A stretch of DNA of 64,000 bases, taken from assembly GCA_937924755.1 (NCBI GenBank), contig CALEVZ010000017.1:40532-104531 (forward strand). The letters are read 5' to 3'. A program made the position numbers and the translations under genes. This document shows positions 1 through 64,000 of the stretch, one piece after another. The notes under the pieces were generated by a model. The model saw only the letters and a program-made list of their open reading frames with translations. It did no database searches and was not told the DNA's origin. Position 1 is the stretch's first letter, and each line of letters starts with the position of its first letter. This stretch comes from an uncultured bacterium (GTDB lineage Bacteria; Acidobacteriota; Thermoanaerobaculia; Thermoanaerobaculales; Thermoanaerobaculaceae).

Positions 1-1
1 G

Positions 2-52
2 ACCACCCTGATGTTCATCGTCACCGAGACCCACGACGCTTTACTGCCGTGA
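2..52 (+). CDS. C-terminal tail of an upstream CDS (partial; ...TTLMFIVTETHDALLP*)
   Basis: Open frame from the window edge ending in TGA at 50-52, overlapping the GTG start of mnmA (GTGA overlap). Confidence 0.3.
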   Translation, partial: TTLMFIVTETHDALLP

Positions 53-1155
53 GAGCGCTTGTTCCTCGCCCGAGGCCAGGGCGCGTGGTCGTGGCCATGT
101 CGGGGGGGGTGGACTCCTGCGTGGCGGCGTTCCTGCTGGCTCGCTCGGGCTGGCAGGTGATCGGCGTCACCTTGAAGCTGGCCGATCTCGCCGCCGATGG
201 CTTCGACGCCTCGCGCTGCTGCTCGGCCGCCGGGGTGGCGGCGGCGCAGCGGGCCGCCCGCGTCTTGGGCATCCCTCACATTCTTTTGGATGTTCGCTCC
301 GAGTTTCGGGACTCTGTGCTGACCCCGTTCGTCGATGCCTACCTGCGTGGGGAGACACCCTCTCCCTGCGTGCACTGCAACTCCACCATCAAGTTCGGGC
401 GGCTGGTAGAAATGGCGGCCACCCTCGGCGCCGCCTACGTGGCCACCGGGCACTACGCCCGCCGGGTGGATGGGCCGGATGGAGAGCCGCAGCTGCACCG
501 GGCGCGGGATCGGGCGCGGGACCAGTCCTACTTCCTCTTCGAAATGGGGAAAGAGCGGCTGGGATCGGTGCTCTTCCCCCTGGGGGAGTACACCAAGGAC
601 GAGGTCCGCGCCGTCGCCCGGCGCGAGGGCCTGCCCAGCGCTAACCTACCCGACAGCCAGGACATGTGCTTCGTGCCGTTGGGCGAGACCTACGTCGGCT
701 TGCTGGAGCACCTGGCCGCCGACCGACTGCCCGGGGAGGGGGAGATCATCGACGGCGGGGGGCGGGTGCTGGGGCGCCACGGTGGGATCCACCGCTTCAC
801 TGTCGGCCAGCGTCGCGGCCTCGGGGTCTCGGCGCCTCACCCTCTTTTCGTCACCCGCCTCGATGCGGCCGCCAACCGGGTGATCGTCGGGCGAGAGGAG
901 GAGCTTGCCAGCAAGCGCATGCGAGTGCGCGATGTGGTTTGGTTAGTCGATCCTGGGGCCGGACCGCGCCGCGTGGAGATTCAGATCCGCTCCCGCCACC
1001 GTCCGGTCGAGGCCACCGTCACCCCGCTGGCGACTGCGGCGGAAATCGTCTTCGATGAGGAGGTGACGGCGGCCGCGCCGGGGCAGGCGGCAGTGTGGTA
1101 CGAGGGCGACCGCGTGCTGGGCGGAGGCTGGATCGTGAACGACGGGGGCGAATGA
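49..1155 (+). CDS. mnmA: tRNA-specific 2-thiouridylase MnmA
   Basis: PP-loop motif VVVAMSGGVDSCVAA, CVHCNSTIKFG, ATGHYARR, DQSYFLF, DSQDMCFV and VGQRRGLGV family motifs. Confidence 0.95.
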   Translation: MRALVPRPRPGRVVVAMSGGVDSCVAAFLLARSGWQVIGVTLKLADLAADGFDASRCCSAAGVAAAQRAARVLGIPHILLDVRSEFRDSVLTPFVDAYLRGETPSPCVHCNSTIKFGRLVEMAATLGAAYVATGHYARRVDGPDGEPQLHRARDRARDQSYFLFEMGKERLGSVLFPLGEYTKDEVRAVARREGLPSANLPDSQDMCFVPLGETYVGLLEHLAADRLPGEGEIIDGGGRVLGRHGGIHRFTVGQRRGLGVSAPHPLFVTRLDAAANRVIVGREEELASKRMRVRDVVWLVDPGAGPRRVEIQIRSRHRPVEATVTPLATAAEIVFDEEVTAAAPGQAAVWYEGDRVLGGGWIVNDGGE

Positions 1156-1165
1156 AGGTGAGGCC

Positions 1166-1462
1166 CTACATGGTCTGCTGGACCGGCGGGGCGGGGGTGG
1201 GCCCGTCGGGGATCTCGCCGAAGTTGCGCTCGTAGATGGCCACGTTTTCCGCCAGCGCGCGCAGCAACTGCTTGACGTGCACGGGGGTCATAACCACCCG
1301 GCTGACCACCTCGACGTGCTCCCGCCCTGGCACGATGCGCCCCAGGTCGACGATGAACTCGGCGAAGTTGTGCACGATGGAGGCAAAGTTGGCGTAGGTG
1401 CCCAGCGCCATCTCGTCCTTCACCACGATGCTGATCTTGGCGTCCGGCCTGGGTACGGTCAT
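1166..1462 (-). CDS. DUF3467-like small protein
   Basis: MTVPRPDAKISIVVKDEMALGTYANFASIVHNFAEFIVDLGRIVPGREHVEVVSRVVMTPVHVKQLLRAL resembles the DUF3467 family; start re-assigned inside the longer ORF. Confidence 0.75.
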   Translation of the reverse strand: MTVPRPDAKISIVVKDEMALGTYANFASIVHNFAEFIVDLGRIVPGREHVEVVSRVVMTPVHVKQLLRALAENVAIYERNFGEIPDGPTPAPPVQQTM

Positions 1463-3174
1463 GGTCGACCCTCCTCGGACATTGTACCCGCAGTTGGCGC
1501 CGGCGCTCGAGCCAGACCCAGCTGGTGCCACCACCAGGTACCGTGACAGGGCAGTTCCGCCGGGGGAGGAAGCGCGGGCGGGGCAGGGGACGGGGCGGCG
1601 AGCTCGACATGGGGTGTGACCACCGCTTCCCGCCCGGCGCGAGCCCACCCGGTGGCCAGCCGCCAGGCCGTCGGGATGTCCGCAGCGGCGTGCCAGGCCT
1701 CCAGGAAGGCGTCGCGCCAGGCGGCCCAGGCAGTGCCGGGCAGGGCCACCCTGGGGCCGGGAACCAGGGCCAGGTTGAGGTAGCCGGGATTCTCGGCGGG
1801 CAGCCCCAGCCACGGGTCGGCCAGTCGCCTCGGTGGCAGCTGGCCATGGTCGGCGCCGGCAGCGTCGACGATCCACCAGCCGCTGCCGCTCACCCTTCCC
1901 CGCTGTGTCAGCCGGGGAGCCACCGCGGCGGTGTCCGGCACCTGCAGGAGGGCCAGCAGCTCCTCCAGCTCCTCCGGACGAGGGGCGCCCGCGGGCCAGC
2001 GCACCACCACCGGTGCCGAGGCCCGGGCCACCGCCGCCGCCACCGCCTCGGGCGCCACCTCCCGCGCGAGGGGCAGGACCTCGCTAATGCGGCTGCCGGT
2101 GGACACCCCCATCTGGGGGTCGGTCAGGAGTGCAACATGCAGATCGCCGGGGGCGGCTCGCCGGACGGAAAAGAACGACGCCGGTGGAAGCAGAACCCGG
2201 GCCGTCACCGCCCCTCCCCGGGGCCAGCCCTCGGCGTGCTGGCGCAGGGCGGCGAGGGCGTGGGCGTGGGCGGCAGGCTTGTCCGCCGCGGCGCGGGCCA
2301 TGGAGCCCGGCACCACCCGCCAGTGGTAGAGCACCCCGCGCAGGTGGGAGAAGCGGCCGCCCGCCGCCAGCACCCGCAGCGCCAGGTCGTAGTCCTGGGC
2401 GCCGTCGAAGCCTCGGCGGTGCCCTCCCACTTTCTCCAGCATGGCCCGCCGCACCACCCGCAGGTGGGCGACGTAGTTGAAGGTCAAGAGGAGATGTCTG
2501 GACCATCCGGGCTTCAGGCACGGCTCGCGGTGGCGGCCGCCCTCGTCCACTTTGTCCTCGTCGGTGAAGACCCAGTCGACCTCCGGATTGGCGCGCAGGT
2601 GGGCGGAGACCAGCTCCAGCGCCCGCGGGTGAAGGAGATCGTCGTGGTCGAGGAAGGCCACATACCCTCCCCGGGCGCGGGCGAGCAGCTCGTCGGTGGC
2701 GCCGGCGATGCCGCGGTTGTCGGGCAGGTACAGCACCCTGATCCGCTCATCCTGGCTTGCTACGTCGGCCAGGACGCGGCGCACGTGGGGGTCGGGGGAG
2801 GCGTCGTCGGCGAGCCACAGCTCCCAGTGGGGGTGGCTCTGCCGCCGCACCGAGTCGATGGCCGCGCGCAGGTGGTCTTCGGCCACCCGCCACACCGGGG
2901 TGGCGACGGTGAAGAACGTCTGCCCGGGGGGCCCCACCTCGACGATGAGCTTGCCACCCTCCAGGAGGGCGCGGCACTCCCTTTCCCGCCGCAGCCGCCC
3001 GAGCTTGCCCCAGGCTTTGGCTGCGAACCGGCGGGGGTGGCGAAGGTAGTGGAGAAACCCGGCCAGGCGAGGGTAGGGGGTGACGAGGCGGAGAAACCCT
3101 TCGCCCAGGCGACTCACACCGACTCCCGGCCGCGCCACCGGCGCCAGCGCCGCCAGGCCCGGTGCAGCCACCAC
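1459..3174 (-). CDS. Family 2 glycosyltransferase
   Basis: TPVWRVAEDHLRAAIDSVRRQSHPHWELWLADDASPDPHVRRVL, DNRGIAGATDELLARARGGYVAFLDHDDLLHP: GT-A fold with DxD-like motif; ATGA-type overlap with the downstream DUF3467 gene. Confidence 0.9.
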   Translation of the reverse strand: MVAAPGLAALAPVARPGVGVSRLGEGFLRLVTPYPRLAGFLHYLRHPRRFAAKAWGKLGRLRRERECRALLEGGKLIVEVGPPGQTFFTVATPVWRVAEDHLRAAIDSVRRQSHPHWELWLADDASPDPHVRRVLADVASQDERIRVLYLPDNRGIAGATDELLARARGGYVAFLDHDDLLHPRALELVSAHLRANPEVDWVFTDEDKVDEGGRHREPCLKPGWSRHLLLTFNYVAHLRVVRRAMLEKVGGHRRGFDGAQDYDLALRVLAAGGRFSHLRGVLYHWRVVPGSMARAAADKPAAHAHALAALRQHAEGWPRGGAVTARVLLPPASFFSVRRAAPGDLHVALLTDPQMGVSTGSRISEVLPLAREVAPEAVAAAVARASAPVVVRWPAGAPRPEELEELLALLQVPDTAAVAPRLTQRGRVSGSGWWIVDAAGADHGQLPPRRLADPWLGLPAENPGYLNLALVPGPRVALPGTAWAAWRDAFLEAWHAAADIPTAWRLATGWARAGREAVVTPHVELAAPSPAPPALPPPAELPCHGTWWWHQLGLARAPAPTAGTMSEEGRP

Positions 3175-4034
3175 GTGGGACCCAGCAGGCCGGCCTCGGC
3201 CAGCTCGCGAATGAAACGGGTTTCCTCCCGCAGCCGGTGGTTATCGGCCTCCAGCTCGGCTGCTCGCCGTCGCAGGTCCGTCGCCTGCCGGCGCAGCTCC
3301 CCGATGTCGCGCTCCAACTGATGGAGGCGACGCACCAAGGTAGCCGGGGAAAGTCGGGGCCAGTGCTTGGCGAACAGACGCTCCATGGCCTGCCAGCGCT
3401 CCGCCGCCATCGCCCCACCCACCGACGCCGGCCCGGCGCGGTACACCGAGGTCACCTGGTTGACGAAGACGAACGCGCCGCGTTGCGCCAGGCGGATCCA
3501 CAGGTCCCAATCCTCAAGGAAGGGCAACGTCTCGTCGAAGCCACCCGCCGCCAGGATGGCCCGGCGCGACACCAGCGCCGCGCAGGTGGGTATGGTGTTG
3601 GCCAGCAACAACGCTTGCCGGTCGGGAGGGGTTGCCATTACTTCTTCTCCGTCCGGGCGCACCAGCCGGCAGGCGGCATGGCCCAGCTCGGCTCCGCTGC
3701 CGGCCAGGGCGTCGGCCAGGGTCTGGAGGTGGGTCGGGAGGAAGAGGTCGTCATCGTCCAGGAGGGCAATCCACTCGCCCTGCGCCACGCGGGTCCCGGC
3801 GTTGGCGGCGGCCGCCCGCCCCAGCGCCACCGGGTGAGCAACCTGCCGAATGGTCAAACGCTTGGCGAAGGAGGCGAGGATGTGCCCCACCGGTTCGCCG
3901 CCGTCGTTGACCACCACCACCTCGAGCGGCGCTCGCGTCTGCCGCGCCACGCTTTCCAGCGCCTCCGCCAGCAGGCGCGGGCGGTCCCGGGTGCGGATCA
4001 GTACCGACACGTCGAGGGGGGGTGCGCTCGCCAC
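3114..4034 (-). CDS. Family 2 glycosyltransferase
   Basis: VSVLIRTRDRPRLLAEALESVARQTRAPLEVVVVNDGG ... WIALLDDDDLFLPTHL; GT2 motifs. Confidence 0.9.
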   Translation of the reverse strand: MASAPPLDVSVLIRTRDRPRLLAEALESVARQTRAPLEVVVVNDGGEPVGHILASFAKRLTIRQVAHPVALGRAAAANAGTRVAQGEWIALLDDDDLFLPTHLQTLADALAGSGAELGHAACRLVRPDGEEVMATPPDRQALLLANTIPTCAALVSRRAILAAGGFDETLPFLEDWDLWIRLAQRGAFVFVNQVTSVYRAGPASVGGAMAAERWQAMERLFAKHWPRLSPATLVRRLHQLERDIGELRRQATDLRRRAAELEADNHRLREETRFIRELAEAGLLGPTWWLHRAWRRWRRWRGRESV

Positions 4035-4189
4035 GGCGGCATTCTAACCGGCTGGGGGAGCGCCACCGGGGCGAGCGTAATGCCGCTGGGGCCGGTGGTT
4101 GACCGGGGCGGCGGCGCCCCGTATGCTTGCCCGGCGCCGGGCTTGCGCCGAGCTTTCACAAGCCCTCCGCCCGGCGGCGAGGAGGAGAC

Positions 4190-5818
4190 ATGAACGGCGT
4201 CTTTCGCATTCCCCAACCCGTCAACGAGCCGGTGCGCGCCTACGCCCCGGGTTCGCCGGAAAAGCGCAGCCTCAAGGCAGCCTTGAAGGAGATGCGCAGC
4301 CGCGAGATCGAGATCCCCCTGCTCATCGGTGGCAAGGAGGTGCGCACCGGCAAGCTGGGCACCTGCATCATGCCCCACAATCACGGCCACGTCCTGGCCC
4401 GCTACCACATGGCCGGGCCGGCCGAGGTGGAGATGGCCATCGCCGCGGCGCGGGAGGCCCACGCCGCCTGGGCCGACATGCCGTGGTACGACCGCGCGGC
4501 GATCATGCTCAAGGCCGCGGAGTTGCTGGCCGGTCCCTGGCGCGACACCCTCAATGCCGCCACCATGCTCAACCAGTCGAAGACCGTCTACCAGGCGGAG
4601 ATCGACTCAGCCTGCGAGATCATCGATTTCTGGCGCTTCAATCCCTACTTCGCCCAGCAGATCTACGAAGATCAGCCGATCTCCTCGGCGGGCGTGTGGA
4701 ACCGGGTGGAGTACCGCCCTCTGGAGGGGTTCGTGTTTGCCGTCACCCCCTTCAACTTCACCTCCATCGGGGCCAACCTCCCCACCTCGGTGGCGCTAAT
4801 GGGTAACACCGTGCTGTGGAAGCCCGCCTCCACCGCCGTGCTGTCCGCGTATTACATCTATAAGCTGCTGGAGGAAGCTGGCCTACCACCGGGGGTGATC
4901 AACCTGGTGGTGGGTTCGGGCCGGCAGGTGGGGGACCCGGTGCTCGCCTCCGGGGAGCTGGCCGGCATCCACTTCACCGGCTCCACCGGCGTCTTTCACG
5001 GCATGTGGAAGACGGTGGGGGAGAACATCGCCCGCTACCGCTCCTACCCCCGCATCGTCGGGGAAACCGGAGGCAAGGACTTCGTCTTTCTGCACGCCTC
5101 CGCGGATCTCGACGCGGCGGTGACGGCGCTGGTGCGCGGCGCCTTCGAGTACCAGGGCCAGAAGTGCTCGGCGGCCTCCCGCGCCTTCATCCCGTCGTCC
5201 CTGTGGCCGGCGGTGAAGGAGCGCCTCATCGGGCAGCTCGCCGAGGTAAAGATGGGGGACGTGGAGGACTTCACCAACTTCATGGGCGCGGTGATCGACG
5301 CCGCCGCCTTCGAATCCATCAAGGAGTACATCGACTACGCCAAGGCCTCCCCCGATGCCGAGATCGTTTTCGGCGGCGGCTGTGACGCCAGAGAAGGTTA
5401 CTTCATCGAGCCCACTGTGGTGCTGACCTCTGACCCCGGCTTCAAGCTCATGAGGGAGGAGATCTTCGGTCCGGTGCTGACGCTCTTCGTCTACCCCGAC
5501 CAGGAGCTCGACCACGCCCTGGCGCTGTGCGATCAGGGCTCACCGTACGCCTTGACCGGCTCGGTGTTCGCCCAGGACCGGGCGGCGGTGGCCAGGATCA
5601 TGCACCGCCTGCGGGACACCGCCGGCAACTTCTACATCAACGACAAGCCCACCGGGGCGGTGGTGGGGCAGCAGCCGTTCGGCGGCGCCCGGGCCTCCGG
5701 AACCAATGACAAGGCCGGCTCCAAGTGGAACCTCATCCGCTGGACCAGCCCCCGCGCCATCAAGGAGACGTTCGTGCCGCCCAAGCATTTCGCCTACCCC
5801 TTCATGGGCGAGGCGTAG
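4190..5818 (+). CDS. pruA: L-glutamate gamma-semialdehyde dehydrogenase (1-pyrroline-5-carboxylate dehydrogenase)
   Basis: MNGVFRIPQPVNEPVRAYAPGSPEK, GGKEVRTG, ETGGKDFVFLHASAD, EYQGQKCSAASRAFIP (catalytic Cys), FGGARASGTNDKAG; internal start used. Confidence 0.92.
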   Translation: MNGVFRIPQPVNEPVRAYAPGSPEKRSLKAALKEMRSREIEIPLLIGGKEVRTGKLGTCIMPHNHGHVLARYHMAGPAEVEMAIAAAREAHAAWADMPWYDRAAIMLKAAELLAGPWRDTLNAATMLNQSKTVYQAEIDSACEIIDFWRFNPYFAQQIYEDQPISSAGVWNRVEYRPLEGFVFAVTPFNFTSIGANLPTSVALMGNTVLWKPASTAVLSAYYIYKLLEEAGLPPGVINLVVGSGRQVGDPVLASGELAGIHFTGSTGVFHGMWKTVGENIARYRSYPRIVGETGGKDFVFLHASADLDAAVTALVRGAFEYQGQKCSAASRAFIPSSLWPAVKERLIGQLAEVKMGDVEDFTNFMGAVIDAAAFESIKEYIDYAKASPDAEIVFGGGCDAREGYFIEPTVVLTSDPGFKLMREEIFGPVLTLFVYPDQELDHALALCDQGSPYALTGSVFAQDRAAVARIMHRLRDTAGNFYINDKPTGAVVGQQPFGGARASGTNDKAGSKWNLIRWTSPRAIKETFVPPKHFAYPFMGEA

Positions 5819-5945
5819 GGGCGGCGGGGACGGCGGGCGCCGGCCGTCTGCGGGGCGCTCGCCGCCAGGCCTCCCGGCTCCGGCCGTCCGCGGCGGGAAT
5901 GCGGCTTCCTCGGGTGTGAGTTTTCACTCTCTCGAGGAGGATTTC

Positions 5946-7940
5946 ATGCTCAAAAAAGCGACCTTGGCCTTGACGGTGGGCATATGCCTGTCGGCAACGC
6001 CGCCGCCGGCGGGAGAGGCTGCGGACCCCGCCGTGCAGCGCCTCAGCAAGCAGCTCGCCTCGCGCAAGGCGGCGGACCGGGTGGAGGCGGCGCAGGGGCT
6101 CGGGCGGCTCGCGACCGAGGAGGCGGCGGCGCCTCTCGCGGCGGCGCTGTCGGATGCGGATCGAGCGGTGCGGGCCGCGGCGGCTTCGGCGCTCTGGCGG
6201 CTGGGCGAGAAGGCTTGGCCGGCGAAGGACACGCTCGTCGCGGCGCTGGAGGACGACGATTTGGAAGTCGTTGTCCTGGCGGCGGGGGCGCTCGAAAGCC
6301 TGGATGTCGATCCGGCGCGACTCGCCCCGGCCCGGGGGCGCGCCCTGTCGTCCCCCGATCTGCGCATCCGCTTCGAGGCGGCGCGCGGACTGGTCGGCCA
6401 GCAATCGGCGACCTCGCTGCTACCGCACATCCTGGACTTCCTGGAGCGCGAAGCGGAACGCGGGGCGGACACCAGCGCCGAGTTTCGCGCTCGGGAGGCG
6501 GCACGCGACAACGTGAAGCGAGCCGAGAGAGCGCTGGCGAGGTTGGTCGCCACAGCAGACCGCGGGCTCGCCCAACCGCTGATGGCGCGGCTCGGCAAGG
6601 ACGGCCCGGCCCAAGCGTCGATTCTCGAGGCCGCAAGCGCAATGCCGGAGCTGCCGGAGGGCTGGGACGCGGCGCTGGCGAGGGGGATGGGCTCGGCCAA
6701 CGCGCGGATGCGGGGGGCGGCGGCGGGGTTGGCGGTCAGGCGCCTCCAGCCCGAGCAGGTGGCGGTGTGGCTACCCGCCGCCACCAGGCTGCTGGGGGAT
6801 CCCGACGAGGGCGTCCGGGGCAGCGTCCTGCTCGCTCTGCGGAGCGCCGCTGGCCTGGCGGCCAGTGCGACGCCAACGCTGGCGGCGCGGCTGGCTGCCG
6901 AGCCGGACTCCAACCTGCGGCAGCGGGTGGCGGAGGTGCTGGGAGCGGTGGGCGACCGCAACCAGCCGGTGGCGGCCAGCGTCAAGGCCGAGGTGGCGGC
7001 GACGGCCCGCCCCGCGCTGGAGCGGGCAGTGGCCCAGGACGGCGACAGCATGGTCCGGCGGGAGGCGGTGAAGAGCCTGGATCTGCTGGCCCTGCCCGCC
7101 GAAGAGGCGGTCACGCTGCTGGCCCGCATCGCCCAGCAGTCCCGCGACGACGAGGTGGCGTGGCAGGCGCTGCAGGCGCTGCGCAACCGCGGGCGCGAGG
7201 CGGCGCCGGTGCTGGCGGCCATCAAGGAGCTGCGGGGCCACGGGAGCCCCCAGGTCGCCGACTACGCCAGCACCATCGCCCGGGAGCTGGAGAGCGACCT
7301 GGCCGGTCCTCCGGGGGTCGCCAGGCGTCCGGCGCAGCCCGCCGCCGAGGCGAGGCCGAAGGTCACCAGGGCCGATCCGGCGGCGGAGGCGCGCGGACTG
7401 GCGGTGCTGCGCCAGCGCGGTGTCCAGCTCAACGAGAGCGCCTTCCAGGAGGCGCTGATGGCGGTGGATGTGGAGCTGGTGGGTGCCCTCCTGGATGCGG
7501 GGATGTCGCCCGGTCACTCGTTTGCCGAGATCAATGCCCGGCAGCCGCTGCACCTGCTGTTCTTCTTCCCGGCCGCCTGCAGCAGCGCCGTCCGCCCCAC
7601 TCCTGCCGCCACCCATGCGGTGCTCGACCTCTTGCTGGAGCGCGGCGCTGACCCCAACGCCCAGGACGAAACCGGCAACACCCCCCTGATGTTCGCAGCG
7701 GACAAGTGCGACGCGGCGGTGATCGGGAAGCTGCTCAAGGCCGGGGCGAAGCACGATACCCGCAACGCCATGGGCATGGCGGCGCTGGAGATGGCCATCT
7801 GGTCCGGTAACGACGGCCTGCAGGCGCTCATCGATGCCGGGGCGCGACTCAAGCCGGAGATTGCGGCGGCCTATACGGAGGCCTACAAGAACAACCCCCA
7901 GGCGCTGGAGTTGATCAGGAAGGCGACGGCAAAGAAATAG
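5946..7940 (+). CDS. Secreted/periplasmic HEAT-repeat protein with C-terminal ankyrin repeats
   Basis: Signal-like N-terminus [25 protein letters not shown], many Ala-rich HEAT repeats, C-terminal [36 protein letters not shown] ankyrin repeat. Confidence 0.8.
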
Positions 7941-8119
7941 GGCTCTCTGCCCGGAGCTTCGCGGTTGGCAACGGGCGAGGTACCTCACCTCGCCGGCAGC
8001 GGGGCTGGCCACAGGAACCAGCGGCGACCATCGTGGCTCGGTCAGGCGTCGGGGGCGGCGGGCGGCGGCGTGGTAGACTTTGCGGCGCGGGCGCCTGCCC
8101 GCATCTGCGAGGTGCCAGC

Positions 8120-9007
8120 GTGGATCTCCAAGACGTGATCCTGGCGCTCACCCGCTTCTGGGGTGAGCGCAATTGTGTGATCCAGCAACCCTACGACCTC
8201 GAGGTGGGGGCGGGGACCATGCATCCGGAGACGTTTCTTCGGGTGCTGGGACCGGAACCGTACCGGGTGGCCTACGTGCAACCCTCCCGCCGCCCTGCCG
8301 ACGCCCGCTTCGGCGAGAACCCCTTTCGCTTCGGCAAGCACCTGCAGCTGCAAGTGATCCTCAAGCCGTCGCCGGTGGACGTGCAGGACGTGTACCTCGA
8401 CTCCCTGCGCGCCCTGGGAATCGACCCCGGGGAGCACGATGTGCGCTTCGAGGAGGACAATTGGGAGTCCCCCACCCTGGGCGCCTGGGGGGTGGGGTGG
8501 CAGGTGCTGCTGGACGGAATGGAAATCACCCAGTTCACCTATTTCCAGCAGGCCGGGGGGGTCGACCTCAGACCCATCGCCGCCGAGCTCACCTACGGCC
8601 TGGAGCGCATCGCCATGTTCCTGCAACGCCAGCACGACGGCTTCGCCATGCGCTGGGGTGGGGGCCTGACCTATGGGCAGGTGCGCCACCGGGACGAGGT
8701 GGAGCTGTCCCGCTACGCCTTCCAGGTGGCCGACGTGGAGGTGCTGCGGCGCCACTTCCAGGATTGGGAGGGCGAGGCCCGCCGCTGCTTGGAGCAGAAG
8801 GAGCCCCTAATTATCCCGGCTCTCGAAGCGGCCCTGAAGATGTCGCACCTCTTCAACCTCCTGGAGGCCCGCGGGGCGATCTCGGTGACCGAGCGGGTGG
8901 GGCTCATTGCCCGGGTACGTCGGCAGGCGGTGGGGTGCGCGCGGGCCTACCTGGCGCAGCGGGAGGCGCTGGGGTGGCCGCTGCTCGCGGGCGGGGTCCG
9001 GTCATGA
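8120..9007 (+). CDS. glyQ: Glycyl-tRNA synthetase alpha subunit
   Basis: [62 protein letters not shown] start inferred. Confidence 0.97.
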
Positions 9008-11109
9008 GCGGGCATCAGTTCCTGCTGGAGCTGCTGTGCGAGGAGATCCCGGCCAACGCGTTAGCGCCGGCGGCCCAGGAGCTCGCCACGGGTCTCACGG
9101 AACGCCTGCGCCAGGAGGGGTTCTGCGAGGCCCACTGCGTGTTTTCCGGGTACACCTCGCGGCGCCTGGCGGTGGCGCTGGGGGGGTTATCGGCGCAGCA
9201 GCCGGACCGCAGCGAAGAGGTCCTGGGGCCGCCGGTGCGGGCTGCGTTTGCCGCCGACGGGTCACCCACTGCGGCGGCGCTGGGTTTTGCCCGCGGCCAG
9301 GGGGTCGAGGTGGAGGCGTTGCGAGTGGTGGAGGGTCCTCGGGGTGAGGTGGTGGCCGTCGCCCGCCTCATCCGCGGCGAGCCCACCCCGGCGGTGCTGG
9401 CCCGCGCGGTGGAGGCGGCGGTGCCGTCGCTGCATTTCCCCAAGAACATGCGCTGGGGGGCCGGGGAGCACACCTTCGTGCGCCCCCTCCACCGGGTGGT
9501 GGCGCTCTTCGGCGCCGAAGCCCTCAACGAAGTCGTACCGCTGACCTTGTTCGGGGTGCGGGCGGGGGGCGTCACCCTGGGCCACCGGGTGGCCCATCCG
9601 GGGGCGGTGGATCTGCGGGGAATCTCGGGCGTCGGCGAGTACCGGCAACGGCTGAAGGAAGCCGGGGTGGTGGTGGATCCCGGAGAACGTCAGCAGGTCT
9701 TGGGGACCACGGCGGCGAACCTGGCCGCCCAGGTGGGGTGCACGGTGCGGCGGGATGAGGCCTTGGTGGCCGAGCACGTGGACCTGCTGGAGTACCCCGG
9801 CCTGGTGCGGGGGGCGATACCCGTCTCCGCCCTGGTGCTGCCCGAGGAGGTGCTGGTTACCACCCTACGCCACCACCAGAAGTGTCTGGTGCTGGAGAAC
9901 GAGGGGAACGTGGCCCCCTACTTCCTGGCGGTCATGGACAGGTCCGACGACCCCAGGGGACTGGTGCGGGAGGGCAATGAGTGGGTGGTGGGCGCCCGGC
10001 TGGCGGACGCGGCGTTCTTCTTCGCCCAGGATCGGCGCCAGCCGCTGGCCGACCACGCGCGGGGGCTCGCCCGCGTGCAGTTTCATCAGAAGCTGGGCTC
10101 CTACGCCGAGAAGGCCGGCGCGGTGGCGGCGCTGGCCCGGTGGTTGGCGGTGGCGAGCGGAGCTGCCATCAGGGCGGAGGAGGTGGAAGCGGCGGCCGCC
10201 CTGGCGCGCGCCGATCTGGTCACCGGCATGGTGGGGGAGTTTCCGGAGCTGCAAGGGGTGATGGGGGGCATTTACGCCCGCCTGGACGGCCATCCCGAGG
10301 CGGTGTGGCGGGCCATCTACGATCACTACCGTCCCGCCGGCCTGGAGGGGGAACTCCCGGCGGGGGTGCTGGGGGCGGTGGTGGGAGTGGCGGATCGCCT
10401 CGATACCCTGGCCGGGATATTTGCGGTGGGTGAGATCCCGAGTGGCTCCAAGGACCCTTTTGCCCTGCGGCGCGCGGCGCTGGCGGTGATTCGCCTGGGC
10501 GCCGAGATACCCCTGAGGGTGGACCTGCGCGCCGCCGTGGAACGGGCGGTGGCGGGCCGGGCCCGCCACGCGGCGGGGCGGGAGGTGGAGGTCATTCGCC
10601 AGCTGGGCGATTTTCTGCGGGAGCGGGAGCGCTTTTATCTCACTTCCAAGGTGGGAGTTACGGGGGAGGTGGCGGACGGGGTGCTGGAGGCGAACTGGGG
10701 AGTGGTCCCCGAGGACGTGGCCCGGGCCCGCGCCCTGGAGGCGGTGCGGCAGGAGCCGGTGTTCGCCCAGCTGGCTTTGACCTTCAAGCGGGTGCGTAAC
10801 ATCCTGGCCAAGGGGGAGCGCGGCGAGGGCGAGGCGAGGTCGCTGGTGGAGCCGGCGGAGCTCGCCTTGCGGCAGGCGCTGGAGGGCGTGGCGGCGGAGG
10901 TTGACCGCGCGGTAGGGGCCGGGGACCACGCCGCCGGGCTGCGGGCGCTGGCTGCCTTGGCCGCCCCGCTGGATCGCTTTTTCGTGGACGTGATGGTCAT
11001 GTGTGAAGATCCGGCGCTGCGGCAGGCCCGCCTGGCCCTGCTGGCGCGCCTCGAGGGGGTGTTCCTCCGCCTGGCGGATCTGTCCCGGCTGGGCGGGGCG
11101 ACGGCGTAG
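9004..11109 (+). CDS. glyS: Glycyl-tRNA synthetase beta subunit
   Basis: [57 protein letters not shown] overlap with glyQ. Confidence 0.97.
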
Positions 11110-11163
11110 ACGACACGATATCCCGGGGCAAGCTCTGGGGAACGCGGCGGTTCGGGAGGACGC

Positions 11164-13884
11164 ATGAGCGACAAGATGGTCTACTTCTTTGGCGGCGGCG
11201 CGGCCGATGGCCGGGCGGACATGAAAAATCTGCTGGGTGGCAAGGGAGCCAACTTGGCCGAAATGGCCAACCTGGGGATTCCGGTGCCGGCCGGGTTCAC
11301 CATCACCACCGAGGTGTGCACCCACTACTACGAGGCCGGGCGCAGTTACCCGGCGGGGCTGGAGGCCGAGGTGGCGGCGGCCCTCGCCAAAGTGGAGGAG
11401 GTGATGGGGGCCACCTTCGGAGACCCCGACAACCCGCTCCTGGTCTCGGTGCGTTCCGGGGCGCGCAGCTCCATGCCCGGCATGATGGAAACGGTGCTCA
11501 ACGTCGGGCTGTGCTCGGCGACGATCCCGGGCCTGGTCAGGAAGACCGGCAACGAGCGCTTCGTCTACGACGCCTACCGTCGGCTCATCATGATGTACTC
11601 CGACGTGGTCATGGAGAAGGCCGCCGGGGTGGAGCCCGCCGAGGGGATGGGGATCCGCCAACAGCTCGACCGCATGTTGGAGGAGGTGAAGAAGACCAGG
11701 GGGTACCCCAGCGACGCCGACATCCCCGCCGAGGAGCTCAAGGAGCTGGTGCAAAACTTCAAGGCCAAGGTCCAGGAGGTCCTTGGTAAGCCTTTCCCCG
11801 ACGACCCTATGGAGCAGCTGTGGGGGGGCATCGGCGCGGTGTTCGCCTCCTGGAACGGCAAGCGGGCGGTGTCCTACCGGCGCATCGAGGGGATCCCCGA
11901 CGACTGGGGCACGGCGGTGAACGTGCAGGCCATGGTGTTCGGCAACATGGGGGATACCTCCGCCACTGGCGTCGCCTTCACCCGCAACCCCGCCACCGGT
12001 GAGAACACCTTCTACGGCGAGTGGCTGCCCAACGCCCAAGGGGAGGACGTGGTGGCCGGCATTCGCACCCCCAACCCCCTTAACGAGGCCACCAAGAACG
12101 AACAGAACCGCCACCTCCCCTCCCTGGAGGCGGCCATGCCCGAGGTGTACGCCCAGCTCAAGGGCATCCGCGACACCCTGGAGCAACACTACAAGGATAT
12201 GCAGGACATCGAGTTCACCATCCAGGAGGGGCGGTTGTGGATGCTCCAGACGCGGGTGGGCAAGCGCACCGGTACGGCCGCCCTCAACATGGCCATGGAT
12301 ATGCTCGAGGAGGGCCTCATCGACGAGCGCACCGCGGTGATGCGGGTGAAGCCCGCGCAGCTGGATGAACTGCTGCACCCGCTGGTGGACCCAGGCGCCG
12401 AAAAGACGGCCAACCCCCTGGCCAAGGGCTTGCCCGCCGGTCCTGGCGGGGCGGTGGGCCAGATCGTCTTCACCGCCGCCGACGCCGTGGCCTGGACGAG
12501 GGAAGGGAAGAAGGTCATCCTGGTACGGGAGGAGACCAACCCCGAGGACGTGGAGGGGATGCGCGCCGCAGTGGGGATTCTCACCGGCCGGGGAGGCATG
12601 ACCTCCCACGCCGCCCTGGTGGCGCGGGGTTGGGGCAAGTGCTGCATCGTTGGCGCCGGTGCCCTGGAGATCGATGTCCACGAAAAGACCATCCACGTCG
12701 GGGAGAAGATCCTGCGGGAAGGGGACGTGCTCACCTTGAACGGCACGCGCGGGCTGGTCTACGAGGGCGCCCTGCCCATGGTGGACGCCACCGAGAATCC
12801 GCGCTTCAAGCACTTCATGGAGATCGCCGACCGCATCCGGGTGATGAGGGTGCGCACCAACGCCGACACCCCGGAAGACGCCGCCAAAGCCATCGAGTTC
12901 GGCGCAGAGGGGATCGGTCTGTTTCGCACCGAGCACATGTTCTACGGCAAGGGCTCCGAGCAGCCGCTGTTCATCCTGCGCAAGATGATCGTGGCGCGCA
13001 GCGAGGCCGAGCGGCGTGCCGCCCTCGACGAGTTGTTCCCCTACGTTAAGCGGGACATCAAGGCCACCCTGGCGGTCATGGACGGGCTACCGGTGACCAT
13101 CCGCACCCTGGACCCCCCCCTGCACGAGTTCGTGCCGCAGAGCCGCGAGGAGCGGGAGAAGCTGGCCCAGGCGGTGGGCATCACCGTGGAGCAGCTGGCC
13201 AAGCGGGCCGATGACCTGCACGAATCCAACCCCATGATGGGGCACCGGGGGGTGCGGCTGGGCGTCACCTACCCCGAGATTTCCGAGATGCAGTTCCGCG
13301 CCATCTTCGAGGCGGCGGCCGAGCTGCTGGCTGAGGGCAAGCGGGTCTTTCCCGAGATCATGATTCCGGTGGTGGGGCAGGTGAGCGAGCTGGACCACCA
13401 GAAGGCCATCGCCCAGCGCGTCTACGGGGAAGTGTGCGCCAAGTACGGCCTCGCCGAGATTCCCCACATGTACGGCACCATGATCGAGATCCCGCGGGCC
13501 GCCCTGACCGCTGACAAGATCGCCCGCACGGCGGAGTTCTTCTCATACGGCACCAACGATTTGACCCAGATGACCTTCGGCTTCTCCCGCGACGACATCG
13601 GTGCCTTTGTGCCCGCGTACGTGGAGGGCAAGCTGCTGCCCGCCGATCCCTTCCAGGTGCTGGACCGCGAGGGAGTGGGGCAGCTCGTCGACATGGGCAT
13701 CAGGAAGGGCCGCGCCACCCGCCCCAACCTCAAGGTGGGGATTTGCGGCGAGCACGGTGGCGATCCCTCCTCGGTGGAGTTCTGTCACATAGTGGGGATG
13801 GACTACGTGTCGTGCTCCCCCTTCCGGGTGCCCATCGCCCGCTTGGCGGCGGCCCAGGCGCAGATCACCCACCCGCGCTCGTAA
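11164..13884 (+). CDS. ppdK: Pyruvate, phosphate dikinase
   Basis: MSDKMVYFFGGG...LLGGKGANLAEM, GGMTSHAALVARGWGKCCIVG (catalytic His), EGIGLFRTEHMF, VGICGEHGGDPSSV. Confidence 0.97.
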   Translation: MSDKMVYFFGGGAADGRADMKNLLGGKGANLAEMANLGIPVPAGFTITTEVCTHYYEAGRSYPAGLEAEVAAALAKVEEVMGATFGDPDNPLLVSVRSGARSSMPGMMETVLNVGLCSATIPGLVRKTGNERFVYDAYRRLIMMYSDVVMEKAAGVEPAEGMGIRQQLDRMLEEVKKTRGYPSDADIPAEELKELVQNFKAKVQEVLGKPFPDDPMEQLWGGIGAVFASWNGKRAVSYRRIEGIPDDWGTAVNVQAMVFGNMGDTSATGVAFTRNPATGENTFYGEWLPNAQGEDVVAGIRTPNPLNEATKNEQNRHLPSLEAAMPEVYAQLKGIRDTLEQHYKDMQDIEFTIQEGRLWMLQTRVGKRTGTAALNMAMDMLEEGLIDERTAVMRVKPAQLDELLHPLVDPGAEKTANPLAKGLPAGPGGAVGQIVFTAADAVAWTREGKKVILVREETNPEDVEGMRAAVGILTGRGGMTSHAALVARGWGKCCIVGAGALEIDVHEKTIHVGEKILREGDVLTLNGTRGLVYEGALPMVDATENPRFKHFMEIADRIRVMRVRTNADTPEDAAKAIEFGAEGIGLFRTEHMFYGKGSEQPLFILRKMIVARSEAERRAALDELFPYVKRDIKATLAVMDGLPVTIRTLDPPLHEFVPQSREEREKLAQAVGITVEQLAKRADDLHESNPMMGHRGVRLGVTYPEISEMQFRAIFEAAAELLAEGKRVFPEIMIPVVGQVSELDHQKAIAQRVYGEVCAKYGLAEIPHMYGTMIEIPRAALTADKIARTAEFFSYGTNDLTQMTFGFSRDDIGAFVPAYVEGKLLPADPFQVLDREGVGQLVDMGIRKGRATRPNLKVGICGEHGGDPSSVEFCHIVGMDYVSCSPFRVPIARLAAAQAQITHPRS

Positions 13885-13905
13885 CGCGGCTTTCCGGCAT
13901 CCATG

Positions 13906-13935
13906 CCCCGGGGCGAAGGCGCCTTCGTCCCGGGG
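13906..13935 (+). terminator. Hairpin downstream of ppdK
   Basis: CCCCGGGGCGAAGG-CG-CCTTCGTCCCGGGG: 14-bp inverted repeat with one G-U pair, 21 nt after the stop. No T-tract. Confidence 0.55.
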
Positions 13936-13988
13936 TGGTGGGCCGCCTGCGTGCGCCCCGGCGCTCCGATGCTCTCTCGCGGAAATAA

Positions 13989-14349
13989 CTACCCGGCGGC
14001 CCGGCGCGCCCCCCGAACGATCAGGCACCGCATGAGACTCCCCCAGGCGCGGGGGAAGCGCGCTGGGTGCTCCAGCACGAGGGTGTCGTGGAGGGTTACC
14101 GTGACCGGGCAGCGGGGGATGAGGGGAGGGTAATAAAAGGGAAAGTGAACGGCGTCAAACCCCCGGCCAGTCATCCGTTAAATGTCCAGGAGCACCCCGC
14201 GGGAGGTGGCTATCGCCCGGGGAGGGACGAGCACGGTGAGGTGCAGCCCGTCGCCGGCGACCTCCCCAAGAGCTGCCAGCAGCCCGGCGGTGTGGCGGTA
14301 GACGCAAGTGTGGGGGCGGCAACAGGGGCCCGCCGTCGAGAGCCACCCG
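13989..14349 (-). pseudogene. Decayed, truncated family 4-like glycosyltransferase N-terminus
   Basis: Minus strand gives VALDGGPLL (one frame), CVYRHTAGLLAALGEVAGDGLHLTVLVPP (second frame), stop, then MTGRGFDAVHFPFYYPPLIPRCPVTVTLHDTLVLEHPARFP (third segment). Together these follow the order of a GT4 N-terminal domain with frameshift and stop, then a truncation. Confidence 0.55.
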
Positions 14350-14412
14350 CAGGGGAGGTTCGATCCCATGACCGGCGGGACATGCCACCCCACATCCGTC
14401 TATAATCCGCGG

Positions 14413-15177
14413 GTGGCCCGACCCCTGCTGCTGGTCACCAACGACGACGGCTACCACTCGGAGGGCATTCACGTGCTGGTGGATGCCCTGGAAGGGATCG
14501 GCGAGGTGTGGGTGGTGGCGCCGGACCGGGAGAATTCGGCGGCCTCCCATTCCCTGACGCTGTCCCGGCCTCTGCGGCTTAAAAAGCTGGCCGAGCGGCG
14601 GTTCGTCGTCGATGGCACCCCCACCGACGCGGTGACACTGGGCATTGGCCGGGTGCTGGAAGGACGCACACCGGATTTGGTGGTGTCGGGTATCAACTTT
14701 GGGGCCAACATGGGCGACGACGTGCACTACTCGGGCACAGTGGCGGCGGCTTTTGAGGCGGTGATCCTGGGTGTGCCGGCGATCGCCGTGTCTCAGGTGC
14801 TGGGGGAGGGATTCACCTTCGTCCACGCCGCCCGCCTGGCCCGGGTTCTGACCCAGCGGGTGTTGAAGCGTGGGCTGCCGCCCGGCACCCTGCTCAACGT
14901 CAACGTACCGCCGGGGCAGCCCCACGGCGTGCGTTTTACCCGCACAGGCCAGCGCCGCTACACCGAGGCGGTGGTGGAGCAGTTGGACCCCCGCGGCCGC
15001 CCGTGTTACTGGATCGGCGGCGGCGAGCCGGTGTGGGAGCCGATTCCCGGCACGGATTTCAACGAGGTGCACGCGGGTTTCATCTCGATCACGCCGCTGC
15101 AGCTCGACATGACGGAGCACTCACTGCTGGCGCGGCTGGCCCGCGAGGCGGAGGCGTGGCGGCTGGAGCAGGAGTGA
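14413..15177 (+). CDS. surE: 5'/3'-nucleotidase SurE
   Basis: PLLLVTNDDGYHSEGIHVL, VVAPDRENSAASHSLTLSRPLR, VSGINFGANMGDDVHYSGTVAAAFEA; GTG start inferred. Confidence 0.95.
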   Translation: MARPLLLVTNDDGYHSEGIHVLVDALEGIGEVWVVAPDRENSAASHSLTLSRPLRLKKLAERRFVVDGTPTDAVTLGIGRVLEGRTPDLVVSGINFGANMGDDVHYSGTVAAAFEAVILGVPAIAVSQVLGEGFTFVHAARLARVLTQRVLKRGLPPGTLLNVNVPPGQPHGVRFTRTGQRRYTEAVVEQLDPRGRPCYWIGGGEPVWEPIPGTDFNEVHAGFISITPLQLDMTEHSLLARLAREAEAWRLEQE

Positions 15178-15818
15178 CGACCGCCTCGATACCCGCCCGG
15201 CGCTCCCTCATGGTGCAGCGCCTGCGGCAGGGTGGGATTCGCGACGGGAGGGTGCTGGCGGCGATGGCCGCGCTGCCGCGCGAGGTGTTCGTGCCGGCGA
15301 GCCTTGCGCACCACGCCTACGAGGACTTCGCCCTGGAAATCGGCGACGGGCAGACCATCTCCCAGCCCTCGGTGGTGGCGCGGATCACCGAGCTGGCGGC
15401 GGTCAAGGGGTCCGACCGGGTGCTAGAGATCGGCACCGGGTCCGGCTACCAGGCGGCGGTGCTGGCCCATCTGGCGCGCTTCGTGTTCACCGTGGAGCGC
15501 ATCCCTCGGCTCGCCGAGGGCGCACGCACAAGGCTGGCCGAGCTGGGCTTGCGCAACGTGACGGTGCAGGTCATGGACGGCTCCCTGGGGTGGCGGGCGC
15601 GGGCCCCCTTCGACGTCATCATCGTCTCCGCCGCCGCCCCGGCGGTTCCCGGTGTACTCAAGGAGCAGCTCGCCGAGGGCGGCAGGCTGGTGGTGCCGGT
15701 GGGGGATCTCAAGCGACAGGAGCTGGTGCGGATCGTCCGGCAGGGGGATGAGTTCGCCCAGTCGCAGCACGGCCCGGCGGGGTTCGTGCCGCTGGTGGGC
15801 CGGGAGGGTTTCCGATGA
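15174..15818 (+). CDS. pcm: Protein-L-isoaspartate O-methyltransferase
   Basis: VPREVFVP-type motif, AYEDFALEIGDGQTISQPSVVARITEL, VLEIGTGSGYQAAVLAHL; GTGA overlap with surE. Confidence 0.95.
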   Translation: MTTASIPARRSLMVQRLRQGGIRDGRVLAAMAALPREVFVPASLAHHAYEDFALEIGDGQTISQPSVVARITELAAVKGSDRVLEIGTGSGYQAAVLAHLARFVFTVERIPRLAEGARTRLAELGLRNVTVQVMDGSLGWRARAPFDVIIVSAAAPAVPGVLKEQLAEGGRLVVPVGDLKRQELVRIVRQGDEFAQSQHGPAGFVPLVGREGFR

Positions 15819-15951
15819 TGCCCCGGTCCAGCACGGGCTCGGCTCGAGGCGAAAAGGGTTCTCGACCTGAGCAGGCGGGCCAGCTGGCGCTCGATGGGCC
15901 TTGGAAGATAGCGTCCTCGAACGAGCCGCAGATGGCTCAGGACATGGAGGG

Positions 15952-16230
15952 ATGGTGAGGGCGGTTCGCTATCTGGTGAGTGGACGAGTCCAGGGCGTGG
16001 GCTTTCGCTACTTTGTATTGCGCCAGGCGAAGGCGCTGGCACTCGCCGGCTGGGTTCGCAACCTCCCCGATGGGCGGGTGGAGGTACTGGCGGCGGGCGA
16101 CGATGGCGCCCTGGCGGCTCTCGAGGGCCGGCTGTGGAGCGGGCCACCCGGCTCCCAGGTAATCGATGTGGCCGCCACTGCGGCCGAGGCTCCCTCCTCT
16201 GCCGACTTCTTCGTTCTGCCCACCGTGTGA
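15952..16230 (+). CDS. acyP: Acylphosphatase
   Basis: RYLVSGRVQGVGFRYFVLRQAKALALAGWVRNLPDGRVEVLAAG; canonical acylphosphatase motif. Confidence 0.93.
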   Translation: MVRAVRYLVSGRVQGVGFRYFVLRQAKALALAGWVRNLPDGRVEVLAAGDDGALAALEGRLWSGPPGSQVIDVAATAAEAPSSADFFVLPTV

Positions 16231-16272
16231 CGCCGGTCGGCTCGCCGAAGGCTCCGCTTGTCGAGTCGCCAC

Positions 16273-16647
16273 CTACAGGGGATCGAACAGTACGGTTTGC
16301 TCGGGGCGGTGGCAGAGGGTACCGACGACAACGCAACCCTCGTGCCCCGTCGCCCGCAGGGTGAAGGGAACGTTGGGTGGAACCAGGGCAAAGTGGCCCG
16401 CGGATAAATCCACCTGATTACCTAGCAGGCTGCACTGGGCTCGGCCGGTCCACACCGAGAGCATGCACTCGCACTTGAGACCAGGCGATGCCAGCCTCGC
16501 CCCGGCAGCCAGATCCAGGCGCCAAGTCAGGGATTCTCCGCCGACCAGCTGGCGGAGCACGGCCTTCTCGCCCAGGTGCTGCCCGGGCAGCGAGCTCCAG
16601 GGGCCATTGGAGAATCGGAACGGGTGGGAGGAGGGTGCTCGCCTCAT
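16273..16647 (-). CDS. Cupin-domain protein
   Basis: LTWRLDLAAGARLASPG...LSVWTGRAQCSLLGNQVDLSAGHFALVPPNVPFTLRATGHEG: cupin beta-barrel motif pair. Confidence 0.6.
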   Translation of the reverse strand: MRRAPSSHPFRFSNGPWSSLPGQHLGEKAVLRQLVGGESLTWRLDLAAGARLASPGLKCECMLSVWTGRAQCSLLGNQVDLSAGHFALVPPNVPFTLRATGHEGCVVVGTLCHRPEQTVLFDPL

Positions 16648-16708
16648 GGGGGTACTCCCAATGTGGGGTTGTGCAACGCCAGCATTTTTCCTAGCATGGG
16701 TGCCGATG

Positions 16709-16786
16709 GGGGCTGTAGCTCAGTCAGGATAGAGCAGCGGTTTCCTAAACCGCGTGTCGGTGGTTCGAGTCCACTCAGCCCCGCCA
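16709..16786 (+). tRNA. tRNA-Arg (anticodon CCT), CCA encoded
   Basis: GGGGCTG/CAGCCCC acceptor stem, anticodon arm GCGGT-TTCCTAA-ACCGC, T-arm GGTGGTTCGAGTCCAC, 3' GCCA. Confidence 0.96.
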
Positions 16787-16968
16787 TCCTGTTCCGCGAA
16801 CCCCGGGGAGGGTTGCCGCCGACAACCGAGAGGTGGCGAGAGGGCATACCGCGCTGGCCGGGCGAGCCGGCGCCCCCCCTTTGGGCAAGAATCAGCCTGC
16901 CGGGTGGCCAGGCAAGGTCCTGGCGGGCGGGCGTGCCCGTGGATTGGGGGCGAGCCGCGGCACGTCCG

Positions 16969-17187
16969 TCAACAGATGGCATAGGCCGGCCCCGGCCGGC
17001 GCTGGCCCACTTCGCCGCTGACCGCCAACGGGCCAGCGAGCTGCAGGCAGGCGGGGCAGATGCGCCTGGCCGCCCGCAGCTCGTTGTCGGCCACCTCACC
17101 CTCGACGTAGAGGCCGGTCATGACCTTCAAACAGAGGTCACAGGCACCCGTTTCGTTGCCCTCGAATCGCCACACTGGACCGCTCAT
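16969..17187 (-). CDS. Small double-CxxC (zinc-ribbon-like) protein
   Basis: MSGPVWRFEGNETGACDLCLKVMTGLYVEGEVADNELRAARRICPACLQLAG; two CxxC pairs. Confidence 0.5.
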   Translation of the reverse strand: MSGPVWRFEGNETGACDLCLKVMTGLYVEGEVADNELRAARRICPACLQLAGPLAVSGEVGQRRPGPAYAIC

Positions 17188-17313
17188 CGAACCTCCGCGA
17201 CCCGGGCCGACTATCCCCGCGGGTACTGGCACATGCTAGCGTGACCGGACGCTGGGACGGCAGCAGGTCTCGCCTCTGCCCAGAGTCGGGCGAACGGGCC
17301 GTCGCCCTGATCC

Positions 17314-17718
17314 CTAGAAGGGGATGTCGTCCTCGTTGTCGGGTGGGTAGTCCGGCCCCTCGGCGGGGGCTCCGGGTTCAGCTCCCTGGGGCCGCGAGCC
17401 CAGCAGCTGGATGACGTTGGCGCGCACCTCGGTGAAGTAACGACGGTTCCCCTTTTCGTCGTCGTAGGTGCGGGTGCGCAAGGTACCCTCGACGTACAGC
17501 TGCCGCCCCTTGGAAACGTAGGTGCCACAGAACTCCGCCAGCTTGCCCCAGGCGACGACGTTGTGCCACTCGGTGTGCTCCTGGCGCTGTCCGTTCTTGT
17601 CCTTCCACACTTCGTTGGTGGCCAGGGAGAAACGCGCCACCGCCGCTCCTGCCGGAGTATGGCGAAGCTCCACATCACGGCCAACGTTGCCAACCAAAAT
17701 GACCTTGTTAACGCTCAT
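17314..17718 (-). CDS. ssb: Single-stranded DNA-binding protein
   Basis: MSVNKVILVGNVGRDVELRHTPAGAAVARFSLATNEVWKDKNGQRQEHTEWHNVVAWGKLAEF ... acidic DDIPF tail. Confidence 0.97.
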   Translation of the reverse strand: MSVNKVILVGNVGRDVELRHTPAGAAVARFSLATNEVWKDKNGQRQEHTEWHNVVAWGKLAEFCGTYVSKGRQLYVEGTLRTRTYDDEKGNRRYFTEVRANVIQLLGSRPQGAEPGAPAEGPDYPPDNEDDIPF

Positions 17719-17826
17719 GGGCATTCCTCCCGGCGTGGACGGGACATCAATATAGCACAGGGGAGGAAAGCGGCCTGAAGGCGTGACGTCGCTGTCACGG
17801 CCGCTGGCGGCTCTCCTCCGCCGCTG

Positions 17827-19464
17827 TTGCCCGCCATGGGGTGCTACAGTCATGCCGTGTCGACGAAACAGCGGCTGGTGAGGGCGACCGGGGGAATGGC
17901 GGCGGTGACCGTGTTGAGCCGCCTCTCTGGCTGGGGGCGTGACAAGGCGGTGGCTGCCCTGTTCGGTGCCGGCATGGTGAGCGACGCCTTCATGGTGGCC
18001 TTTCGTATTCCCAACATGTTCCGGGCGTTGCTGGCGGAGGGGTCGCTGCACGCAGCCTTCGTGCCTGTGCTCGCCGGGCTGCGAGCCGGAGGGGACCAGC
18101 GCCGATTTCGGGAGTTCGTGGGCGCGATGGTGTCGCTGGCGCTGCTGGTGCTACCGCTGCTGGTGGTGGCGGGGGTGTGGGCCGCCCCGGCGCTGGTGCG
18201 TTTGGTCGCGGCACCCTTCCAGGGGGATCCCGAAAAGCTCGCCCTGACCGTCCGCCTGACACGCATCATGTTCCCCTACCTGGGCCTGATTTCTCTGGCG
18301 GCGCTGGCGCAAGGGGTGCTGAACACGGGGGGGCGCTTCCTCTTGCCGGCGGCCACGCCGGTGGCCCTCAACCTGGCCATCGTGGCGGGCGCCGTGACCG
18401 CCTCGGAGGGGTTCAGCGATCGCAGCGAGTGGCTGGCGGGTGGGGTTTTGCTCGGTGGGTTTTTGCAGTTCGCCATGCAGTGGTCCGCCTGCCGCCGCCT
18501 CGGCCTACCATTGGTGCCGGGACCCGGGGCGCTCAGCAACCCCCTCGTAGGTAGGGTGGTACGGCTGATGCTCCCAGGCTTGCCGAGCCTGGGGATCTAC
18601 CAGATCACGATTCTGCTCTCCACCCGCCTGGCCGCCAGCGTCGGCGAGGGCGCCGTGACCTGCCTTTATAACGCTGCCCGCCTCAACGAGCTGGTGTATG
18701 GCATCGTGGTCATCCAGTTGACCACCGCGGCGCTGCCCACGCTGGCAGCGCAGCGGGCCAGATCGCCCGAGGAGGCGCGCCGGACGCTGGCCTTCGTGCT
18801 GCGGTTGCTGTCGCTGGTGACCCTGCCAGCCGCCGCCCTCGGTGCTGTCCTGGCGCAACCCGCCGTGGGTTCGCTGCTGGGGGGCGGCAGGTATGGTCCG
18901 CAGGCGGTTCACATGACCGCCACGGCGCTGGTCATCTACTCCGTGGGGATGCCTTTTCTGGCGCTGACCAAGGTGCTGGGGGCAGCGTCGTTCGCCTGGC
19001 TCGACACCCGCACGCCGCTGTGGGGCGCTGCGGTCAACCTGGCCGTTTTTTCCGTGTGTGGGGTGCTGTGGACGGGGGCGCACGGGATTGCGGGGGTGGC
19101 CGGGGCGACCGTTGCAGGACAGCTCGCCAACGCGATGACGCTGCTGATTCTCAACGGGTTGGGGCGGAGACTCCCGGCCGCCGGCGAGGTCATTCCGGCG
19201 AGCCTGCGCCACCTGCTGGCGACGTCGGTGCTGGTTGCCGTAGCCTTGAGCCTAATGCGTCTGGCGCCGCCGCTGCTGGTCACCTCGGTGCGGTCACTGG
19301 CGATTCTGTCCGCCGTGGTGGTGGTGGCGGGAGCGGTATACCTCCTGGCCCTCAGGCTCTTGCATGCTCCCGAGCTCGCCGAGGCGGTGCAGCTGGTGCG
19401 ACGCCGGCGCAATGGGGCGGAAGGCAACTCCGCTGCCGCCAGCGAAGATGGGGTGCAGCGATGA
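17827..19464 (+). CDS. murJ: Lipid II flippase MurJ (MviN)
   Basis: TVLSRLSGWGRDKAVAALFGAGMVSDAFMVAFRIPNMFRALLAEGSLHAAFVPV; multiple TM segments. Confidence 0.95.
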   Translation: MPAMGCYSHAVSTKQRLVRATGGMAAVTVLSRLSGWGRDKAVAALFGAGMVSDAFMVAFRIPNMFRALLAEGSLHAAFVPVLAGLRAGGDQRRFREFVGAMVSLALLVLPLLVVAGVWAAPALVRLVAAPFQGDPEKLALTVRLTRIMFPYLGLISLAALAQGVLNTGGRFLLPAATPVALNLAIVAGAVTASEGFSDRSEWLAGGVLLGGFLQFAMQWSACRRLGLPLVPGPGALSNPLVGRVVRLMLPGLPSLGIYQITILLSTRLAASVGEGAVTCLYNAARLNELVYGIVVIQLTTAALPTLAAQRARSPEEARRTLAFVLRLLSLVTLPAAALGAVLAQPAVGSLLGGGRYGPQAVHMTATALVIYSVGMPFLALTKVLGAASFAWLDTRTPLWGAAVNLAVFSVCGVLWTGAHGIAGVAGATVAGQLANAMTLLILNGLGRRLPAAGEVIPASLRHLLATSVLVAVALSLMRLAPPLLVTSVRSLAILSAVVVVAGAVYLLALRLLHAPELAEAVQLVRRRRNGAEGNSAAASEDGVQR

Positions 19465-19931
19465 AGATCGTCATCCAGCGGGTTTCCCGCGCCCGGGTTG
19501 TGGTGGCGGGGCAAGAGGTGGGGTCCATTGGCCAGGGCCTGTTGCTGCTGGTGGGAGTGGAGCGCGGCGATGGCCCGGCGCAGGCGGAGCGGGCGGCGCA
19601 CCGCGTGGCGACGCTGCGGGTGTTCTCCGACGGCGAGGGGAAAATGAACCGGGGGCTCGACGAGGCGGGGGGAGAAGTGCTGGTAGTCTCGCAGTTCACC
19701 CTGGCCGGCTCGATCAGGCGAGGCCGGCGCCCGGACTTTTTCTCGGCGGCCCCGCCGGAGGAGGCACAGCCCCTGGTGCAGCGTCTCGTCGAGGAGCTTC
19801 GCCGGCGAGGGCTGCGCGTCGCCACCGGGAGCTTCGGCGCCATGATGGAGGTGGAACTGGTCAACGACGGACCAGTGACACTGATCTGGGAGGATCCCCC
19901 GGGCGACGACGTCAGGGCACCACGATCGTGA
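19461..19931 (+). CDS. dtd: D-aminoacyl-tRNA deacylase
   Basis: MKIVIQRVSRARVVVAGQEVGSIGQGLLLLVGVERGD, VVSQFTLAGSIRRGRRPDF, VATGSFGAMMEVELVNDGPVT. Confidence 0.96.
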   Translation: MKIVIQRVSRARVVVAGQEVGSIGQGLLLLVGVERGDGPAQAERAAHRVATLRVFSDGEGKMNRGLDEAGGEVLVVSQFTLAGSIRRGRRPDFFSAAPPEEAQPLVQRLVEELRRRGLRVATGSFGAMMEVELVNDGPVTLIWEDPPGDDVRAPRS

Positions 19932-20895
19932 TCGGCTGCGGGGTGAAGCACAGAACGAAAATGGCCAGGCACAGCCACCCCACGCGAAGGCGCGTGGGGT
20001 CGAGGGGGTACTCCTCGTCCAGCACGCGCGGGTGACGGACTCCCATCACCAGGGCGATGATGGCCCAAATCCACCACCCTGTCCACACGAACCCCAGGCC
20101 CACCAGGACCAGGAGCAGGGGCCAGGCGGCGCGGCGGTGCCAGGCGCCGAACATGGCGTAGGTGATGTGGCCGCCGTCCAGCTGTCCGAAGGGCAACAGG
20201 TTGAGGGCGGTGACCAGGAGGCCCACCCAGGCCGCAAAGCCGGTGGGGTGGATGAGCAGATCCCCTCCGGCGGCCAGCTGGGGGTGGATCATTCCGCCGA
20301 CGGCTTTGAAGAGCAGTGGGTCGCCGTAGAGGATGTAGCCGGTCTCCGGCAACTTCGCCACCGGCTTCGACAGGGCGATACCCACCACGAGGAACGGCAG
20401 GGTGGCCACAAAACCGGCGATGGGTCCGGCCGCTCCCACATCCAGCAGCTCCCGCTTGCTGGCGATGGGGGTGCGAATGCGGATGAAGGCGCCCAGTGTC
20501 CCGATGCCCAGCGGGATGGGCAGGGGGAGGAAGTACGGCAAGGTGGCGTCCAGGCGGTGGCGCCGACAGGCCAGGTAGTGCCCCATCTCGTGGGCCAGCA
20601 GGATGATCATCAATGGCAGAGAGAACTGCAGGCCGGGATGGACGACACCGGGGTGCAGCAGGGTGCTGACGAGTCCGGTGGGCACAAAGCCTTCGGGAAG
20701 GCGGGCAAAAGAAATGCCCCCCACGAAGGTGGTGGACAGCAAAGTGGCGACGAAGAGGGCAACGTGCAGCCACAGCCGCCGAGGGGGCGGGGCAGGGGGG
20801 CGAAGGAGGAGGAATGGGAGCCCTCCCTCATTGCGCCAGTGAATAAGGGGTGACTGTCCGGCCACCTTAGGGCCTTCGCCGCGTCGCTCTGCCAC
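19912..20895 (-). CDS. Site-2 protease family (M50) membrane metalloprotease
   Basis: LLAHEMGHYLACRRH (HExxH), GAAGPIAGFVATLP, NLLPFGQLDGGH (NxxPxxxLDGG). Confidence 0.92.
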   Translation of the reverse strand: MAERRGEGPKVAGQSPLIHWRNEGGLPFLLLRPPAPPPRRLWLHVALFVATLLSTTFVGGISFARLPEGFVPTGLVSTLLHPGVVHPGLQFSLPLMIILLAHEMGHYLACRRHRLDATLPYFLPLPIPLGIGTLGAFIRIRTPIASKRELLDVGAAGPIAGFVATLPFLVVGIALSKPVAKLPETGYILYGDPLLFKAVGGMIHPQLAAGGDLLIHPTGFAAWVGLLVTALNLLPFGQLDGGHITYAMFGAWHRRAAWPLLLVLVGLGFVWTGWWIWAIIALVMGVRHPRVLDEEYPLDPTRLRVGWLCLAIFVLCFTPQPITIVVP

Positions 20896-20970
20896 CGCCT
20901 GGCCTGTCCTGGGCTTCTGGAGAGAGAGGACTTACTCCCCGGACGTCGCGGCGCGTGGGAACGGCATCGC

Positions 20971-21240
20971 CTAGGCGATGACCCTGAGGGCCTTGCCCGG
21001 TTTGAACCGGATCGTCTTGCCGGGGGGGATGGGGACCTCGACGCCGGTCTTGGGGTTTCGGCCAATGCCCCGCTTGCGGTTTTTGACGATGAACACGCCA
21101 AACCCACGCAACTCGATGCGTTCGCCGTTGGCCAGCGCCTCCCGCATGGAATCGAAGATAACATTCACGGCGTCGCCTGCTTTGGCCTGCGGGATATCCA
21201 CCGCGTCCATCACCCTGCGCACGAGATCAGCTTTGATCAT
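20971..21240 (-). CDS. HU/IHF-family DNA-binding protein
   Basis: MIKADLVRRVMDAV...ERIELRGFGVFIVKNRKRGIGRNPKTGVEVPIPPGKTIRFKPGKALR. Confidence 0.95.
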   Translation of the reverse strand: MIKADLVRRVMDAVDIPQAKAGDAVNVIFDSMREALANGERIELRGFGVFIVKNRKRGIGRNPKTGVEVPIPPGKTIRFKPGKALRVIA

Positions 21241-22411
21241 CTCTCCCTCCGTCCTTCGGGAGCGCAACCCTAGAGCGACCTTTGCCCGCTGTCAAGCGAG
21301 CCCGCATCTTCTTGCGCAGCACCAGCACCTCCAGCGCCAGGCCCGCCAGTGCAGCGGCTTCCCGGGCCAGCGGCATGGAAATTCCAGCGACGCCGGCAGG
21401 CCCGTTATCCAGCCACAAAAATCCGGCGGGCTTGCCCCGCACCACCAGCGGCACGATCACTGCGCCGCCGGGCGGCGGGGTGCCCAGCGCGGCGAGCACA
21501 ATGTCGTTGCCCTCACCGCCGACCACCGGTCCGCTATGCAAGGCAGCACCGGCGGCAAGGTTGAAAAACACCGAGGGACGATCCAGGGCGAGGGACATTT
21601 CGGCGACGCGCTGCTCCGCGCCTTCGTCGCCGCCCCGGATCGCCCAGCCGGAAACCTTGCCCTGGTGGAGTGCGAACAGGGCGGTGCGCGCCACCTGCGG
21701 GGCGAAAAAGCTCAGAAGGGCGTCGGCGATCTGCTCGCGCTCCGACGCTTGGGCCAGTTCATCGGCGAGCTGTTCCAACGACCCGGGGGCCTCGCGGCGG
21801 GGGGCGGCGGGAGTCGCGAGGGGCTCGAGACCAGGAAACCTGGCGGCGGCGTGACGGGTGGCCGGAGCGGGAACGAAATCCATGGCCTGGAAAGCTTCCT
21901 GGGGAGGGGCCGAGACGCGCCAAAACTGGCTCCACCGGCGGTGGCGCGAGCGCGGCGGCCCCGGGGATGGGGCGTCGGCAGCCCGGGGACGAACCGCCGG
22001 GATGGCCAGCGCGGCCGTCAGCGCCGCCTCGGTGGCCACGTGCGGCCGCACGACGAGCCCGGTAAGCGACGAAATCTCCTCGATCAGGGCCGCGTCGTTG
22101 GGGTTGGCGGTGGCCACGTCGAGCACCTTGCCACGGCGGTTGAACGGGATGACCAGGTGGCGTCGACTGAACGCCTCGGGGAGGAGGGTGCGCACCTCGG
22201 TGGGAGCCGTGGCCAGCTCCAGGGCGCGTGCGGCCGGACACCGACTTTGCTCCGCTAGCGCCTCCAGCAACTGGGCCTCGTTGATGAAGCCGAGGCGCAC
22301 TAGCCAGGTGCCGAGGCGCCCCCCCTGCCGACGGCAGGCCTCCAGGCCGCTGCGCAGTTGGTCGGTGGTGAGAACGCCCTTGGCGGTTAGAATCTCCCCG
22401 AGCCGAGGCAT
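21227..22411 (-). CDS. MshEN (GspE N-terminal-like) domain protein with C-terminal GAF-like region, no ATPase domain
   Basis: LGEILTAKGVLTTDQLRSGLEACRRQGGRLGTWLVRLGFINEAQLLEALAEQ; FNRRGKVLDVATANPNDAALIEEISSLTGLVVRPHVATEAAL; no Walker A in the remainder. Confidence 0.75.
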   Translation of the reverse strand: MPRLGEILTAKGVLTTDQLRSGLEACRRQGGRLGTWLVRLGFINEAQLLEALAEQSRCPAARALELATAPTEVRTLLPEAFSRRHLVIPFNRRGKVLDVATANPNDAALIEEISSLTGLVVRPHVATEAALTAALAIPAVRPRAADAPSPGPPRSRHRRWSQFWRVSAPPQEAFQAMDFVPAPATRHAAARFPGLEPLATPAAPRREAPGSLEQLADELAQASEREQIADALLSFFAPQVARTALFALHQGKVSGWAIRGGDEGAEQRVAEMSLALDRPSVFFNLAAGAALHSGPVVGGEGNDIVLAALGTPPPGGAVIVPLVVRGKPAGFLWLDNGPAGVAGISMPLAREAAALAGLALEVLVLRKKMRARLTAGKGRSRVALPKDGGRDDQS

Positions 22412-22578
22412 GTTGCCTGCGCCTCCTTCCGTGCCTGTCGAGTATAGCCTTCGTTCCCCGCTGCGATGCCTTCGAGGGAGGACGGAGCGAGACTGCGAGG
22501 CGCCCGGGAGGCTGGAAGAAGCTGGGTTTCGATGGTTTCTCGAGGATGTCGGTCGGGCCGGAGGAGGAAGCGGGGCCG

Positions 22579-23049
22579 TCAGCTGCCCTCGACCGGGAGA
22601 AACATGACCGTGGCGTCTTCCCCGTCAGAGTAGTAGCGACGACGGCGGCCCAGCACCTGGTAGCCGAGGCGGCGATAGAGGAGGAAGGCGGACCGGTTGG
22701 ACGGTCGCACCTCAAGGACGAGACCCCTGCCACCCTGGCGCCTGGCTTCGGCGAGCGCCATGTCCAGCAGCGAGGTGGCGAGCCCCTGGCGCTGGTAGAC
22801 GGGGTGGGTAGCGACCTTCAAGATGTGCAGCTCGTCCACCTGCCAACAGGCGAAGAGATACGCGGCCATGGCGCCGTAGTGGTCGACGATGACGCGCTGG
22901 AAGCGAAAGGGCTGACCCATCTCCTGCAAAAAGAGGTGGCGCGGCCAGGGGTCGGGAAACAGCTGGGCCTCCAGGGCCGCCACGGCGGCGATGTCCTCCA
23001 CCCGGGCCGGCCGCACCAGCAGTCCCTCGGGAATGGCTGCCACGGTCAC
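22579..23049 (-). CDS. rimI: Ribosomal-protein-alanine N-acetyltransferase (GNAT)
   Basis: VRPARVEDIAAVAALEAQLFPDPW, DELHILKVATHPVYQRQGLATSLLDMAL, LEVRPSNRSAFLLYRRLGYQVLGRRRRYYSDGEDATVM; adjacent to tsaB. Confidence 0.93.
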   Translation of the reverse strand: MTVAAIPEGLLVRPARVEDIAAVAALEAQLFPDPWPRHLFLQEMGQPFRFQRVIVDHYGAMAAYLFACWQVDELHILKVATHPVYQRQGLATSLLDMALAEARRQGGRGLVLEVRPSNRSAFLLYRRLGYQVLGRRRRYYSDGEDATVMFLPVEGS

Positions 23050-23738
23050 ACCTCCCTGGCCCGGGGGAGGGCCGGGGGCGGCTCGAAGTAAGTGGGCGCC
23101 AGTGTCGCCTCATCGCAATCGGCGAGGCCTGCAACCAGGGTGAGGAGGGCCTCGGCCGCCGACATGTTGGACGGGGCCAGGGGGACTCCAGCGGGGAGCA
23201 ACAGACCGGTTGGGGCAATGACTGGAACCGAACCGCCCACCAGGGCGCTGACCGGCAGGACGACGATGTCCCCAGTGGCTTCGGGAAGCCCGGTGCGGCG
23301 AGTGAAAGGCTGAGCGTACACCTCACCCCGACGGGCCGGCTGGACTGCTAAGACGTGATCCGCCGAGGTGCGGGCGGCCTGGGCCAGCAGGGAGGAGAAC
23401 CCGTGGGCCGGAATGCCGGCGCCCCTGGCGATTCCCTGGACGGTGGCGAGGGCGACGCGCACCCCCGTGAAGGAACCAGGTCCGCGAGTTGCCACCACCG
23501 CGCCGAGCTGACCGGGAGCCAGACCGGCGCTGCGCAGCAGGAGGTCCACGGCGCCAACGATGAGGTCGGAGCGCGGCGCCGGGCCCGCCAGGGCGATGAG
23601 GCTGACCGTCGCACCGGGCTCGTGCCGCAGCGCCATTTCGAGGCGCGGGCCGCAGGCGGAAATCGCCAGGACGATGTCCACATCTTCAGTTTCATCCGCC
23701 GCGCGGCCACCGTCAAGCACGACCTTCGAAGGGTACAA
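23046..23738 (-). CDS. tsaB: tRNA threonylcarbamoyladenosine biosynthesis protein TsaB
   Basis: GAVVATRGPGSFTGVRVALATVQGIARGAGIPAHGFSSLLAQA; true start may be the internal GTG at 23681. Confidence 0.9.
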   Translation of the reverse strand: MYPSKVVLDGGRAADETEDVDIVLAISACGPRLEMALRHEPGATVSLIALAGPAPRSDLIVGAVDLLLRSAGLAPGQLGAVVATRGPGSFTGVRVALATVQGIARGAGIPAHGFSSLLAQAARTSADHVLAVQPARRGEVYAQPFTRRTGLPEATGDIVVLPVSALVGGSVPVIAPTGLLLPAGVPLAPSNMSAAEALLTLVAGLADCDEATLAPTYFEPPPALPRAREV

Positions 23739-23749
23739 TTTCGCCGGTC

Positions 23750-26335
23750 ATGAAGCAGACGCCGATGCTGCAGCAGTATCTGGAGCTCAAGGCGAAAGTG
23801 CCGGATGCCGTGCTGCTTTATCGGCTCGGTGACTTCTACGAACTCTTCTTCGAGGATGCCGAAATCGCGGCGCCGCTGCTGGGCGTGGTTCTCACCCGCC
23901 GCCGGCACAACGACCAGGTAACTTCGCCCATGTGTGGCGTTCCCCACCACGCCCTGGCGTCCTACGCACGCAAGCTCCTGGACGCCGGTCTCAAGGTGGC
24001 AGTGGCGGAACAGGTGGAGGAAGCGGGGGGGGTGGGGGGTCTGGTGAGGCGGGAGATCGTCCGCGTTCTGACGCCCGGTACGGTTACCGAACCCGAGCTG
24101 TTGGGCGGCGGTGAGCGCCGGTGGATCGCCGCCGTCGTGCGTCTGCGCAGCGAGGTGGTGGTGGCCTATCTCGATGCCGCGGCGGGTGAGGTGGGAGGTG
24201 CGGTGGCGCGCGGGTCAGTCGAGGCCACCGAGCTGCTCGCCCAGCTGCGTCCGGTCGAGCTGCTGCTGCCGGAGGGTGGGCAGGGAGCGGACGGTCTGTG
24301 GCCCCCAGACCTGCCGCCGCCGGTGGTGGCCTTGCGGCCGCCCTCGTGGTTCGAGCCCGAGCGGGGCGTTCGGATCCTCTGTCGCGCCCTGGGGGTGGGG
24401 AGCCTGCGCGCCTTCGCGTTGGCGCCCGACGAACCGCTGACCGGGGCCGCCGGCGCGCTGCTCGCCTATCTCGAAGAGACCCAGGGTGCACCGCCCCGCC
24501 ACCTGACCGGGTTTACGCGACGGCAAGCGGGTGACGATCTGATCCTCGACGCGGCTACCGTAAGAAACCTGGAGCTGCTCAAAGACGTGGGCGGCGAGCG
24601 GCACGGCTCCCTGGCCCACGTCCTGGATGCGACGGTCACCGCCATGGGGTCACGGCGGCTGCGGGAGTGGCTGCTGCGTCCCCTGGGCGAGGCGGCAGCC
24701 GCCGCCGACCGCCACAGCGCAGTGGCGATCCTGGTCGAAGATGCCGGGCTGCTGGTGGCGTTGCGCGACGGCTTGCGCAGAATCGGCGATCTAGAGCGCC
24801 TGGCGGCTCGCCTGGGGCTCGCCCAGGCGCGACCTGGCGAGCTGGTGGCCTTGCGCAACGCCCTGGGCCAGCTGCCCGGGCTACGGCGACTGCTGGTGGA
24901 GGCGCCGGCCGCCCTGCTGGCCTCCCTGGGTGGCCAGGTGGATTGCCTTCATGAGCTGCGAGAGGAACTCGAGCGCACCCTGGCGGCCGAACCTCCGGCG
25001 CTCGTCGGGCCAGGCACCATCCGCGGCGGCCGGGATGCCGAGCTGGATGAGGCTCGCGCCCTGGCGCGGGGGGGTAAGGAAGTCCTGGGCGAGTTGGAGG
25101 CGAGAGAGCGGCAGCGCACCGGCATCCCGACCCTGAAGGTGAGGTACAACCGACTCTTCGGTTACGCTTTCGAGGTTTCCAACGCCCACCTCGGCAAGGT
25201 CCCGACCGACTACGTACGCCGCCAGACACTGGCCGGTGGCGAGCGCTTCACCACCCCGGAACTCGAGGAGCTGGAACGCAAGATCACCACCGCCGAGGCG
25301 CGCGCCCAGGAACGTGAAGGGGAGTTGTACCGGGGATTGGTCCAATTCTGCGCCGAGTACGCCCAGCGGGTAGCCACCACCGCCCGTGCTCTGGCCGAGG
25401 CGGACGTGCTGGCCGCCTTTGCCGAGCGCGCCCGCAAGTGGTCCTATGTGCGCCCCCGGCTCGTCTCCGAGCCGCGCATCCGCTTGCAAGGGTCGCGCCA
25501 CCCGGTGATCGAGCAGTTGTCGCGCGCCGCCTTTGTGCCCAACGACGTGGAGCTGGATGCCGAGCACCGCCAAATCTTGATGCTCACCGGCCCCAACATG
25601 GGCGGCAAGTCCACCTACCTGCGGCAGGTGGCGCTGGCGGTGATCATGGCCAGGGCAGGCTCGTTCGTGGCTGCAGAGGAGGCGGAAATTGGGGAGATCG
25701 ACCGCGTCTTCACCCGCGTGGGGGCCGCCGACGACATCGCCCGCGGCGAGTCGACCTTCATGGTGGAGATGACCGAGGTGGCGCACATCCTGCGCCACGC
25801 CACCTCCCGCTCCCTGGTAATCTTGGATGAGGTGGGGCGGGGGACCGCCACCTTCGATGGGCTGTCGCTGGCCTGGGCGGTGGTGGAGGCGTTGCACGAC
25901 CCCCCCGCCGGCGGTGGCGCGCGGCCCCTGGTGCTTTTCGCCACTCACTATCACGAGTTGACCGACCTGGCTCATCGCCTGGAGCGCGTCGTGAACGCCT
26001 CGCTGGCCGTGAAGGAGTGGCAGGGTCAGGTGATCTTTCTGCACCGCGTGGTGCCCGGCCCGGCGGATCGTTCCTACGGCATCCACGTGGCGCGCCTGGC
26101 AGGGGTGCCGGCGGCGGTGTGTCGGCGGGCCGAGCAGGTGCTGCGCCAGCTGGAGCGGCAGGAGCTCAAGGTGCTGGACGCCGCCCGACCCCTGGAGGGA
26201 CCGCGGCAGCTGTCGCTCTTTCCCCCGCCGGAGGAGGCGGTGGCCGAGCGGCTCAGGCGCCTCAACCTGGACAGCCTCACCCCCCTGGACGCTCTCAACC
26301 TATTGGCGGCACTCAAGAAGGAGGTGGAGGAGTGA
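23750..26335 (+). CDS. mutS: DNA mismatch repair protein MutS
   Basis: MKQTPMLQQYLELKAKVPDAVLLYRLGDFYELFFEDA, TGPNMGGKSTYLRQVALAVIMARAGSFV, DEVGRGTATFDGLSLAWA, LFATHYHELTDL. Confidence 0.98.
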   Translation: MKQTPMLQQYLELKAKVPDAVLLYRLGDFYELFFEDAEIAAPLLGVVLTRRRHNDQVTSPMCGVPHHALASYARKLLDAGLKVAVAEQVEEAGGVGGLVRREIVRVLTPGTVTEPELLGGGERRWIAAVVRLRSEVVVAYLDAAAGEVGGAVARGSVEATELLAQLRPVELLLPEGGQGADGLWPPDLPPPVVALRPPSWFEPERGVRILCRALGVGSLRAFALAPDEPLTGAAGALLAYLEETQGAPPRHLTGFTRRQAGDDLILDAATVRNLELLKDVGGERHGSLAHVLDATVTAMGSRRLREWLLRPLGEAAAAADRHSAVAILVEDAGLLVALRDGLRRIGDLERLAARLGLAQARPGELVALRNALGQLPGLRRLLVEAPAALLASLGGQVDCLHELREELERTLAAEPPALVGPGTIRGGRDAELDEARALARGGKEVLGELEARERQRTGIPTLKVRYNRLFGYAFEVSNAHLGKVPTDYVRRQTLAGGERFTTPELEELERKITTAEARAQEREGELYRGLVQFCAEYAQRVATTARALAEADVLAAFAERARKWSYVRPRLVSEPRIRLQGSRHPVIEQLSRAAFVPNDVELDAEHRQILMLTGPNMGGKSTYLRQVALAVIMARAGSFVAAEEAEIGEIDRVFTRVGAADDIARGESTFMVEMTEVAHILRHATSRSLVILDEVGRGTATFDGLSLAWAVVEALHDPPAGGGARPLVLFATHYHELTDLAHRLERVVNASLAVKEWQGQVIFLHRVVPGPADRSYGIHVARLAGVPAAVCRRAEQVLRQLERQELKVLDAARPLEGPRQLSLFPPPEEAVAERLRRLNLDSLTPLDALNLLAALKKEVEE

Positions 26336-27339
26336 ATCATTTTCTGGCCTGTGGCACCAGTGGCCGGGAGCTGGCCGACGGCGAGCGCTGCCTTCTGACC
26401 GCGCTGCAACCCGGTAGCGTGGTGCTATTCGCCCGCAACGTCGCCTCCCGCGAGCAGGTGATGGCGCTGGTGGACGAGCTCCACGCCCTGCCCGGCTCGC
26501 CTCTGGTGGCCATTGATCTGGAGGGGGGGCGAGTGAACCGTCTGCGGGCGCTCGTGGGTGAGTTGCCTTCTGCGGCGGCGGCCGCCGCCGCCGGGGTCGA
26601 GGCGTGTCGAGCGCTGGGGGAGGCGGCGGGGGCGGCGTGTGCCCACCTGGGCGTGGACTTGGATTTTGCCCCGGTGCTGGACGTCGCCTGGCCCGACGGG
26701 TGGCTGGCCCGGGAAGGGCGCTGTTGGGGGTGCGACGGGGCGGCCGTCGAGAGGCTCGCGCGGGCGTTTCTTAAGGGTCTGGAGACGTACGGCGTGAGGG
26801 CGTGCCTGAAACACTACCCCGGCCTGGGCAGCGGAATGGTGGATTCCCACCGCGAGCTGCCGGTGCTGGGAAACGGCGTCTGGGAGGAGGAGAGGACATT
26901 TGCCGCACTGGCGTCGCCGCAGCGGGCCGCGATGGTGGCGCACGCCATGTGTCCCCAGCTGGGAGAAGCCTGTGCGCCGGCATCGCTGTCCCGGCGGGTG
27001 GTACAGCGGCTGGCGGGGCTGGGGTGCGGGCTGGTGTTGGCCGACGACCTGGAGATGGGCGCCCTGGCGGGGTGGGGAGGGATTGGCGAACGCGGTGCGG
27101 CGGCGCTGGCCGCCGGCTGCGATCAGGTGATCCTGAGTAACCTCATAAAGGAGCGCGAACCCCTGGTCGAGCATGTCCGGCGGGCGGAGGTCGAGGATGC
27201 CGCCCTGGCGGCCCTTCTAAAGCGGGGGCGGGGGCGGTTCGAGGTGTTTCGTCAGGGACTCTCTCGCCCCCGGGTGACCTGGGACGAGGTGGAGCGAGCG
27301 GCGGATCGCGCCCGCCGGCTCGCCGGTATGTCACGATGA
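26332..27339 (+). CDS. nagZ: Glycoside hydrolase family 3 (NagZ-like beta-N-acetylhexosaminidase)
   Basis: GSVVLFARNVASREQVMALVDEL, PLVAIDLEGGRVNRLR, LDFAPVLDVAWPD, ACLKHYPGLGSGMVDSHRELP, GLVLADDLEMGAL; GTG start overlapping mutS stop. Confidence 0.9.
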   Translation: MNHFLACGTSGRELADGERCLLTALQPGSVVLFARNVASREQVMALVDELHALPGSPLVAIDLEGGRVNRLRALVGELPSAAAAAAAGVEACRALGEAAGAACAHLGVDLDFAPVLDVAWPDGWLAREGRCWGCDGAAVERLARAFLKGLETYGVRACLKHYPGLGSGMVDSHRELPVLGNGVWEEERTFAALASPQRAAMVAHAMCPQLGEACAPASLSRRVVQRLAGLGCGLVLADDLEMGALAGWGGIGERGAAALAAGCDQVILSNLIKEREPLVEHVRRAEVEDAALAALLKRGRGRFEVFRQGLSRPRVTWDEVERAADRARRLAGMSR

Positions 27340-28013
27340 CACAGGCTGCGGTGCTGCTCTCCGGTGGTCTGGATTCCGCTGTGGCGGCGGCCTGGGCGCA
27401 AGCCAGCGGCCAACGGGTGTCGGCTCTTTCCGTGGACTACGGCCAGCGCCATCGGGCCGAGCTGCTCGCGGCCCGCCGGATTGCCGTGGCGCTCGATATC
27501 ACCGATCATCGGGTCGTTACGGTTGATCTGCGGGTGGTGGGAGGATCGGCGCTCACCGATGCCATCGCCGTGCCGCGCGATCGCCCGGCCATAGGCGAGG
27601 ACATTCCCGTCACCTATGTTCCGGCCCGCAACGCGATTTTCCTCGCGTTGCTGGCGGGGTTGGCCGAGGTGGTGGGAGCATCCAGCCTGGTGATCGGCGC
27701 CAACGTGCAGGATTACTCAGGTTACCCCGACTGCCGGCCGGAGTTCCTGCGGGCCTTTGCGCAGGCCCTGCGCCTGGGAACGAAGGTGGGGACGTCGGGT
27801 GGGGAGCTAAAGATCCAGGCTCCGCTGCTCCACCTCTCCAAGGCCGGCATCGTGAGGCTGGGAGTTGCCCTGGGGGTGGACTTGTCGCTCACCCTGTCCT
27901 GCTACGACCCGCCTGCCGAGGCCGTGCACTGCGGCCGCTGCGACGCCTGCCACCTGCGGCGGCGGGCCTTCGACGAGGCGGGCGTGGCCGACCCCAGCCA
28001 CTACACCCTTTGA
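27336..28013 (+). CDS. queC: 7-cyano-7-deazaguanine synthase QueC
   Basis: AAVLLSGGLDSAVAAAWA, SVDYGQRHRAEL, VPARNAIFLALLAGLAEV, LSCYDPPAEAVHCGRCDACHLRRRAF. Confidence 0.97.
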   Translation: MTQAAVLLSGGLDSAVAAAWAQASGQRVSALSVDYGQRHRAELLAARRIAVALDITDHRVVTVDLRVVGGSALTDAIAVPRDRPAIGEDIPVTYVPARNAIFLALLAGLAEVVGASSLVIGANVQDYSGYPDCRPEFLRAFAQALRLGTKVGTSGGELKIQAPLLHLSKAGIVRLGVALGVDLSLTLSCYDPPAEAVHCGRCDACHLRRRAFDEAGVADPSHYTL

Positions 28014-28060
28014 CCTGGCGAGATTTCGACGTCCGGATACGTCTTTCGCCGCGTCGGGGT

Positions 28061-28076
28061 GGGCACAAATCCTGCA
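28061..28076 (+). promoter_or_regulatory. Candidate sigma-54 -24/-12 promoter (GGGCACAAATCCTGCA)
   Basis: GG-N10-GC spacing preserved; 9/12 specified positions of TGGCACG-N4-TTGCA; 147 bp upstream of the redox operon start at 28223. Confidence 0.45.
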
Positions 28077-28189
28077 AGTGCCCGATGGCAGGAACGAGGT
28101 GTCGTGGCTGGGGGGTGCCTGTTTCGGCAGATGGTGGGCGGCGGACCCGCCGCCAGGGCGTGGTGCTGCTCTGCGTGGGCAATAGAACT

Positions 28190-28205
28190 GTTACCTTGTG
28201 GTAAC
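28190..28205. promoter_or_regulatory. Palindromic site GTTAC-CTTGTG-GTAAC
   Basis: Perfect GTTAC-N6-GTAAC inverted repeat, 17 bp before the start of the 28223 gene; same architecture as sites upstream of dsrA and the porin. Confidence 0.55.
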
Positions 28206-28222
28206 GCCATCTCCCAACCCCC

Positions 28223-30376
28223 GTGGTGCGCGAGGAAGGGCTTGCGGTCCCGGCCCGCAAGCCGGCGGTTTCGAGGCTGGCGGTGAGCCTCCCCTGGGAA
28301 CTCCCGCCAGACCTGGACGTCGCCTGCCGCTTGAACGAGCTGGCCGACGAGATCCTCGGCCGCTGTCGGGGAGAGGGGCCACCCAACTGTATCGCTCGAT
28401 GCCCGCTCGGGGTGGATGTGCCCACCTACCTGCGCCTGGCCAGACAGGGGAGGTTCCAGGAGGCATTGCAAAAAGTACGGGAACGGCTGCCCTTCCCGGG
28501 CATTTTGGGGTACATCTGTACCGCCCCCTGTGAGTGGCACTGCAAGAGGCTGGATGAAGACGCCCCCGTGAAGATCCGGGAGGTGAAGCGATTCCTCGCA
28601 GAGCAGGAAGAGGGCGAGCCAGAGCATGTGCTTTCCCGGGAGCCGCGCAAGGGGCGGCGAGTCGCTGTGGTGGGCTCGGGGCCCGCCGGTTTGATGGTTG
28701 CCCACGATCTGCGCCGACGAGGGTTCGACGTGCTCCTGGTGGAGGAGGCGGAAACGATCGGCGGGTGCCTGACAAGGAGAATTCCCGCCTGGCGTTTGCC
28801 GCCAAGGGTGGCCGAGCGCGACCTCTCGGTGATCCCGGCCCTGGGGATCGAGGTTCGCACCGGGGTGGCCGTGGGCCGGGGACCGAGCCTTGCGGACCTG
28901 CGGCGCGAGTGCGACGCGGTGGTGTTCTGCGGCGGCGTCGCCGGGGTGGCACGCCTGGCTGCGGCGAGCGGTCTGCCAGTCAGCGATGATCGGTTTTTTT
29001 GGGCCGACGTGGTGACGCACACCTCTCGCCTGGCAGGGATGTTTGCCGCCGGAACGGCGGTGTTGGGTCCGGTTTCGGTGGTCGAGGCGATGGCTCACGG
29101 GCGTGCGGTGGCGGCGCAGGTTGCCGCACACCTGGTCCCGACCTCCCGACGCGAGGTCGGGGCGGGTCCCGTGGTGGAGCGTTTGCGTTGGCGCCTGGAG
29201 GTGGGCGAGGAGGAGCGCCGTCGGCGCGTGCCCGCCGTCGACCTGCTGGCTTCTGCCGCGCCGGCTCTGGACGAGTCCCAGATCCGCCGGGAAGGGGAGC
29301 GGTGCCTGCAGTGTTCATGTCGCCTCTGCGTCGACGACTGCGACTTTCTCTCCAAGTACTGCAACTCTCCTGTGGAACTGGCACGGCAGGTCCGGGGGGA
29401 GCTGGAAGCGCACCTCACCATGGTGTATTCGTGCACCCTTTGCGGCCTATGCGCGGAGGTCTGTCCCGAGAGGCTGCCCATCGGGTCCCTCCTCCTGCAG
29501 GCACGGCGCGTCGCCGTGGCGCAGAAAGCGGCACCCCTCGCAGCCCACGCCGACCAGCTGGGCGCCTTTCGGGATGCCGTCAAACCCAAAGCCACCTTGC
29601 TGATGAGCGAGCCCGGGCGGAGCAGGACGCGGCGCCTGTTCTTCCCGGGGTGCCACTGGCCGGTGGCTTCGCCCACTGTGGTGGCAGCCACCTATGACTT
29701 GCTGCGGGCCGCCTTGCCGGGCCTCGGCGTGCTCCTGCATTGCTGCGGGTCGCCGCTGCTGGCGTTGGGGATGGAGGAGGAGCTTTCGCGACACCTAGAG
29801 AGTCTGTCCCGAAGGATCGAGGAATCGGGAGCGGAGGAGGTGGTGGCGGCGTGTCCGGGGTGCCTTTCTTTGCTCCGGGAACGATTGCCCCAGGTTGCGG
29901 CAACGACGGCCTGGGAGGTGCTGGCCAGGGTCTGGACGCCGACGGCGCGGAGGGACGGCGTCGAGGTGACCATCCAGGATTCCTGCCGGGATCGCTGCGA
30001 TGTCGGCGTGCAGCAGGCCGTGCGTCGACTGCTAAAGGCGAGCGGCGCCAGGGTTCGCGAGGTGGAGTACTCGGGCCGCCTAACCCGGTGTTGTGGGCGG
30101 GGAGGGGGAGTGATGGCCGTGGATGCGGAGCTGGCGCATCGCATCACGGCACGGCGGGTCTCGGAGGCACCCGGCCCCTGGGTCACGGCCTGCGCGGGGT
30201 GCCGGCATGCCCTCGCCGCAGGCGCTGTGGCGGCCGTTCACCTGATGGAGTTCTTGCTCGACGATGACTGGGAGCGGAAGAGCTGGCAGTCCCCTCCCAG
30301 TGGGCTGAGCGCCGTGGGCAATCGCGCCCGCACCCGTTATCTGCTTCGTCGCCGGCGGCCTCTGGCGGGAGGCTAG
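28223..30376 (+). CDS. Fused Fer4_20/GltD-like FAD domain - 2x[4Fe-4S] - double CCG (HdrB/D-like) redox protein
   Basis: CIARCPLGVDVPTYLRL..., VAVVGSGPAGLMVAHDLRRRGFDVLLVEEAETIGG (FAD Rossmann), CTLCGLCAEVCPERLP, HCCGSPLLALG, LTRCCGRGGGVMAVDAEL. No second (NAD(P)H) Rossmann GxGxxA motif found. Confidence 0.85.
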   Translation: MVREEGLAVPARKPAVSRLAVSLPWELPPDLDVACRLNELADEILGRCRGEGPPNCIARCPLGVDVPTYLRLARQGRFQEALQKVRERLPFPGILGYICTAPCEWHCKRLDEDAPVKIREVKRFLAEQEEGEPEHVLSREPRKGRRVAVVGSGPAGLMVAHDLRRRGFDVLLVEEAETIGGCLTRRIPAWRLPPRVAERDLSVIPALGIEVRTGVAVGRGPSLADLRRECDAVVFCGGVAGVARLAAASGLPVSDDRFFWADVVTHTSRLAGMFAAGTAVLGPVSVVEAMAHGRAVAAQVAAHLVPTSRREVGAGPVVERLRWRLEVGEEERRRRVPAVDLLASAAPALDESQIRREGERCLQCSCRLCVDDCDFLSKYCNSPVELARQVRGELEAHLTMVYSCTLCGLCAEVCPERLPIGSLLLQARRVAVAQKAAPLAAHADQLGAFRDAVKPKATLLMSEPGRSRTRRLFFPGCHWPVASPTVVAATYDLLRAALPGLGVLLHCCGSPLLALGMEEELSRHLESLSRRIEESGAEEVVAACPGCLSLLRERLPQVAATTAWEVLARVWTPTARRDGVEVTIQDSCRDRCDVGVQQAVRRLLKASGARVREVEYSGRLTRCCGRGGGVMAVDAELAHRITARRVSEAPGPWVTACAGCRHALAAGAVAAVHLMEFLLDDDWERKSWQSPPSGLSAVGNRARTRYLLRRRRPLAGG

Positions 30377-30377
30377 C

Positions 30378-32870
30378 GTGCCCAAGGTGGTCTCGGTCAC
30401 CGTCGATGGTCGGATTCTGGCTGCGAGGGCCGGCGAGTCGGTCCTGGAGCTCCTGCGGCGGTCGGGAATCTGGATCCCCACCCTGTGCTTCGACCCGCGG
30501 GTGTCGGCCTACGGCGGGTGTCGGCTGTGCCTGGTGAGTCGGCGCGACCGCGCGGGGGAGCTGGTGCCGGCCTGCGAAACCCCGGTCGTCGAGGGGATGG
30601 TTTTGGAAACTGACTCGCCCGCGGTGCACCGGGCCCGGCGGCGGCAACTGGTCTTGCTGCTCGGTGAGCATCGTTTGGACTGTCCGGTGTGCCCGACCTC
30701 CGGCCGTTGCACCCTGGAGCTGCTGCTCCACCGCCTGGGGATTGCGGGGGACGATGTCCGGCGCTGGGAGGTGACGGCAACTTCCGGGGTGCAGTCACCC
30801 CTCATCGTCCACCACCCCGAGCGCTGCGTGTTGTGCACCCTGTGCATCCGCCTCTGCCACGAGGTCCAGGGGGTGTCCGCTCTCGGTCTGGAGCGCGTCG
30901 ACGGCGGGATCCAGGTGGCCACGTTCGCCTCGCGGACGCTGGACTGCGAGTACTGCGGCCAGTGTGTGGCGGCGTGCCCGACCGGTGCCTTGCAGCTGCG
31001 GCCGCCCCTCGATCCGGTGCCCCGGCGGGTGGGTACCGGCCTGCCAACGACATGCTCGCTGTGCCCGTGCGGCTGTCAGCTCCTACCCGCCGTGCGGGAC
31101 GGGCGCGTGGTGGCTGTCGAGAGCCAGCTCTCTTGGTTGCCCAACCGTGGGCAGCTGTGCGCCAAGGGGAGGTTTGCCCACGACGTACTGGTTTCCCCCG
31201 AGCGCCTGACGTCGCCGCTGGTACGGCTGGAAGGCCGCCTGGTACCGACGTCCTGGGAGCGGGCCCTGCAGGCGGTGGTGGAGGGAGTTCGCCAGGCACA
31301 GGCGCAGGGACGTGCCCTGGTGGCCTTTGGCACGCCGCGGCTGACCTGCGAGGACGCATTCTTGCTGCAGCACTTCATGCGTGGTACCGTTGGTTCACCC
31401 CACGTGGGGGTCGGGCTGGCGGCGGGGGCGAGGGCCCTTGTGGAGGGAGTCCGGCCGGTGCTGGGCACGGCCAGATCCACCGCGGACTTCACGGATCTGG
31501 CGGCCGCCGACCTGGTGCTGATCCTGCGAGCCGACCCCTCGCGCACTCACCCCCTGGTGAAAAGCATCGTCCTCGCCGGCATGCGGCGGCGCAGCCAGCA
31601 GGTGGTCATGGCCCACGCTCTGTCCGGGGGGTTGGAGCGACATGTCGATGAGTTCCTGCTCGTTCGTCCCCTCGGAGAGGAGGCGTTGCTCTACGGGATC
31701 TGCCGCCACCTGCTGACCGAATCGGCGACAAGAGCCCGGCAGGCTGCGGGTGTGGCGGGGTTCGACCAGTGGCAGGCTGGCGTCCTGCACTACACCGACG
31801 AGGTGGTGCAGGGGCTGACCGGGATCGATCCCGAGCGCGTGGTGGCGCTGGCGCGACGACTCAAGCGGGCGCACCGCCTGGTCGTCGTAGTGCCCGCCGG
31901 GATGGGAATACCGGGGGACGAGGCGGCTGTGGCGCGCGCCGCTGCCGGGCTGCTGGTCCTGCTGGGATGTCACCGGAAGCCGGGGGGCGGGCTGTTGGTT
32001 TTAGGGGAAAAGGCCAACCTGCAGGGGTGTTTGGACGTGGGGTTGCATCCCCGACTGCTGCCGGGCGGGGGCAGTGCCGAGGAGCCCGGATGGGAGCCGG
32101 TACACGCCATGGCCCGGGCGGGGGCGGGGGAGGTGGGGTTCCTCTACTTGGTCGGCCATGATCCTCTTGGAGGCTGGCCGCGCGCCACTCACCGGCGGGA
32201 CGGCCTGGAGGGCGCGGGCTTCGTGGTGGTTCAGGATGCCTTCCTGACCAAGACCACCCGGGCCGCCAACGTGGTCTTGCCGGTGTCGATCCTGGCCGAG
32301 CGAGAGGGGACCGTGGTGGGAGCGGATGGGGTGCGACGGCCTCTGCACGCGGCGGTGGCCCCACCCCCGGGCGTGGCGCCGGATGGAGAGATCTTCCGCG
32401 AGTTGGCCCGTCGGCTGGGTATGCCGCTGCCCTCCAAGGAAGAGGTCGAAAGATCCCTGGCCGCGGTTTTTGAGGGGCACCTCAGAGCGCGGCATCGGCC
32501 TCCCCTGCCCACGTTTATGCCCCCGCCGCCACCTCCCCCACCGCGGACTTGGCGCGGCACGCTGCTGGACGTCTCTCCCCAGTTGTTGCACTCCGGGTCG
32601 GTAACCCGTTACTCCGCCGTGCTGCGAGAGTTGGCCCCGATCGTCGCGGTGCGAATGGCCCCCGAGGACGTGGCCGCCTTCGGACTCACCCCCGGCGGCC
32701 GAGCTCATCTGACCACCGGTACCGGAGAGGAAATGATGATGGTCCGTGTGGATCGCACCGTGCGGCCATCCTCGGCGGTGGTGCTGTGGCAGTCCAACGC
32801 CGAGGGGCTCGGCGCCTTCCTGGCGGTGGACGGAGAGGCCAGGCTGGTCGATGTGCGGAGGTCCAGGTGA
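30378..32870 (+). CDS. NuoG/FdhA-like molybdopterin-fold Fe-S subunit
   Basis: [2Fe-2S] PTLCFDPRVSAYGGCRLC...C; HxxxC cluster EHRLDCPVCPTSGRC; 2x[4Fe-4S] CVLCTLCIRLC, CEYCGQCVAACP; CSLCPCGCQL...CAKG. FDH active-site Cys/Sec-R-x-C-H region replaced by HVGVGLAAGARALVEG. Confidence 0.85.
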   Translation: MPKVVSVTVDGRILAARAGESVLELLRRSGIWIPTLCFDPRVSAYGGCRLCLVSRRDRAGELVPACETPVVEGMVLETDSPAVHRARRRQLVLLLGEHRLDCPVCPTSGRCTLELLLHRLGIAGDDVRRWEVTATSGVQSPLIVHHPERCVLCTLCIRLCHEVQGVSALGLERVDGGIQVATFASRTLDCEYCGQCVAACPTGALQLRPPLDPVPRRVGTGLPTTCSLCPCGCQLLPAVRDGRVVAVESQLSWLPNRGQLCAKGRFAHDVLVSPERLTSPLVRLEGRLVPTSWERALQAVVEGVRQAQAQGRALVAFGTPRLTCEDAFLLQHFMRGTVGSPHVGVGLAAGARALVEGVRPVLGTARSTADFTDLAAADLVLILRADPSRTHPLVKSIVLAGMRRRSQQVVMAHALSGGLERHVDEFLLVRPLGEEALLYGICRHLLTESATRARQAAGVAGFDQWQAGVLHYTDEVVQGLTGIDPERVVALARRLKRAHRLVVVVPAGMGIPGDEAAVARAAAGLLVLLGCHRKPGGGLLVLGEKANLQGCLDVGLHPRLLPGGGSAEEPGWEPVHAMARAGAGEVGFLYLVGHDPLGGWPRATHRRDGLEGAGFVVVQDAFLTKTTRAANVVLPVSILAEREGTVVGADGVRRPLHAAVAPPPGVAPDGEIFRELARRLGMPLPSKEEVERSLAAVFEGHLRARHRPPLPTFMPPPPPPPPRTWRGTLLDVSPQLLHSGSVTRYSAVLRELAPIVAVRMAPEDVAAFGLTPGGRAHLTTGTGEEMMMVRVDRTVRPSSAVVLWQSNAEGLGAFLAVDGEARLVDVRRSR

Positions 32871-35023
32871 GTGGCAAAGGAGTACCTTCGACGGCGAACT
32901 GGCCCGCCGGCGCAGCGTACGAAGAGGATCTGGCGCTGCTGTCGGAGGGCGACGCCGCCGTCGTCGATGAGCTGGTGGAGGATGTCAAGGGTACCCCCGG
33001 CGCGCTGCAAGCCATCCTGGGGCGCCTGAACAAGGTCATGGGCGGCGTTTCGCCACCGGTCCAGGAGGCGGTGGCCCGGCGCCTGGCGGTTCCTCCGGTG
33101 ACCGTCCAACAGGTGGTGAGTTTTGACCCGGACCTGTCCGCCCTGCCATCGTCCGGACCGACGGTTCGACTCTGCGGCGGCGCGGTCTGCCTCGTCCCCT
33201 ACGGCCTCGGCGTTCATCGGGCCGCCGGCGGGGGGGCGACCGTGCTTCCCTGCCTGGGTGCCTGCTGGGGGGCGCCGGTGGCGGAGGAGGGTTCTCTCCG
33301 CTACGAGGAGCTGACGCCGTCGGCGGCCCGGGAACTGGGCGCTGCGACGGGCGCCTGGCCCTTTCGCCGGCATCGCCCGCCGCTGCGCGGGGCTCCTGCG
33401 TCTGTCTGGCGCCAGGAGGACTTGCAGCGTGTCCGGCAACATGTGGGCGAGCGCGTGGCCAGGCGCGCCCGGACGGCCACCGATCTGGAGGTGCGCGAGC
33501 TACTGGTATGCAACGGCAGCGGCTGTTCCGTACGCGCCGCCGACCGCGTCGCCGAGGTGATTTCCCGGAGTCTGGCCGAACGTGGTGCCGATTTCAGCCT
33601 GCGAGTGGTGCGCGTCGGATGCCGTGGTGGCGATCTGGGGATGGTGACGGTGGCCGGCAGTCCGACGGGGTGGAGAGTGCGGGGAGTGGATGAAGCGCGG
33701 GCCGCGGCGCTGGTCGCGGAACTGTGTCGTGATCGCCGCTTCGTGCCCCGTCAGGCTGTTTGGCTGCAGGACGACAGGGCGATCGCCTCGGGGGTGCTGC
33801 GCCGCTGTGGGGTGGTGGATCCCTGCTCCCTAGAGGAATACATCGCCAGTGATGGATTCCGCGCCCTGGAACGGGTGCTGGCGGGGGCGAGTGGTCCAGC
33901 GGGAGCTCTGGCGGAGGTCGAGGAATCGGGTCTCGGCCTGCGTGGCGAAGAGGGGCAGCCCCTGGGGCGCGCCCTCGCCGCTGCCGCTGCCGCCGGGGTC
34001 TCCACCGTCCTGTGCCCATTTATATCGACTGAGGTGCACCTGGTCGCCGATTCGCTCCTGCTCGGGGGGGACCCGTTCGCCGTCATCGAAGGAGTGATCC
34101 TGGCCGGTCTCTTGTGCGGCGCCCGCCAGGGGGTGGTGATGCCTCCCGCCGGAGCTCACCACCTCATCGAGGAGCTGGAGCTGGCGGTGGTCCTGGCGCG
34201 CCGACGGGGGCTGCTGGGGCCGGCAATCCTGGGTGGGGCCTTCTCCTTCGAGGTGGCCGTGATTCCGGCCCCCCGTCGTCTGGTGGCAATCGATGAGTCG
34301 GCGCTGCGCCGGCACGTCCTCGGCCATGGCACGCTGACACCAGCTCCGCGAGCGATTTCCGAAGGCCTGCCCGCGGCGTTGGTGATCGACCCGGAGTCGG
34401 CGGCACGGCTGAGCGGGGTGCTCGCGATGACCGAAAAAGAACCCCACAGGGCGCGCGTGCTTGCGGGTCAGCGGCTGGTCACTGTGGTCGGCAGCCCGGT
34501 TTCCCCTGCCGTGGTGGAGGTGCCGGCAGCAACGACTTTGAATGACCTTTTCCGGCGATCGACGGCGCCCGGTTCAGGGATCGCCAAGCCGGTGAAGGGA
34601 ATACTGGCCGGTGGGCTGCTGGGGGTGTTCCAAGCCCATGGCAGCGGGGCAGCCGTCGCCTCGCGCGGTTCCGTGCTGCTGCTCGATGGGGCGACCTGCG
34701 TGGTGGCGCTGCTAGTCAGCCTGCTCTCGACCCTGGCGAGGGAGGCCTGCGGCGCTTGTGCGCCCGGTCGAATCGGGGTTCGGGCATTGCGGGAAGCCTT
34801 CGCCGCCATGGCAGAGGGGAGGACTGGTGGTGGCTCGCTGGCGGCGGTGGAAGACATCGCAGCTCATCTGCAGGCGACCGCCCGCTGCGACCTGGGGCGC
34901 GGGGCTGGGCGGATGGTGATTAGCGCCATAGCCGAGTTTCGAGCCGAAATCGAAGCGCATCTGCGGGATGCACAGTGCCCGGCCGGTCAGTGCCACTTGC
35001 CGGCGGCGGGCGAACCTCGGTGA
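32867..35023 (+). CDS. NuoE-NuoF-like fusion with degenerate FMN/NADH motifs
   Basis: NuoE-like VRLCGGAVCLVPYG...LPCLGACWGAP; NuoF-like GVILAGLLCGA, EACGACAPGRIG...ARCDLG. Canonical GRGGAGFPTGxKW and GAYICGEETAL motifs are not recognisable. GTG start overlaps the upstream TGA. Confidence 0.8.
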   Translation: MSGKGVPSTANWPAGAAYEEDLALLSEGDAAVVDELVEDVKGTPGALQAILGRLNKVMGGVSPPVQEAVARRLAVPPVTVQQVVSFDPDLSALPSSGPTVRLCGGAVCLVPYGLGVHRAAGGGATVLPCLGACWGAPVAEEGSLRYEELTPSAARELGAATGAWPFRRHRPPLRGAPASVWRQEDLQRVRQHVGERVARRARTATDLEVRELLVCNGSGCSVRAADRVAEVISRSLAERGADFSLRVVRVGCRGGDLGMVTVAGSPTGWRVRGVDEARAAALVAELCRDRRFVPRQAVWLQDDRAIASGVLRRCGVVDPCSLEEYIASDGFRALERVLAGASGPAGALAEVEESGLGLRGEEGQPLGRALAAAAAAGVSTVLCPFISTEVHLVADSLLLGGDPFAVIEGVILAGLLCGARQGVVMPPAGAHHLIEELELAVVLARRRGLLGPAILGGAFSFEVAVIPAPRRLVAIDESALRRHVLGHGTLTPAPRAISEGLPAALVIDPESAARLSGVLAMTEKEPHRARVLAGQRLVTVVGSPVSPAVVEVPAATTLNDLFRRSTAPGSGIAKPVKGILAGGLLGVFQAHGSGAAVASRGSVLLLDGATCVVALLVSLLSTLAREACGACAPGRIGVRALREAFAAMAEGRTGGGSLAAVEDIAAHLQATARCDLGRGAGRMVISAIAEFRAEIEAHLRDAQCPAGQCHLPAAGEPR

Positions 35024-35265
35024 TCTTTGGACCCGCGACCTGTCTCGGATCGGACCAGCCGCGCCAGTCACTTCGGGGTGAGGAAGGGGCAGGCGAATCC
35101 GCGCTGGGTACTGACAGCCCTTTTGCGATGCCTGCGTCATGGTGTATGGTTTTTCCGCGGGGTACTCGCCCTGAGGGGCGAAGGCACGGAGTAGCATAAG
35201 GCGCCGGGTTGGAAGCCGCACGGTTGGTGAAGGGACGCTGTTTTTGGGCGGAAAAGTTTTCGGGT

Positions 35266-35281
35266 TGGCACGCATTTTTCA
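35266..35281 (+). promoter_or_regulatory. Candidate sigma-54-like promoter (TGGCACGCATTTTTCA)
   Basis: Perfect -24 element TTGGCACG; -12 element is TTTCA rather than TTGCA; 56 bp upstream of the DsrM-like start. Confidence 0.35.
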
Positions 35282-35336
35282 TCACCTGGCGCGGTGATCG
35301 GGGAGGCGAGGGTCCCGATCGGAAGGAAGGGTGAGA

Positions 35337-36241
35337 TGGGATTCCTGCACGTCTGGGCCTATGTGACGCTGGCTGGCTTCGTTTTGGGGTGCGCTTACAA
35401 GGCGATCAAGTACGCCACCATGCCCATGCACCTGCGCTGGGAGTTATACCCGGTGGCGCACGAGAGGGGGAAGGCGAGCTACGGCGGGTCGTACTTCGAG
35501 GAGGTCAACTGGTGGACCAAGCCGCGGGAGAGCTCCAAGTTCGGGGAGATTAAGGTCATCCTGGAAGAGGTTCTGACCCTCAAGCAGGTTCATGAGCACA
35601 ACCCGGGCATGTGGGTGCCATCGCTGCTTTTTCACTATGGCCTTTATCTGTTGTTCGCCATGGGGGCAGCGCTGCTGGCCGGGGGCATGGCGGTGGCGGT
35701 GGGCTTTCGCCCCCTCACCTTTCTCGCCGGCGGCACGCTCATGTCGGTATGGGGTGCCCTGGGTCTGGGACTGGGGACGGTTGGCACGCTGCTGCTTCTC
35801 TTTCGTCGTCTGGGCCAGGCGGAGTTGCGACGCAGCTCGTCGCCGGCCGATTTCGTGCACCTGTGGCTGTTTCTCATCCTGTTCGCAGCGTCGTGGGGGA
35901 GCTTCGTCACCTTTGATCGTTCCTACGCGCAGGCTGGTAACTTCCTGGCGGGCCTGATGCGGGGGGAGGCCGTCTCGCCCGGCTCCGGGTGGTTCATGGC
36001 CCAGGTGGGGATTCTGGGCTTGTTCTTGATCTATATGCCGTGGAGCCACATGGCGCACATGTTCACGAAGTACTTCACCTGGCATTCGGTGCGTTGGGAA
36101 GATTTGCCCAATCTGCCGGGCACCGGGATCGAGAAGAAAGCGCAAAAACTGCTGATGCTTCCCGTGTCGTGGTCGGCGCCCCATATTCGCGGCGACGGGA
36201 GGAAGACCTGGGTGGATGTAGCCCGGGAAGGGGGGGAATGA
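35337..36241 (+). CDS. DsrM/HmeC/NarI-like membrane cytochrome b subunit
   Basis: MGFLHVWAYVTLAGFVLGCAYKAIKYA..., multiple TM helices with His (HYGLYLLFAMG, WSHMAHMFTKYFTWH); adjacent to a DsrK-like subunit. Confidence 0.8.
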
Positions 36242-37863
36242 GCACGATGGCCCAGGCACGAATCAACCCAATCAGGGTGAAAGATATCGGCAAACCCGCC
36301 GAGGTCCTTTCACCGGTCAACCTGCAGGAGCTGGCTCCCCTGCCGCCGCCCTTCGATAAGGACGATCCGGCCAAGCTGTGGAAGGAGCTGGCGGCCGAAC
36401 GGCGGCAGGAAGTCGAAGCTTCCCTCGACGGTGTCTCCGCCCTCAGCCTCAAGCGGCCCTCCTCGCCGGAGGAGGAGAAGAAGCTTTTGGAGGGTTTCGT
36501 CGCCGGTCTGAAAAAGCTCCTGAGCACGGAGAACAACTGGACGTTCCTGCAGCCGCTCACCTTGTCCTTGGAGCACTGCACCCACTGTCAGACCTGCGCG
36601 GAGGCGTGTCCGATCTTCGTCGGCTCGGGGCGCAACGAGATCTACCGGCCCTCCTACCGGGCCGACGTGCTGCGCCGGTTGGCCGCCCGCTACGGCAACG
36701 GCGCCAACCCGCTGAAGGCGGCGCTTACCGGTTCGGTGGACTTGAACTGGAACACCTTCGCGCGCCTGGCCGAGCTGGCGCACCGCTGCACCTTGTGCCG
36801 GCGTTGCACCCAGGCCTGTCCCATCGGCGTCGACAATGGGCTCATCTCCCACGAGCTGCGCAAGTTGTTTTCGCAGGAGCTGGGCATCGCGGCGCAGGAG
36901 TGCCACCGCACGGGCTCGATGCAGCAGCTCAAGGTGGGGTCCTCCACCGGGATGCCGCCGGCAGTGGTGAAGGACAACATCGAGTTCATTGACGAAGAAA
37001 TGAGCGAGAAGGTGGGATTCAAGATCGAGACACCTTGGGACAAGGCGGGGGCCGACGTCTTGCTCATCCACAACGCCGGCGAGATCCTGTCCTGGCCGGA
37101 AAACCCCGGCGCCTTCGCCATCATGTTGGAGATGGCGGGCATCTCCTGGACGCTCTCTTCGGATATCGCGGGCTACGACGCCGTCAACTACGGCTTGTGG
37201 TACGACGATTTTCAGCTGGCACGGGTGGCGTTGAAGCACGCGGAAATCGCCAAGAAGCTGGGGGTGAAAAAGGTTGTCATCGGCGAGTGCGGCCATGCCC
37301 ACAAGGCGCTGACCGTGATCGCCGACCGCATCTTTTCCCAGGAGTACAACATCCCGCGCGAGAGCTGTCTCACCCTGATGGAGGATATCGTCATGTCCGG
37401 GCGGTTGAAGTTCCTGCCCGAGCGCAATGATTTCCCGGTGACCCTGCACGACCCCTGCAACATGGTGCGGGCCATGGGGATCGTCATGCCGCAGCGACGC
37501 ATCCTGCATAAGATCGCTCCCCGCTTCCGGGAGATGACCCCGCACGGGGTGGAAAACTACTGCTGCGGCGGCGGCTCCGGGTTCGCCATCATGAACCCAA
37601 ATAACTTCGCTTCATGGAAGTATCTGGTGGCCGGGCGCGTGAAGTTGAAGCAGATCCTGGATGCCTTCGAAGGGGAACTGGATCCGTCGATTCCCAAGTA
37701 TCTGTGCGCTCCCTGCTCCAACTGTAAGGGACAGTTCCGCGACCTCTTCCGGGCCTACAACGTGTTTGAGCGAACCAATCTGCTTTACGGTGGGCTGGTC
37801 GAGCTGATCGTCAACGCCACCGAAGGGGTGCCGGAGGGGTTCCTGGAGTGGGAGTTCCACTAG
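36238..37863 (+). CDS. DsrK/HdrD-like Fe-S protein with CCG domains
   Basis: EHCTHCQTCAEACPIF, HRCTLCRRCTQACPIG, ENYCCGGGSGFAIMN, YLCAPCSNCKGQFRDL. Confidence 0.85.
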   Translation: MSTMAQARINPIRVKDIGKPAEVLSPVNLQELAPLPPPFDKDDPAKLWKELAAERRQEVEASLDGVSALSLKRPSSPEEEKKLLEGFVAGLKKLLSTENNWTFLQPLTLSLEHCTHCQTCAEACPIFVGSGRNEIYRPSYRADVLRRLAARYGNGANPLKAALTGSVDLNWNTFARLAELAHRCTLCRRCTQACPIGVDNGLISHELRKLFSQELGIAAQECHRTGSMQQLKVGSSTGMPPAVVKDNIEFIDEEMSEKVGFKIETPWDKAGADVLLIHNAGEILSWPENPGAFAIMLEMAGISWTLSSDIAGYDAVNYGLWYDDFQLARVALKHAEIAKKLGVKKVVIGECGHAHKALTVIADRIFSQEYNIPRESCLTLMEDIVMSGRLKFLPERNDFPVTLHDPCNMVRAMGIVMPQRRILHKIAPRFREMTPHGVENYCCGGGSGFAIMNPNNFASWKYLVAGRVKLKQILDAFEGELDPSIPKYLCAPCSNCKGQFRDLFRAYNVFERTNLLYGGLVELIVNATEGVPEGFLEWEFH

Positions 37864-38011
37864 TGGTCCCGCGATCTGGTGGTGCTGGGGGCGCGCCCCC
37901 GGGGAGGTGACACGAGCTGAAATTCCACCGGCGCTCGGCGGCTCGAGCGGGGAGAAGTGGACATGATATCCCCGCCGGCGCAAGGGGCTGGGTTTTTTAA
38001 GGAGTGCTGCG

Positions 38012-39460
38012 ATGGCATCCTGGCGGTCGCTGTTGAAGAGTGAAGACTGGATGTCGCTGTGGCTGGGCCTGTTCATCTTCGCGCTGTCGATGGGGTTGCT
38101 CGCCGGCATCGACATGCTCGGCTGGGCGGTCAAGACCAATGTTTGGACCTCCTTCACCCAGATCGTGGAGCCGGTCTCCAAGGGCTACGCCGGGCTAGGG
38201 GGGCTGGGCTCGTTACTCCTGACGTTTCTATTCCTGCTGGTGATCATGACGGTGGCGGCCCGGGGCCTGGAGGCCAACGTACGCCGCTTCGCTGCCGGAT
38301 TCGTGGTGATCTTCGCCGCCTCCTATCTGTGCTGGGTAGCCGGCCACTTCGCCTACGTTGCAGCCACCCCGGACAAGCTCGATAAGCTTGGGATCTCCTG
38401 GTCGTTGAATTTGACCGGTGAGGCCGGTTACATCCTCGCCTTGCTGGCCGGATTGGTGGTGGGTAACTTTCTCCCCAGGACGGCGAGCAGGATCGCCGAG
38501 GCCACCAAGCCAGAGCTCTACATCAAAACCGCTATCGTCATCATGGGGGCGGGTTTAGGCGTCAAGGCGGTGGAGGCGTTGAGCCTCGCCTCGGCGGTCC
38601 TCTTCCGCGGCCTGTGCGCCATCGTCGAGGCCTACCTGATCTACTGGGCGGTGGTTTACCTGGTGGCCAGGAAGTACTTCGGTTTCAGCCGGGAGTGGGC
38701 GGCGCCCCTGGCCTCGGGAATTTCCATCTGCGGGGTGTCGGCGGCCATTGCCACCGGAGGGGCCATCCGCGCGCGCCCGGTGGTGCCCATCATGGTGTCG
38801 TCCCTGGTGGTGATCTTCGCGGTGGTAGAGCTGCTGCTGCTGCCGTTTGCCGCCCAAGTTTTCCTTTACAAGGAGCCGATGGTCGCCGGGGCCTGGATGG
38901 GGCTGGCGGTGAAGACCGACGGGGCGGCCGTCGCCTCCGGCGCCATCACCGACTCCCTGGTGCGGGCCAAGGCGTTGGCGGTCATGGGTGTGGAGTGGAA
39001 AGAGGGGTGGATCCTCATGGCCACCACCACGGTGAAGGTCTTCATCGACGTCTTCATCGGCGTGTGGGCCTTCATCCTGGCCATCCTGTGGTGCACCGTG
39101 ATCGAACGCAGGCCCGGCGAGAAGGTCAGGGTGGGCGAGATTTGGGAGCGCTTCCCGAAGTTCGTGCTGGGGTACGTGGGGACCTTCGCGGCCACCCTAG
39201 CCCTTTGCCTGGCTTTCCCTCATCTGGTGGCAGCGGCCAAGACCGCCTCTGGCGAGGCCAACGTGTTTCGGCATTTGTTCTTCGCCATGACCTTCTTCAC
39301 CATCGGGGTGGTCTCCAACTTCCGCAAGCTGTGGGAGGAGGGCATCGGCCGCCTCGCCGCGATCTACGCCATCTGTCTGTTCGGTTTTATTATCTGGGTT
39401 GGCCTGTTGATATCGTGGATCTTCTTCCACGGTGTCACCCCGCCGGTGGTGGGAGGGTAG
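38012..39460 (+). CDS. YeiH/UPF0324-family putative sulfate exporter
   Basis: LALLAGLVVGNFLP...PELYIKTAIVIMGAGLGVKAVE, ASGISICGVSAAIATGGAIRARP, AGAWMGLAVKTDGAAVASGAI: UPF0324-like pattern, about 12 TM segments. Confidence 0.75.
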   Translation: MASWRSLLKSEDWMSLWLGLFIFALSMGLLAGIDMLGWAVKTNVWTSFTQIVEPVSKGYAGLGGLGSLLLTFLFLLVIMTVAARGLEANVRRFAAGFVVIFAASYLCWVAGHFAYVAATPDKLDKLGISWSLNLTGEAGYILALLAGLVVGNFLPRTASRIAEATKPELYIKTAIVIMGAGLGVKAVEALSLASAVLFRGLCAIVEAYLIYWAVVYLVARKYFGFSREWAAPLASGISICGVSAAIATGGAIRARPVVPIMVSSLVVIFAVVELLLLPFAAQVFLYKEPMVAGAWMGLAVKTDGAAVASGAITDSLVRAKALAVMGVEWKEGWILMATTTVKVFIDVFIGVWAFILAILWCTVIERRPGEKVRVGEIWERFPKFVLGYVGTFAATLALCLAFPHLVAAAKTASGEANVFRHLFFAMTFFTIGVVSNFRKLWEEGIGRLAAIYAICLFGFIIWVGLLISWIFFHGVTPPVVGG

Positions 39461-39469
39461 GAGGAGAGC

Positions 39470-39634
39470 ATGGAAAACGACCCCCAGCCCCGCCTGGTTG
39501 ACGAACTGCAGCGCATGCAACGGGAGGAGCTGCTGCCCATCGAGAAGAAGCTCATCACCTGGAGCATCGTGCTGGGAATCGTGCTCCTGGCGGTGCTGAC
39601 CTGGGCCAGCTACACCTTCTTTCCCGGCCAGTAA
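39470..39634 (+). CDS. 54-aa single-pass membrane protein (not in the supplied ORF track)
   Basis: ATG...TAA translating to MENDPQPRLVDELQRMQREELLPIEKKLITWSIVLGIVLLAVLTWASYTFFPGQ; 9 nt after the YeiH-like stop, preceded by GGAGGAGA. Confidence 0.75.
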   Translation: MENDPQPRLVDELQRMQREELLPIEKKLITWSIVLGIVLLAVLTWASYTFFPGQ

Positions 39635-39660
39635 GTGGCCGCACGGCCTGCCGGCAAGCG

Positions 39661-39676
39661 GTTACGCCCGCGTTAC
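39661..39676. promoter_or_regulatory. Candidate regulator site GTTAC-GCCCGC-GTTAC
   Basis: Matches GTTAC-N6-GTAAC with one mismatch; 200 bp upstream of the dsrA sigma-54 element. Confidence 0.5.
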
Positions 39677-39764
39677 CTGCTCGACACAGCGCGACTCCCG
39701 GAGCGGAACGGCAAGCCATGAGACTACTGTGAAATCCCCGATCGGGACGAGCTCGCACGGTGCC

Positions 39765-39780
39765 GTCACCTCAGCGTAAC
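39765..39780. promoter_or_regulatory. Candidate regulator site GTCAC-CTCAGC-GTAAC
   Basis: Matches GTTAC-N6-GTAAC with one mismatch; 96 bp upstream of the dsrA sigma-54 element. Confidence 0.5.
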
Positions 39781-39875
39781 AGGGGGGATGGGCGAGCTAA
39801 CCCGAGGTCGCCCCAGGGCCCTGAAGCGTGCTCCGGAAAAGGGTTTGCCGCCCTTTCGGCAGGCGTTGAGGCCAA

Positions 39876-39891
39876 TGGCACAACGATTGCA
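39876..39891 (+). promoter_or_regulatory. Sigma-54 promoter of the dsr cluster (TGGCACAACGATTGCA)
   Basis: 11/12 specified positions of TGGCACG-N4-TTGCA with correct spacing; in the 482-bp intergenic region before dsrA. Confidence 0.75.
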
Positions 39892-40116
39892 GCGGGATGC
39901 ACCGGCGGGTGCGACCGGTGGAACGGGGCAGGTGCATCCGAAGGGGCTGTCGAAAAGTGACCAGGGCAATCGAGCGAGGGGGGGCGTGGACGGCGATGCG
40001 AGGCTGTGTCGATGGTGTGACCAGCCTCCCGCGCCACGGAGGGTCCCCTTTTCGCCAGCAAGAGGAGAGCAGGAGCCGAGACCGAATCCCTCGTCCATAT
40101 CGGGAAAGGAGCTGCC

Positions 40117-41310
40117 ATGAGTGAGAAGAAGAGAGAAACGCCGCTACTCGACGAGCTCGAGAAGGGGCCCTGGCCGAGCTTCGTGAGGGAGCTCAAGAAG
40201 AGCGCCGACACGCCGGTGATCCAGGACCTTCTCGGGCAGCTGGAGCGGTCCTACGAGGAGCACCTCGGGCACTGGAAACACGGCGGCATCGTCGGTGTGA
40301 TGGGGTACGGCGGTGGCGTGATCGGCCGTTACTCGGACCTCCCCGAGGAGTTTCCCCACATCGCCCATTTCCACACCATGCGCGTCAATCAGCCGGCGGG
40401 GTGGTTTTACACCTCCGACGCGCTGCGCAAGATCTGCGATATCTGGGAAGCGCACGGCTCCGGGATCACCAACATGCACGGCTCCACGGGCGACATCATC
40501 CTGCTGGGGACCACCACGGACCAGCTGGAGCCTGTCTTCAGCAAGCTGACCGAGATCGGCTTCGACCTCGGTGGCTCCGGCTCTGACATGCGAACCCCGT
40601 CGGCGTGCTGCGGTCCGGCTCGCTGTGAGTGGGCGTGCTACGACACCCTGGCGGCGGTCTACGACTTCACCCAGAGCTACCAGGACGAGCTCCACCGCCC
40701 GGCCTTCCCCTACAAGTACAAGCTGAAGTTCGCCGGCTGCCCCAATGACTGCGTGGCGTCGGTGGCGCGCGCCGACATGTCTTTTATCGGCACCTGGAAG
40801 GACGACATCCAGATGGATGCCGAGCAGGTGCGACAGTACGCCGCCAGCGGCACCGTCGATATCCAAAAGGACGTGTGCGAGCGCTGCCCCACCCGCTGCA
40901 TGAGCTGGGACGGGACCAACCTCACCATCGACAACAGTGAGTGCGTCAAGTGCATGCACTGCATCAACGTCATGCCCAAGGCGTTGCGCCCGGGCAAGGA
41001 GCGGGGGTGCACGGTGCTGATCGGCGCCAAGGCCCCCATCGTCGGTGGCGCCCTGCTGTCCAGCGTGTTCGTGCCCTTCATCGAGATGGAGCCGCCCTAC
41101 AGCGACCTGAAGGAACTGTTGGAGGCCATCTGGGACCTGTGGTCCGAGCACGGCAAGAACCGCGAGCGCGTGGGTGAGTTCATCCAGCGCGTGGGCCTGG
41201 GCAACTTCCTGGAGCAGATCGGTCTGGAGCCGGTTCCAGAAATGATCGCCCACCCGCGCACCAATCCCTACATCTTCTTCGGCGAAGAGCTGCACGAAAA
41301 GCAGGCTTGA
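40117..41310 (+). CDS. dsrA: Dissimilatory (bi)sulfite reductase alpha subunit
   Basis: [41 protein letters not shown], ferredoxin insertion [11 protein letters not shown]...[18 protein letters not shown]. Confidence 0.98.
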
Positions 41311-41342
41311 AGTCGCCGCGAGCCAAAGAAGGAGAACAGCGT

Positions 41343-42419
41343 ATGTCAGCCAGTCCCCGGAAAACCGATATCGGGCCTCCTCACTACGAGCAGTTCCTGC
41401 CGCCGATCATCAAGAAGAACTACGGCAAGTGGTTGTACCACGAGAACCCCCGTCCCGGCGTGTTGGTGCACGTCGCCGAGTCGGGTGACAAGCTGTACTC
41501 GGTGAGGGCGGGCACGCCGCGCATCCTCAACGTCAAAACCATTCGCCTCTTCGCCGATCTCGCCGACAAGTACTGCGGCGGTCACCTGCGCTTCACCAGC
41601 CGCAACAACGTGGAGTTCCTGCTCACCGATGAAAGCAAGATCGATGCACTCATCGAGGAGCTCCACGATCTGGGCTTCCCGGTGGGCGGGACGGGCAACG
41701 CCATCTCCGCCATCGTCCACACCCAGGGATGGGTGCACTGCCACTCCGCCGCCACGGACGCCTCCGGCGTGGTCAAGTCGCTGATGGACGAGCTGTATCC
41801 CCACTTCGTCAACATGGACCTGCCGGCCAAGCTGCGCATTGCCTTTGCCTGCTGCCTCAACATGTGCGGCGCGGTGCATTGCTCCGACATCGCCATCCTG
41901 GGGGTGCACACCCGGGTTCCCGAGATCGATCACGCCAACCTGCCCAAGATGTGCGAGCTGCCGACGCTCATCGCCTCCTGCCCGACCGGTGCCATCCGCC
42001 CGGCCACGGTGGACGGTCAGCAGTCCATCCACATCGAAGAGCACTTGTGCATGTACTGTGGCAACTGCTTCACCGTCTGCCCGGCGGTGAAAATCAACAA
42101 CGCCAAAACCGACGGCCTCTCCATCTGGGTAGGCGGCAAGGTCTCCAACGCCCGCACCGAGCCCAAGTTCTCCAAGCTGGTGATTCCGTTCCTGCCCAAC
42201 AACCCGCCGCGGTGGCCGGAAACCGTGGAGGCGGTCAAGCACCTGGTGGAGGTGTACGCCGCCAACGCTCGCAAGTACGAGCGCATGTCCGAATGGGTGG
42301 AGCGCATCGGCTGGCCGCGTTTCTTCAAGCTCACCGGCCTGCCGTTCACCAAGTACCACATTGACGATTTCACGCACGCCGGCGAGACCTACAAGCGCTC
42401 GGCGCAGCTAAAGCACTGA
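41343..42419 (+). CDS. dsrB: Dissimilatory (bi)sulfite reductase beta subunit
   Basis: [89 protein letters not shown]. Confidence 0.98.
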
Positions 42420-42436
42420 CGAGGGGGGGGAAGGTC

Positions 42437-42682
42437 ATGGCCGATCCTGTAAGCGTGGAGGAGGTCGCCGCCGCCATGTTCGACTTGGTCAAGTCGACTT
42501 ATGGCAAGAAGAACCTCAAGGCGATGGACCTCACCAAGGCGATGATCGAGCAGTTTGGCGAAGACCGCTGCGACAAGCAGCTGTGTAAGCAGGCCATTCG
42601 CCAGCTGATCGACTCCGGGAAGTGCACCTACTCCTACGTGGGTGGGAGCTACATCACGCTGCCTCCGGAGGCGGGGAGTTAA
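42437..42682 (+). CDS. dsrD: DsrD
   Basis: Small winged-helix protein FDLVKSTYGKKNLKAMDLTKAMIEQFGEDRCDKQLCKQAIRQLIDSGKCTYSYVGGSYITLP directly after dsrB. Confidence 0.95.
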   Translation: MADPVSVEEVAAAMFDLVKSTYGKKNLKAMDLTKAMIEQFGEDRCDKQLCKQAIRQLIDSGKCTYSYVGGSYITLPPEAGS

Positions 42683-42763
42683 CGGTCTGTGCTGCCGTCC
42701 CTGGGGCCGGCGGTTGCTGGCCCCAGGGCGCAGCCGACGCTGAAAGAAAGTGGAGGTGTGTCC

Positions 42764-43201
42764 ATGTCGGAAGCCAAGGGAGCAAACCGGTCGACGGCCA
42801 TGGTCGAACTGCTGGAGAAGTGGCAGGCGATCGAGCGCAAGAGCATCGAACAGTGCTCGGAGATCATGTCACGCACCCAGAATCCGCTGGTGCGACAGGT
42901 GATGGAGATCATCCGCAACGACTCCGGGCAGCATCATCGGGTGCAGCAGTTCCTCATCGACACCCTGACCAAGCAGGCCGCCTCCCTGACGCCGGAGGAG
43001 CTGGCGGAGATCTGGGACAAGATCGAGGAGCACATTGCCCTCGAGCGGGAAACCGTGGAACTGGCCAAGGAGCTCAAGAAGAAGGCCTTCTCGGTGGTCC
43101 ACAAGGTCATCCTGGAGTATCTGTTGATCGACGAGGAGAAACACGATCGCCTGCTCGATGAGCTGGAGCAGTTCAAAAAGGGGATGTACCCGTACGCGTA
43201 G
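42764..43201 (+). CDS. Ferritin/rubrerythrin-like four-helix protein
   Basis: AIERKSIEQCSEIM, NDSGQHHRVQQFLIDTLT, EEHIALERETVELAKEL, LIDEEKHDRLLDEL: spacing of ferritin-like metal ligands, only the last ExxH canonical. Confidence 0.65.
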   Translation: MSEAKGANRSTAMVELLEKWQAIERKSIEQCSEIMSRTQNPLVRQVMEIIRNDSGQHHRVQQFLIDTLTKQAASLTPEELAEIWDKIEEHIALERETVELAKELKKKAFSVVHKVILEYLLIDEEKHDRLLDELEQFKKGMYPYA

Positions 43202-43232
43202 CCTGCGTCGATAGGAACGGGAGGCGGTACTC

Positions 43233-44960
43233 ATGGGTTTGCTCAAGAAGAAGGATGACGTCAAAAAGCCGGCGTTTGCTTTTGCCTCCAAGGGATCCGG
43301 CGGTCAGCTTTCGCCGTTGCGGCCGGTGCAGCAGGAGAAACTGCCTCCATGCACGGACCATTGCCCCAGCGGCAACGACATCCGCGGTTGGCTGACGACC
43401 ATCGCCCTGCGGGAAAAACTGGGTTTGACCCTCGAACAGGCGTTGACCAAGGCCTGGTATTTGGAGGTCGAGACCAACCCCTTCCCGGCGATCATGGGGC
43501 GGGTCTGCCCTCACCCTTGCGAGAGGCACTGCAACCGTAAGGAGAAGGACGGGGCAGTGGCGATCAACTCGGTAGAGCGGGTGATCGGCGACTGGGGTAT
43601 CCAGCAGAACCTGCCCCTCCCAAGGCTGGACGAGGGGGGACCGTTCGCCGAGCGCATCGCCGTCATCGGGGCCGGTCCGGCCGGTCTGTCATGCGCCTAT
43701 CAGCTCGCCCGCCGCGGCTACGGCGTGTCCGTGTTCGAGTCGCTGCCGGCAGTGGGCGGCATGCTGCGCTACGGCATCCCCCAGTACCGCCTGCCCCGCC
43801 ACATCATCGACGCCGAGGTCAAGAAGATTGAGGATCTTGGCGTGGAAATCCGGTGCGGGGTGACGGTGGGCAAGGATGTCTCCTTCGCCGAGCTGCGCCG
43901 TGACTTCCAGGCCATTTTTGTTGCCATCGGTGCCCACCAGGGCAAGAACCTGGGGGTGCCGGGCGAGGACGGCCCGGGTCTGTGGACAGGTACCGAGTTC
44001 CTGAACCACGTCAACGCCGGCAAGCGCGTGGAGGTGGGGCCCAACGTGGTGGTGATCGGGGGTGGCGACACCGCCATCGACGCAGCGCGAGTGTCCAAGC
44101 GGGTGACCATGGACTCGGCGGCGGTTTCCAAGCGCCTGGGCGCTGAAGTCACCATCCTGTACCGCCGCACCCGGGCGGAGATGCCGGCCATCGAGCGGGA
44201 GATTGAGGAGGCATTGGAGGAGGGGATTCGCATCGAGTACTTGGCGGCGCCGGTGGAGATTTTGCGCAACGACGATGGGTCGGTGCGGGCCATGAAGGTG
44301 CAGCGGATGACCCTGGGGGAACCCGACTCCTCTGGGCGGCGGCGCCCGGTGCCCATCCCCGGCGACGTCTACGAGTTGCCGGTAGACACCATCATCACGG
44401 CGGTCAGCCAGCAGCCTGACCTGGCGAGGTTGGGGAGCGAGGAGCTGGGCAAGGACTGGCTCTCCTGCGACGAGTGGGGCCGTACGGGGGTCGAGGGGGT
44501 GTGGACGGGCGGCGACAACATCGGCCTTGGGCTCGCCACCATTTCCATCGGCCAGGGGGCAAAGGCGGCGCAGGCCATCGCGGCCTCGCTGCGCGGCGGA
44601 CAGCCGAAAGCCGCCCCGGCCAGGCCCAAGGTGGGACCCGAAAGGATCAAGATGGCGTGGTACCCCGACAAGCCCAGAGCGGAGCGGGCCATTCGCCCCG
44701 CCGCCGAACGCCTGGCCAAGCCGCTGGAAGAGATCGATCTGGGTATCACCCGGGAGCAGGCGCTGGAGGAGGTTACCCGCTGCTTTTCGTGCGGCAAGTG
44801 TTTTGCCTGCGAGAACTGCTGGATGTACTGCCAGAACAATTGCTTCACAAAGATTGCGGATCCCCACTTGGGCGAGTTCTACAAAGTCAAGCTGGAACTG
44901 TGCGACGGCTGCAAGAAGTGCGCCGAGGAGTGTCCCTGCGGCTTTCTGGATCTGGTCTGA
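43233..44960 (+). CDS. dsrL: DsrL-type NAD(P)H:acceptor oxidoreductase (GltD-like with C-terminal ferredoxin)
   Basis: CTDHCPSGNDIRGWL, IAVIGAGPAGLSCAYQLARRGYGVSVFE, VVVIGGGDTAIDAARVSKR, C-terminal RCFSCGKCFACENCWMYCQNNC...CDGCKKCAEECPCG. Confidence 0.92.
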   Translation: MGLLKKKDDVKKPAFAFASKGSGGQLSPLRPVQQEKLPPCTDHCPSGNDIRGWLTTIALREKLGLTLEQALTKAWYLEVETNPFPAIMGRVCPHPCERHCNRKEKDGAVAINSVERVIGDWGIQQNLPLPRLDEGGPFAERIAVIGAGPAGLSCAYQLARRGYGVSVFESLPAVGGMLRYGIPQYRLPRHIIDAEVKKIEDLGVEIRCGVTVGKDVSFAELRRDFQAIFVAIGAHQGKNLGVPGEDGPGLWTGTEFLNHVNAGKRVEVGPNVVVIGGGDTAIDAARVSKRVTMDSAAVSKRLGAEVTILYRRTRAEMPAIEREIEEALEEGIRIEYLAAPVEILRNDDGSVRAMKVQRMTLGEPDSSGRRRPVPIPGDVYELPVDTIITAVSQQPDLARLGSEELGKDWLSCDEWGRTGVEGVWTGGDNIGLGLATISIGQGAKAAQAIAASLRGGQPKAAPARPKVGPERIKMAWYPDKPRAERAIRPAAERLAKPLEEIDLGITREQALEEVTRCFSCGKCFACENCWMYCQNNCFTKIADPHLGEFYKVKLELCDGCKKCAEECPCGFLDLV

Positions 44961-44976
44961 GGATGGAGAGGTACCT

Positions 44977-46380
44977 GTGCGGCTTTCCACGCCCCGCGTG
45001 ACCATTGCCGGCCTGGCGGGAGACAGCGGCAAAACGCTGGTCTCCCTTGGGCTGGTGCGGGTGCTGAGCGAAGAGGGGCTGCGGGTGGTCCCCTTCAAGA
45101 AGGGACCGGACTATATCGACGCGGCCTGGCTCGGCGTCGCCGCCTCCTGCCCTGGCCGCAACCTGGATACCTTCCTCATGAACGCGGCGGGGCTGGGGCG
45201 GGCCCTCGCCCCGGCTCAGCAGGCGGACGTGATCGTCATCGAGGGCAACCGCGGATTGTACGACGGGCTGGATGCGGAGGGCACGCACTCCACCGCCGCC
45301 CTGGCGTCGCGGCTGGCCTCGCCGGTGGTGCTGGTGGTGGACGTCAGCAAGGCGACGCGGACCATCGCGGCGCTGGTGCTGGGCTGCCGGGTATTCGACC
45401 CGGACGTGGATCTGGCCGGGGTGATCCTCAACCGGGTGGGCACCGGCCGGCAGGAGTCTCTGATTCGCCGGGCTGTCGAGGAGGGGGCCGGCGTGCCGGT
45501 CCTCGGCGCCCTGCCGCGGCTTTCCGTTGGCGGCGACCCGCTGCCGGGCCGACACCTGGGCCTGGTCACCGCCGCCGAGCGACCGGAGCGGGACGAGGCG
45601 GTGCGGCTCACCGCCCGAGCCGTCAGGGATCACGTGGATGTGTCGCAGGTGCTAGCGATCGCCCGGGCCGCCGCGGTTGTGGACTTGCCGCAGCAGGTCA
45701 TGCCCCGGCGCGGATCAGCGGTGCGGTTGGCGGTGCTGCGGGACGAGGCCTTCAGCTTCTATTACCCGGAAAATCTGGAAGCGCTCGCGGCGGCGGGGGC
45801 CGAAGTAGTGTTCGTGTCGCCCTTGCGCGAGCCGGGGCTGCCCGATGTGGACGCAGTGGTTATCGGCGGCGGTTTTCCGGAGGTGTACGCCGAACGGCTG
45901 GCGGCCAACCAGATGTTCTTGACGTCGCTTTGGCGGGCGGCGGGCCAAGGGCTCCCCATGTATGCCGAGTGTGGTGGTTTGATGCTGCTGGCGCGCACCC
46001 TCAAGGTGGGCGAGCGCACTTTCCCCATGGCGGGGGTGCTGGACCTCGTGGTGGAGCAGCGCGCTAGGCCCCAGGGCCACGGTTACGTCGAGGGTCGGGT
46101 GACGGGCGACAACCCCTTCTTCCCCCCCGGTACAGCGTTGCGCGGGCATGAATTCCATTACTCCACGGTGACCGGCGGTGCCGACGCGGAGCGGTCGGTG
46201 ATGACGCTGGAGCGGGGGGTGGGCATCGGCGGGCAGCGGGATGGGGTGGTGCGGGGCAGCGTCTGGGCCTCCTATACCCATCTGCACGCCCTTTCCTTGC
46301 CCCAGTGGGCAGAGGCGGTGACCGGGGCGGCGCGCCGGTTTGCCGCCTCGAGATGTGACCTCGAGCCGGCATGGGCGTGA
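44977..46380 (+). CDS. dsrN: DsrN / cobyrinate a,c-diamide synthase-like (putative siroheme amidase)
   Basis: VTIAGLAGDSGKTLVSLGLVRVL, KKGPDYIDAAWLGVAA, EGNRGLYDG, YAECGGLMLLAR (class I amidotransferase); located in the dsr cluster. Confidence 0.9.
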   Translation: MRLSTPRVTIAGLAGDSGKTLVSLGLVRVLSEEGLRVVPFKKGPDYIDAAWLGVAASCPGRNLDTFLMNAAGLGRALAPAQQADVIVIEGNRGLYDGLDAEGTHSTAALASRLASPVVLVVDVSKATRTIAALVLGCRVFDPDVDLAGVILNRVGTGRQESLIRRAVEEGAGVPVLGALPRLSVGGDPLPGRHLGLVTAAERPERDEAVRLTARAVRDHVDVSQVLAIARAAAVVDLPQQVMPRRGSAVRLAVLRDEAFSFYYPENLEALAAAGAEVVFVSPLREPGLPDVDAVVIGGGFPEVYAERLAANQMFLTSLWRAAGQGLPMYAECGGLMLLARTLKVGERTFPMAGVLDLVVEQRARPQGHGYVEGRVTGDNPFFPPGTALRGHEFHYSTVTGGADAERSVMTLERGVGIGGQRDGVVRGSVWASYTHLHALSLPQWAEAVTGAARRFAASRCDLEPAWA

Positions 46381-46859
46381 GGGAGGCAGTGGTGGAGCAG
46401 CTGCGCCGCGGGGAGTGTGTCGAGCTGGCCGGTCAGGCCGCTGCCAGCCCGCGCGTTTTGCGCGCCTTGCTCGGCCGCCTGTGGGCTGACGAGGCGAGGA
46501 TGCGTGTGGCAGCGGCGATCACCCTGGGGGAGCTGGCGACGCGACGGCCGGACATGGGGGTCGAGCTGGTACGGCGTTTCCTTTGGGCGTTGAACGACGA
46601 ATCGGGCACCAACGGTGGAGCGGTGCTACCGGCCTTGGCGGCCATGGCCAGGAGCGCGCCGGCGGTGGTGGGCCCTTTCGCCGGCGCGCTGGTGGCGCAC
46701 CTGGATGATGAAGGTTTGCGTGGACAGCTCATCGAGGTGCTGACGGTTTTGCACGAGAGAGATTCCAGGTGGACCGCACCCCACGCCGCGGAGCTGTCGC
46801 GCCGGGGTGTCAACCTGAGCGATGGACTTCCCCCGGGGGGAGAGGAGGTCGAAGGGTGA
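46371..46859 (+). CDS. HEAT-repeat-like protein
   Basis: LLGRLWADEARMRVAAAITLGELATRRPDMGVELVRRFLWALNDESGTNGGAVLPALAAMARSAP; overlaps dsrN stop. Confidence 0.65.
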   Translation: MGVREAVVEQLRRGECVELAGQAAASPRVLRALLGRLWADEARMRVAAAITLGELATRRPDMGVELVRRFLWALNDESGTNGGAVLPALAAMARSAPAVVGPFAGALVAHLDDEGLRGQLIEVLTVLHERDSRWTAPHAAELSRRGVNLSDGLPPGGEEVEG

Positions 46860-47419
46860 ACGAGCGCGGCCCGCGCAAGCGCATCGAGCAGTGGCAGGAG
46901 TACCTCTCAATGCACCCGGCCTCGGCGGTGGGGCATTTCAACCTGGCGCTGGCCTACACCGACCTGGGCCTGGTGGGGCGCGCCGAGGAGCTGTACCGCA
47001 AGGCCCTGGAGCTGGACGACAGCCTGGTGGAGGCATGGGTCAACCTCGGCGGGGTGCTGCTTTTGAAGTGGGATTTCGCGGGTTGCCTGAAGGCCAACCA
47101 GGAGGCGGTGGCCCGCCAGGATGACTGCGTGCTCGCCCACTACAACATGGGGCAGGCCTACCTCTACTTGGGGGATGCCGAGGGAGTGGTGCGGTGCTAC
47201 CGCCGGGTGTTGGAGCTCGAGCCGCGGCACCCCGCCGGGCACTACTACCTGGCCGTGGGGCTTTTGGCTACCGGACACGTCGACCAGGCCCGTCGCGCGG
47301 CGGCCACCGCCATAAAGCTGGGGCACCGTCCGTCGCCCGAGTTCTTGCGCTCCTTGGAGAAGGCTTCACAGGAACCCCGCTCAGGCGGCGGAGTTCCGGT
47401 CCTGGAAATCGGAGGATAA
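46856..47419 (+). CDS. Tetratricopeptide-repeat protein
   Basis: AVGHFNLALAYTDLGLVGRAEELYRKALELDDSLVEAWVNLGGVLL...AHYNMGQAYLYLGDAEGVVRCYRRVLELEP; GTGA overlap with the upstream gene. Confidence 0.88.
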   Translation: MNERGPRKRIEQWQEYLSMHPASAVGHFNLALAYTDLGLVGRAEELYRKALELDDSLVEAWVNLGGVLLLKWDFAGCLKANQEAVARQDDCVLAHYNMGQAYLYLGDAEGVVRCYRRVLELEPRHPAGHYYLAVGLLATGHVDQARRAAATAIKLGHRPSPEFLRSLEKASQEPRSGGGVPVLEIGG

Positions 47420-47437
47420 GGGGCCACAGGCGGCCCC
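47420..47437 (+). other. Hairpin GGGGCC-ACAGGC-GGCCCC immediately before dsrC
   Basis: Perfect 6-bp stem beginning right after the TPR-gene stop. Confidence 0.4.
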
Positions 47438-47470
47438 TCGGAAGAACGCGAAAGCGTAAGGAGGAAAGAA

Positions 47471-47788
47471 ATGGCGATCTTCACTCACGGCAACATCTCT
47501 CTCGAAGTGGATGAGGACGGCTTCATCCAGGACCCCGAGCAGTGGAACGAAGAAGTTGCCAAGGCGCTGGCCACGACCGAGGGCGTCAGCGAATTGACCG
47601 AGAGCCACTGGAAAGTGGTGCACTACCTGCGCAAGTACTTCCTGGAGTTCGGGGTGGCGCCGATGATCCGCAAGCTCTGCAAGGAGACCGGGTTCACCCT
47701 GAAGGAGATCTACGAGCTGTTCCCCTCGGGTCCGGCCAAGGGCGCCTGCAAGGTTGCCGGGCTGCCCAAGCCCACCGGCTGCGTCTGA
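47471..47788 (+). CDS. dsrC: DsrC sulfur-carrier protein
   Basis: DEDGFIQDPEQWNEEVAKALA...KYFLEFGVAPMIRKLCKETGFTLKEIYELFPSGPAKGACKVAGLPKPTGCV; both C-terminal Cys (C-x10-C) present. Confidence 0.98.
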   Translation: MAIFTHGNISLEVDEDGFIQDPEQWNEEVAKALATTEGVSELTESHWKVVHYLRKYFLEFGVAPMIRKLCKETGFTLKEIYELFPSGPAKGACKVAGLPKPTGCV

Positions 47789-47801
47789 TCCGGCGGCGGG
47801 A

Positions 47802-47840
47802 ATCGACCCGGGGGTCACGGGGTCCCGGGTCGATCGACCC
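47802..47840. other. Nested inverted repeats downstream of dsrC
   Basis: ATCGACCCGGG (47802-47812) pairs perfectly with CCCGGGTCGAT (47824-47834), which overlaps the 14-bp palindrome GGGTCGATCGACCC (47827-47840). Confidence 0.6.
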
Positions 47841-48002
47841 GCGCGGTGAAGGCTGGCGCGGACGAGGAGAGCGACGGTGCCGCGAGGTCGAGTCGCCACA
47901 CCCGCAAGATTTCCCTGGCTCCACGCCGGGTTGAGCGAGGAGGGTCGCGATGGGGAGGCAGATGGTGCTGGCCGTACCATGGCCGGTGCCGGGGGGAGGC
48001 CA

Positions 48003-48542
48003 GTGACGAAGCTGGGCACATGGCTTCAGCAACGGCGGGCCAGCGTTCTGGAGCGCTGGTTCGAGCTGGTGATCGCCACCTATCCACCGGAGAGCGCGGC
48101 GTTTCTGCGCGGCGAGAGGGACCGCTTCGCCAACCCCATCGGCTCCACCCTGCGGCGCGAACTACCAGCGCTTTTCGATGCCGTTTTCGGCGAGGGAGAC
48201 GGGGAGGAGGCGCGCCGGGCTGTGGCGGCGGTGATTCGGCTGCGTGCCGTGCAGCAGCTTTCCCCCGCCGCGGCGGTCAGCTTCGTGCCCCTGCTGAAGC
48301 GGGCCATCAGCCAGGAGCTGGGGGCGGAAGAGGGCGCGAGGGCGGCAGAACTCCTAACTCTTCACGCGCAAATTGACGAACTGACGCTGGCGGCGGTGAA
48401 CGAGCTGGTGGAGTGCCGCGAGCAGGTGTACCGACTCAAGGCCCAGGAGGCGCGGGCGCAGGTGCATTCGCTGCTGCGCCGCGCCGGCATGTTGGTCGAG
48501 GCCGGAGTCACAGACGACGGGAAAGGAGGTGGAGGGGAATGA
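48003..48542 (+). CDS. RsbRD N-terminal-domain-like protein
   Basis: LGTWLQQRRASVLERWFELVIATYPPESAAFLRGERDRFANPIGSTLRRELPALFDAVFG; ATGA overlap with dsrM. Confidence 0.7.
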   Translation: MTKLGTWLQQRRASVLERWFELVIATYPPESAAFLRGERDRFANPIGSTLRRELPALFDAVFGEGDGEEARRAVAAVIRLRAVQQLSPAAAVSFVPLLKRAISQELGAEEGARAAELLTLHAQIDELTLAAVNELVECREQVYRLKAQEARAQVHSLLRRAGMLVEAGVTDDGKGGGGE

Positions 48543-49531
48543 GTTTCATCTGGTCCCTCGTGATCTTCTCGGGGCTGGTCGCGCTCGTCCTCCTCGGCGT
48601 CGAGGGGGCGAAGCTGGAGGGGCTGTTCGGAATCTGGCTTCCCTACGCGGCGGTGGGCATCTTCGTCGGTGGCCTCATCGCCCGCGTGGTCAACTGGGGG
48701 AGGAGCCCGGTGCCGTTTCGCATTCCCACCACCTGTGGCCAGCAAAAGTCGCTTCCCTTCATTCGCCACGCCCGCCTCGACAACCCCGCCACCGGGCTGG
48801 GCGCGGCGGCGCGGGTGGCGCTGGAGGTGCTGACGTTTCGCTCGCTCTTCCGCAACACCAAGGCGCAGTTGACGCAGGACAGGCGACTCGTGTACGGCTC
48901 CGAAAAGTACCTGTGGGCGGGGGCGCTGGCGTTTCACTGGGCGTTTCTGGTCATTCTGGTGCGGCACTATCGGTTCTTCGCCGAGCCGGTGCCGGTGGTG
49001 ATCGGCTGGATTCAGGGGCTCGACGGGTTCTTCGAGGTGGGGTTGCCGGTGATTTACGCCACCGACGTGGTGATCCTTGCCGCCCTGGGCTACTTGCTGG
49101 GCCGCCGGCTGGCGGACGCCCGCCTGCGGTACTTCTCCATGGCCGCCGACTACTTCCCCCTCTTCCTGCTCCTCGGGGTGGCGGGCAGCGGCGTGCTGCT
49201 CCGCTACGTGTGGAAGACCGACATCACCCGGGTGAAGGAGCTGGCGGTGGGGCTGGCGAGTTTCCGGCCGGTGCTGCCCGAGGGGCTGGGCGCCATGTTT
49301 TACGTCCACCTCTTCCTCGTGTGCGCCCTGCTCGCCTACTTCCCGTTCTCCAAGTTGACGCACATGGCGGGGGTGTTCCTGTCGCCCACCCGCAACCTCG
49401 CCAACTCCAATCGAGCCCGCCGCCACATCAATCCGTGGAACCCCCCCATCGTCGGGCACACCTACGCCGAGTGGGAGGAGGAGTTCCGCGACAAGATCAA
49501 GGCGGCTGGCATTCCGCTGGATCGGGAGTGA
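48539..49531 (+). CDS. dsrM: DsrM membrane cytochrome b subunit
   Basis: Polytopic membrane protein with RHYRFFAEPVP, YFPFSKLTHMAGVFLSPTRNLANSNRARRHINPWN; precedes dsrK. Confidence 0.93.
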   Translation: MSFIWSLVIFSGLVALVLLGVEGAKLEGLFGIWLPYAAVGIFVGGLIARVVNWGRSPVPFRIPTTCGQQKSLPFIRHARLDNPATGLGAAARVALEVLTFRSLFRNTKAQLTQDRRLVYGSEKYLWAGALAFHWAFLVILVRHYRFFAEPVPVVIGWIQGLDGFFEVGLPVIYATDVVILAALGYLLGRRLADARLRYFSMAADYFPLFLLLGVAGSGVLLRYVWKTDITRVKELAVGLASFRPVLPEGLGAMFYVHLFLVCALLAYFPFSKLTHMAGVFLSPTRNLANSNRARRHINPWNPPIVGHTYAEWEEEFRDKIKAAGIPLDRE

Positions 49532-49537
49532 GCGACG

Positions 49538-51154
49538 ATGGAAAAGACCCGCGAAGAGCTGCTACAGATCGACTTCAAACCGCCGGCGAAGAGCTGGATG
49601 GATCCCCACATCGACTTCGAGGCGCGCCGGGGTTCCTGGTCCTACCCCGGGGCACCCAAGAACCTGCGCTACATGGGCTACCCCAACCCCCGGGAGTGGT
49701 CGCCCACCGACGCCGACTGGAAGCTGCCGGCCAACTGGAAGCAAATCATCTTCGAGGGGATGCGGGAGCTGCTCTCCAAGTACCGCTCCTTCAAGGTGTT
49801 CATGGACATCTGCGTGCGCTGCGGGGCGTGCGCCGACAAGTGCCACTTCTACCTGGGCTCCGGCGACCCCAAGAACATGCCGGTGCTGCGGGCCGAGCTG
49901 CTGCGCTCGGTGTACCGCAAGGACTTCACCACCGCCGGCAAGATCCTGGGCTCCCTGGCCGGGGGGCGGGAGCTGACCCTGGAGGTGGTGAAGGAGTGGT
50001 TCTACTACTTCTACCAGTGCACCGAGTGCCGCCGCTGTTCGGTGTTCTGCCCGTACGGCATCGACACCGCCGAGATCACCATGATGGCCCGCGAGCTGCT
50101 CAACCTGGTGGGCGTCAACATCAACTGGGCGGTGGAACCGATCGCCAACTGCCACCGCACCGGCAACCACCTCGGCATCCAGCCGCACACCTTCAAGGAC
50201 AACATCGAGTTCCTGATGGACGAGCTGGAAGAGGTGACCGGCGTGCGGGTGGAGCCGTCGATCAACCGCAAGGGGGCGGAGATCCTCTTCGTCGTGCCCT
50301 CCGCCGACTACTTCGCCGACCCCGGCATCTATACCTTCATGGGGTACCTGCTGCTGTTCCACCAACTGGGGCTGGACTACACGCTCTCGGCGTACGCCTC
50401 AGAAGGGGGGAACTTCGGTCTGTTCACCTCCGCCGACACCATCAAGAAGCTTAACTACAAGATCTACCATGAGGCCAAGCGCCTAGGCGTGAAGTGGATC
50501 ATCGGCGGCGAGTGCGGCCATATGTGGCGGGTGTTGCACCAGTACATGGACACCATGAACGGCCCGGCCGACTTTCTCGAGGTGCCGAAAAGTCCCTTCA
50601 CCGGCACCGTCTTCGCCAACGCCGCCTCCACCAAGACGGTTCATATCTGCGAGTTCACCGCCGATCTCATCCGCCACGGCAAGCTCAAGCTCGACCCCTC
50701 GCGCAACGATCACTGGCGGGTGACGTTCCACGATTCCTGCAACCCCGCCCGCGCTCTCGGCCTGTTCGAGGAGCCCCGCTACATCATCAAGAACGTCTGC
50801 AACGCGTTTTTCGAGATGCCCGAGAACACCATCCGCGAGCAGACCTTCTGCTGTGCCGGCGGAGCGGGTCTGGGAAACGACGAGAACATGGAGGCGCGGC
50901 TGCGCGGCGGCTACCCCCGGGCCAACGCCGTGCAGTACGTGCGCGACCGCTTCGGCGTCAACCTCATGTCGTGCATCTGCGCCATCGATCGCGCCACCCT
51001 GACCACCATGGTGGAGTACTGGGCGCCGGAGGTGAAGATTTCGGGGGTGCACGAGCTGGTCGCCAACGCCCTGGTGGTCGATGGGGAGAAGGAACGCACG
51101 ACCGACCTGCGCGGCCAGCCGCTGGCGGGAAAGGAGGACAAAGCCCATGTATGA
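49538..51154 (+). CDS. dsrK: DsrK heterodisulfide-reductase-like catalytic subunit
   Basis: CVRCGACADKCHFYLGSGDPKNMPV, CTECRRCSVFCPYGIDTAEI, QTFCCAGGAGLGNDENME. Confidence 0.96.
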   Translation: MEKTREELLQIDFKPPAKSWMDPHIDFEARRGSWSYPGAPKNLRYMGYPNPREWSPTDADWKLPANWKQIIFEGMRELLSKYRSFKVFMDICVRCGACADKCHFYLGSGDPKNMPVLRAELLRSVYRKDFTTAGKILGSLAGGRELTLEVVKEWFYYFYQCTECRRCSVFCPYGIDTAEITMMARELLNLVGVNINWAVEPIANCHRTGNHLGIQPHTFKDNIEFLMDELEEVTGVRVEPSINRKGAEILFVVPSADYFADPGIYTFMGYLLLFHQLGLDYTLSAYASEGGNFGLFTSADTIKKLNYKIYHEAKRLGVKWIIGGECGHMWRVLHQYMDTMNGPADFLEVPKSPFTGTVFANAASTKTVHICEFTADLIRHGKLKLDPSRNDHWRVTFHDSCNPARALGLFEEPRYIIKNVCNAFFEMPENTIREQTFCCAGGAGLGNDENMEARLRGGYPRANAVQYVRDRFGVNLMSCICAIDRATLTTMVEYWAPEVKISGVHELVANALVVDGEKERTTDLRGQPLAGKEDKAHV

Positions 51155-51530
51155 CGGGGGCAAGATCTTGGCCGGCATTGCTATTTTCCTCGGTTTGGTG
51201 CTACTGCCGGTGTGGCACAACGCGGTGGTGGCCTCGGCGCCCCGGCCAGAGGTGAAGACTCCGACCCACGAGAAACACTGCGTGGACAGCGCCGCCGTCA
51301 TGCGCGCCTCGCACATGAACGTGCTGGACCAGTGGCGGGACGCCGTGGTGCGGGAGGGGGTGCGCACCACCGTGACGCCCACTGGCATGACCGTGTCCAT
51401 GAGCCTGACCAAGACATGCATGAATTGCCACGCCAACAAGAAGGAGTTTTGCGACGCCTGCCACAACTACCTGGCGGTGTCGCCCACCTGCTGGGAGTGC
51501 CACGTGGAACCGAAGGGGAGTTCGTCATGA
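51147..51530 (+). CDS. dsrJ: DsrJ triheme cytochrome c
   Basis: N-terminal TM anchor and three CxxCH: CMNCH, CDACH, CWECH. Confidence 0.95.
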   Translation: MYDGGKILAGIAIFLGLVLLPVWHNAVVASAPRPEVKTPTHEKHCVDSAAVMRASHMNVLDQWRDAVVREGVRTTVTPTGMTVSMSLTKTCMNCHANKKEFCDACHNYLAVSPTCWECHVEPKGSSS

Positions 51531-52276
51531 AGGCGGGGCGCAGGAGTTTTCTAAAAAACGCCGGGCTCGGCGCCCTGGGCCTGGCCGCCAGCAAGGCTTT
51601 CCCCGCGGGGGCGGAAGGCGCCAAGGCCGGCGGCGGCCCGCGTTGGGCGATGCTGATCGACACCCGCAAGTGTCTGGAAGAAAAAGAATGTGCCAAGTGC
51701 GCCGAGGCTTGCCACGAGGCCCACAACGTGCCCACCCTGCCCAACCCCCGCCACGAGGTGAAATGGATCTGGAAAGAGAACTTCAGGGAGGCGTTCCCCG
51801 ACCAGGAAGCGGAGTACTTCGACGAGGTGCTGACCTCCAGCAAGATGCTGGTGTTCTGCAACCACTGCGACAAGCCGCCGTGTACCAGGGTGTGTCCCAC
51901 CCAGGCCACCTGGCGGCGGGCCGATGGCGTCGTGATGATGGACTGGCACCGTTGCATCGGCTGCCGCTACTGCGTCGCCGCCTGCCCTTACGGTTCGCGG
52001 TCGTTCAACTGGATAGATCCGAGGCCGCACCTGGCCAACGTCACTCCCACCTACCCCACTCGCACCAGGGGGGTGGTGGAGAAGTGCACCTTCTGCGAGG
52101 AGCGCCTGCCGGAACACCGGTCCCCCGCCTGCGTCGAGGCGTGTGAGGCCAAGGCCATGATGTTCGGTGATCTGGCCGACCCCACCTCGGAGATTCGCGA
52201 GGTGCTGCGCACCCGCTTTGCAGTTCGACGGCGACCCGGTCTCGGGACCCACCCCGAGATCTTTTACCTGGTGTGA
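51527..52276 (+). CDS. dsrO: DsrO periplasmic Fe-S protein (Tat signal)
   Basis: RRSFLKNAGLGALGLAASKAF Tat-like signal; CNHCDKPPCTRVCP, CIGCRYCVAACPYG, CTFCEERL. Confidence 0.95.
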   Translation: MKAGRRSFLKNAGLGALGLAASKAFPAGAEGAKAGGGPRWAMLIDTRKCLEEKECAKCAEACHEAHNVPTLPNPRHEVKWIWKENFREAFPDQEAEYFDEVLTSSKMLVFCNHCDKPPCTRVCPTQATWRRADGVVMMDWHRCIGCRYCVAACPYGSRSFNWIDPRPHLANVTPTYPTRTRGVVEKCTFCEERLPEHRSPACVEACEAKAMMFGDLADPTSEIREVLRTRFAVRRRPGLGTHPEIFYLV

Positions 52277-52283
52277 GGTGCCC

Positions 52284-53441
52284 ATGCTGGAAAAAGCTCT
52301 TGTCGGCAACCGTTCCTACTGGGGTTGGCTGGCGCTGCTGGCCGGCATCATCGCCGTGGGGGCGTTTTTCTACCTGCGCCAGTTCGCCGTGGGCTTAGGG
52401 ATCACAGGGCTGTCGCGCGACGTCACCTGGGGGTTTTACATTGCCCAATTCACCTTCCTGGTGGGAGTGGCCGCCTCGGCGGTAATGGTGGTGTTGCCCT
52501 ACTACCTGCACAACTACAAGGCGTTTGGCAAGATGACCATCCTCGGCGAGTTTCTCGCCATCGCCGCGGTGATCATGTGCATGCTGTTCATCTTCGTGGA
52601 CATGGGTCAGCCCACCCGGGTCTTGAACGTGATCCTCTACCCCACCCCCAAGTCGCTGATGTTCTGGGACATGGTGTCGCTCTCGGGATATCTGGTGCTG
52701 AACGTGCTCATCTCCCACGTCACCCTGGATGCCGAGCGCAAGGGAATTGCGCCGCCCTCCTGGATCAAGCCCATTATCATTCTGTCGATCCCCTGGGCGA
52801 TCAGCATCCACACGGTAACGGCGTTCCTCTACTCCGGTCTGGCGGCGCGCCCGTTCTGGATGACCGCAGTGCTGGCACCGCGCTTTTTGGCGTCGGCGTT
52901 TGCCGCCGGTCCGGCGTTGCTCATCCTCATGACCTTGCTGATCCGCCGCCTGACCCGTTTCGACCCGGGTCGGGAACCGCTGCAGCGGCTGGCGGTGATC
53001 GTCACCTACGCCATGACCATGAACGTGTTCCTGATCCTGATGGAACTGTTTACCGGCCTCTATTCGGCCATCCCGGAGCACGTGGCGCACTTCAAGTTCC
53101 TCTACGTGGGGCTGGAGGGCAACACCACCCTGGTGCCATGGATGTGGACCTCAGTGGTCCTGGCGGTGCTGGCGCTGGTGCTGCTGCTCAATCCCCATAC
53201 CCGGGGCAAGGAGAAGACGCTCATCGTCGCCTGCCTGGCGGTGTTCTTCTCCATCTGGATCGACAAGGGGCTGGGAATGGTGGTGACCGGGTTTGTGCCC
53301 TCGCCTCTGGGGCACGTCACCTCCTACTGGCCGACCCTGCCCGAGGTGGCCATCTCGGTGGGGATCTACGCCGTCGGGGCGCTGGTGATCACCATCTTCT
53401 ACCACATCGCCCTGTCGGTGCGGGGCGAGATCGCCCACTAG
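52284..53441 (+). CDS. dsrP: DsrP (NrfD-family) membrane subunit
   Basis: NrfD-like polytopic protein following dsrO: GLSRDVTWGFYIAQFTFLVGVAASAVMVVLPYYLHNYKAFG. Confidence 0.95.
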   Translation: MLEKALVGNRSYWGWLALLAGIIAVGAFFYLRQFAVGLGITGLSRDVTWGFYIAQFTFLVGVAASAVMVVLPYYLHNYKAFGKMTILGEFLAIAAVIMCMLFIFVDMGQPTRVLNVILYPTPKSLMFWDMVSLSGYLVLNVLISHVTLDAERKGIAPPSWIKPIIILSIPWAISIHTVTAFLYSGLAARPFWMTAVLAPRFLASAFAAGPALLILMTLLIRRLTRFDPGREPLQRLAVIVTYAMTMNVFLILMELFTGLYSAIPEHVAHFKFLYVGLEGNTTLVPWMWTSVVLAVLALVLLLNPHTRGKEKTLIVACLAVFFSIWIDKGLGMVVTGFVPSPLGHVTSYWPTLPEVAISVGIYAVGALVITIFYHIALSVRGEIAH

Positions 53442-53453
53442 CGAGCGGGGGGC

Positions 53454-55118
53454 GTGGCGGTGCGACGGGTGGTGGTCGTGGGGGCGTCAGCGGCGGGTTT
53501 GAAGTGCGCCTGCCGCCTGGCCCGCATTGCTCCCAGCTGGCAGGTCACCGTGGTGGAGGAGCGCCCGCTCTTCTCCTACGCCGCCTGCGGCCTGCCCTAC
53601 GTGCTCTCCGGCGACGTGGACGACCCCGACGCCCTCCGCCGCACCGCCGACGGGACCCTGCGGGATGAGGCGTACTTCGCCCATGTCAAGGGGGTAGAGA
53701 TACGGTCAGGTTGGCGGGCCATCGCCATCGACCTCGAGGGCAAGCGACTGCGACTGGCGGGCAGGGACGGGGGTGAGGACACCCTGTCGTGGGACGAACT
53801 GGTGCTGGCCACGGGGGCTCGGCCGCGGCGCCTGCCGTTCCAAGGTGACCACCCGCGAGTGGGAGCGTTTCATACCTTCGAGGATCTGCAGCGCCTGCGC
53901 CGGGGCCTGGAGCGAGGTGAGATCGGCCGGGTGGGGGTGATCGGTGCCGGACCGGTGGGGTGCGAGCTGGCGGAGGCATTCAGGGCGCTGTGGGGAGCTG
54001 AGGTGACGCTGCTGGAGCAGGGTCCCTGGCCCCTGCCCGGGCTGGTGGATCGGGAGGTGGGGGCGGTGGTGGCGGCAGCCCTTGAGGCCGGCGGGGTGCG
54101 CCTGGTCTGCGAGGCGGCCGTGACGGCCATCGACCCCTCGAACGAGTCGGTGAGGGTGATGTGGGGCGGCGGGGAGGTGGACGTCGATGTGGCGGTGGTG
54201 GCCGTGGGGGTCGAGCCCGCCACCGAGCTGGCGGCCGCCGCCGGGGCGATGCTTGCCGCCGGCGGGGCGATCGGGGTGGACGAGCGCATGGCCACCTCAT
54301 TGCCGGGGGTGTGGGCGGTGGGCGACTGCATCGCCGTCCCCCACGCAGTGCTTCCAACGCCGGTATTCCTGCCGCTGGGGTCGCTGGCCAACCGACAGGG
54401 GCGGGTGGCCGCCAACGTCATCGCCGGCCGAGCCGATCGCCTGCCGCCGGTGGCTGGCGCCATGGCGATCAAGGTGTTTGACTGCCACCTGGCCGCCACC
54501 GGCATCACGGCCGCCCAGGCGGGGCGGCACGGGGTGCCGGCCGCGAGCGTCTGGGTGACCGCCCACGACCGCGCTCACTATTGGCCGGAGGCGGATGAAA
54601 TCGCCCTCGCACTGGTGTACGACCCGACCACCCGGCGGGTGCTGGGGGTGCAGGGGGTGGGCTCGGCGGAGGCGATCAAGCGCGTCGACGTGGCCACTCA
54701 GGTCATCGCCCGGGGTGGAACCATTGATGAGCTGGCCCAGGTGGAGCACGCCTACGCCCCGCCCTACGCCCCCGCCCTGGATCCCCTGGCGGTGGCGGCC
54801 TTTGCCGCCCAGAACCAGGAGGAGGGTTTGCCGGCCCGGTCGCCACTGGCACCGCTGGAGGGGGTTACGTTGCTGGATGTGCGGCACCAGTGGGAGCGGG
54901 AGGAGCGCCCCGCCAACGGCGGCCATGCCCTGGCGGTACCCCTGGGGGAGCTGCGCGGCGAGGTGGAGGCGCTCCCGGTAAACGCCGGCCTAGTGGTGTG
55001 TGAGCGGGGGGCGCGGGCGGCGGAGGCGGTACGCATGCTGGCGGTGGCGGGTCGGCGCGCTGCCTACCTGGGTGGAGGATTGCGATGGCGGCAGCTGCTG
55101 CGCTGGGGGCGGCCGTGA
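53454..55118 (+). CDS. CoA-disulfide/persulfide reductase-like FAD oxidoreductase with C-terminal rhodanese domain
   Basis: VVVVGASAAGLKCACRLAR, FSYAACGLPYVLSG (redox Cys), VGVIGAGPVGCELAEAF, ANRQGRVAANVIAG; C-terminal LLDVRHQWEREE...LVVCERGARAAEA rhodanese loop. Confidence 0.88.
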   Translation: MAVRRVVVVGASAAGLKCACRLARIAPSWQVTVVEERPLFSYAACGLPYVLSGDVDDPDALRRTADGTLRDEAYFAHVKGVEIRSGWRAIAIDLEGKRLRLAGRDGGEDTLSWDELVLATGARPRRLPFQGDHPRVGAFHTFEDLQRLRRGLERGEIGRVGVIGAGPVGCELAEAFRALWGAEVTLLEQGPWPLPGLVDREVGAVVAAALEAGGVRLVCEAAVTAIDPSNESVRVMWGGGEVDVDVAVVAVGVEPATELAAAAGAMLAAGGAIGVDERMATSLPGVWAVGDCIAVPHAVLPTPVFLPLGSLANRQGRVAANVIAGRADRLPPVAGAMAIKVFDCHLAATGITAAQAGRHGVPAASVWVTAHDRAHYWPEADEIALALVYDPTTRRVLGVQGVGSAEAIKRVDVATQVIARGGTIDELAQVEHAYAPPYAPALDPLAVAAFAAQNQEEGLPARSPLAPLEGVTLLDVRHQWEREERPANGGHALAVPLGELRGEVEALPVNAGLVVCERGARAAEAVRMLAVAGRRAAYLGGGLRWRQLLRWGRP

Positions 55119-56152
55119 TCCCGGGGGCAACGCCGGTGGCCATGGTGGGGATCGACCACCACGTGGCAGGGGTGGATCTGCTGGCCCGGGCGTGTGGGCA
55201 GGCGCGGGAGTTGCCAGCCATCCGCGCCCTTTCCGGCGGGGTGGTGGCCGTGAGCACCTGTCACCGACGGGAGCTGTACCTGGAGGGTGTTGCCCCAGCC
55301 GGTCTGTCCATGCTGGCGGAGCGCTGGCTGGGCGCGGAGGCGGCCGGATGGGCGGTAGTGCGCCGGGGCTACGAGGCGGTGGTGCACCTACTGCGGGTGG
55401 GGGCGGGACTGGAGTCGGTGGTCCTGGGCGAGGACCAAATCCTGGGGCAGCTGCGCTCCGCCTACCGCGAGGCGTGCGCCGGATCCCTCGCCGGACCAGT
55501 GTTGCACCGGCTTTTTCACGCCGCCTTCCGCACCGGCAAGCGGGTGCGGAGCGAAACGGAGCTGGGAAGCGGCGGGCGCTCGCTGGCCGGTACGGCGGTG
55601 AATCTCATCGAGCGCCGCCTGGGGGGCCTGGATTGCGCCGCGGTGTTGGTGCTGGGGGCGGGGGAGATGGCGACCGTCGCCGCCGGCCGCCTGCGCGACC
55701 GCGGGGCCGGGCGGATCGTGATCTCCTCCCGCACCCTAGCTCGCGCCGAGGCGCTGGCGGCGGCGGTGGGGGGTGACGCGGTGCCGTGGGAGTGGCGGGA
55801 GCAGGCGGTGGCGGCGGCCGACGCCGTCGTGTCGGCGGTATCCTCGCCCAACCCGGTGATTTCCGCCGCAGCGTTGGGTGCCCTTGCCACCGGCCGCCGC
55901 CGGGTGGTGGTGGATCTGGGACTTCCCCGCAACGTCGAGGGTCTTCGCGAGCTGCCTGCCGGCGTCGAGCTCATCGACCTGGACGGTCTTCGTGCCCACC
56001 TGGCCAGCTCGGCGGCGCGACGCGCCGACGCCGTGGCTGCGGCGGAGGCCATCGTAGCCGAGGAAGCCAACGTCTTCGCCGCCTGGCTGGCGTCCCGTGC
56101 GGCGGGTGACGTACACTCCCGGCTGTGCTGCCGGCGAGGCGCCGTCGGGTAG
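55085..56152 (+). CDS. hemA: Glutamyl-tRNA reductase, lacking the C-terminal dimerisation domain
   Basis: GGVVAVSTCHRRELYLEG, GAGLESVVLGEDQILGQLRSAYREA, VLVLGAGEMATVAAGRL, VVVDLGLPRNVE; ends soon after the NADP domain. Confidence 0.88.
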   Translation: MAAAAALGAAVIPGATPVAMVGIDHHVAGVDLLARACGQARELPAIRALSGGVVAVSTCHRRELYLEGVAPAGLSMLAERWLGAEAAGWAVVRRGYEAVVHLLRVGAGLESVVLGEDQILGQLRSAYREACAGSLAGPVLHRLFHAAFRTGKRVRSETELGSGGRSLAGTAVNLIERRLGGLDCAAVLVLGAGEMATVAAGRLRDRGAGRIVISSRTLARAEALAAAVGGDAVPWEWREQAVAAADAVVSAVSSPNPVISAAALGALATGRRRVVVDLGLPRNVEGLRELPAGVELIDLDGLRAHLASSAARRADAVAAAEAIVAEEANVFAAWLASRAAGDVHSRLCCRRGAVG

Positions 56153-56261
56153 GTCCTTCCGTCTATTGCCCAGGACAGGCGACAGCTGGGGGTTGCCTCC
56201 AGCTACTTGGCCGTGCCTCTGGCGCGGCCGCGGGGTGGCGGGCCGGGACAAGGGGCCGGAC

Positions 56262-58070
56262 ATGTTCCCGGTGATGTTGAACCTGACCGGGCGGCGCTGC
56301 CTGGTGGTGGGTGGGGGTGGGGTGGCGCTTCGGAAAGTAGATGCGCTGCTGGGGGAGGGGGCGGAGATCACGGTGGTGGCGCCGGAACCCCAGGCGCGGC
56401 TCGAGGCCCTGGCCGCAGCCGGGAAGCTGCGGCTGGAACGCCGCTCCTACCTCCCGGGGGAGGCCGGCGGCTTCGCCCTCGTCTTCGCGGCCACCGACGA
56501 TCGCGAGGTCAACCGGCGGGTCTTCGAGGACGCCGAGGCCGCCGGCATCTGGGCCAACGTCGCCGATGACCCCCAGCTGTGCAGCTTCCACCTGCCGGCG
56601 CGCGTGCGGCGCGGTGAGCTGCAGTTCGCCATCTCCTCGTCGGGGCAAGCGCCTTTCGCCACGCGCCGCCTGCGCCAGGTGTTGGAACGGCGGTTCGGGC
56701 AGGAGTGGGGGGAGTGGCTGGCGGCGGCAGGGGAGTTTCGCCGGCGGGTTCGCGGCCTGCGCCTTCCCCCGGCCAGCGAGGAAGGTCTCTTCGACACCTT
56801 CTTCGCCGCCACGGTGACCCCCACGACCCTGAAATGCCGGGTACCGCTGACCGAGGAGGTGGAGGGGTGGCTGGCTACCGTGGCGGGAGAGGAAGACGCT
56901 GCCGGAGCGCCTGTGCCCTCGGAAGACGCCTCGCTCCCCGCGCCGTCGGCGCCCGGCCTGGTTAGTCTGGTGGGAGCCGGACCGGGCAATTCCGGCTTGC
57001 TGACCCTGCGGGGGCGGCGGCGGCTTCTGGCCGCGGACGCGGTGGTGTGCGACCGCCTGGCCGAAGCGGCGCTCCCCCCCGACCTCCCCGAGGGCGTGGA
57101 AATCCACTGCGTGGGTAAGGTGGCGGGCAACCATCCCACGCCCCAGGAGGAGATCAACGCTCTGTTGGTTCGCCTGGCCCGCCAGGGCAAGCGGGTGGTG
57201 CGCCTCAAAGGCGGCGATCCCTTCGTCTTCGGGCGGGGAGGAGAAGAGGGGGAGGCGCTGCGGGCGGCGGGGGTGCCCTTCGAGGTCGTTCCCGGGGTCA
57301 CCGCCGGGGTGGCCGTGCCAGCCTACGCGGGTATTCCGGTGACCCACCGGCGGGAGGCGGTGCGGGTGACTTTTCTCACCGCCCACGAGACCATTAAGAG
57401 CGGCGGTCCGCAGGTGCGCTGGGATCTGCTGGCCCATGACCCCCACGCCACCATCGTGGGGTACATGGGGGTGACCAGCCTGCCAGTGGTCACCCAGCGA
57501 CTCCTGCAGGAGGGGATGGCGCCCGACACCCCGGCGGCCATCATCGAGCGCGGCACTACGGCCGCCCAGCGAGTGGTCACCTCCACCCTGGCCCACCTGG
57601 CCGCCGACGCGACCGCTGCCGGGATCGAACCTCCCGCACTGTTCGTCATTTCGCCAGCGGTGCGGCATGCGCCGTTGCTCGACTGGTTTTCCACCCGCCC
57701 CCTGGCCGGGCGGCGTGTGCTGGTCCCGGCCCCGGCGCCGGAAGTGGTCGAGGCCCTGGATGTGCTGGGCGCGGACGTGGTGGAATGCCCGCTGCCTCCT
57801 TCATCGGCGGCGCGCCTGGTGATCGCCTCCTCGCCGCTGACCGGTTGTGTGCTGGCCACCCGCGACGAGGTGGAGGCACTGGACGGTGAGCGTTCCCGCC
57901 CCGGCTGGGACGGGGGGGTGGTGGTGTGGTGTCGATCCAGCGCGGCGGCCGAGCGGGCGCGCCAGCTGGGGTGGCGACGGGTGGTGGAGGTGGGTGAAAC
58001 CCTGGCCGATCTGCTCCGCTTTATGACAGGACGGTCGCCCATGGCGGCCGGTCACCGCCACGGGGGATGA
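56262..58070 (+). CDS. cysG: Fused siroheme synthase: precorrin-2 dehydrogenase + uroporphyrinogen-III C-methyltransferase + short HemD-like tail
   Basis: MFPVMLNLTGRRCLVVGGGGVALRKVDALL; LVSLVGAGPGNSGLLTLRGRRRL, VVRLKGGDPFVFGRGGEEGEAL, VVPGVTAGVAVPAYAGIPVTHR; tail TRPLAGRRVLVPAP resembles HemD start. Confidence 0.93.
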   Translation: MFPVMLNLTGRRCLVVGGGGVALRKVDALLGEGAEITVVAPEPQARLEALAAAGKLRLERRSYLPGEAGGFALVFAATDDREVNRRVFEDAEAAGIWANVADDPQLCSFHLPARVRRGELQFAISSSGQAPFATRRLRQVLERRFGQEWGEWLAAAGEFRRRVRGLRLPPASEEGLFDTFFAATVTPTTLKCRVPLTEEVEGWLATVAGEEDAAGAPVPSEDASLPAPSAPGLVSLVGAGPGNSGLLTLRGRRRLLAADAVVCDRLAEAALPPDLPEGVEIHCVGKVAGNHPTPQEEINALLVRLARQGKRVVRLKGGDPFVFGRGGEEGEALRAAGVPFEVVPGVTAGVAVPAYAGIPVTHRREAVRVTFLTAHETIKSGGPQVRWDLLAHDPHATIVGYMGVTSLPVVTQRLLQEGMAPDTPAAIIERGTTAAQRVVTSTLAHLAADATAAGIEPPALFVISPAVRHAPLLDWFSTRPLAGRRVLVPAPAPEVVEALDVLGADVVECPLPPSSAARLVIASSPLTGCVLATRDEVEALDGERSRPGWDGGVVVWCRSSAAAERARQLGWRRVVEVGETLADLLRFMTGRSPMAAGHRHGG

Positions 58071-59026
58071 AAACAGCCTCCGCCCCCGGGTTTCAGGGCC
58101 GCCTGCAGGGAGAAAAAGGGTCTTCTCGCCTTGGGCGTTGGCGGGTCTTGTTCGCTCTTCTGCTGCTGGCGGCGATCCGCGCCGTGGCAGCGCCACCGCT
58201 GTCCCCGCCGATGAAGCTGGGAGTGGTCAGTTTCTACAACCCCCGCCTCATGTACCTCAAGTACCAGCCGCTCGTCGACTACCTCTCGGAGAGAACCGGT
58301 GCCGCCTGGCAGCTGGCCATCAGTGGATCCTACGAGCGCACCGTGGAGGCGCTGTGCACTGGCGAGGTGACCCTGGCCTACCTGGGGCCCTTCACCTATC
58401 TGCGGGCGCGGGAGCGCTGTGGGGCCGAGCCGCTGGCGCGGCTCAATACCGGCGGGCGCGCCGAGTACACCAGCCTGATCCTAATCAGGCGCGGCAGCCC
58501 CATCAAGACGCTGGCCGATCTGGCCGGCAAGCGGTTCGCCTTCGGTTCGCCCCTGTCCACCTCTTCCCACCTGGTGCCGCGGGCGATGCTCCTGGACGCT
58601 GGGCTGCGTCCGGGGGACAACGTCGTTTGTTTGTACCTCGAACACCACGAGCGGGCGGCCCGGGCGGTGCTGCTGGGTCAGGCGGAGGCTTGCGGTGTCC
58701 GCGATCTCACCGGGCGGAAATTCGTCGAGCGGGGGCTTGAGGTCCTGGCCAAGTCCTCGCCCATCCCCAATTTTCCCCTGGTGCTCTCGCCACGCGCTGG
58801 CGGCGCGATCCGGGCTGAGCTGCTGGCGGCTCTGCTGGAGGCGCCGGCTCAGGACCCGTGGGTGGCGGCAAAGATGGCGGGGTGGGACGAGGAGTTGAGC
58901 AGCGGGTTCGCTCCGGCCTCCGCCGACGAGTACCTGGCTGTCCACCACCTGGCCCGGCGGGTGTTTGGGGACAGGGTGTTGATCCGCCCCGAGGCCGAGC
59001 TCTCCTGCGCCGGCGGGGGGCGCTGA
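58067..59026 (+). CDS. PhnD-like periplasmic phosphate/phosphonate(oxyanion)-binding protein
   Basis: LGVVSFYNPRLMYLKYQPLVDYLSERTG, GEVTLAYLGPFTYL, SPIKTLADLAGKRFAFGSPLSTSSHLVPRAML; no ABC permease or ATPase nearby. Confidence 0.88.
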   Translation: MKTASAPGFQGRLQGEKGSSRLGRWRVLFALLLLAAIRAVAAPPLSPPMKLGVVSFYNPRLMYLKYQPLVDYLSERTGAAWQLAISGSYERTVEALCTGEVTLAYLGPFTYLRARERCGAEPLARLNTGGRAEYTSLILIRRGSPIKTLADLAGKRFAFGSPLSTSSHLVPRAMLLDAGLRPGDNVVCLYLEHHERAARAVLLGQAEACGVRDLTGRKFVERGLEVLAKSSPIPNFPLVLSPRAGGAIRAELLAALLEAPAQDPWVAAKMAGWDEELSSGFAPASADEYLAVHHLARRVFGDRVLIRPEAELSCAGGGR

Positions 59027-60492
59027 TGCTGGGCCTAGGGCTGCGCACCAAGTTCTTCCTGTACTCCAATACCCTGATCATCGTCACCGTGGGCCTGGTG
59101 GCGGTGATCGGCATCGCTCACGAGCGGGAGGTGCGCTACGAGGCGATCCGAGGGCGGGGGATCAGCCTCACCGAGGCGCTAGCCATTCCCATTACCGACT
59201 CACTGATGAACGAGGACCTGGGGCTAGTGCCCGAGACTGGGTTAATCGACAACTACATCACCGAAGTGCTGGCGCGCAACCAGGACCTGATGCGGTACGT
59301 GGTGGTGGCCGATGCCAGCGGCGTGGTCACCCACTCCAACCGCTGGGAGTTAATGGGGCAGCGTTTCCGACGCGCCCTCGCCCCCCGGTCGGCGACGGCC
59401 GCCGCCGAGGTGGAGATGCGCACCTCCTCGGGGGGAGAGAGGATTCTCGAGGTGCGCGCTCCCTTGGCCATCTCGACCAAGTTCTGGGGCTCTGTCGCCG
59501 TGGGGTTTTCTCTGGAGCCGGTGGAAAAGGAGGTGCGCGCCATCGGCCAGCGCGCGGCACTGCTGGCTCTCATCCTGATGGTCGGCAACTCGGTGCTCAC
59601 GGCCCTTTATGTGGAAACCCTCATCCGGCCCCTTCTCAACCTCAACCAGACCATGAAGCGTGCCGCCCGCGGCGAGTACGGCGCCCGGGCCATGGTGCGG
59701 CGGGGGGACGAGGTGGGGGAGCTGACGGACGCCTTCAACCGCATGATGGACGAGCTCGAGGAGGCGAGCGAGCGCGAACGCGTGCGGCAGAGCCAGCTCC
59801 TCCACACCGAGAAGATGGCGGCGGTCGGTACGCTGGCTGCCGGAGTGGCGCACGAGGTCAATAACCCCCTGGCCGGGATCCTGACGTGCATCGAGCAGAT
59901 GCGTTCGAACCCCGACGATGAGGAGTTGCGCAAACGCTACCTGGATCTGATGGAGGACGGCATCCGCCGGATCGCGCACATCGTCGAGAACCTCCTGGAT
60001 TTTTCCCGGCCCCGCGACATCCGGCCGGAACCCACGCCCATCAACCACAGCCTCCTGCACGTCGCCGAGCTTTTGGATTACCAGCTGCGCAAGGCCAGGG
60101 TGGAGGTCAAACTGGAGCTCGACCCTTCCGAACCGGTGGTGCTTGCCGATCACTTCCAGATGGAGCAGCTCTTTCTCAACCTCATGCTCAATGCCGTCCA
60201 GGCCATGCCGGGGGGAGGCGTGATGACCCTGAGGACGCGGGTGCGGGGGGCGCTGGTGATCGTCGAGGTGTCCGACACCGGCACCGGTATTCCCGAGGAG
60301 ATTCGCGACCGGATTTTCGAGCCGTTCTTCACCACCCGCGAGGTGGGCGAGGGGACGGGGTTGGGTTTGGCGGTCAGTTACAGTATCGTAACGGGGCACG
60401 GGGGAAGCATCGATGTGGAGAGCTCTCCCGGGCACGGATCGACGTTTCGCGTGCGCCTCCCGTTGCGGGAGGGCAGGAGGGGAGAAGGATGA
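59026..60492 (+). CDS. Membrane sensor histidine kinase (HAMP-HisKA-HATPase)
   Basis: Two TM helices, HAMP-like region, [22 protein letters not shown] (H-box), [52 protein letters not shown]. Confidence 0.95.
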
Positions 60493-61862
60493 CGGTCAGC
60501 GGTCGGCGTCTGCTCATTGTCGAGGACGAACCGATCCTGCGCATCACCATGGCGGATGCCTTGCGCAAGGAGGGGTGGCTGGTGGATGTGGCCGAAGACG
60601 GTGCGCGTGGGCTGGCGTTGTTCCAGACTCAGCTCCACGAGGTGGTGCTGTCCGACCTGTTGATGCCGAAGTTGGATGGCATGGAGCTGCTCAAACGCGT
60701 CAGGGCGCTGCAGCCCGAGACGACGGTGGTCATCATCACCGCCCACGGCACTGTGGACGGCGCCGTGGAGGCCATGCGGCTGGGGGCAGCGGATTTCATC
60801 ACCAAGCCCTTTTCCATGATGCAGCTAATCTTGCGGCTGAACAACGTGTGCTCCTTCAAGCAGCTTCGCGAGCAGAACCTGCGCCTGCAGGAGCAGCTGG
60901 AGAAACGCCACTCCTTCGGCTCGATGATCGGCAAGTCCAAGCGCATGCGGGAGGTGTTCGAGCTGATTCGGGTGGTGGCCGACTCCGACGCCTCGGTGCT
61001 GGTGCTGGGAGAGAGCGGGACGGGGAAGGAGATGGTGGCGGCGGCCATCCACTACAACTCGCCGCGCCGCTCCCGCCCGTACATCCGGGTGAGCTGCGCA
61101 TCCCTTCCGGAGTCCCTGATCGAGTCGGAGCTGTTCGGCTACGAAAAGGGAGCGTTCACCGGTGCCACGGAACGACGCATCGGGCGTTTCGAGGCGGCTT
61201 CCGGCGGCACCCTGTTTCTGGATGAAATTGGCGAGCTGCCCCTCAACTTTCAGGTCAAGCTGTTGCGCGTGCTGCAGGAACGCCAGGTGGAACGACTGGG
61301 CTCGCACCGCACCATCGACGTGGACGTGCGCATCGTTTCCGCCTCTCTGCGTCCCCTGGAGGAGGAAATAAAGGCTGGCAAGTTTCGCGAAGATCTGTAT
61401 TTCCGAGTGAACACCGTGGCCATCCACCTGCCTCCCCTGCGGGAGCGGCGGGAGGACGTGCCCATCCTGGCGCAGGCCTTTCTCGAGGAGTTTCGCCGGG
61501 AGCGGGGCAAACCCATCGAGGGGTTCAGCGACGAGGCGCTGGCCGCCTTCGATGCCTACTCCTGGCCAGGTAACGTTCGCGAGTTACGCAACGTCGTCGA
61601 AAGGGCCGTGCTGTTTTGCACCCGCTCTCGCATTGGTGTCGATGAACTGCCGGAGGCGTTGCGGGAGGGCAGGCGCAGCAGCGAAGCACTGCCGCCGGAG
61701 CCGGTCCTGGCTTTGCACGAGGCGGTGAAGCGTGCCGAGGTTGAGGCCATCCGCGCGGCGTTGTCGGCCACGGGAGGACGGCGCACCCAGGCGGCAGAGT
61801 TGTTAGGGGTGAGTCGCAAGACGCTGTGGGAAAAGACCAAGCAGTACGGTCTAGAGGAGTAA
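60489..61862 (+). CDS. Sigma-54-dependent NtrC-family response regulator
   Basis: [18 protein letters not shown] receiver, [15 protein letters not shown] Walker [36 protein letters not shown] (GAFTGA), Fis-type [26 protein letters not shown]. Confidence 0.97.
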
Positions 61863-61877
61863 CGCGTGTCAGGCGAT

Positions 61878-61893
61878 GTTTCGCAGGCGTAAC
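61878..61893. promoter_or_regulatory. Candidate regulator site GTTTC-GCAGGC-GTAAC
   Basis: GTTAC-N6-GTAAC with one mismatch; 75 bp upstream of the porin sigma-54 element; shares GTTWCGC-NN-GCGTWAC with the dsrA site at 39661. Confidence 0.5.
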
Positions 61894-61967
61894 AGATTCC
61901 TGTCTCGGGTCGTTCCCACAAGGACGAAGAAATAGAGTGGCTCGAGTTATTCTCGTTGTAGGGAGTA

Positions 61968-61983
61968 GGGCATGGGGTTTGCA
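61968..61983 (+). promoter_or_regulatory. Sigma-54 promoter of the porin gene (GGGCATGGGGTTTGCA)
   Basis: GG-N10-GC spacing, 10/12 specified positions of TGGCACG-N4-TTGCA, perfect TTGCA -12 element; 82 bp upstream of the ATG. Confidence 0.7.
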
Positions 61984-62064
61984 CGACAGCGGGGCGGGGC
62001 GGGCAAGCCGACCGCATGGTTTCTTTAACTGAGGAAGTGGCGTGAGCTGGGAAGGAGGGGTCGG

Positions 62065-63429
62065 ATGGGGCGGATCGGCGGCGGGGTGCTCGCCACCGGG
62101 CTGGTGGCCGCCTGTCTGGGCGGTCACCCCTGTTTTGCGGGAGGGGAGGAGGCGGGGAAGCCTCCGGTCAAGATCGAGTATGCCAACGGGTTCAAGTTCA
62201 CCTCCTCTGACAAGGCGTTTTCTCTGCGCCTCTTCGGCGGCATCCAGATGCGCCACACCTACACCGATTTCGACGAACGGGTGTCGGGCAACGAAGAGGA
62301 CGTGTCGAATTTCTTTATCCGGCGGGCGCGGCTGTGGTGGGACGGTCACGCCTTTTCCCCCAAGTTTACGTACTACTTCCACGTGCAGCTGGAACCCACA
62401 TCCGCCGTCAACCTGCACGACGCCTGGGTTCAGTACGCCTTCACCGATGCGTTTCGGGTGGGCTTTGGGCGCAACAAGATCCCTTACGGCGCCGAGTTTC
62501 TGGCCTCCGCGTTTTCGTTGAACTTCGTCGAGCGCTCCATCATGTACGGGGAGACCGACATCAGCCAGGGTTCGGCCGCCCTCTGGCCCGGCGGAGGGAC
62601 GGCTCCCTTTCTGCTGTCCACCGAAAACCAGTACACCGGCTTTCCCACCGGTGGCCTGAGCCTGTTCCGCTCCCAGGGGGTGATGATCTCGGGGCGCAAG
62701 CGCCTCGGGGGAGAGGCCACGCTGACCTGGGAGACCGGGGTGTGGAACGGCCGCAACGCCCGCGGCCTCTCCAACCCCGACCGCGCGATGCTCACCTCGG
62801 CCCGGGTCACGCTCTTCCCCTGGGGCGCCTTCGACACCACCACCCAGGGGGACTTGGAGGGCCTGGCCAGACCCAAGACGGCGGTGATGCTCTCCGCCTA
62901 CCGGGACGGCGGCCGCCACAACCGCGACGCCGGGGGCGCAGCGGTCACCCCCTACGAGACCCGCGACACGGGCGCCAACCTGGCACTGCTCACTCGCTTC
63001 CGGGGGGCCAACGTGGAGCTGGAGTGGGGGGAGGAGCGGTACGACATGCGCCGGCCGGGGCCGGGGCCGTGGGAATTCGAGCGGGCGGGCGGGCGGGTGG
63101 CGGCGGGGTACTTCGTGGTGCCCAAGCGAGTCGAGGTAGTCGCCCGCACCTCCCGCCTGGAGCGCCTGAAGGACCCCAGCCGCGAGGCGGCGCTGCGTTC
63201 CGGTCTAGGGTTGGCGCGCATCCGGCACAACGGCGTGTATGTGAGCGCGGTGGAGGATGACCTCAGCGAGGTCATCGCCGGCGTGAACCTCTACTTCGGG
63301 CATGGGCACCAGCACAAGCTGTCCTTCGACGTGGCATCCCTGCGTCGCCACTTCCTGGACGAGGGGCAGGGCGTCCCCGCCTCCCAGGAGGACCGCCGGC
63401 TGCGCACCATGATCCAGATCCGCTTCTAG
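62065..63429 (+). CDS. OprP/OprO-like outer-membrane porin
   Basis: Signal peptide, FKFTSSDKAFSLRLFGGIQMRHTYTDFD, FFIRRARLWWDGHAFSPKFTYYFHVQLEP, C-terminal Phe (MIQIRF). Confidence 0.85.
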   Translation: MGRIGGGVLATGLVAACLGGHPCFAGGEEAGKPPVKIEYANGFKFTSSDKAFSLRLFGGIQMRHTYTDFDERVSGNEEDVSNFFIRRARLWWDGHAFSPKFTYYFHVQLEPTSAVNLHDAWVQYAFTDAFRVGFGRNKIPYGAEFLASAFSLNFVERSIMYGETDISQGSAALWPGGGTAPFLLSTENQYTGFPTGGLSLFRSQGVMISGRKRLGGEATLTWETGVWNGRNARGLSNPDRAMLTSARVTLFPWGAFDTTTQGDLEGLARPKTAVMLSAYRDGGRHNRDAGGAAVTPYETRDTGANLALLTRFRGANVELEWGEERYDMRRPGPGPWEFERAGGRVAAGYFVVPKRVEVVARTSRLERLKDPSREAALRSGLGLARIRHNGVYVSAVEDDLSEVIAGVNLYFGHGHQHKLSFDVASLRRHFLDEGQGVPASQEDRRLRTMIQIRF

Positions 63430-63452
63430 CGGTTCCTTGCCCGAAACGGGGA

Positions 63453-63490
63453 ACGCCCCCGGGGGAGGGGGTTCCTCCCCCCGGGGGCGT
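63453..63490. terminator. GC-rich bidirectional terminator-like hairpin between convergent genes
   Basis: ACGCCCCCGGGGGAGGGGGTTCCTCCCCCCGGGGGCGT, a near-perfect inverted repeat between the porin stop and the convergent minus-strand CDS. Confidence 0.6.
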
Positions 63491-63519
63491 GGATGCCACG
63501 GGTGGAGCTGATCCGATCG

Positions 63520-64000
63520 TCAGCGCACCTCGGAGGTGGTGGCGAGCTGCTGCCCCTCTCGGTACGGCGCGTGGAGGCGCCAGGACAGGCCGCGGTCCTC
63601 CGGCTGACCCCAGGCCTCGGGGTGCAGGTAGGTGCCCAGCTCCTCGGCGGGTTTGGCCTCCTCCACCGGGATGCGATTCGCGTTGGCGAAGGGGTCCTGG
63701 CGGATGCCGGTGACCTGCCAGGAGACCTTCATCCCTTCCCGACCGCCGGCGATCTTGAAGCGGTTCCCCTCGATTTCCTCGGCGATGTACACCGGGGCAA
63801 AGCCGCCGATGCAGGTGAGCTGGTAGCGGAAATCCCGATTCAAGGCCTCGAACCACTCCGGCAACTCCACCCACGCCTCGCCGTTGGCGTCCAGGTGCAC
63901 GTTACCGTTGTAGACGTTCATCATGTCCGGGGACTCCACGAAGGAGTGATAGAGGTAGCGATTCTCGGGGTCCAGGGGGTGATCGATCTTGAAGGAACCC
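63520..64000 (-). CDS. Partial CDS (5' end beyond window), conserved hypothetical
   Basis: Frame stays open to the window edge: GSFKIDHPLDPENRYLYHSFVESPDMMNVYNGNVHLDANGEAWVELPEWFEALNRDFRYQLTCIGGFAPVYIAEEIEGNRFKIAGG..., C-terminal region of a large conserved hypothetical family. Confidence 0.75.
   Translation of the reverse strand, partial: GSFKIDHPLDPENRYLYHSFVESPDMMNVYNGNVHLDANGEAWVELPEWFEALNRDFRYQLTCIGGFAPVYIAEEIEGNRFKIAGGREGMKVSWQVTGIRQDPFANANRIPVEEAKPAEELGTYLHPEAWGQPEDRGLSWRLHAPYREGQQLATTSEVR

Follow-up and report, generated by a model that had tools for sequence, protein, structure and literature searches.

The window, a 64,000-nucleotide stretch of DNA from an uncultured bacterium of the Thermoanaerobaculaceae, carries a cluster of dissimilatory sulfite reduction (dsr) genes, preceded by a redox operon and followed by the genes for a signaling module and a porin. 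The genes considered here are the following.

28223..37863, forward strand: redox operon encoding an FAD/Fe-S/CCG protein, NuoG-like and NuoEF-like proteins, a membrane protein and an Fe-S/CCG protein
38012..39460, forward strand: YeiH-like membrane protein (PF03601, 4e-21; TIGR00698 weak)
40117..41310, forward strand: dsrA (TIGR02064, E 1.6e-177)
41307..42419, forward strand: dsrB (TIGR02066, E 1.7e-152)
42437..42682, forward strand: putative 81-aa ORF, DsrD-like in place and size
43233..44960, forward strand: dsrL-type NAD(P)H oxidoreductase (Fer4_20 and Pyr_redox_2; named by position and domains)
47471..47788, forward strand: dsrC (PF04358, E 1.9e-39)
48413..53441, forward strand: dsrM, dsrK, (dsrJ), dsrO, dsrP-type membrane complex (Nitrate_red_gam, Fer4_8, Fer4_11, NrfD; named by domains and order)
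55085..58070, forward strand: tetrapyrrole/siroheme synthesis (glutamyl-tRNA reductase type, uroporphyrinogen methylase/siroheme type)
58067..59026, forward strand: periplasmic binding protein, PtxB/ArrX/AioX-like, predicted signal receptor (PF12974)
59026..60492, forward strand: sensor histidine kinase (sCache_3_2, HAMP, HisKA and HATPase domains)
60489..61862, forward strand: NtrC-type response regulator, predicted activator of the regulon (PF00072 receiver, PF00158 AAA+ with GAFTGA, PF02954 HTH_8 of Fis type)
62065..63429, forward strand: outer-membrane porin of the Porin_O_P family (PF07396, E 5.7e-12)

A Pfam search of the 81-aa ORF returned no match, and the name DsrD is not given to it with confidence. 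Upstream of dsrA, of the porin gene and of the redox operon are copies of a palindrome, GTTAC-N6-GTAAC, and candidate sigma-54 promoter elements (distances are start-to-start).

28061..28076, forward strand: weak candidate -24/-12 element upstream of the 28190 palindrome, GGGCACAAATCCTGCA, 3 mismatches
28190..28205, forward strand: perfect palindrome in front of the redox operon or in its leader, GTTACCTTGTGGTAAC
39661..39676, forward strand: distal palindrome upstream of dsrA, GTTACGCCCGCGTTAC, 1 mismatch, with the -24 element 215 bp on
39765..39780, forward strand: main palindrome upstream of dsrA and predicted regulator site, GTCACCTCAGCGTAAC, 1 mismatch, with the -24 element 111 bp on
39876..39891, forward strand: dsrA -24/-12 sigma-54 promoter element, TGGCACAACGATTGCA
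61878..61893, forward strand: palindrome upstream of the porin gene, GTTTCGCAGGCGTAAC, 1 mismatch, with the -24 element 90 bp on
61968..61983, forward strand: porin -24/-12 sigma-54 promoter element, GGGCATGGGGTTTGCA

The sequences named in the original prediction were thus all found where it had placed them. That the palindromes at dsrA and the porin carry one mismatch each was counted against the explanation favored below.

The original prediction presupposed that the genome encodes rpoN and that the palindrome is not equally common elsewhere. The first was confirmed by a profile search (PF04552, E 7.8e-64). As to the second, neither the palindrome nor the sigma-54 motif is decisive alone. 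Palindromes with at most two mismatches number 13 in the window, compared with 4.9 expected, and sigma-54-like sites with at most three mismatches number 45, below the 68 expected. In the whole genome there are 4 perfect palindromes, compared with 0.7 expected from base composition, and 12 with one mismatch. It is the pair that is specific: within the window, a core -24/-12 element with a palindrome 70-240 bp upstream is found only at 39876 and 61968, and in the entire 3.35 Mb a GTAAC half-site followed 75-105 bp on by a -24/-12 element occurs at just 4 places, namely sat, aprB, dsrA and the porin. The sat and apr genes are on a contig other than that of the dsr window, and sat and aprB are each preceded by one of the 4 perfect genomic palindromes. 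All these elements resemble sigma-54 promoters, with GG at -24 and GC at -12 in a fixed spacing near the consensus; mismatches to TGGCACG-N4-TTGCA number 1 at 39876, 2 at 61968, 1 at sat and 3 at aprB, where the core GG/GC is kept. The original prediction had named dsr and the porin as targets, and these stand, joined by sat and apr-qmo, which it had not listed. Since the regulon also holds sat and apr-qmo, it appears, on the evidence of these promoters, to span the whole sulfate-to-sulfide pathway.

Two sets of sites were considered as further members and rejected. One-mismatch palindromes occur at 8 unrelated genomic places; the 7 that were read, all but the one on C57, show no sigma-54 element at enhancer distance, and it is these 7 that were set aside. 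A second perfect palindrome of the window, at 60377, escaped the original prediction and might have been an autoregulatory site. It lies in coding sequence, inside the kinase gene, lacks a sigma-54 element at a suitable distance and is absent from the perfect sites of relatives; it is probably a coincidence.

Related genomes show the same arrangement. Perfect palindromes in relatives are followed 75-225 bp downstream by a sigma-54 element in 45 of 59 cases (76%), compared with 8 of 976 control positions (0.8%), and the spacing has a peak at 109-111 bp, so that the 111 bp that separate the main dsrA palindrome from its promoter equal the conserved distance. When the dsrA upstream regions of 13 genomes were aligned, little was common to them beyond the palindrome and the -24/-12 element, the latter kept in all 13, which bears out the conservation upstream of dsrA that the original prediction had proposed to examine. 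Both motifs are also present in 17 of the 17 aprB upstream regions that were long enough to judge. Of the 13 perfect palindromes present among 80 DsrA loci, 12 fall within 8 loci that bear the label Acidobacteria, Holophagae or Thermoanaerobaculia/-ales, and each is followed by a good sigma-54 element; the remaining one, on a Planctomycetota contig (L062), has a weak element only. An extension of the circuit to the dsr loci of other phyla was therefore rejected, the palindrome being nearly absent there. The modest enrichment of single motifs in the window might be taken to mean that the palindromes are vestiges or accidental matches, with the genes transcribed from ordinary promoters. However, the genome-wide specificity of the pair, the fixed spacing, the phylogenetic footprint in the dsrA promoters, the excess over control positions and the near-absence from other lineages already contradict this reading, to which we attach hardly any credence.

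The candidate activator is encoded between the dsr cluster and the porin, as the original prediction had noted, and forms part of a module with the binding protein and the histidine kinase (58067-61862). It has the receiver, GAFTGA-bearing AAA+ domain and Fis-type helix-turn-helix of an NtrC-type enhancer-binding protein. The regulator is present in 19 of 148 genomes and dsrA in 19 of 148, with both in 16 (Fisher 8e-16, the genomes being related and not independent observations). The association extends to a separate family: an out-of-sample genome (G078), in which the regulator is present with dsrA, possesses a single perfect palindrome in 5.4 Mb, located before dsrA. Three genomes (G001, G011 and G016) have dsr or apr with palindromes and no regulator, possibly because their assemblies are incomplete; this too was counted against the favored explanation. 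Together with the presence in the genome of at least 10 NtrC-type proteins at E <= 1e-60, these genomes lend some weight to the proposal that the sigma-54 regulon is real but that another NtrC-type activator binds the palindrome, while the adjacent regulator controls something else. We consider this improbable, given not only the co-occurrence with dsrA across the class but also the location of the regulator gene, which closes the dsr cluster in most of the relatives that were read. In addition, the recognition-helix segment of the regulator is invariant in orthologs and different in paralogs, and in one genome (G024) a second copy of the regulator is preceded by a palindrome and a perfect -24/-12 element.

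In the AioXSR and ArxXSR systems of arsenite oxidizers, a PtxB-like periplasmic protein, a histidine kinase and an NtrC/AtoC-type regulator are likewise encoded together (PMC5908839, PMC3834237, PMC5335332), and palindromic sites lie upstream of a -24/-12 promoter. AioR, from this similarly built system, recognizes GTT-N10-AAC (PMC5335332), a consensus that GTTAC-N6-GTAAC fits. There the target is arsenite oxidase, whereas here it is a multi-locus regulon of sat, apr-qmo and dsr, and the genes adjacent to the module are for dsr, siroheme and porin functions, not arsenic oxidases or reductases. The binding protein, moreover, is nearer PtxB (4e-27) than ArrX (6e-16) or AioX (2e-9), and in about half of the relatives no gene for it was found next to that of the kinase, a further point that was counted against the explanation; the sensor region of the kinase co-varies with the presence of the binding protein. 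By analogy, then, the module would work like AioXSR, and we do not class it as a member. Plasmid searches returned generic NtrC and PhnD relatives only.

The ranking of these matches, with phosphite-associated PtxB first and arsenate-associated ArrX next, and an STSSH motif that the binding protein has in common with PtxB-type proteins raise the question of whether the module answers phosphite, phosphonate or arsenic oxyanions and ties sulfate respiration to that signal. We think this unlikely, although less so than a different activator. The targets are genes for sulfate activation, APS reduction and sulfite reduction, to which relatives add a rhodanese and a Na+/sulfate-symporter-family protein, and PF12974 domains serve tetrathionate and thiosulfate in TtrS and ThsS. 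In TtrSR and ThsSR, a PhnD-like sensing domain of this family also controls sulfur respiration (PMC5408782); it is located inside the kinase, whereas here it is a separate protein coupled to an NtrC-type regulator and sigma-54.

Taking together the promoters, palindromes, spacing, conservation, co-occurrence of regulator and dsrA, and rpoN, all read directly from the genomes, we infer the following sequence of binding, phosphorylation and activation. The module that closes the dsr cluster would sense a signal, probably a sulfur oxyanion bound by its periplasmic component. Once phosphorylated, the regulator would bind GTTAC-N6-GTAAC, mostly about 110 bp upstream of the -24/-12 element, and its GAFTGA AAA+ domain would remodel sigma-54 RNA polymerase, so that sat, apr-qmo, dsr and the porin gene are transcribed. 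Every comparative test that we ran supported the original proposal, in which the neighboring regulator drives a sigma-54 regulon, and we regard it as very probable that in Thermoanaerobaculia-type Acidobacteriota dissimilatory sulfate reduction has a sigma-54 regulon of its own, under the control of this module.

Little is known of how sulfate-respiration genes are controlled. For the pathway as a whole, the only proposal that we found is HcpR of Desulfovibrio, a predicted repressor of the CRP/FNR family with sat and apsAB in its predicted regulon and dsrAB outside it (PMC545781). There too, one palindrome is common to the sat and apr promoters of a sulfate reducer, but it is TTGTGA-N6-TCACAA at -35/-10-type promoters, whereas the promoters described here are of the sigma-54 type and include dsr. 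Desulfovibrio vulgaris Hildenborough is also a sulfate reducer with many NtrC-type activators, as its sigma-54 regulome shows (PMC4641369), but the words dsr, apsA and sulfite are absent from the main text of that paper. No published equivalent of a dedicated sigma-54 circuit for the sulfate-respiration pathway was found in the literature. Here one palindrome and one promoter class would connect sat, apr-qmo and dsr with a single identifiable regulator, in organisms represented chiefly by metagenomic sequence. This provides an activator that can be tested directly, transcription starts predicted at about 39901-39903 and 61993-61995, a probe for use in binding assays and a candidate receptor for sulfur oxyanions. 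The circuit may also bear on when the organisms that carry it use Dsr: in an Acidobacteriota MAG, which may or may not be one of them, dsrAB was transcribed almost only under anoxia (PMC10564751).

The site at 28190 had been predicted as a further copy in front of the redox operon. The palindrome is indeed present and perfect, and the same gene-start position is occupied in five relatives. No sigma-54 element was found downstream of it, and the candidate element lies upstream; in the five relatives better elements are found 234-283 bp upstream of the corresponding palindrome. This departure from the upstream-enhancer layout was also counted against the explanation. For the operon at 28223 the palindrome would be a leader site, acting perhaps from downstream. 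A more ambitious version of the favored explanation can be entertained tentatively, although we lean slightly toward doubting it as a whole: a pathway-wide circuit with a PtxB/ArrX-type sulfur-oxyanion sensor, an AioR-like regulator, electron-transfer and anion-transport genes and a leader enhancer, which moved with dsr between Acidobacteriota families. In several relatives, the YeiH-like gene has a palindrome and a -24/-12 pair in its promoter.

Either motif taken singly, the palindrome GTTAC-N6-GTAAC or the sigma-54 -24/-12 element (consensus TGGCACG-N4-TTGCA), is weak evidence for regulation, but the pair is not. With up to two mismatches allowed there are 13 palindromes in the window compared with 4.9 expected, and sigma-54-like matches are fewer than in shuffled sequence. 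The original prediction placed palindromes ahead of dsrA, a porin gene and a redox operon, with -24/-12 elements at the first two, and every one of these motifs was found where it had been placed; the genome also contains rpoN. The entire window has just two places, 39876 (dsrA) and 61968 (porin), at which a core -24/-12 is preceded by a palindrome at a distance of 70-240 bp. Perfect palindromes number four in the genome, compared with 0.7 expected from base composition. Two of them, found ahead of sat and aprB respectively, are on another contig of the genome, C5, with -24/-12 elements on the gene's strand at 98 and 183 bp; the remaining two are at 28190 and 60377. Eight one-mismatch palindromes fall at unrelated places, and the seven that were read all lack a -24/-12 element. 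An unbiased pattern (GTAAC, 75-105 bases, GGCAY-N5-TTGC) matches the 3.35 Mb at only four places: sat, aprB, dsrA and the porin.

We surveyed the genomes of 40 relatives, mostly fragmented assemblies whose relatedness inflates the counts in this comparative evidence, and found dsrA in 18 and aprB likewise in 18. Upstream of dsrA, a palindrome together with a -24/-12 element is present within 800 bp in 11 of the 18; at others the distance to the pair is about 1.8-2 kb, and a gene for a YeiH-like membrane protein follows it. For aprB, each of the 17 upstream regions that are long enough has the pair. Perfect sites in relatives have a core -24/-12 (≤2 mismatches) at 75-225 bp in 45 of 59 cases, compared with 8 of 976 control positions, and the spacing from palindrome to -24 peaks at 109-111 bp (20/53). 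When 13 dsrA promoters were aligned, the two motifs were the sole strongly conserved islands. In the 21 genomes with dsr or apr, the combined pattern gave 63 matches versus 12 for a reversed control; in the other 19 it gave 13 versus 19.

The dsrAB genes of the window were identified by NCBIfam equivalogs, and the cluster also encodes dsrL-, dsrN-, dsrC-, dsrM-, dsrK-, dsrO- and dsrP-type proteins. The nearest relatives of its DsrA are from Acidobacteriota, the closest (80%) being a Thermoanaerobaculia MAG. Siroheme synthesis genes follow, and after them genes for a binding protein (PF12974), a histidine kinase, an NtrC-type regulator and a porin of the Porin_O_P family. Further features are:

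42764-43201, 145-aa ORF without a Pfam match, flanked by a DsrD-sized ORF and dsrL
47877-48542, protein with an RsbRD_N domain, immediately ahead of dsrM; in relatives its gene has its own palindrome and -24/-12 upstream

Orthologs of the regulator, full or partial, were found in 20 of the 40 relatives at 67-81% identity, followed by a gap down to 48%. Across 148 genomes of the class, dsrA is present in 19, the regulator in 19 and both in 16 (Fisher p = 8e-16, shared ancestry ignored). Three genomes bearing dsr or apr are without the regulator, possibly through incomplete assembly. G078, from another family of the class, has both dsrA and the regulator; its sole perfect palindrome in 5.4 Mb is found 255 bp ahead of dsrA, a -24 element follows at 114 bp, and its divergent aprB has a palindrome/-24/-12 pair too. 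The dsr and apr genes, sensory module and palindromes of G078 (L269 and L270) show the usual within-order identity, and most of the class is without them. Transfer of the G078 module along with dsr is suggested. All orthologs that span the recognition-helix segment have the same sequence there, SRKTLWEK, and paralogs differ. AioR, from a similarly built system, recognizes GTT-N10-AAC (PMC5335332), which contains the present palindrome. A relative, G024 (L265, C57), has a second kinase-regulator copy. Upstream of this copy are a palindrome and a -24/-12, both of them perfect (132 bp), an arrangement that would likely make it autoregulated.

The binding protein resembles PtxB (4e-27), ArrX (6e-16) and AioX (2e-9) and retains STSSH, a motif of PtxB-type proteins; its neighbours were not seen to include a permease gene. 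In roughly half of the relatives the binding-protein gene was found next to the kinase gene (loci L250-L270). In these, the kinase sensor region shares 54-62% identity with that of the window, compared with 38-47% where the binding-protein gene was not found, whereas for the kinase domain the two groups are alike (63-74% and 66-72%). Because sensor-region identity follows the presence of the binding protein, the sequences suggest that the two work jointly. The favoured candidate for the ligand is a sulfur oxyanion, given the target genes and the precedent of TtrS/ThsS (PMC5408782).

We found no description of such a sulfate-respiration sigma-54 regulon in open-licence papers, a scope that could miss a report in a subscription journal. 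The words dsr, apsA and sulfite are absent from the main text of a D. vulgaris sigma-54 study, a 2025 comparative sigma-54 study mentions neither Acidobacteria nor sulfate, and a 2023 diversity review of sulfate/sulfite reducers lacks the words regulator and sigma. Targeted searches found nothing closer.

The site at 28190 is arranged differently. In the window and five relatives, the homologous gene that opens the redox operon has a perfect palindrome about 40 bp or less from its start, with no -24/-12 downstream of the palindrome. Upstream of the palindrome, each of the five relatives has a -24/-12 at 234-283 bp, and the window has a weak one at 129 bp. One reading is that of an enhancer in the leader; another is a repressive or roadblock site. 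Immediately before the membrane protein gene of this operon, at 35266-35281, is TGGCACGCATTTTTCA, which has one mismatch to the sigma-54 consensus and lacks the -12 GC. Homologs of this gene in relatives have a palindrome and a sigma-54 element, and the element in the window is possibly a decayed promoter.

At 60377-60392 a perfect GTTACAGTATCGTAAC lies within the kinase coding region, 112 bp ahead of the regulator start. It has no -24/-12 at enhancer distance, the site was not seen in relatives, and it is probably a coincidence. In relatives the palindrome is also found ahead of genes for a Na+/sulfate symporter family protein, a rhodanese and a cytidylate-kinase/CBS protein (L204, L227, L234).
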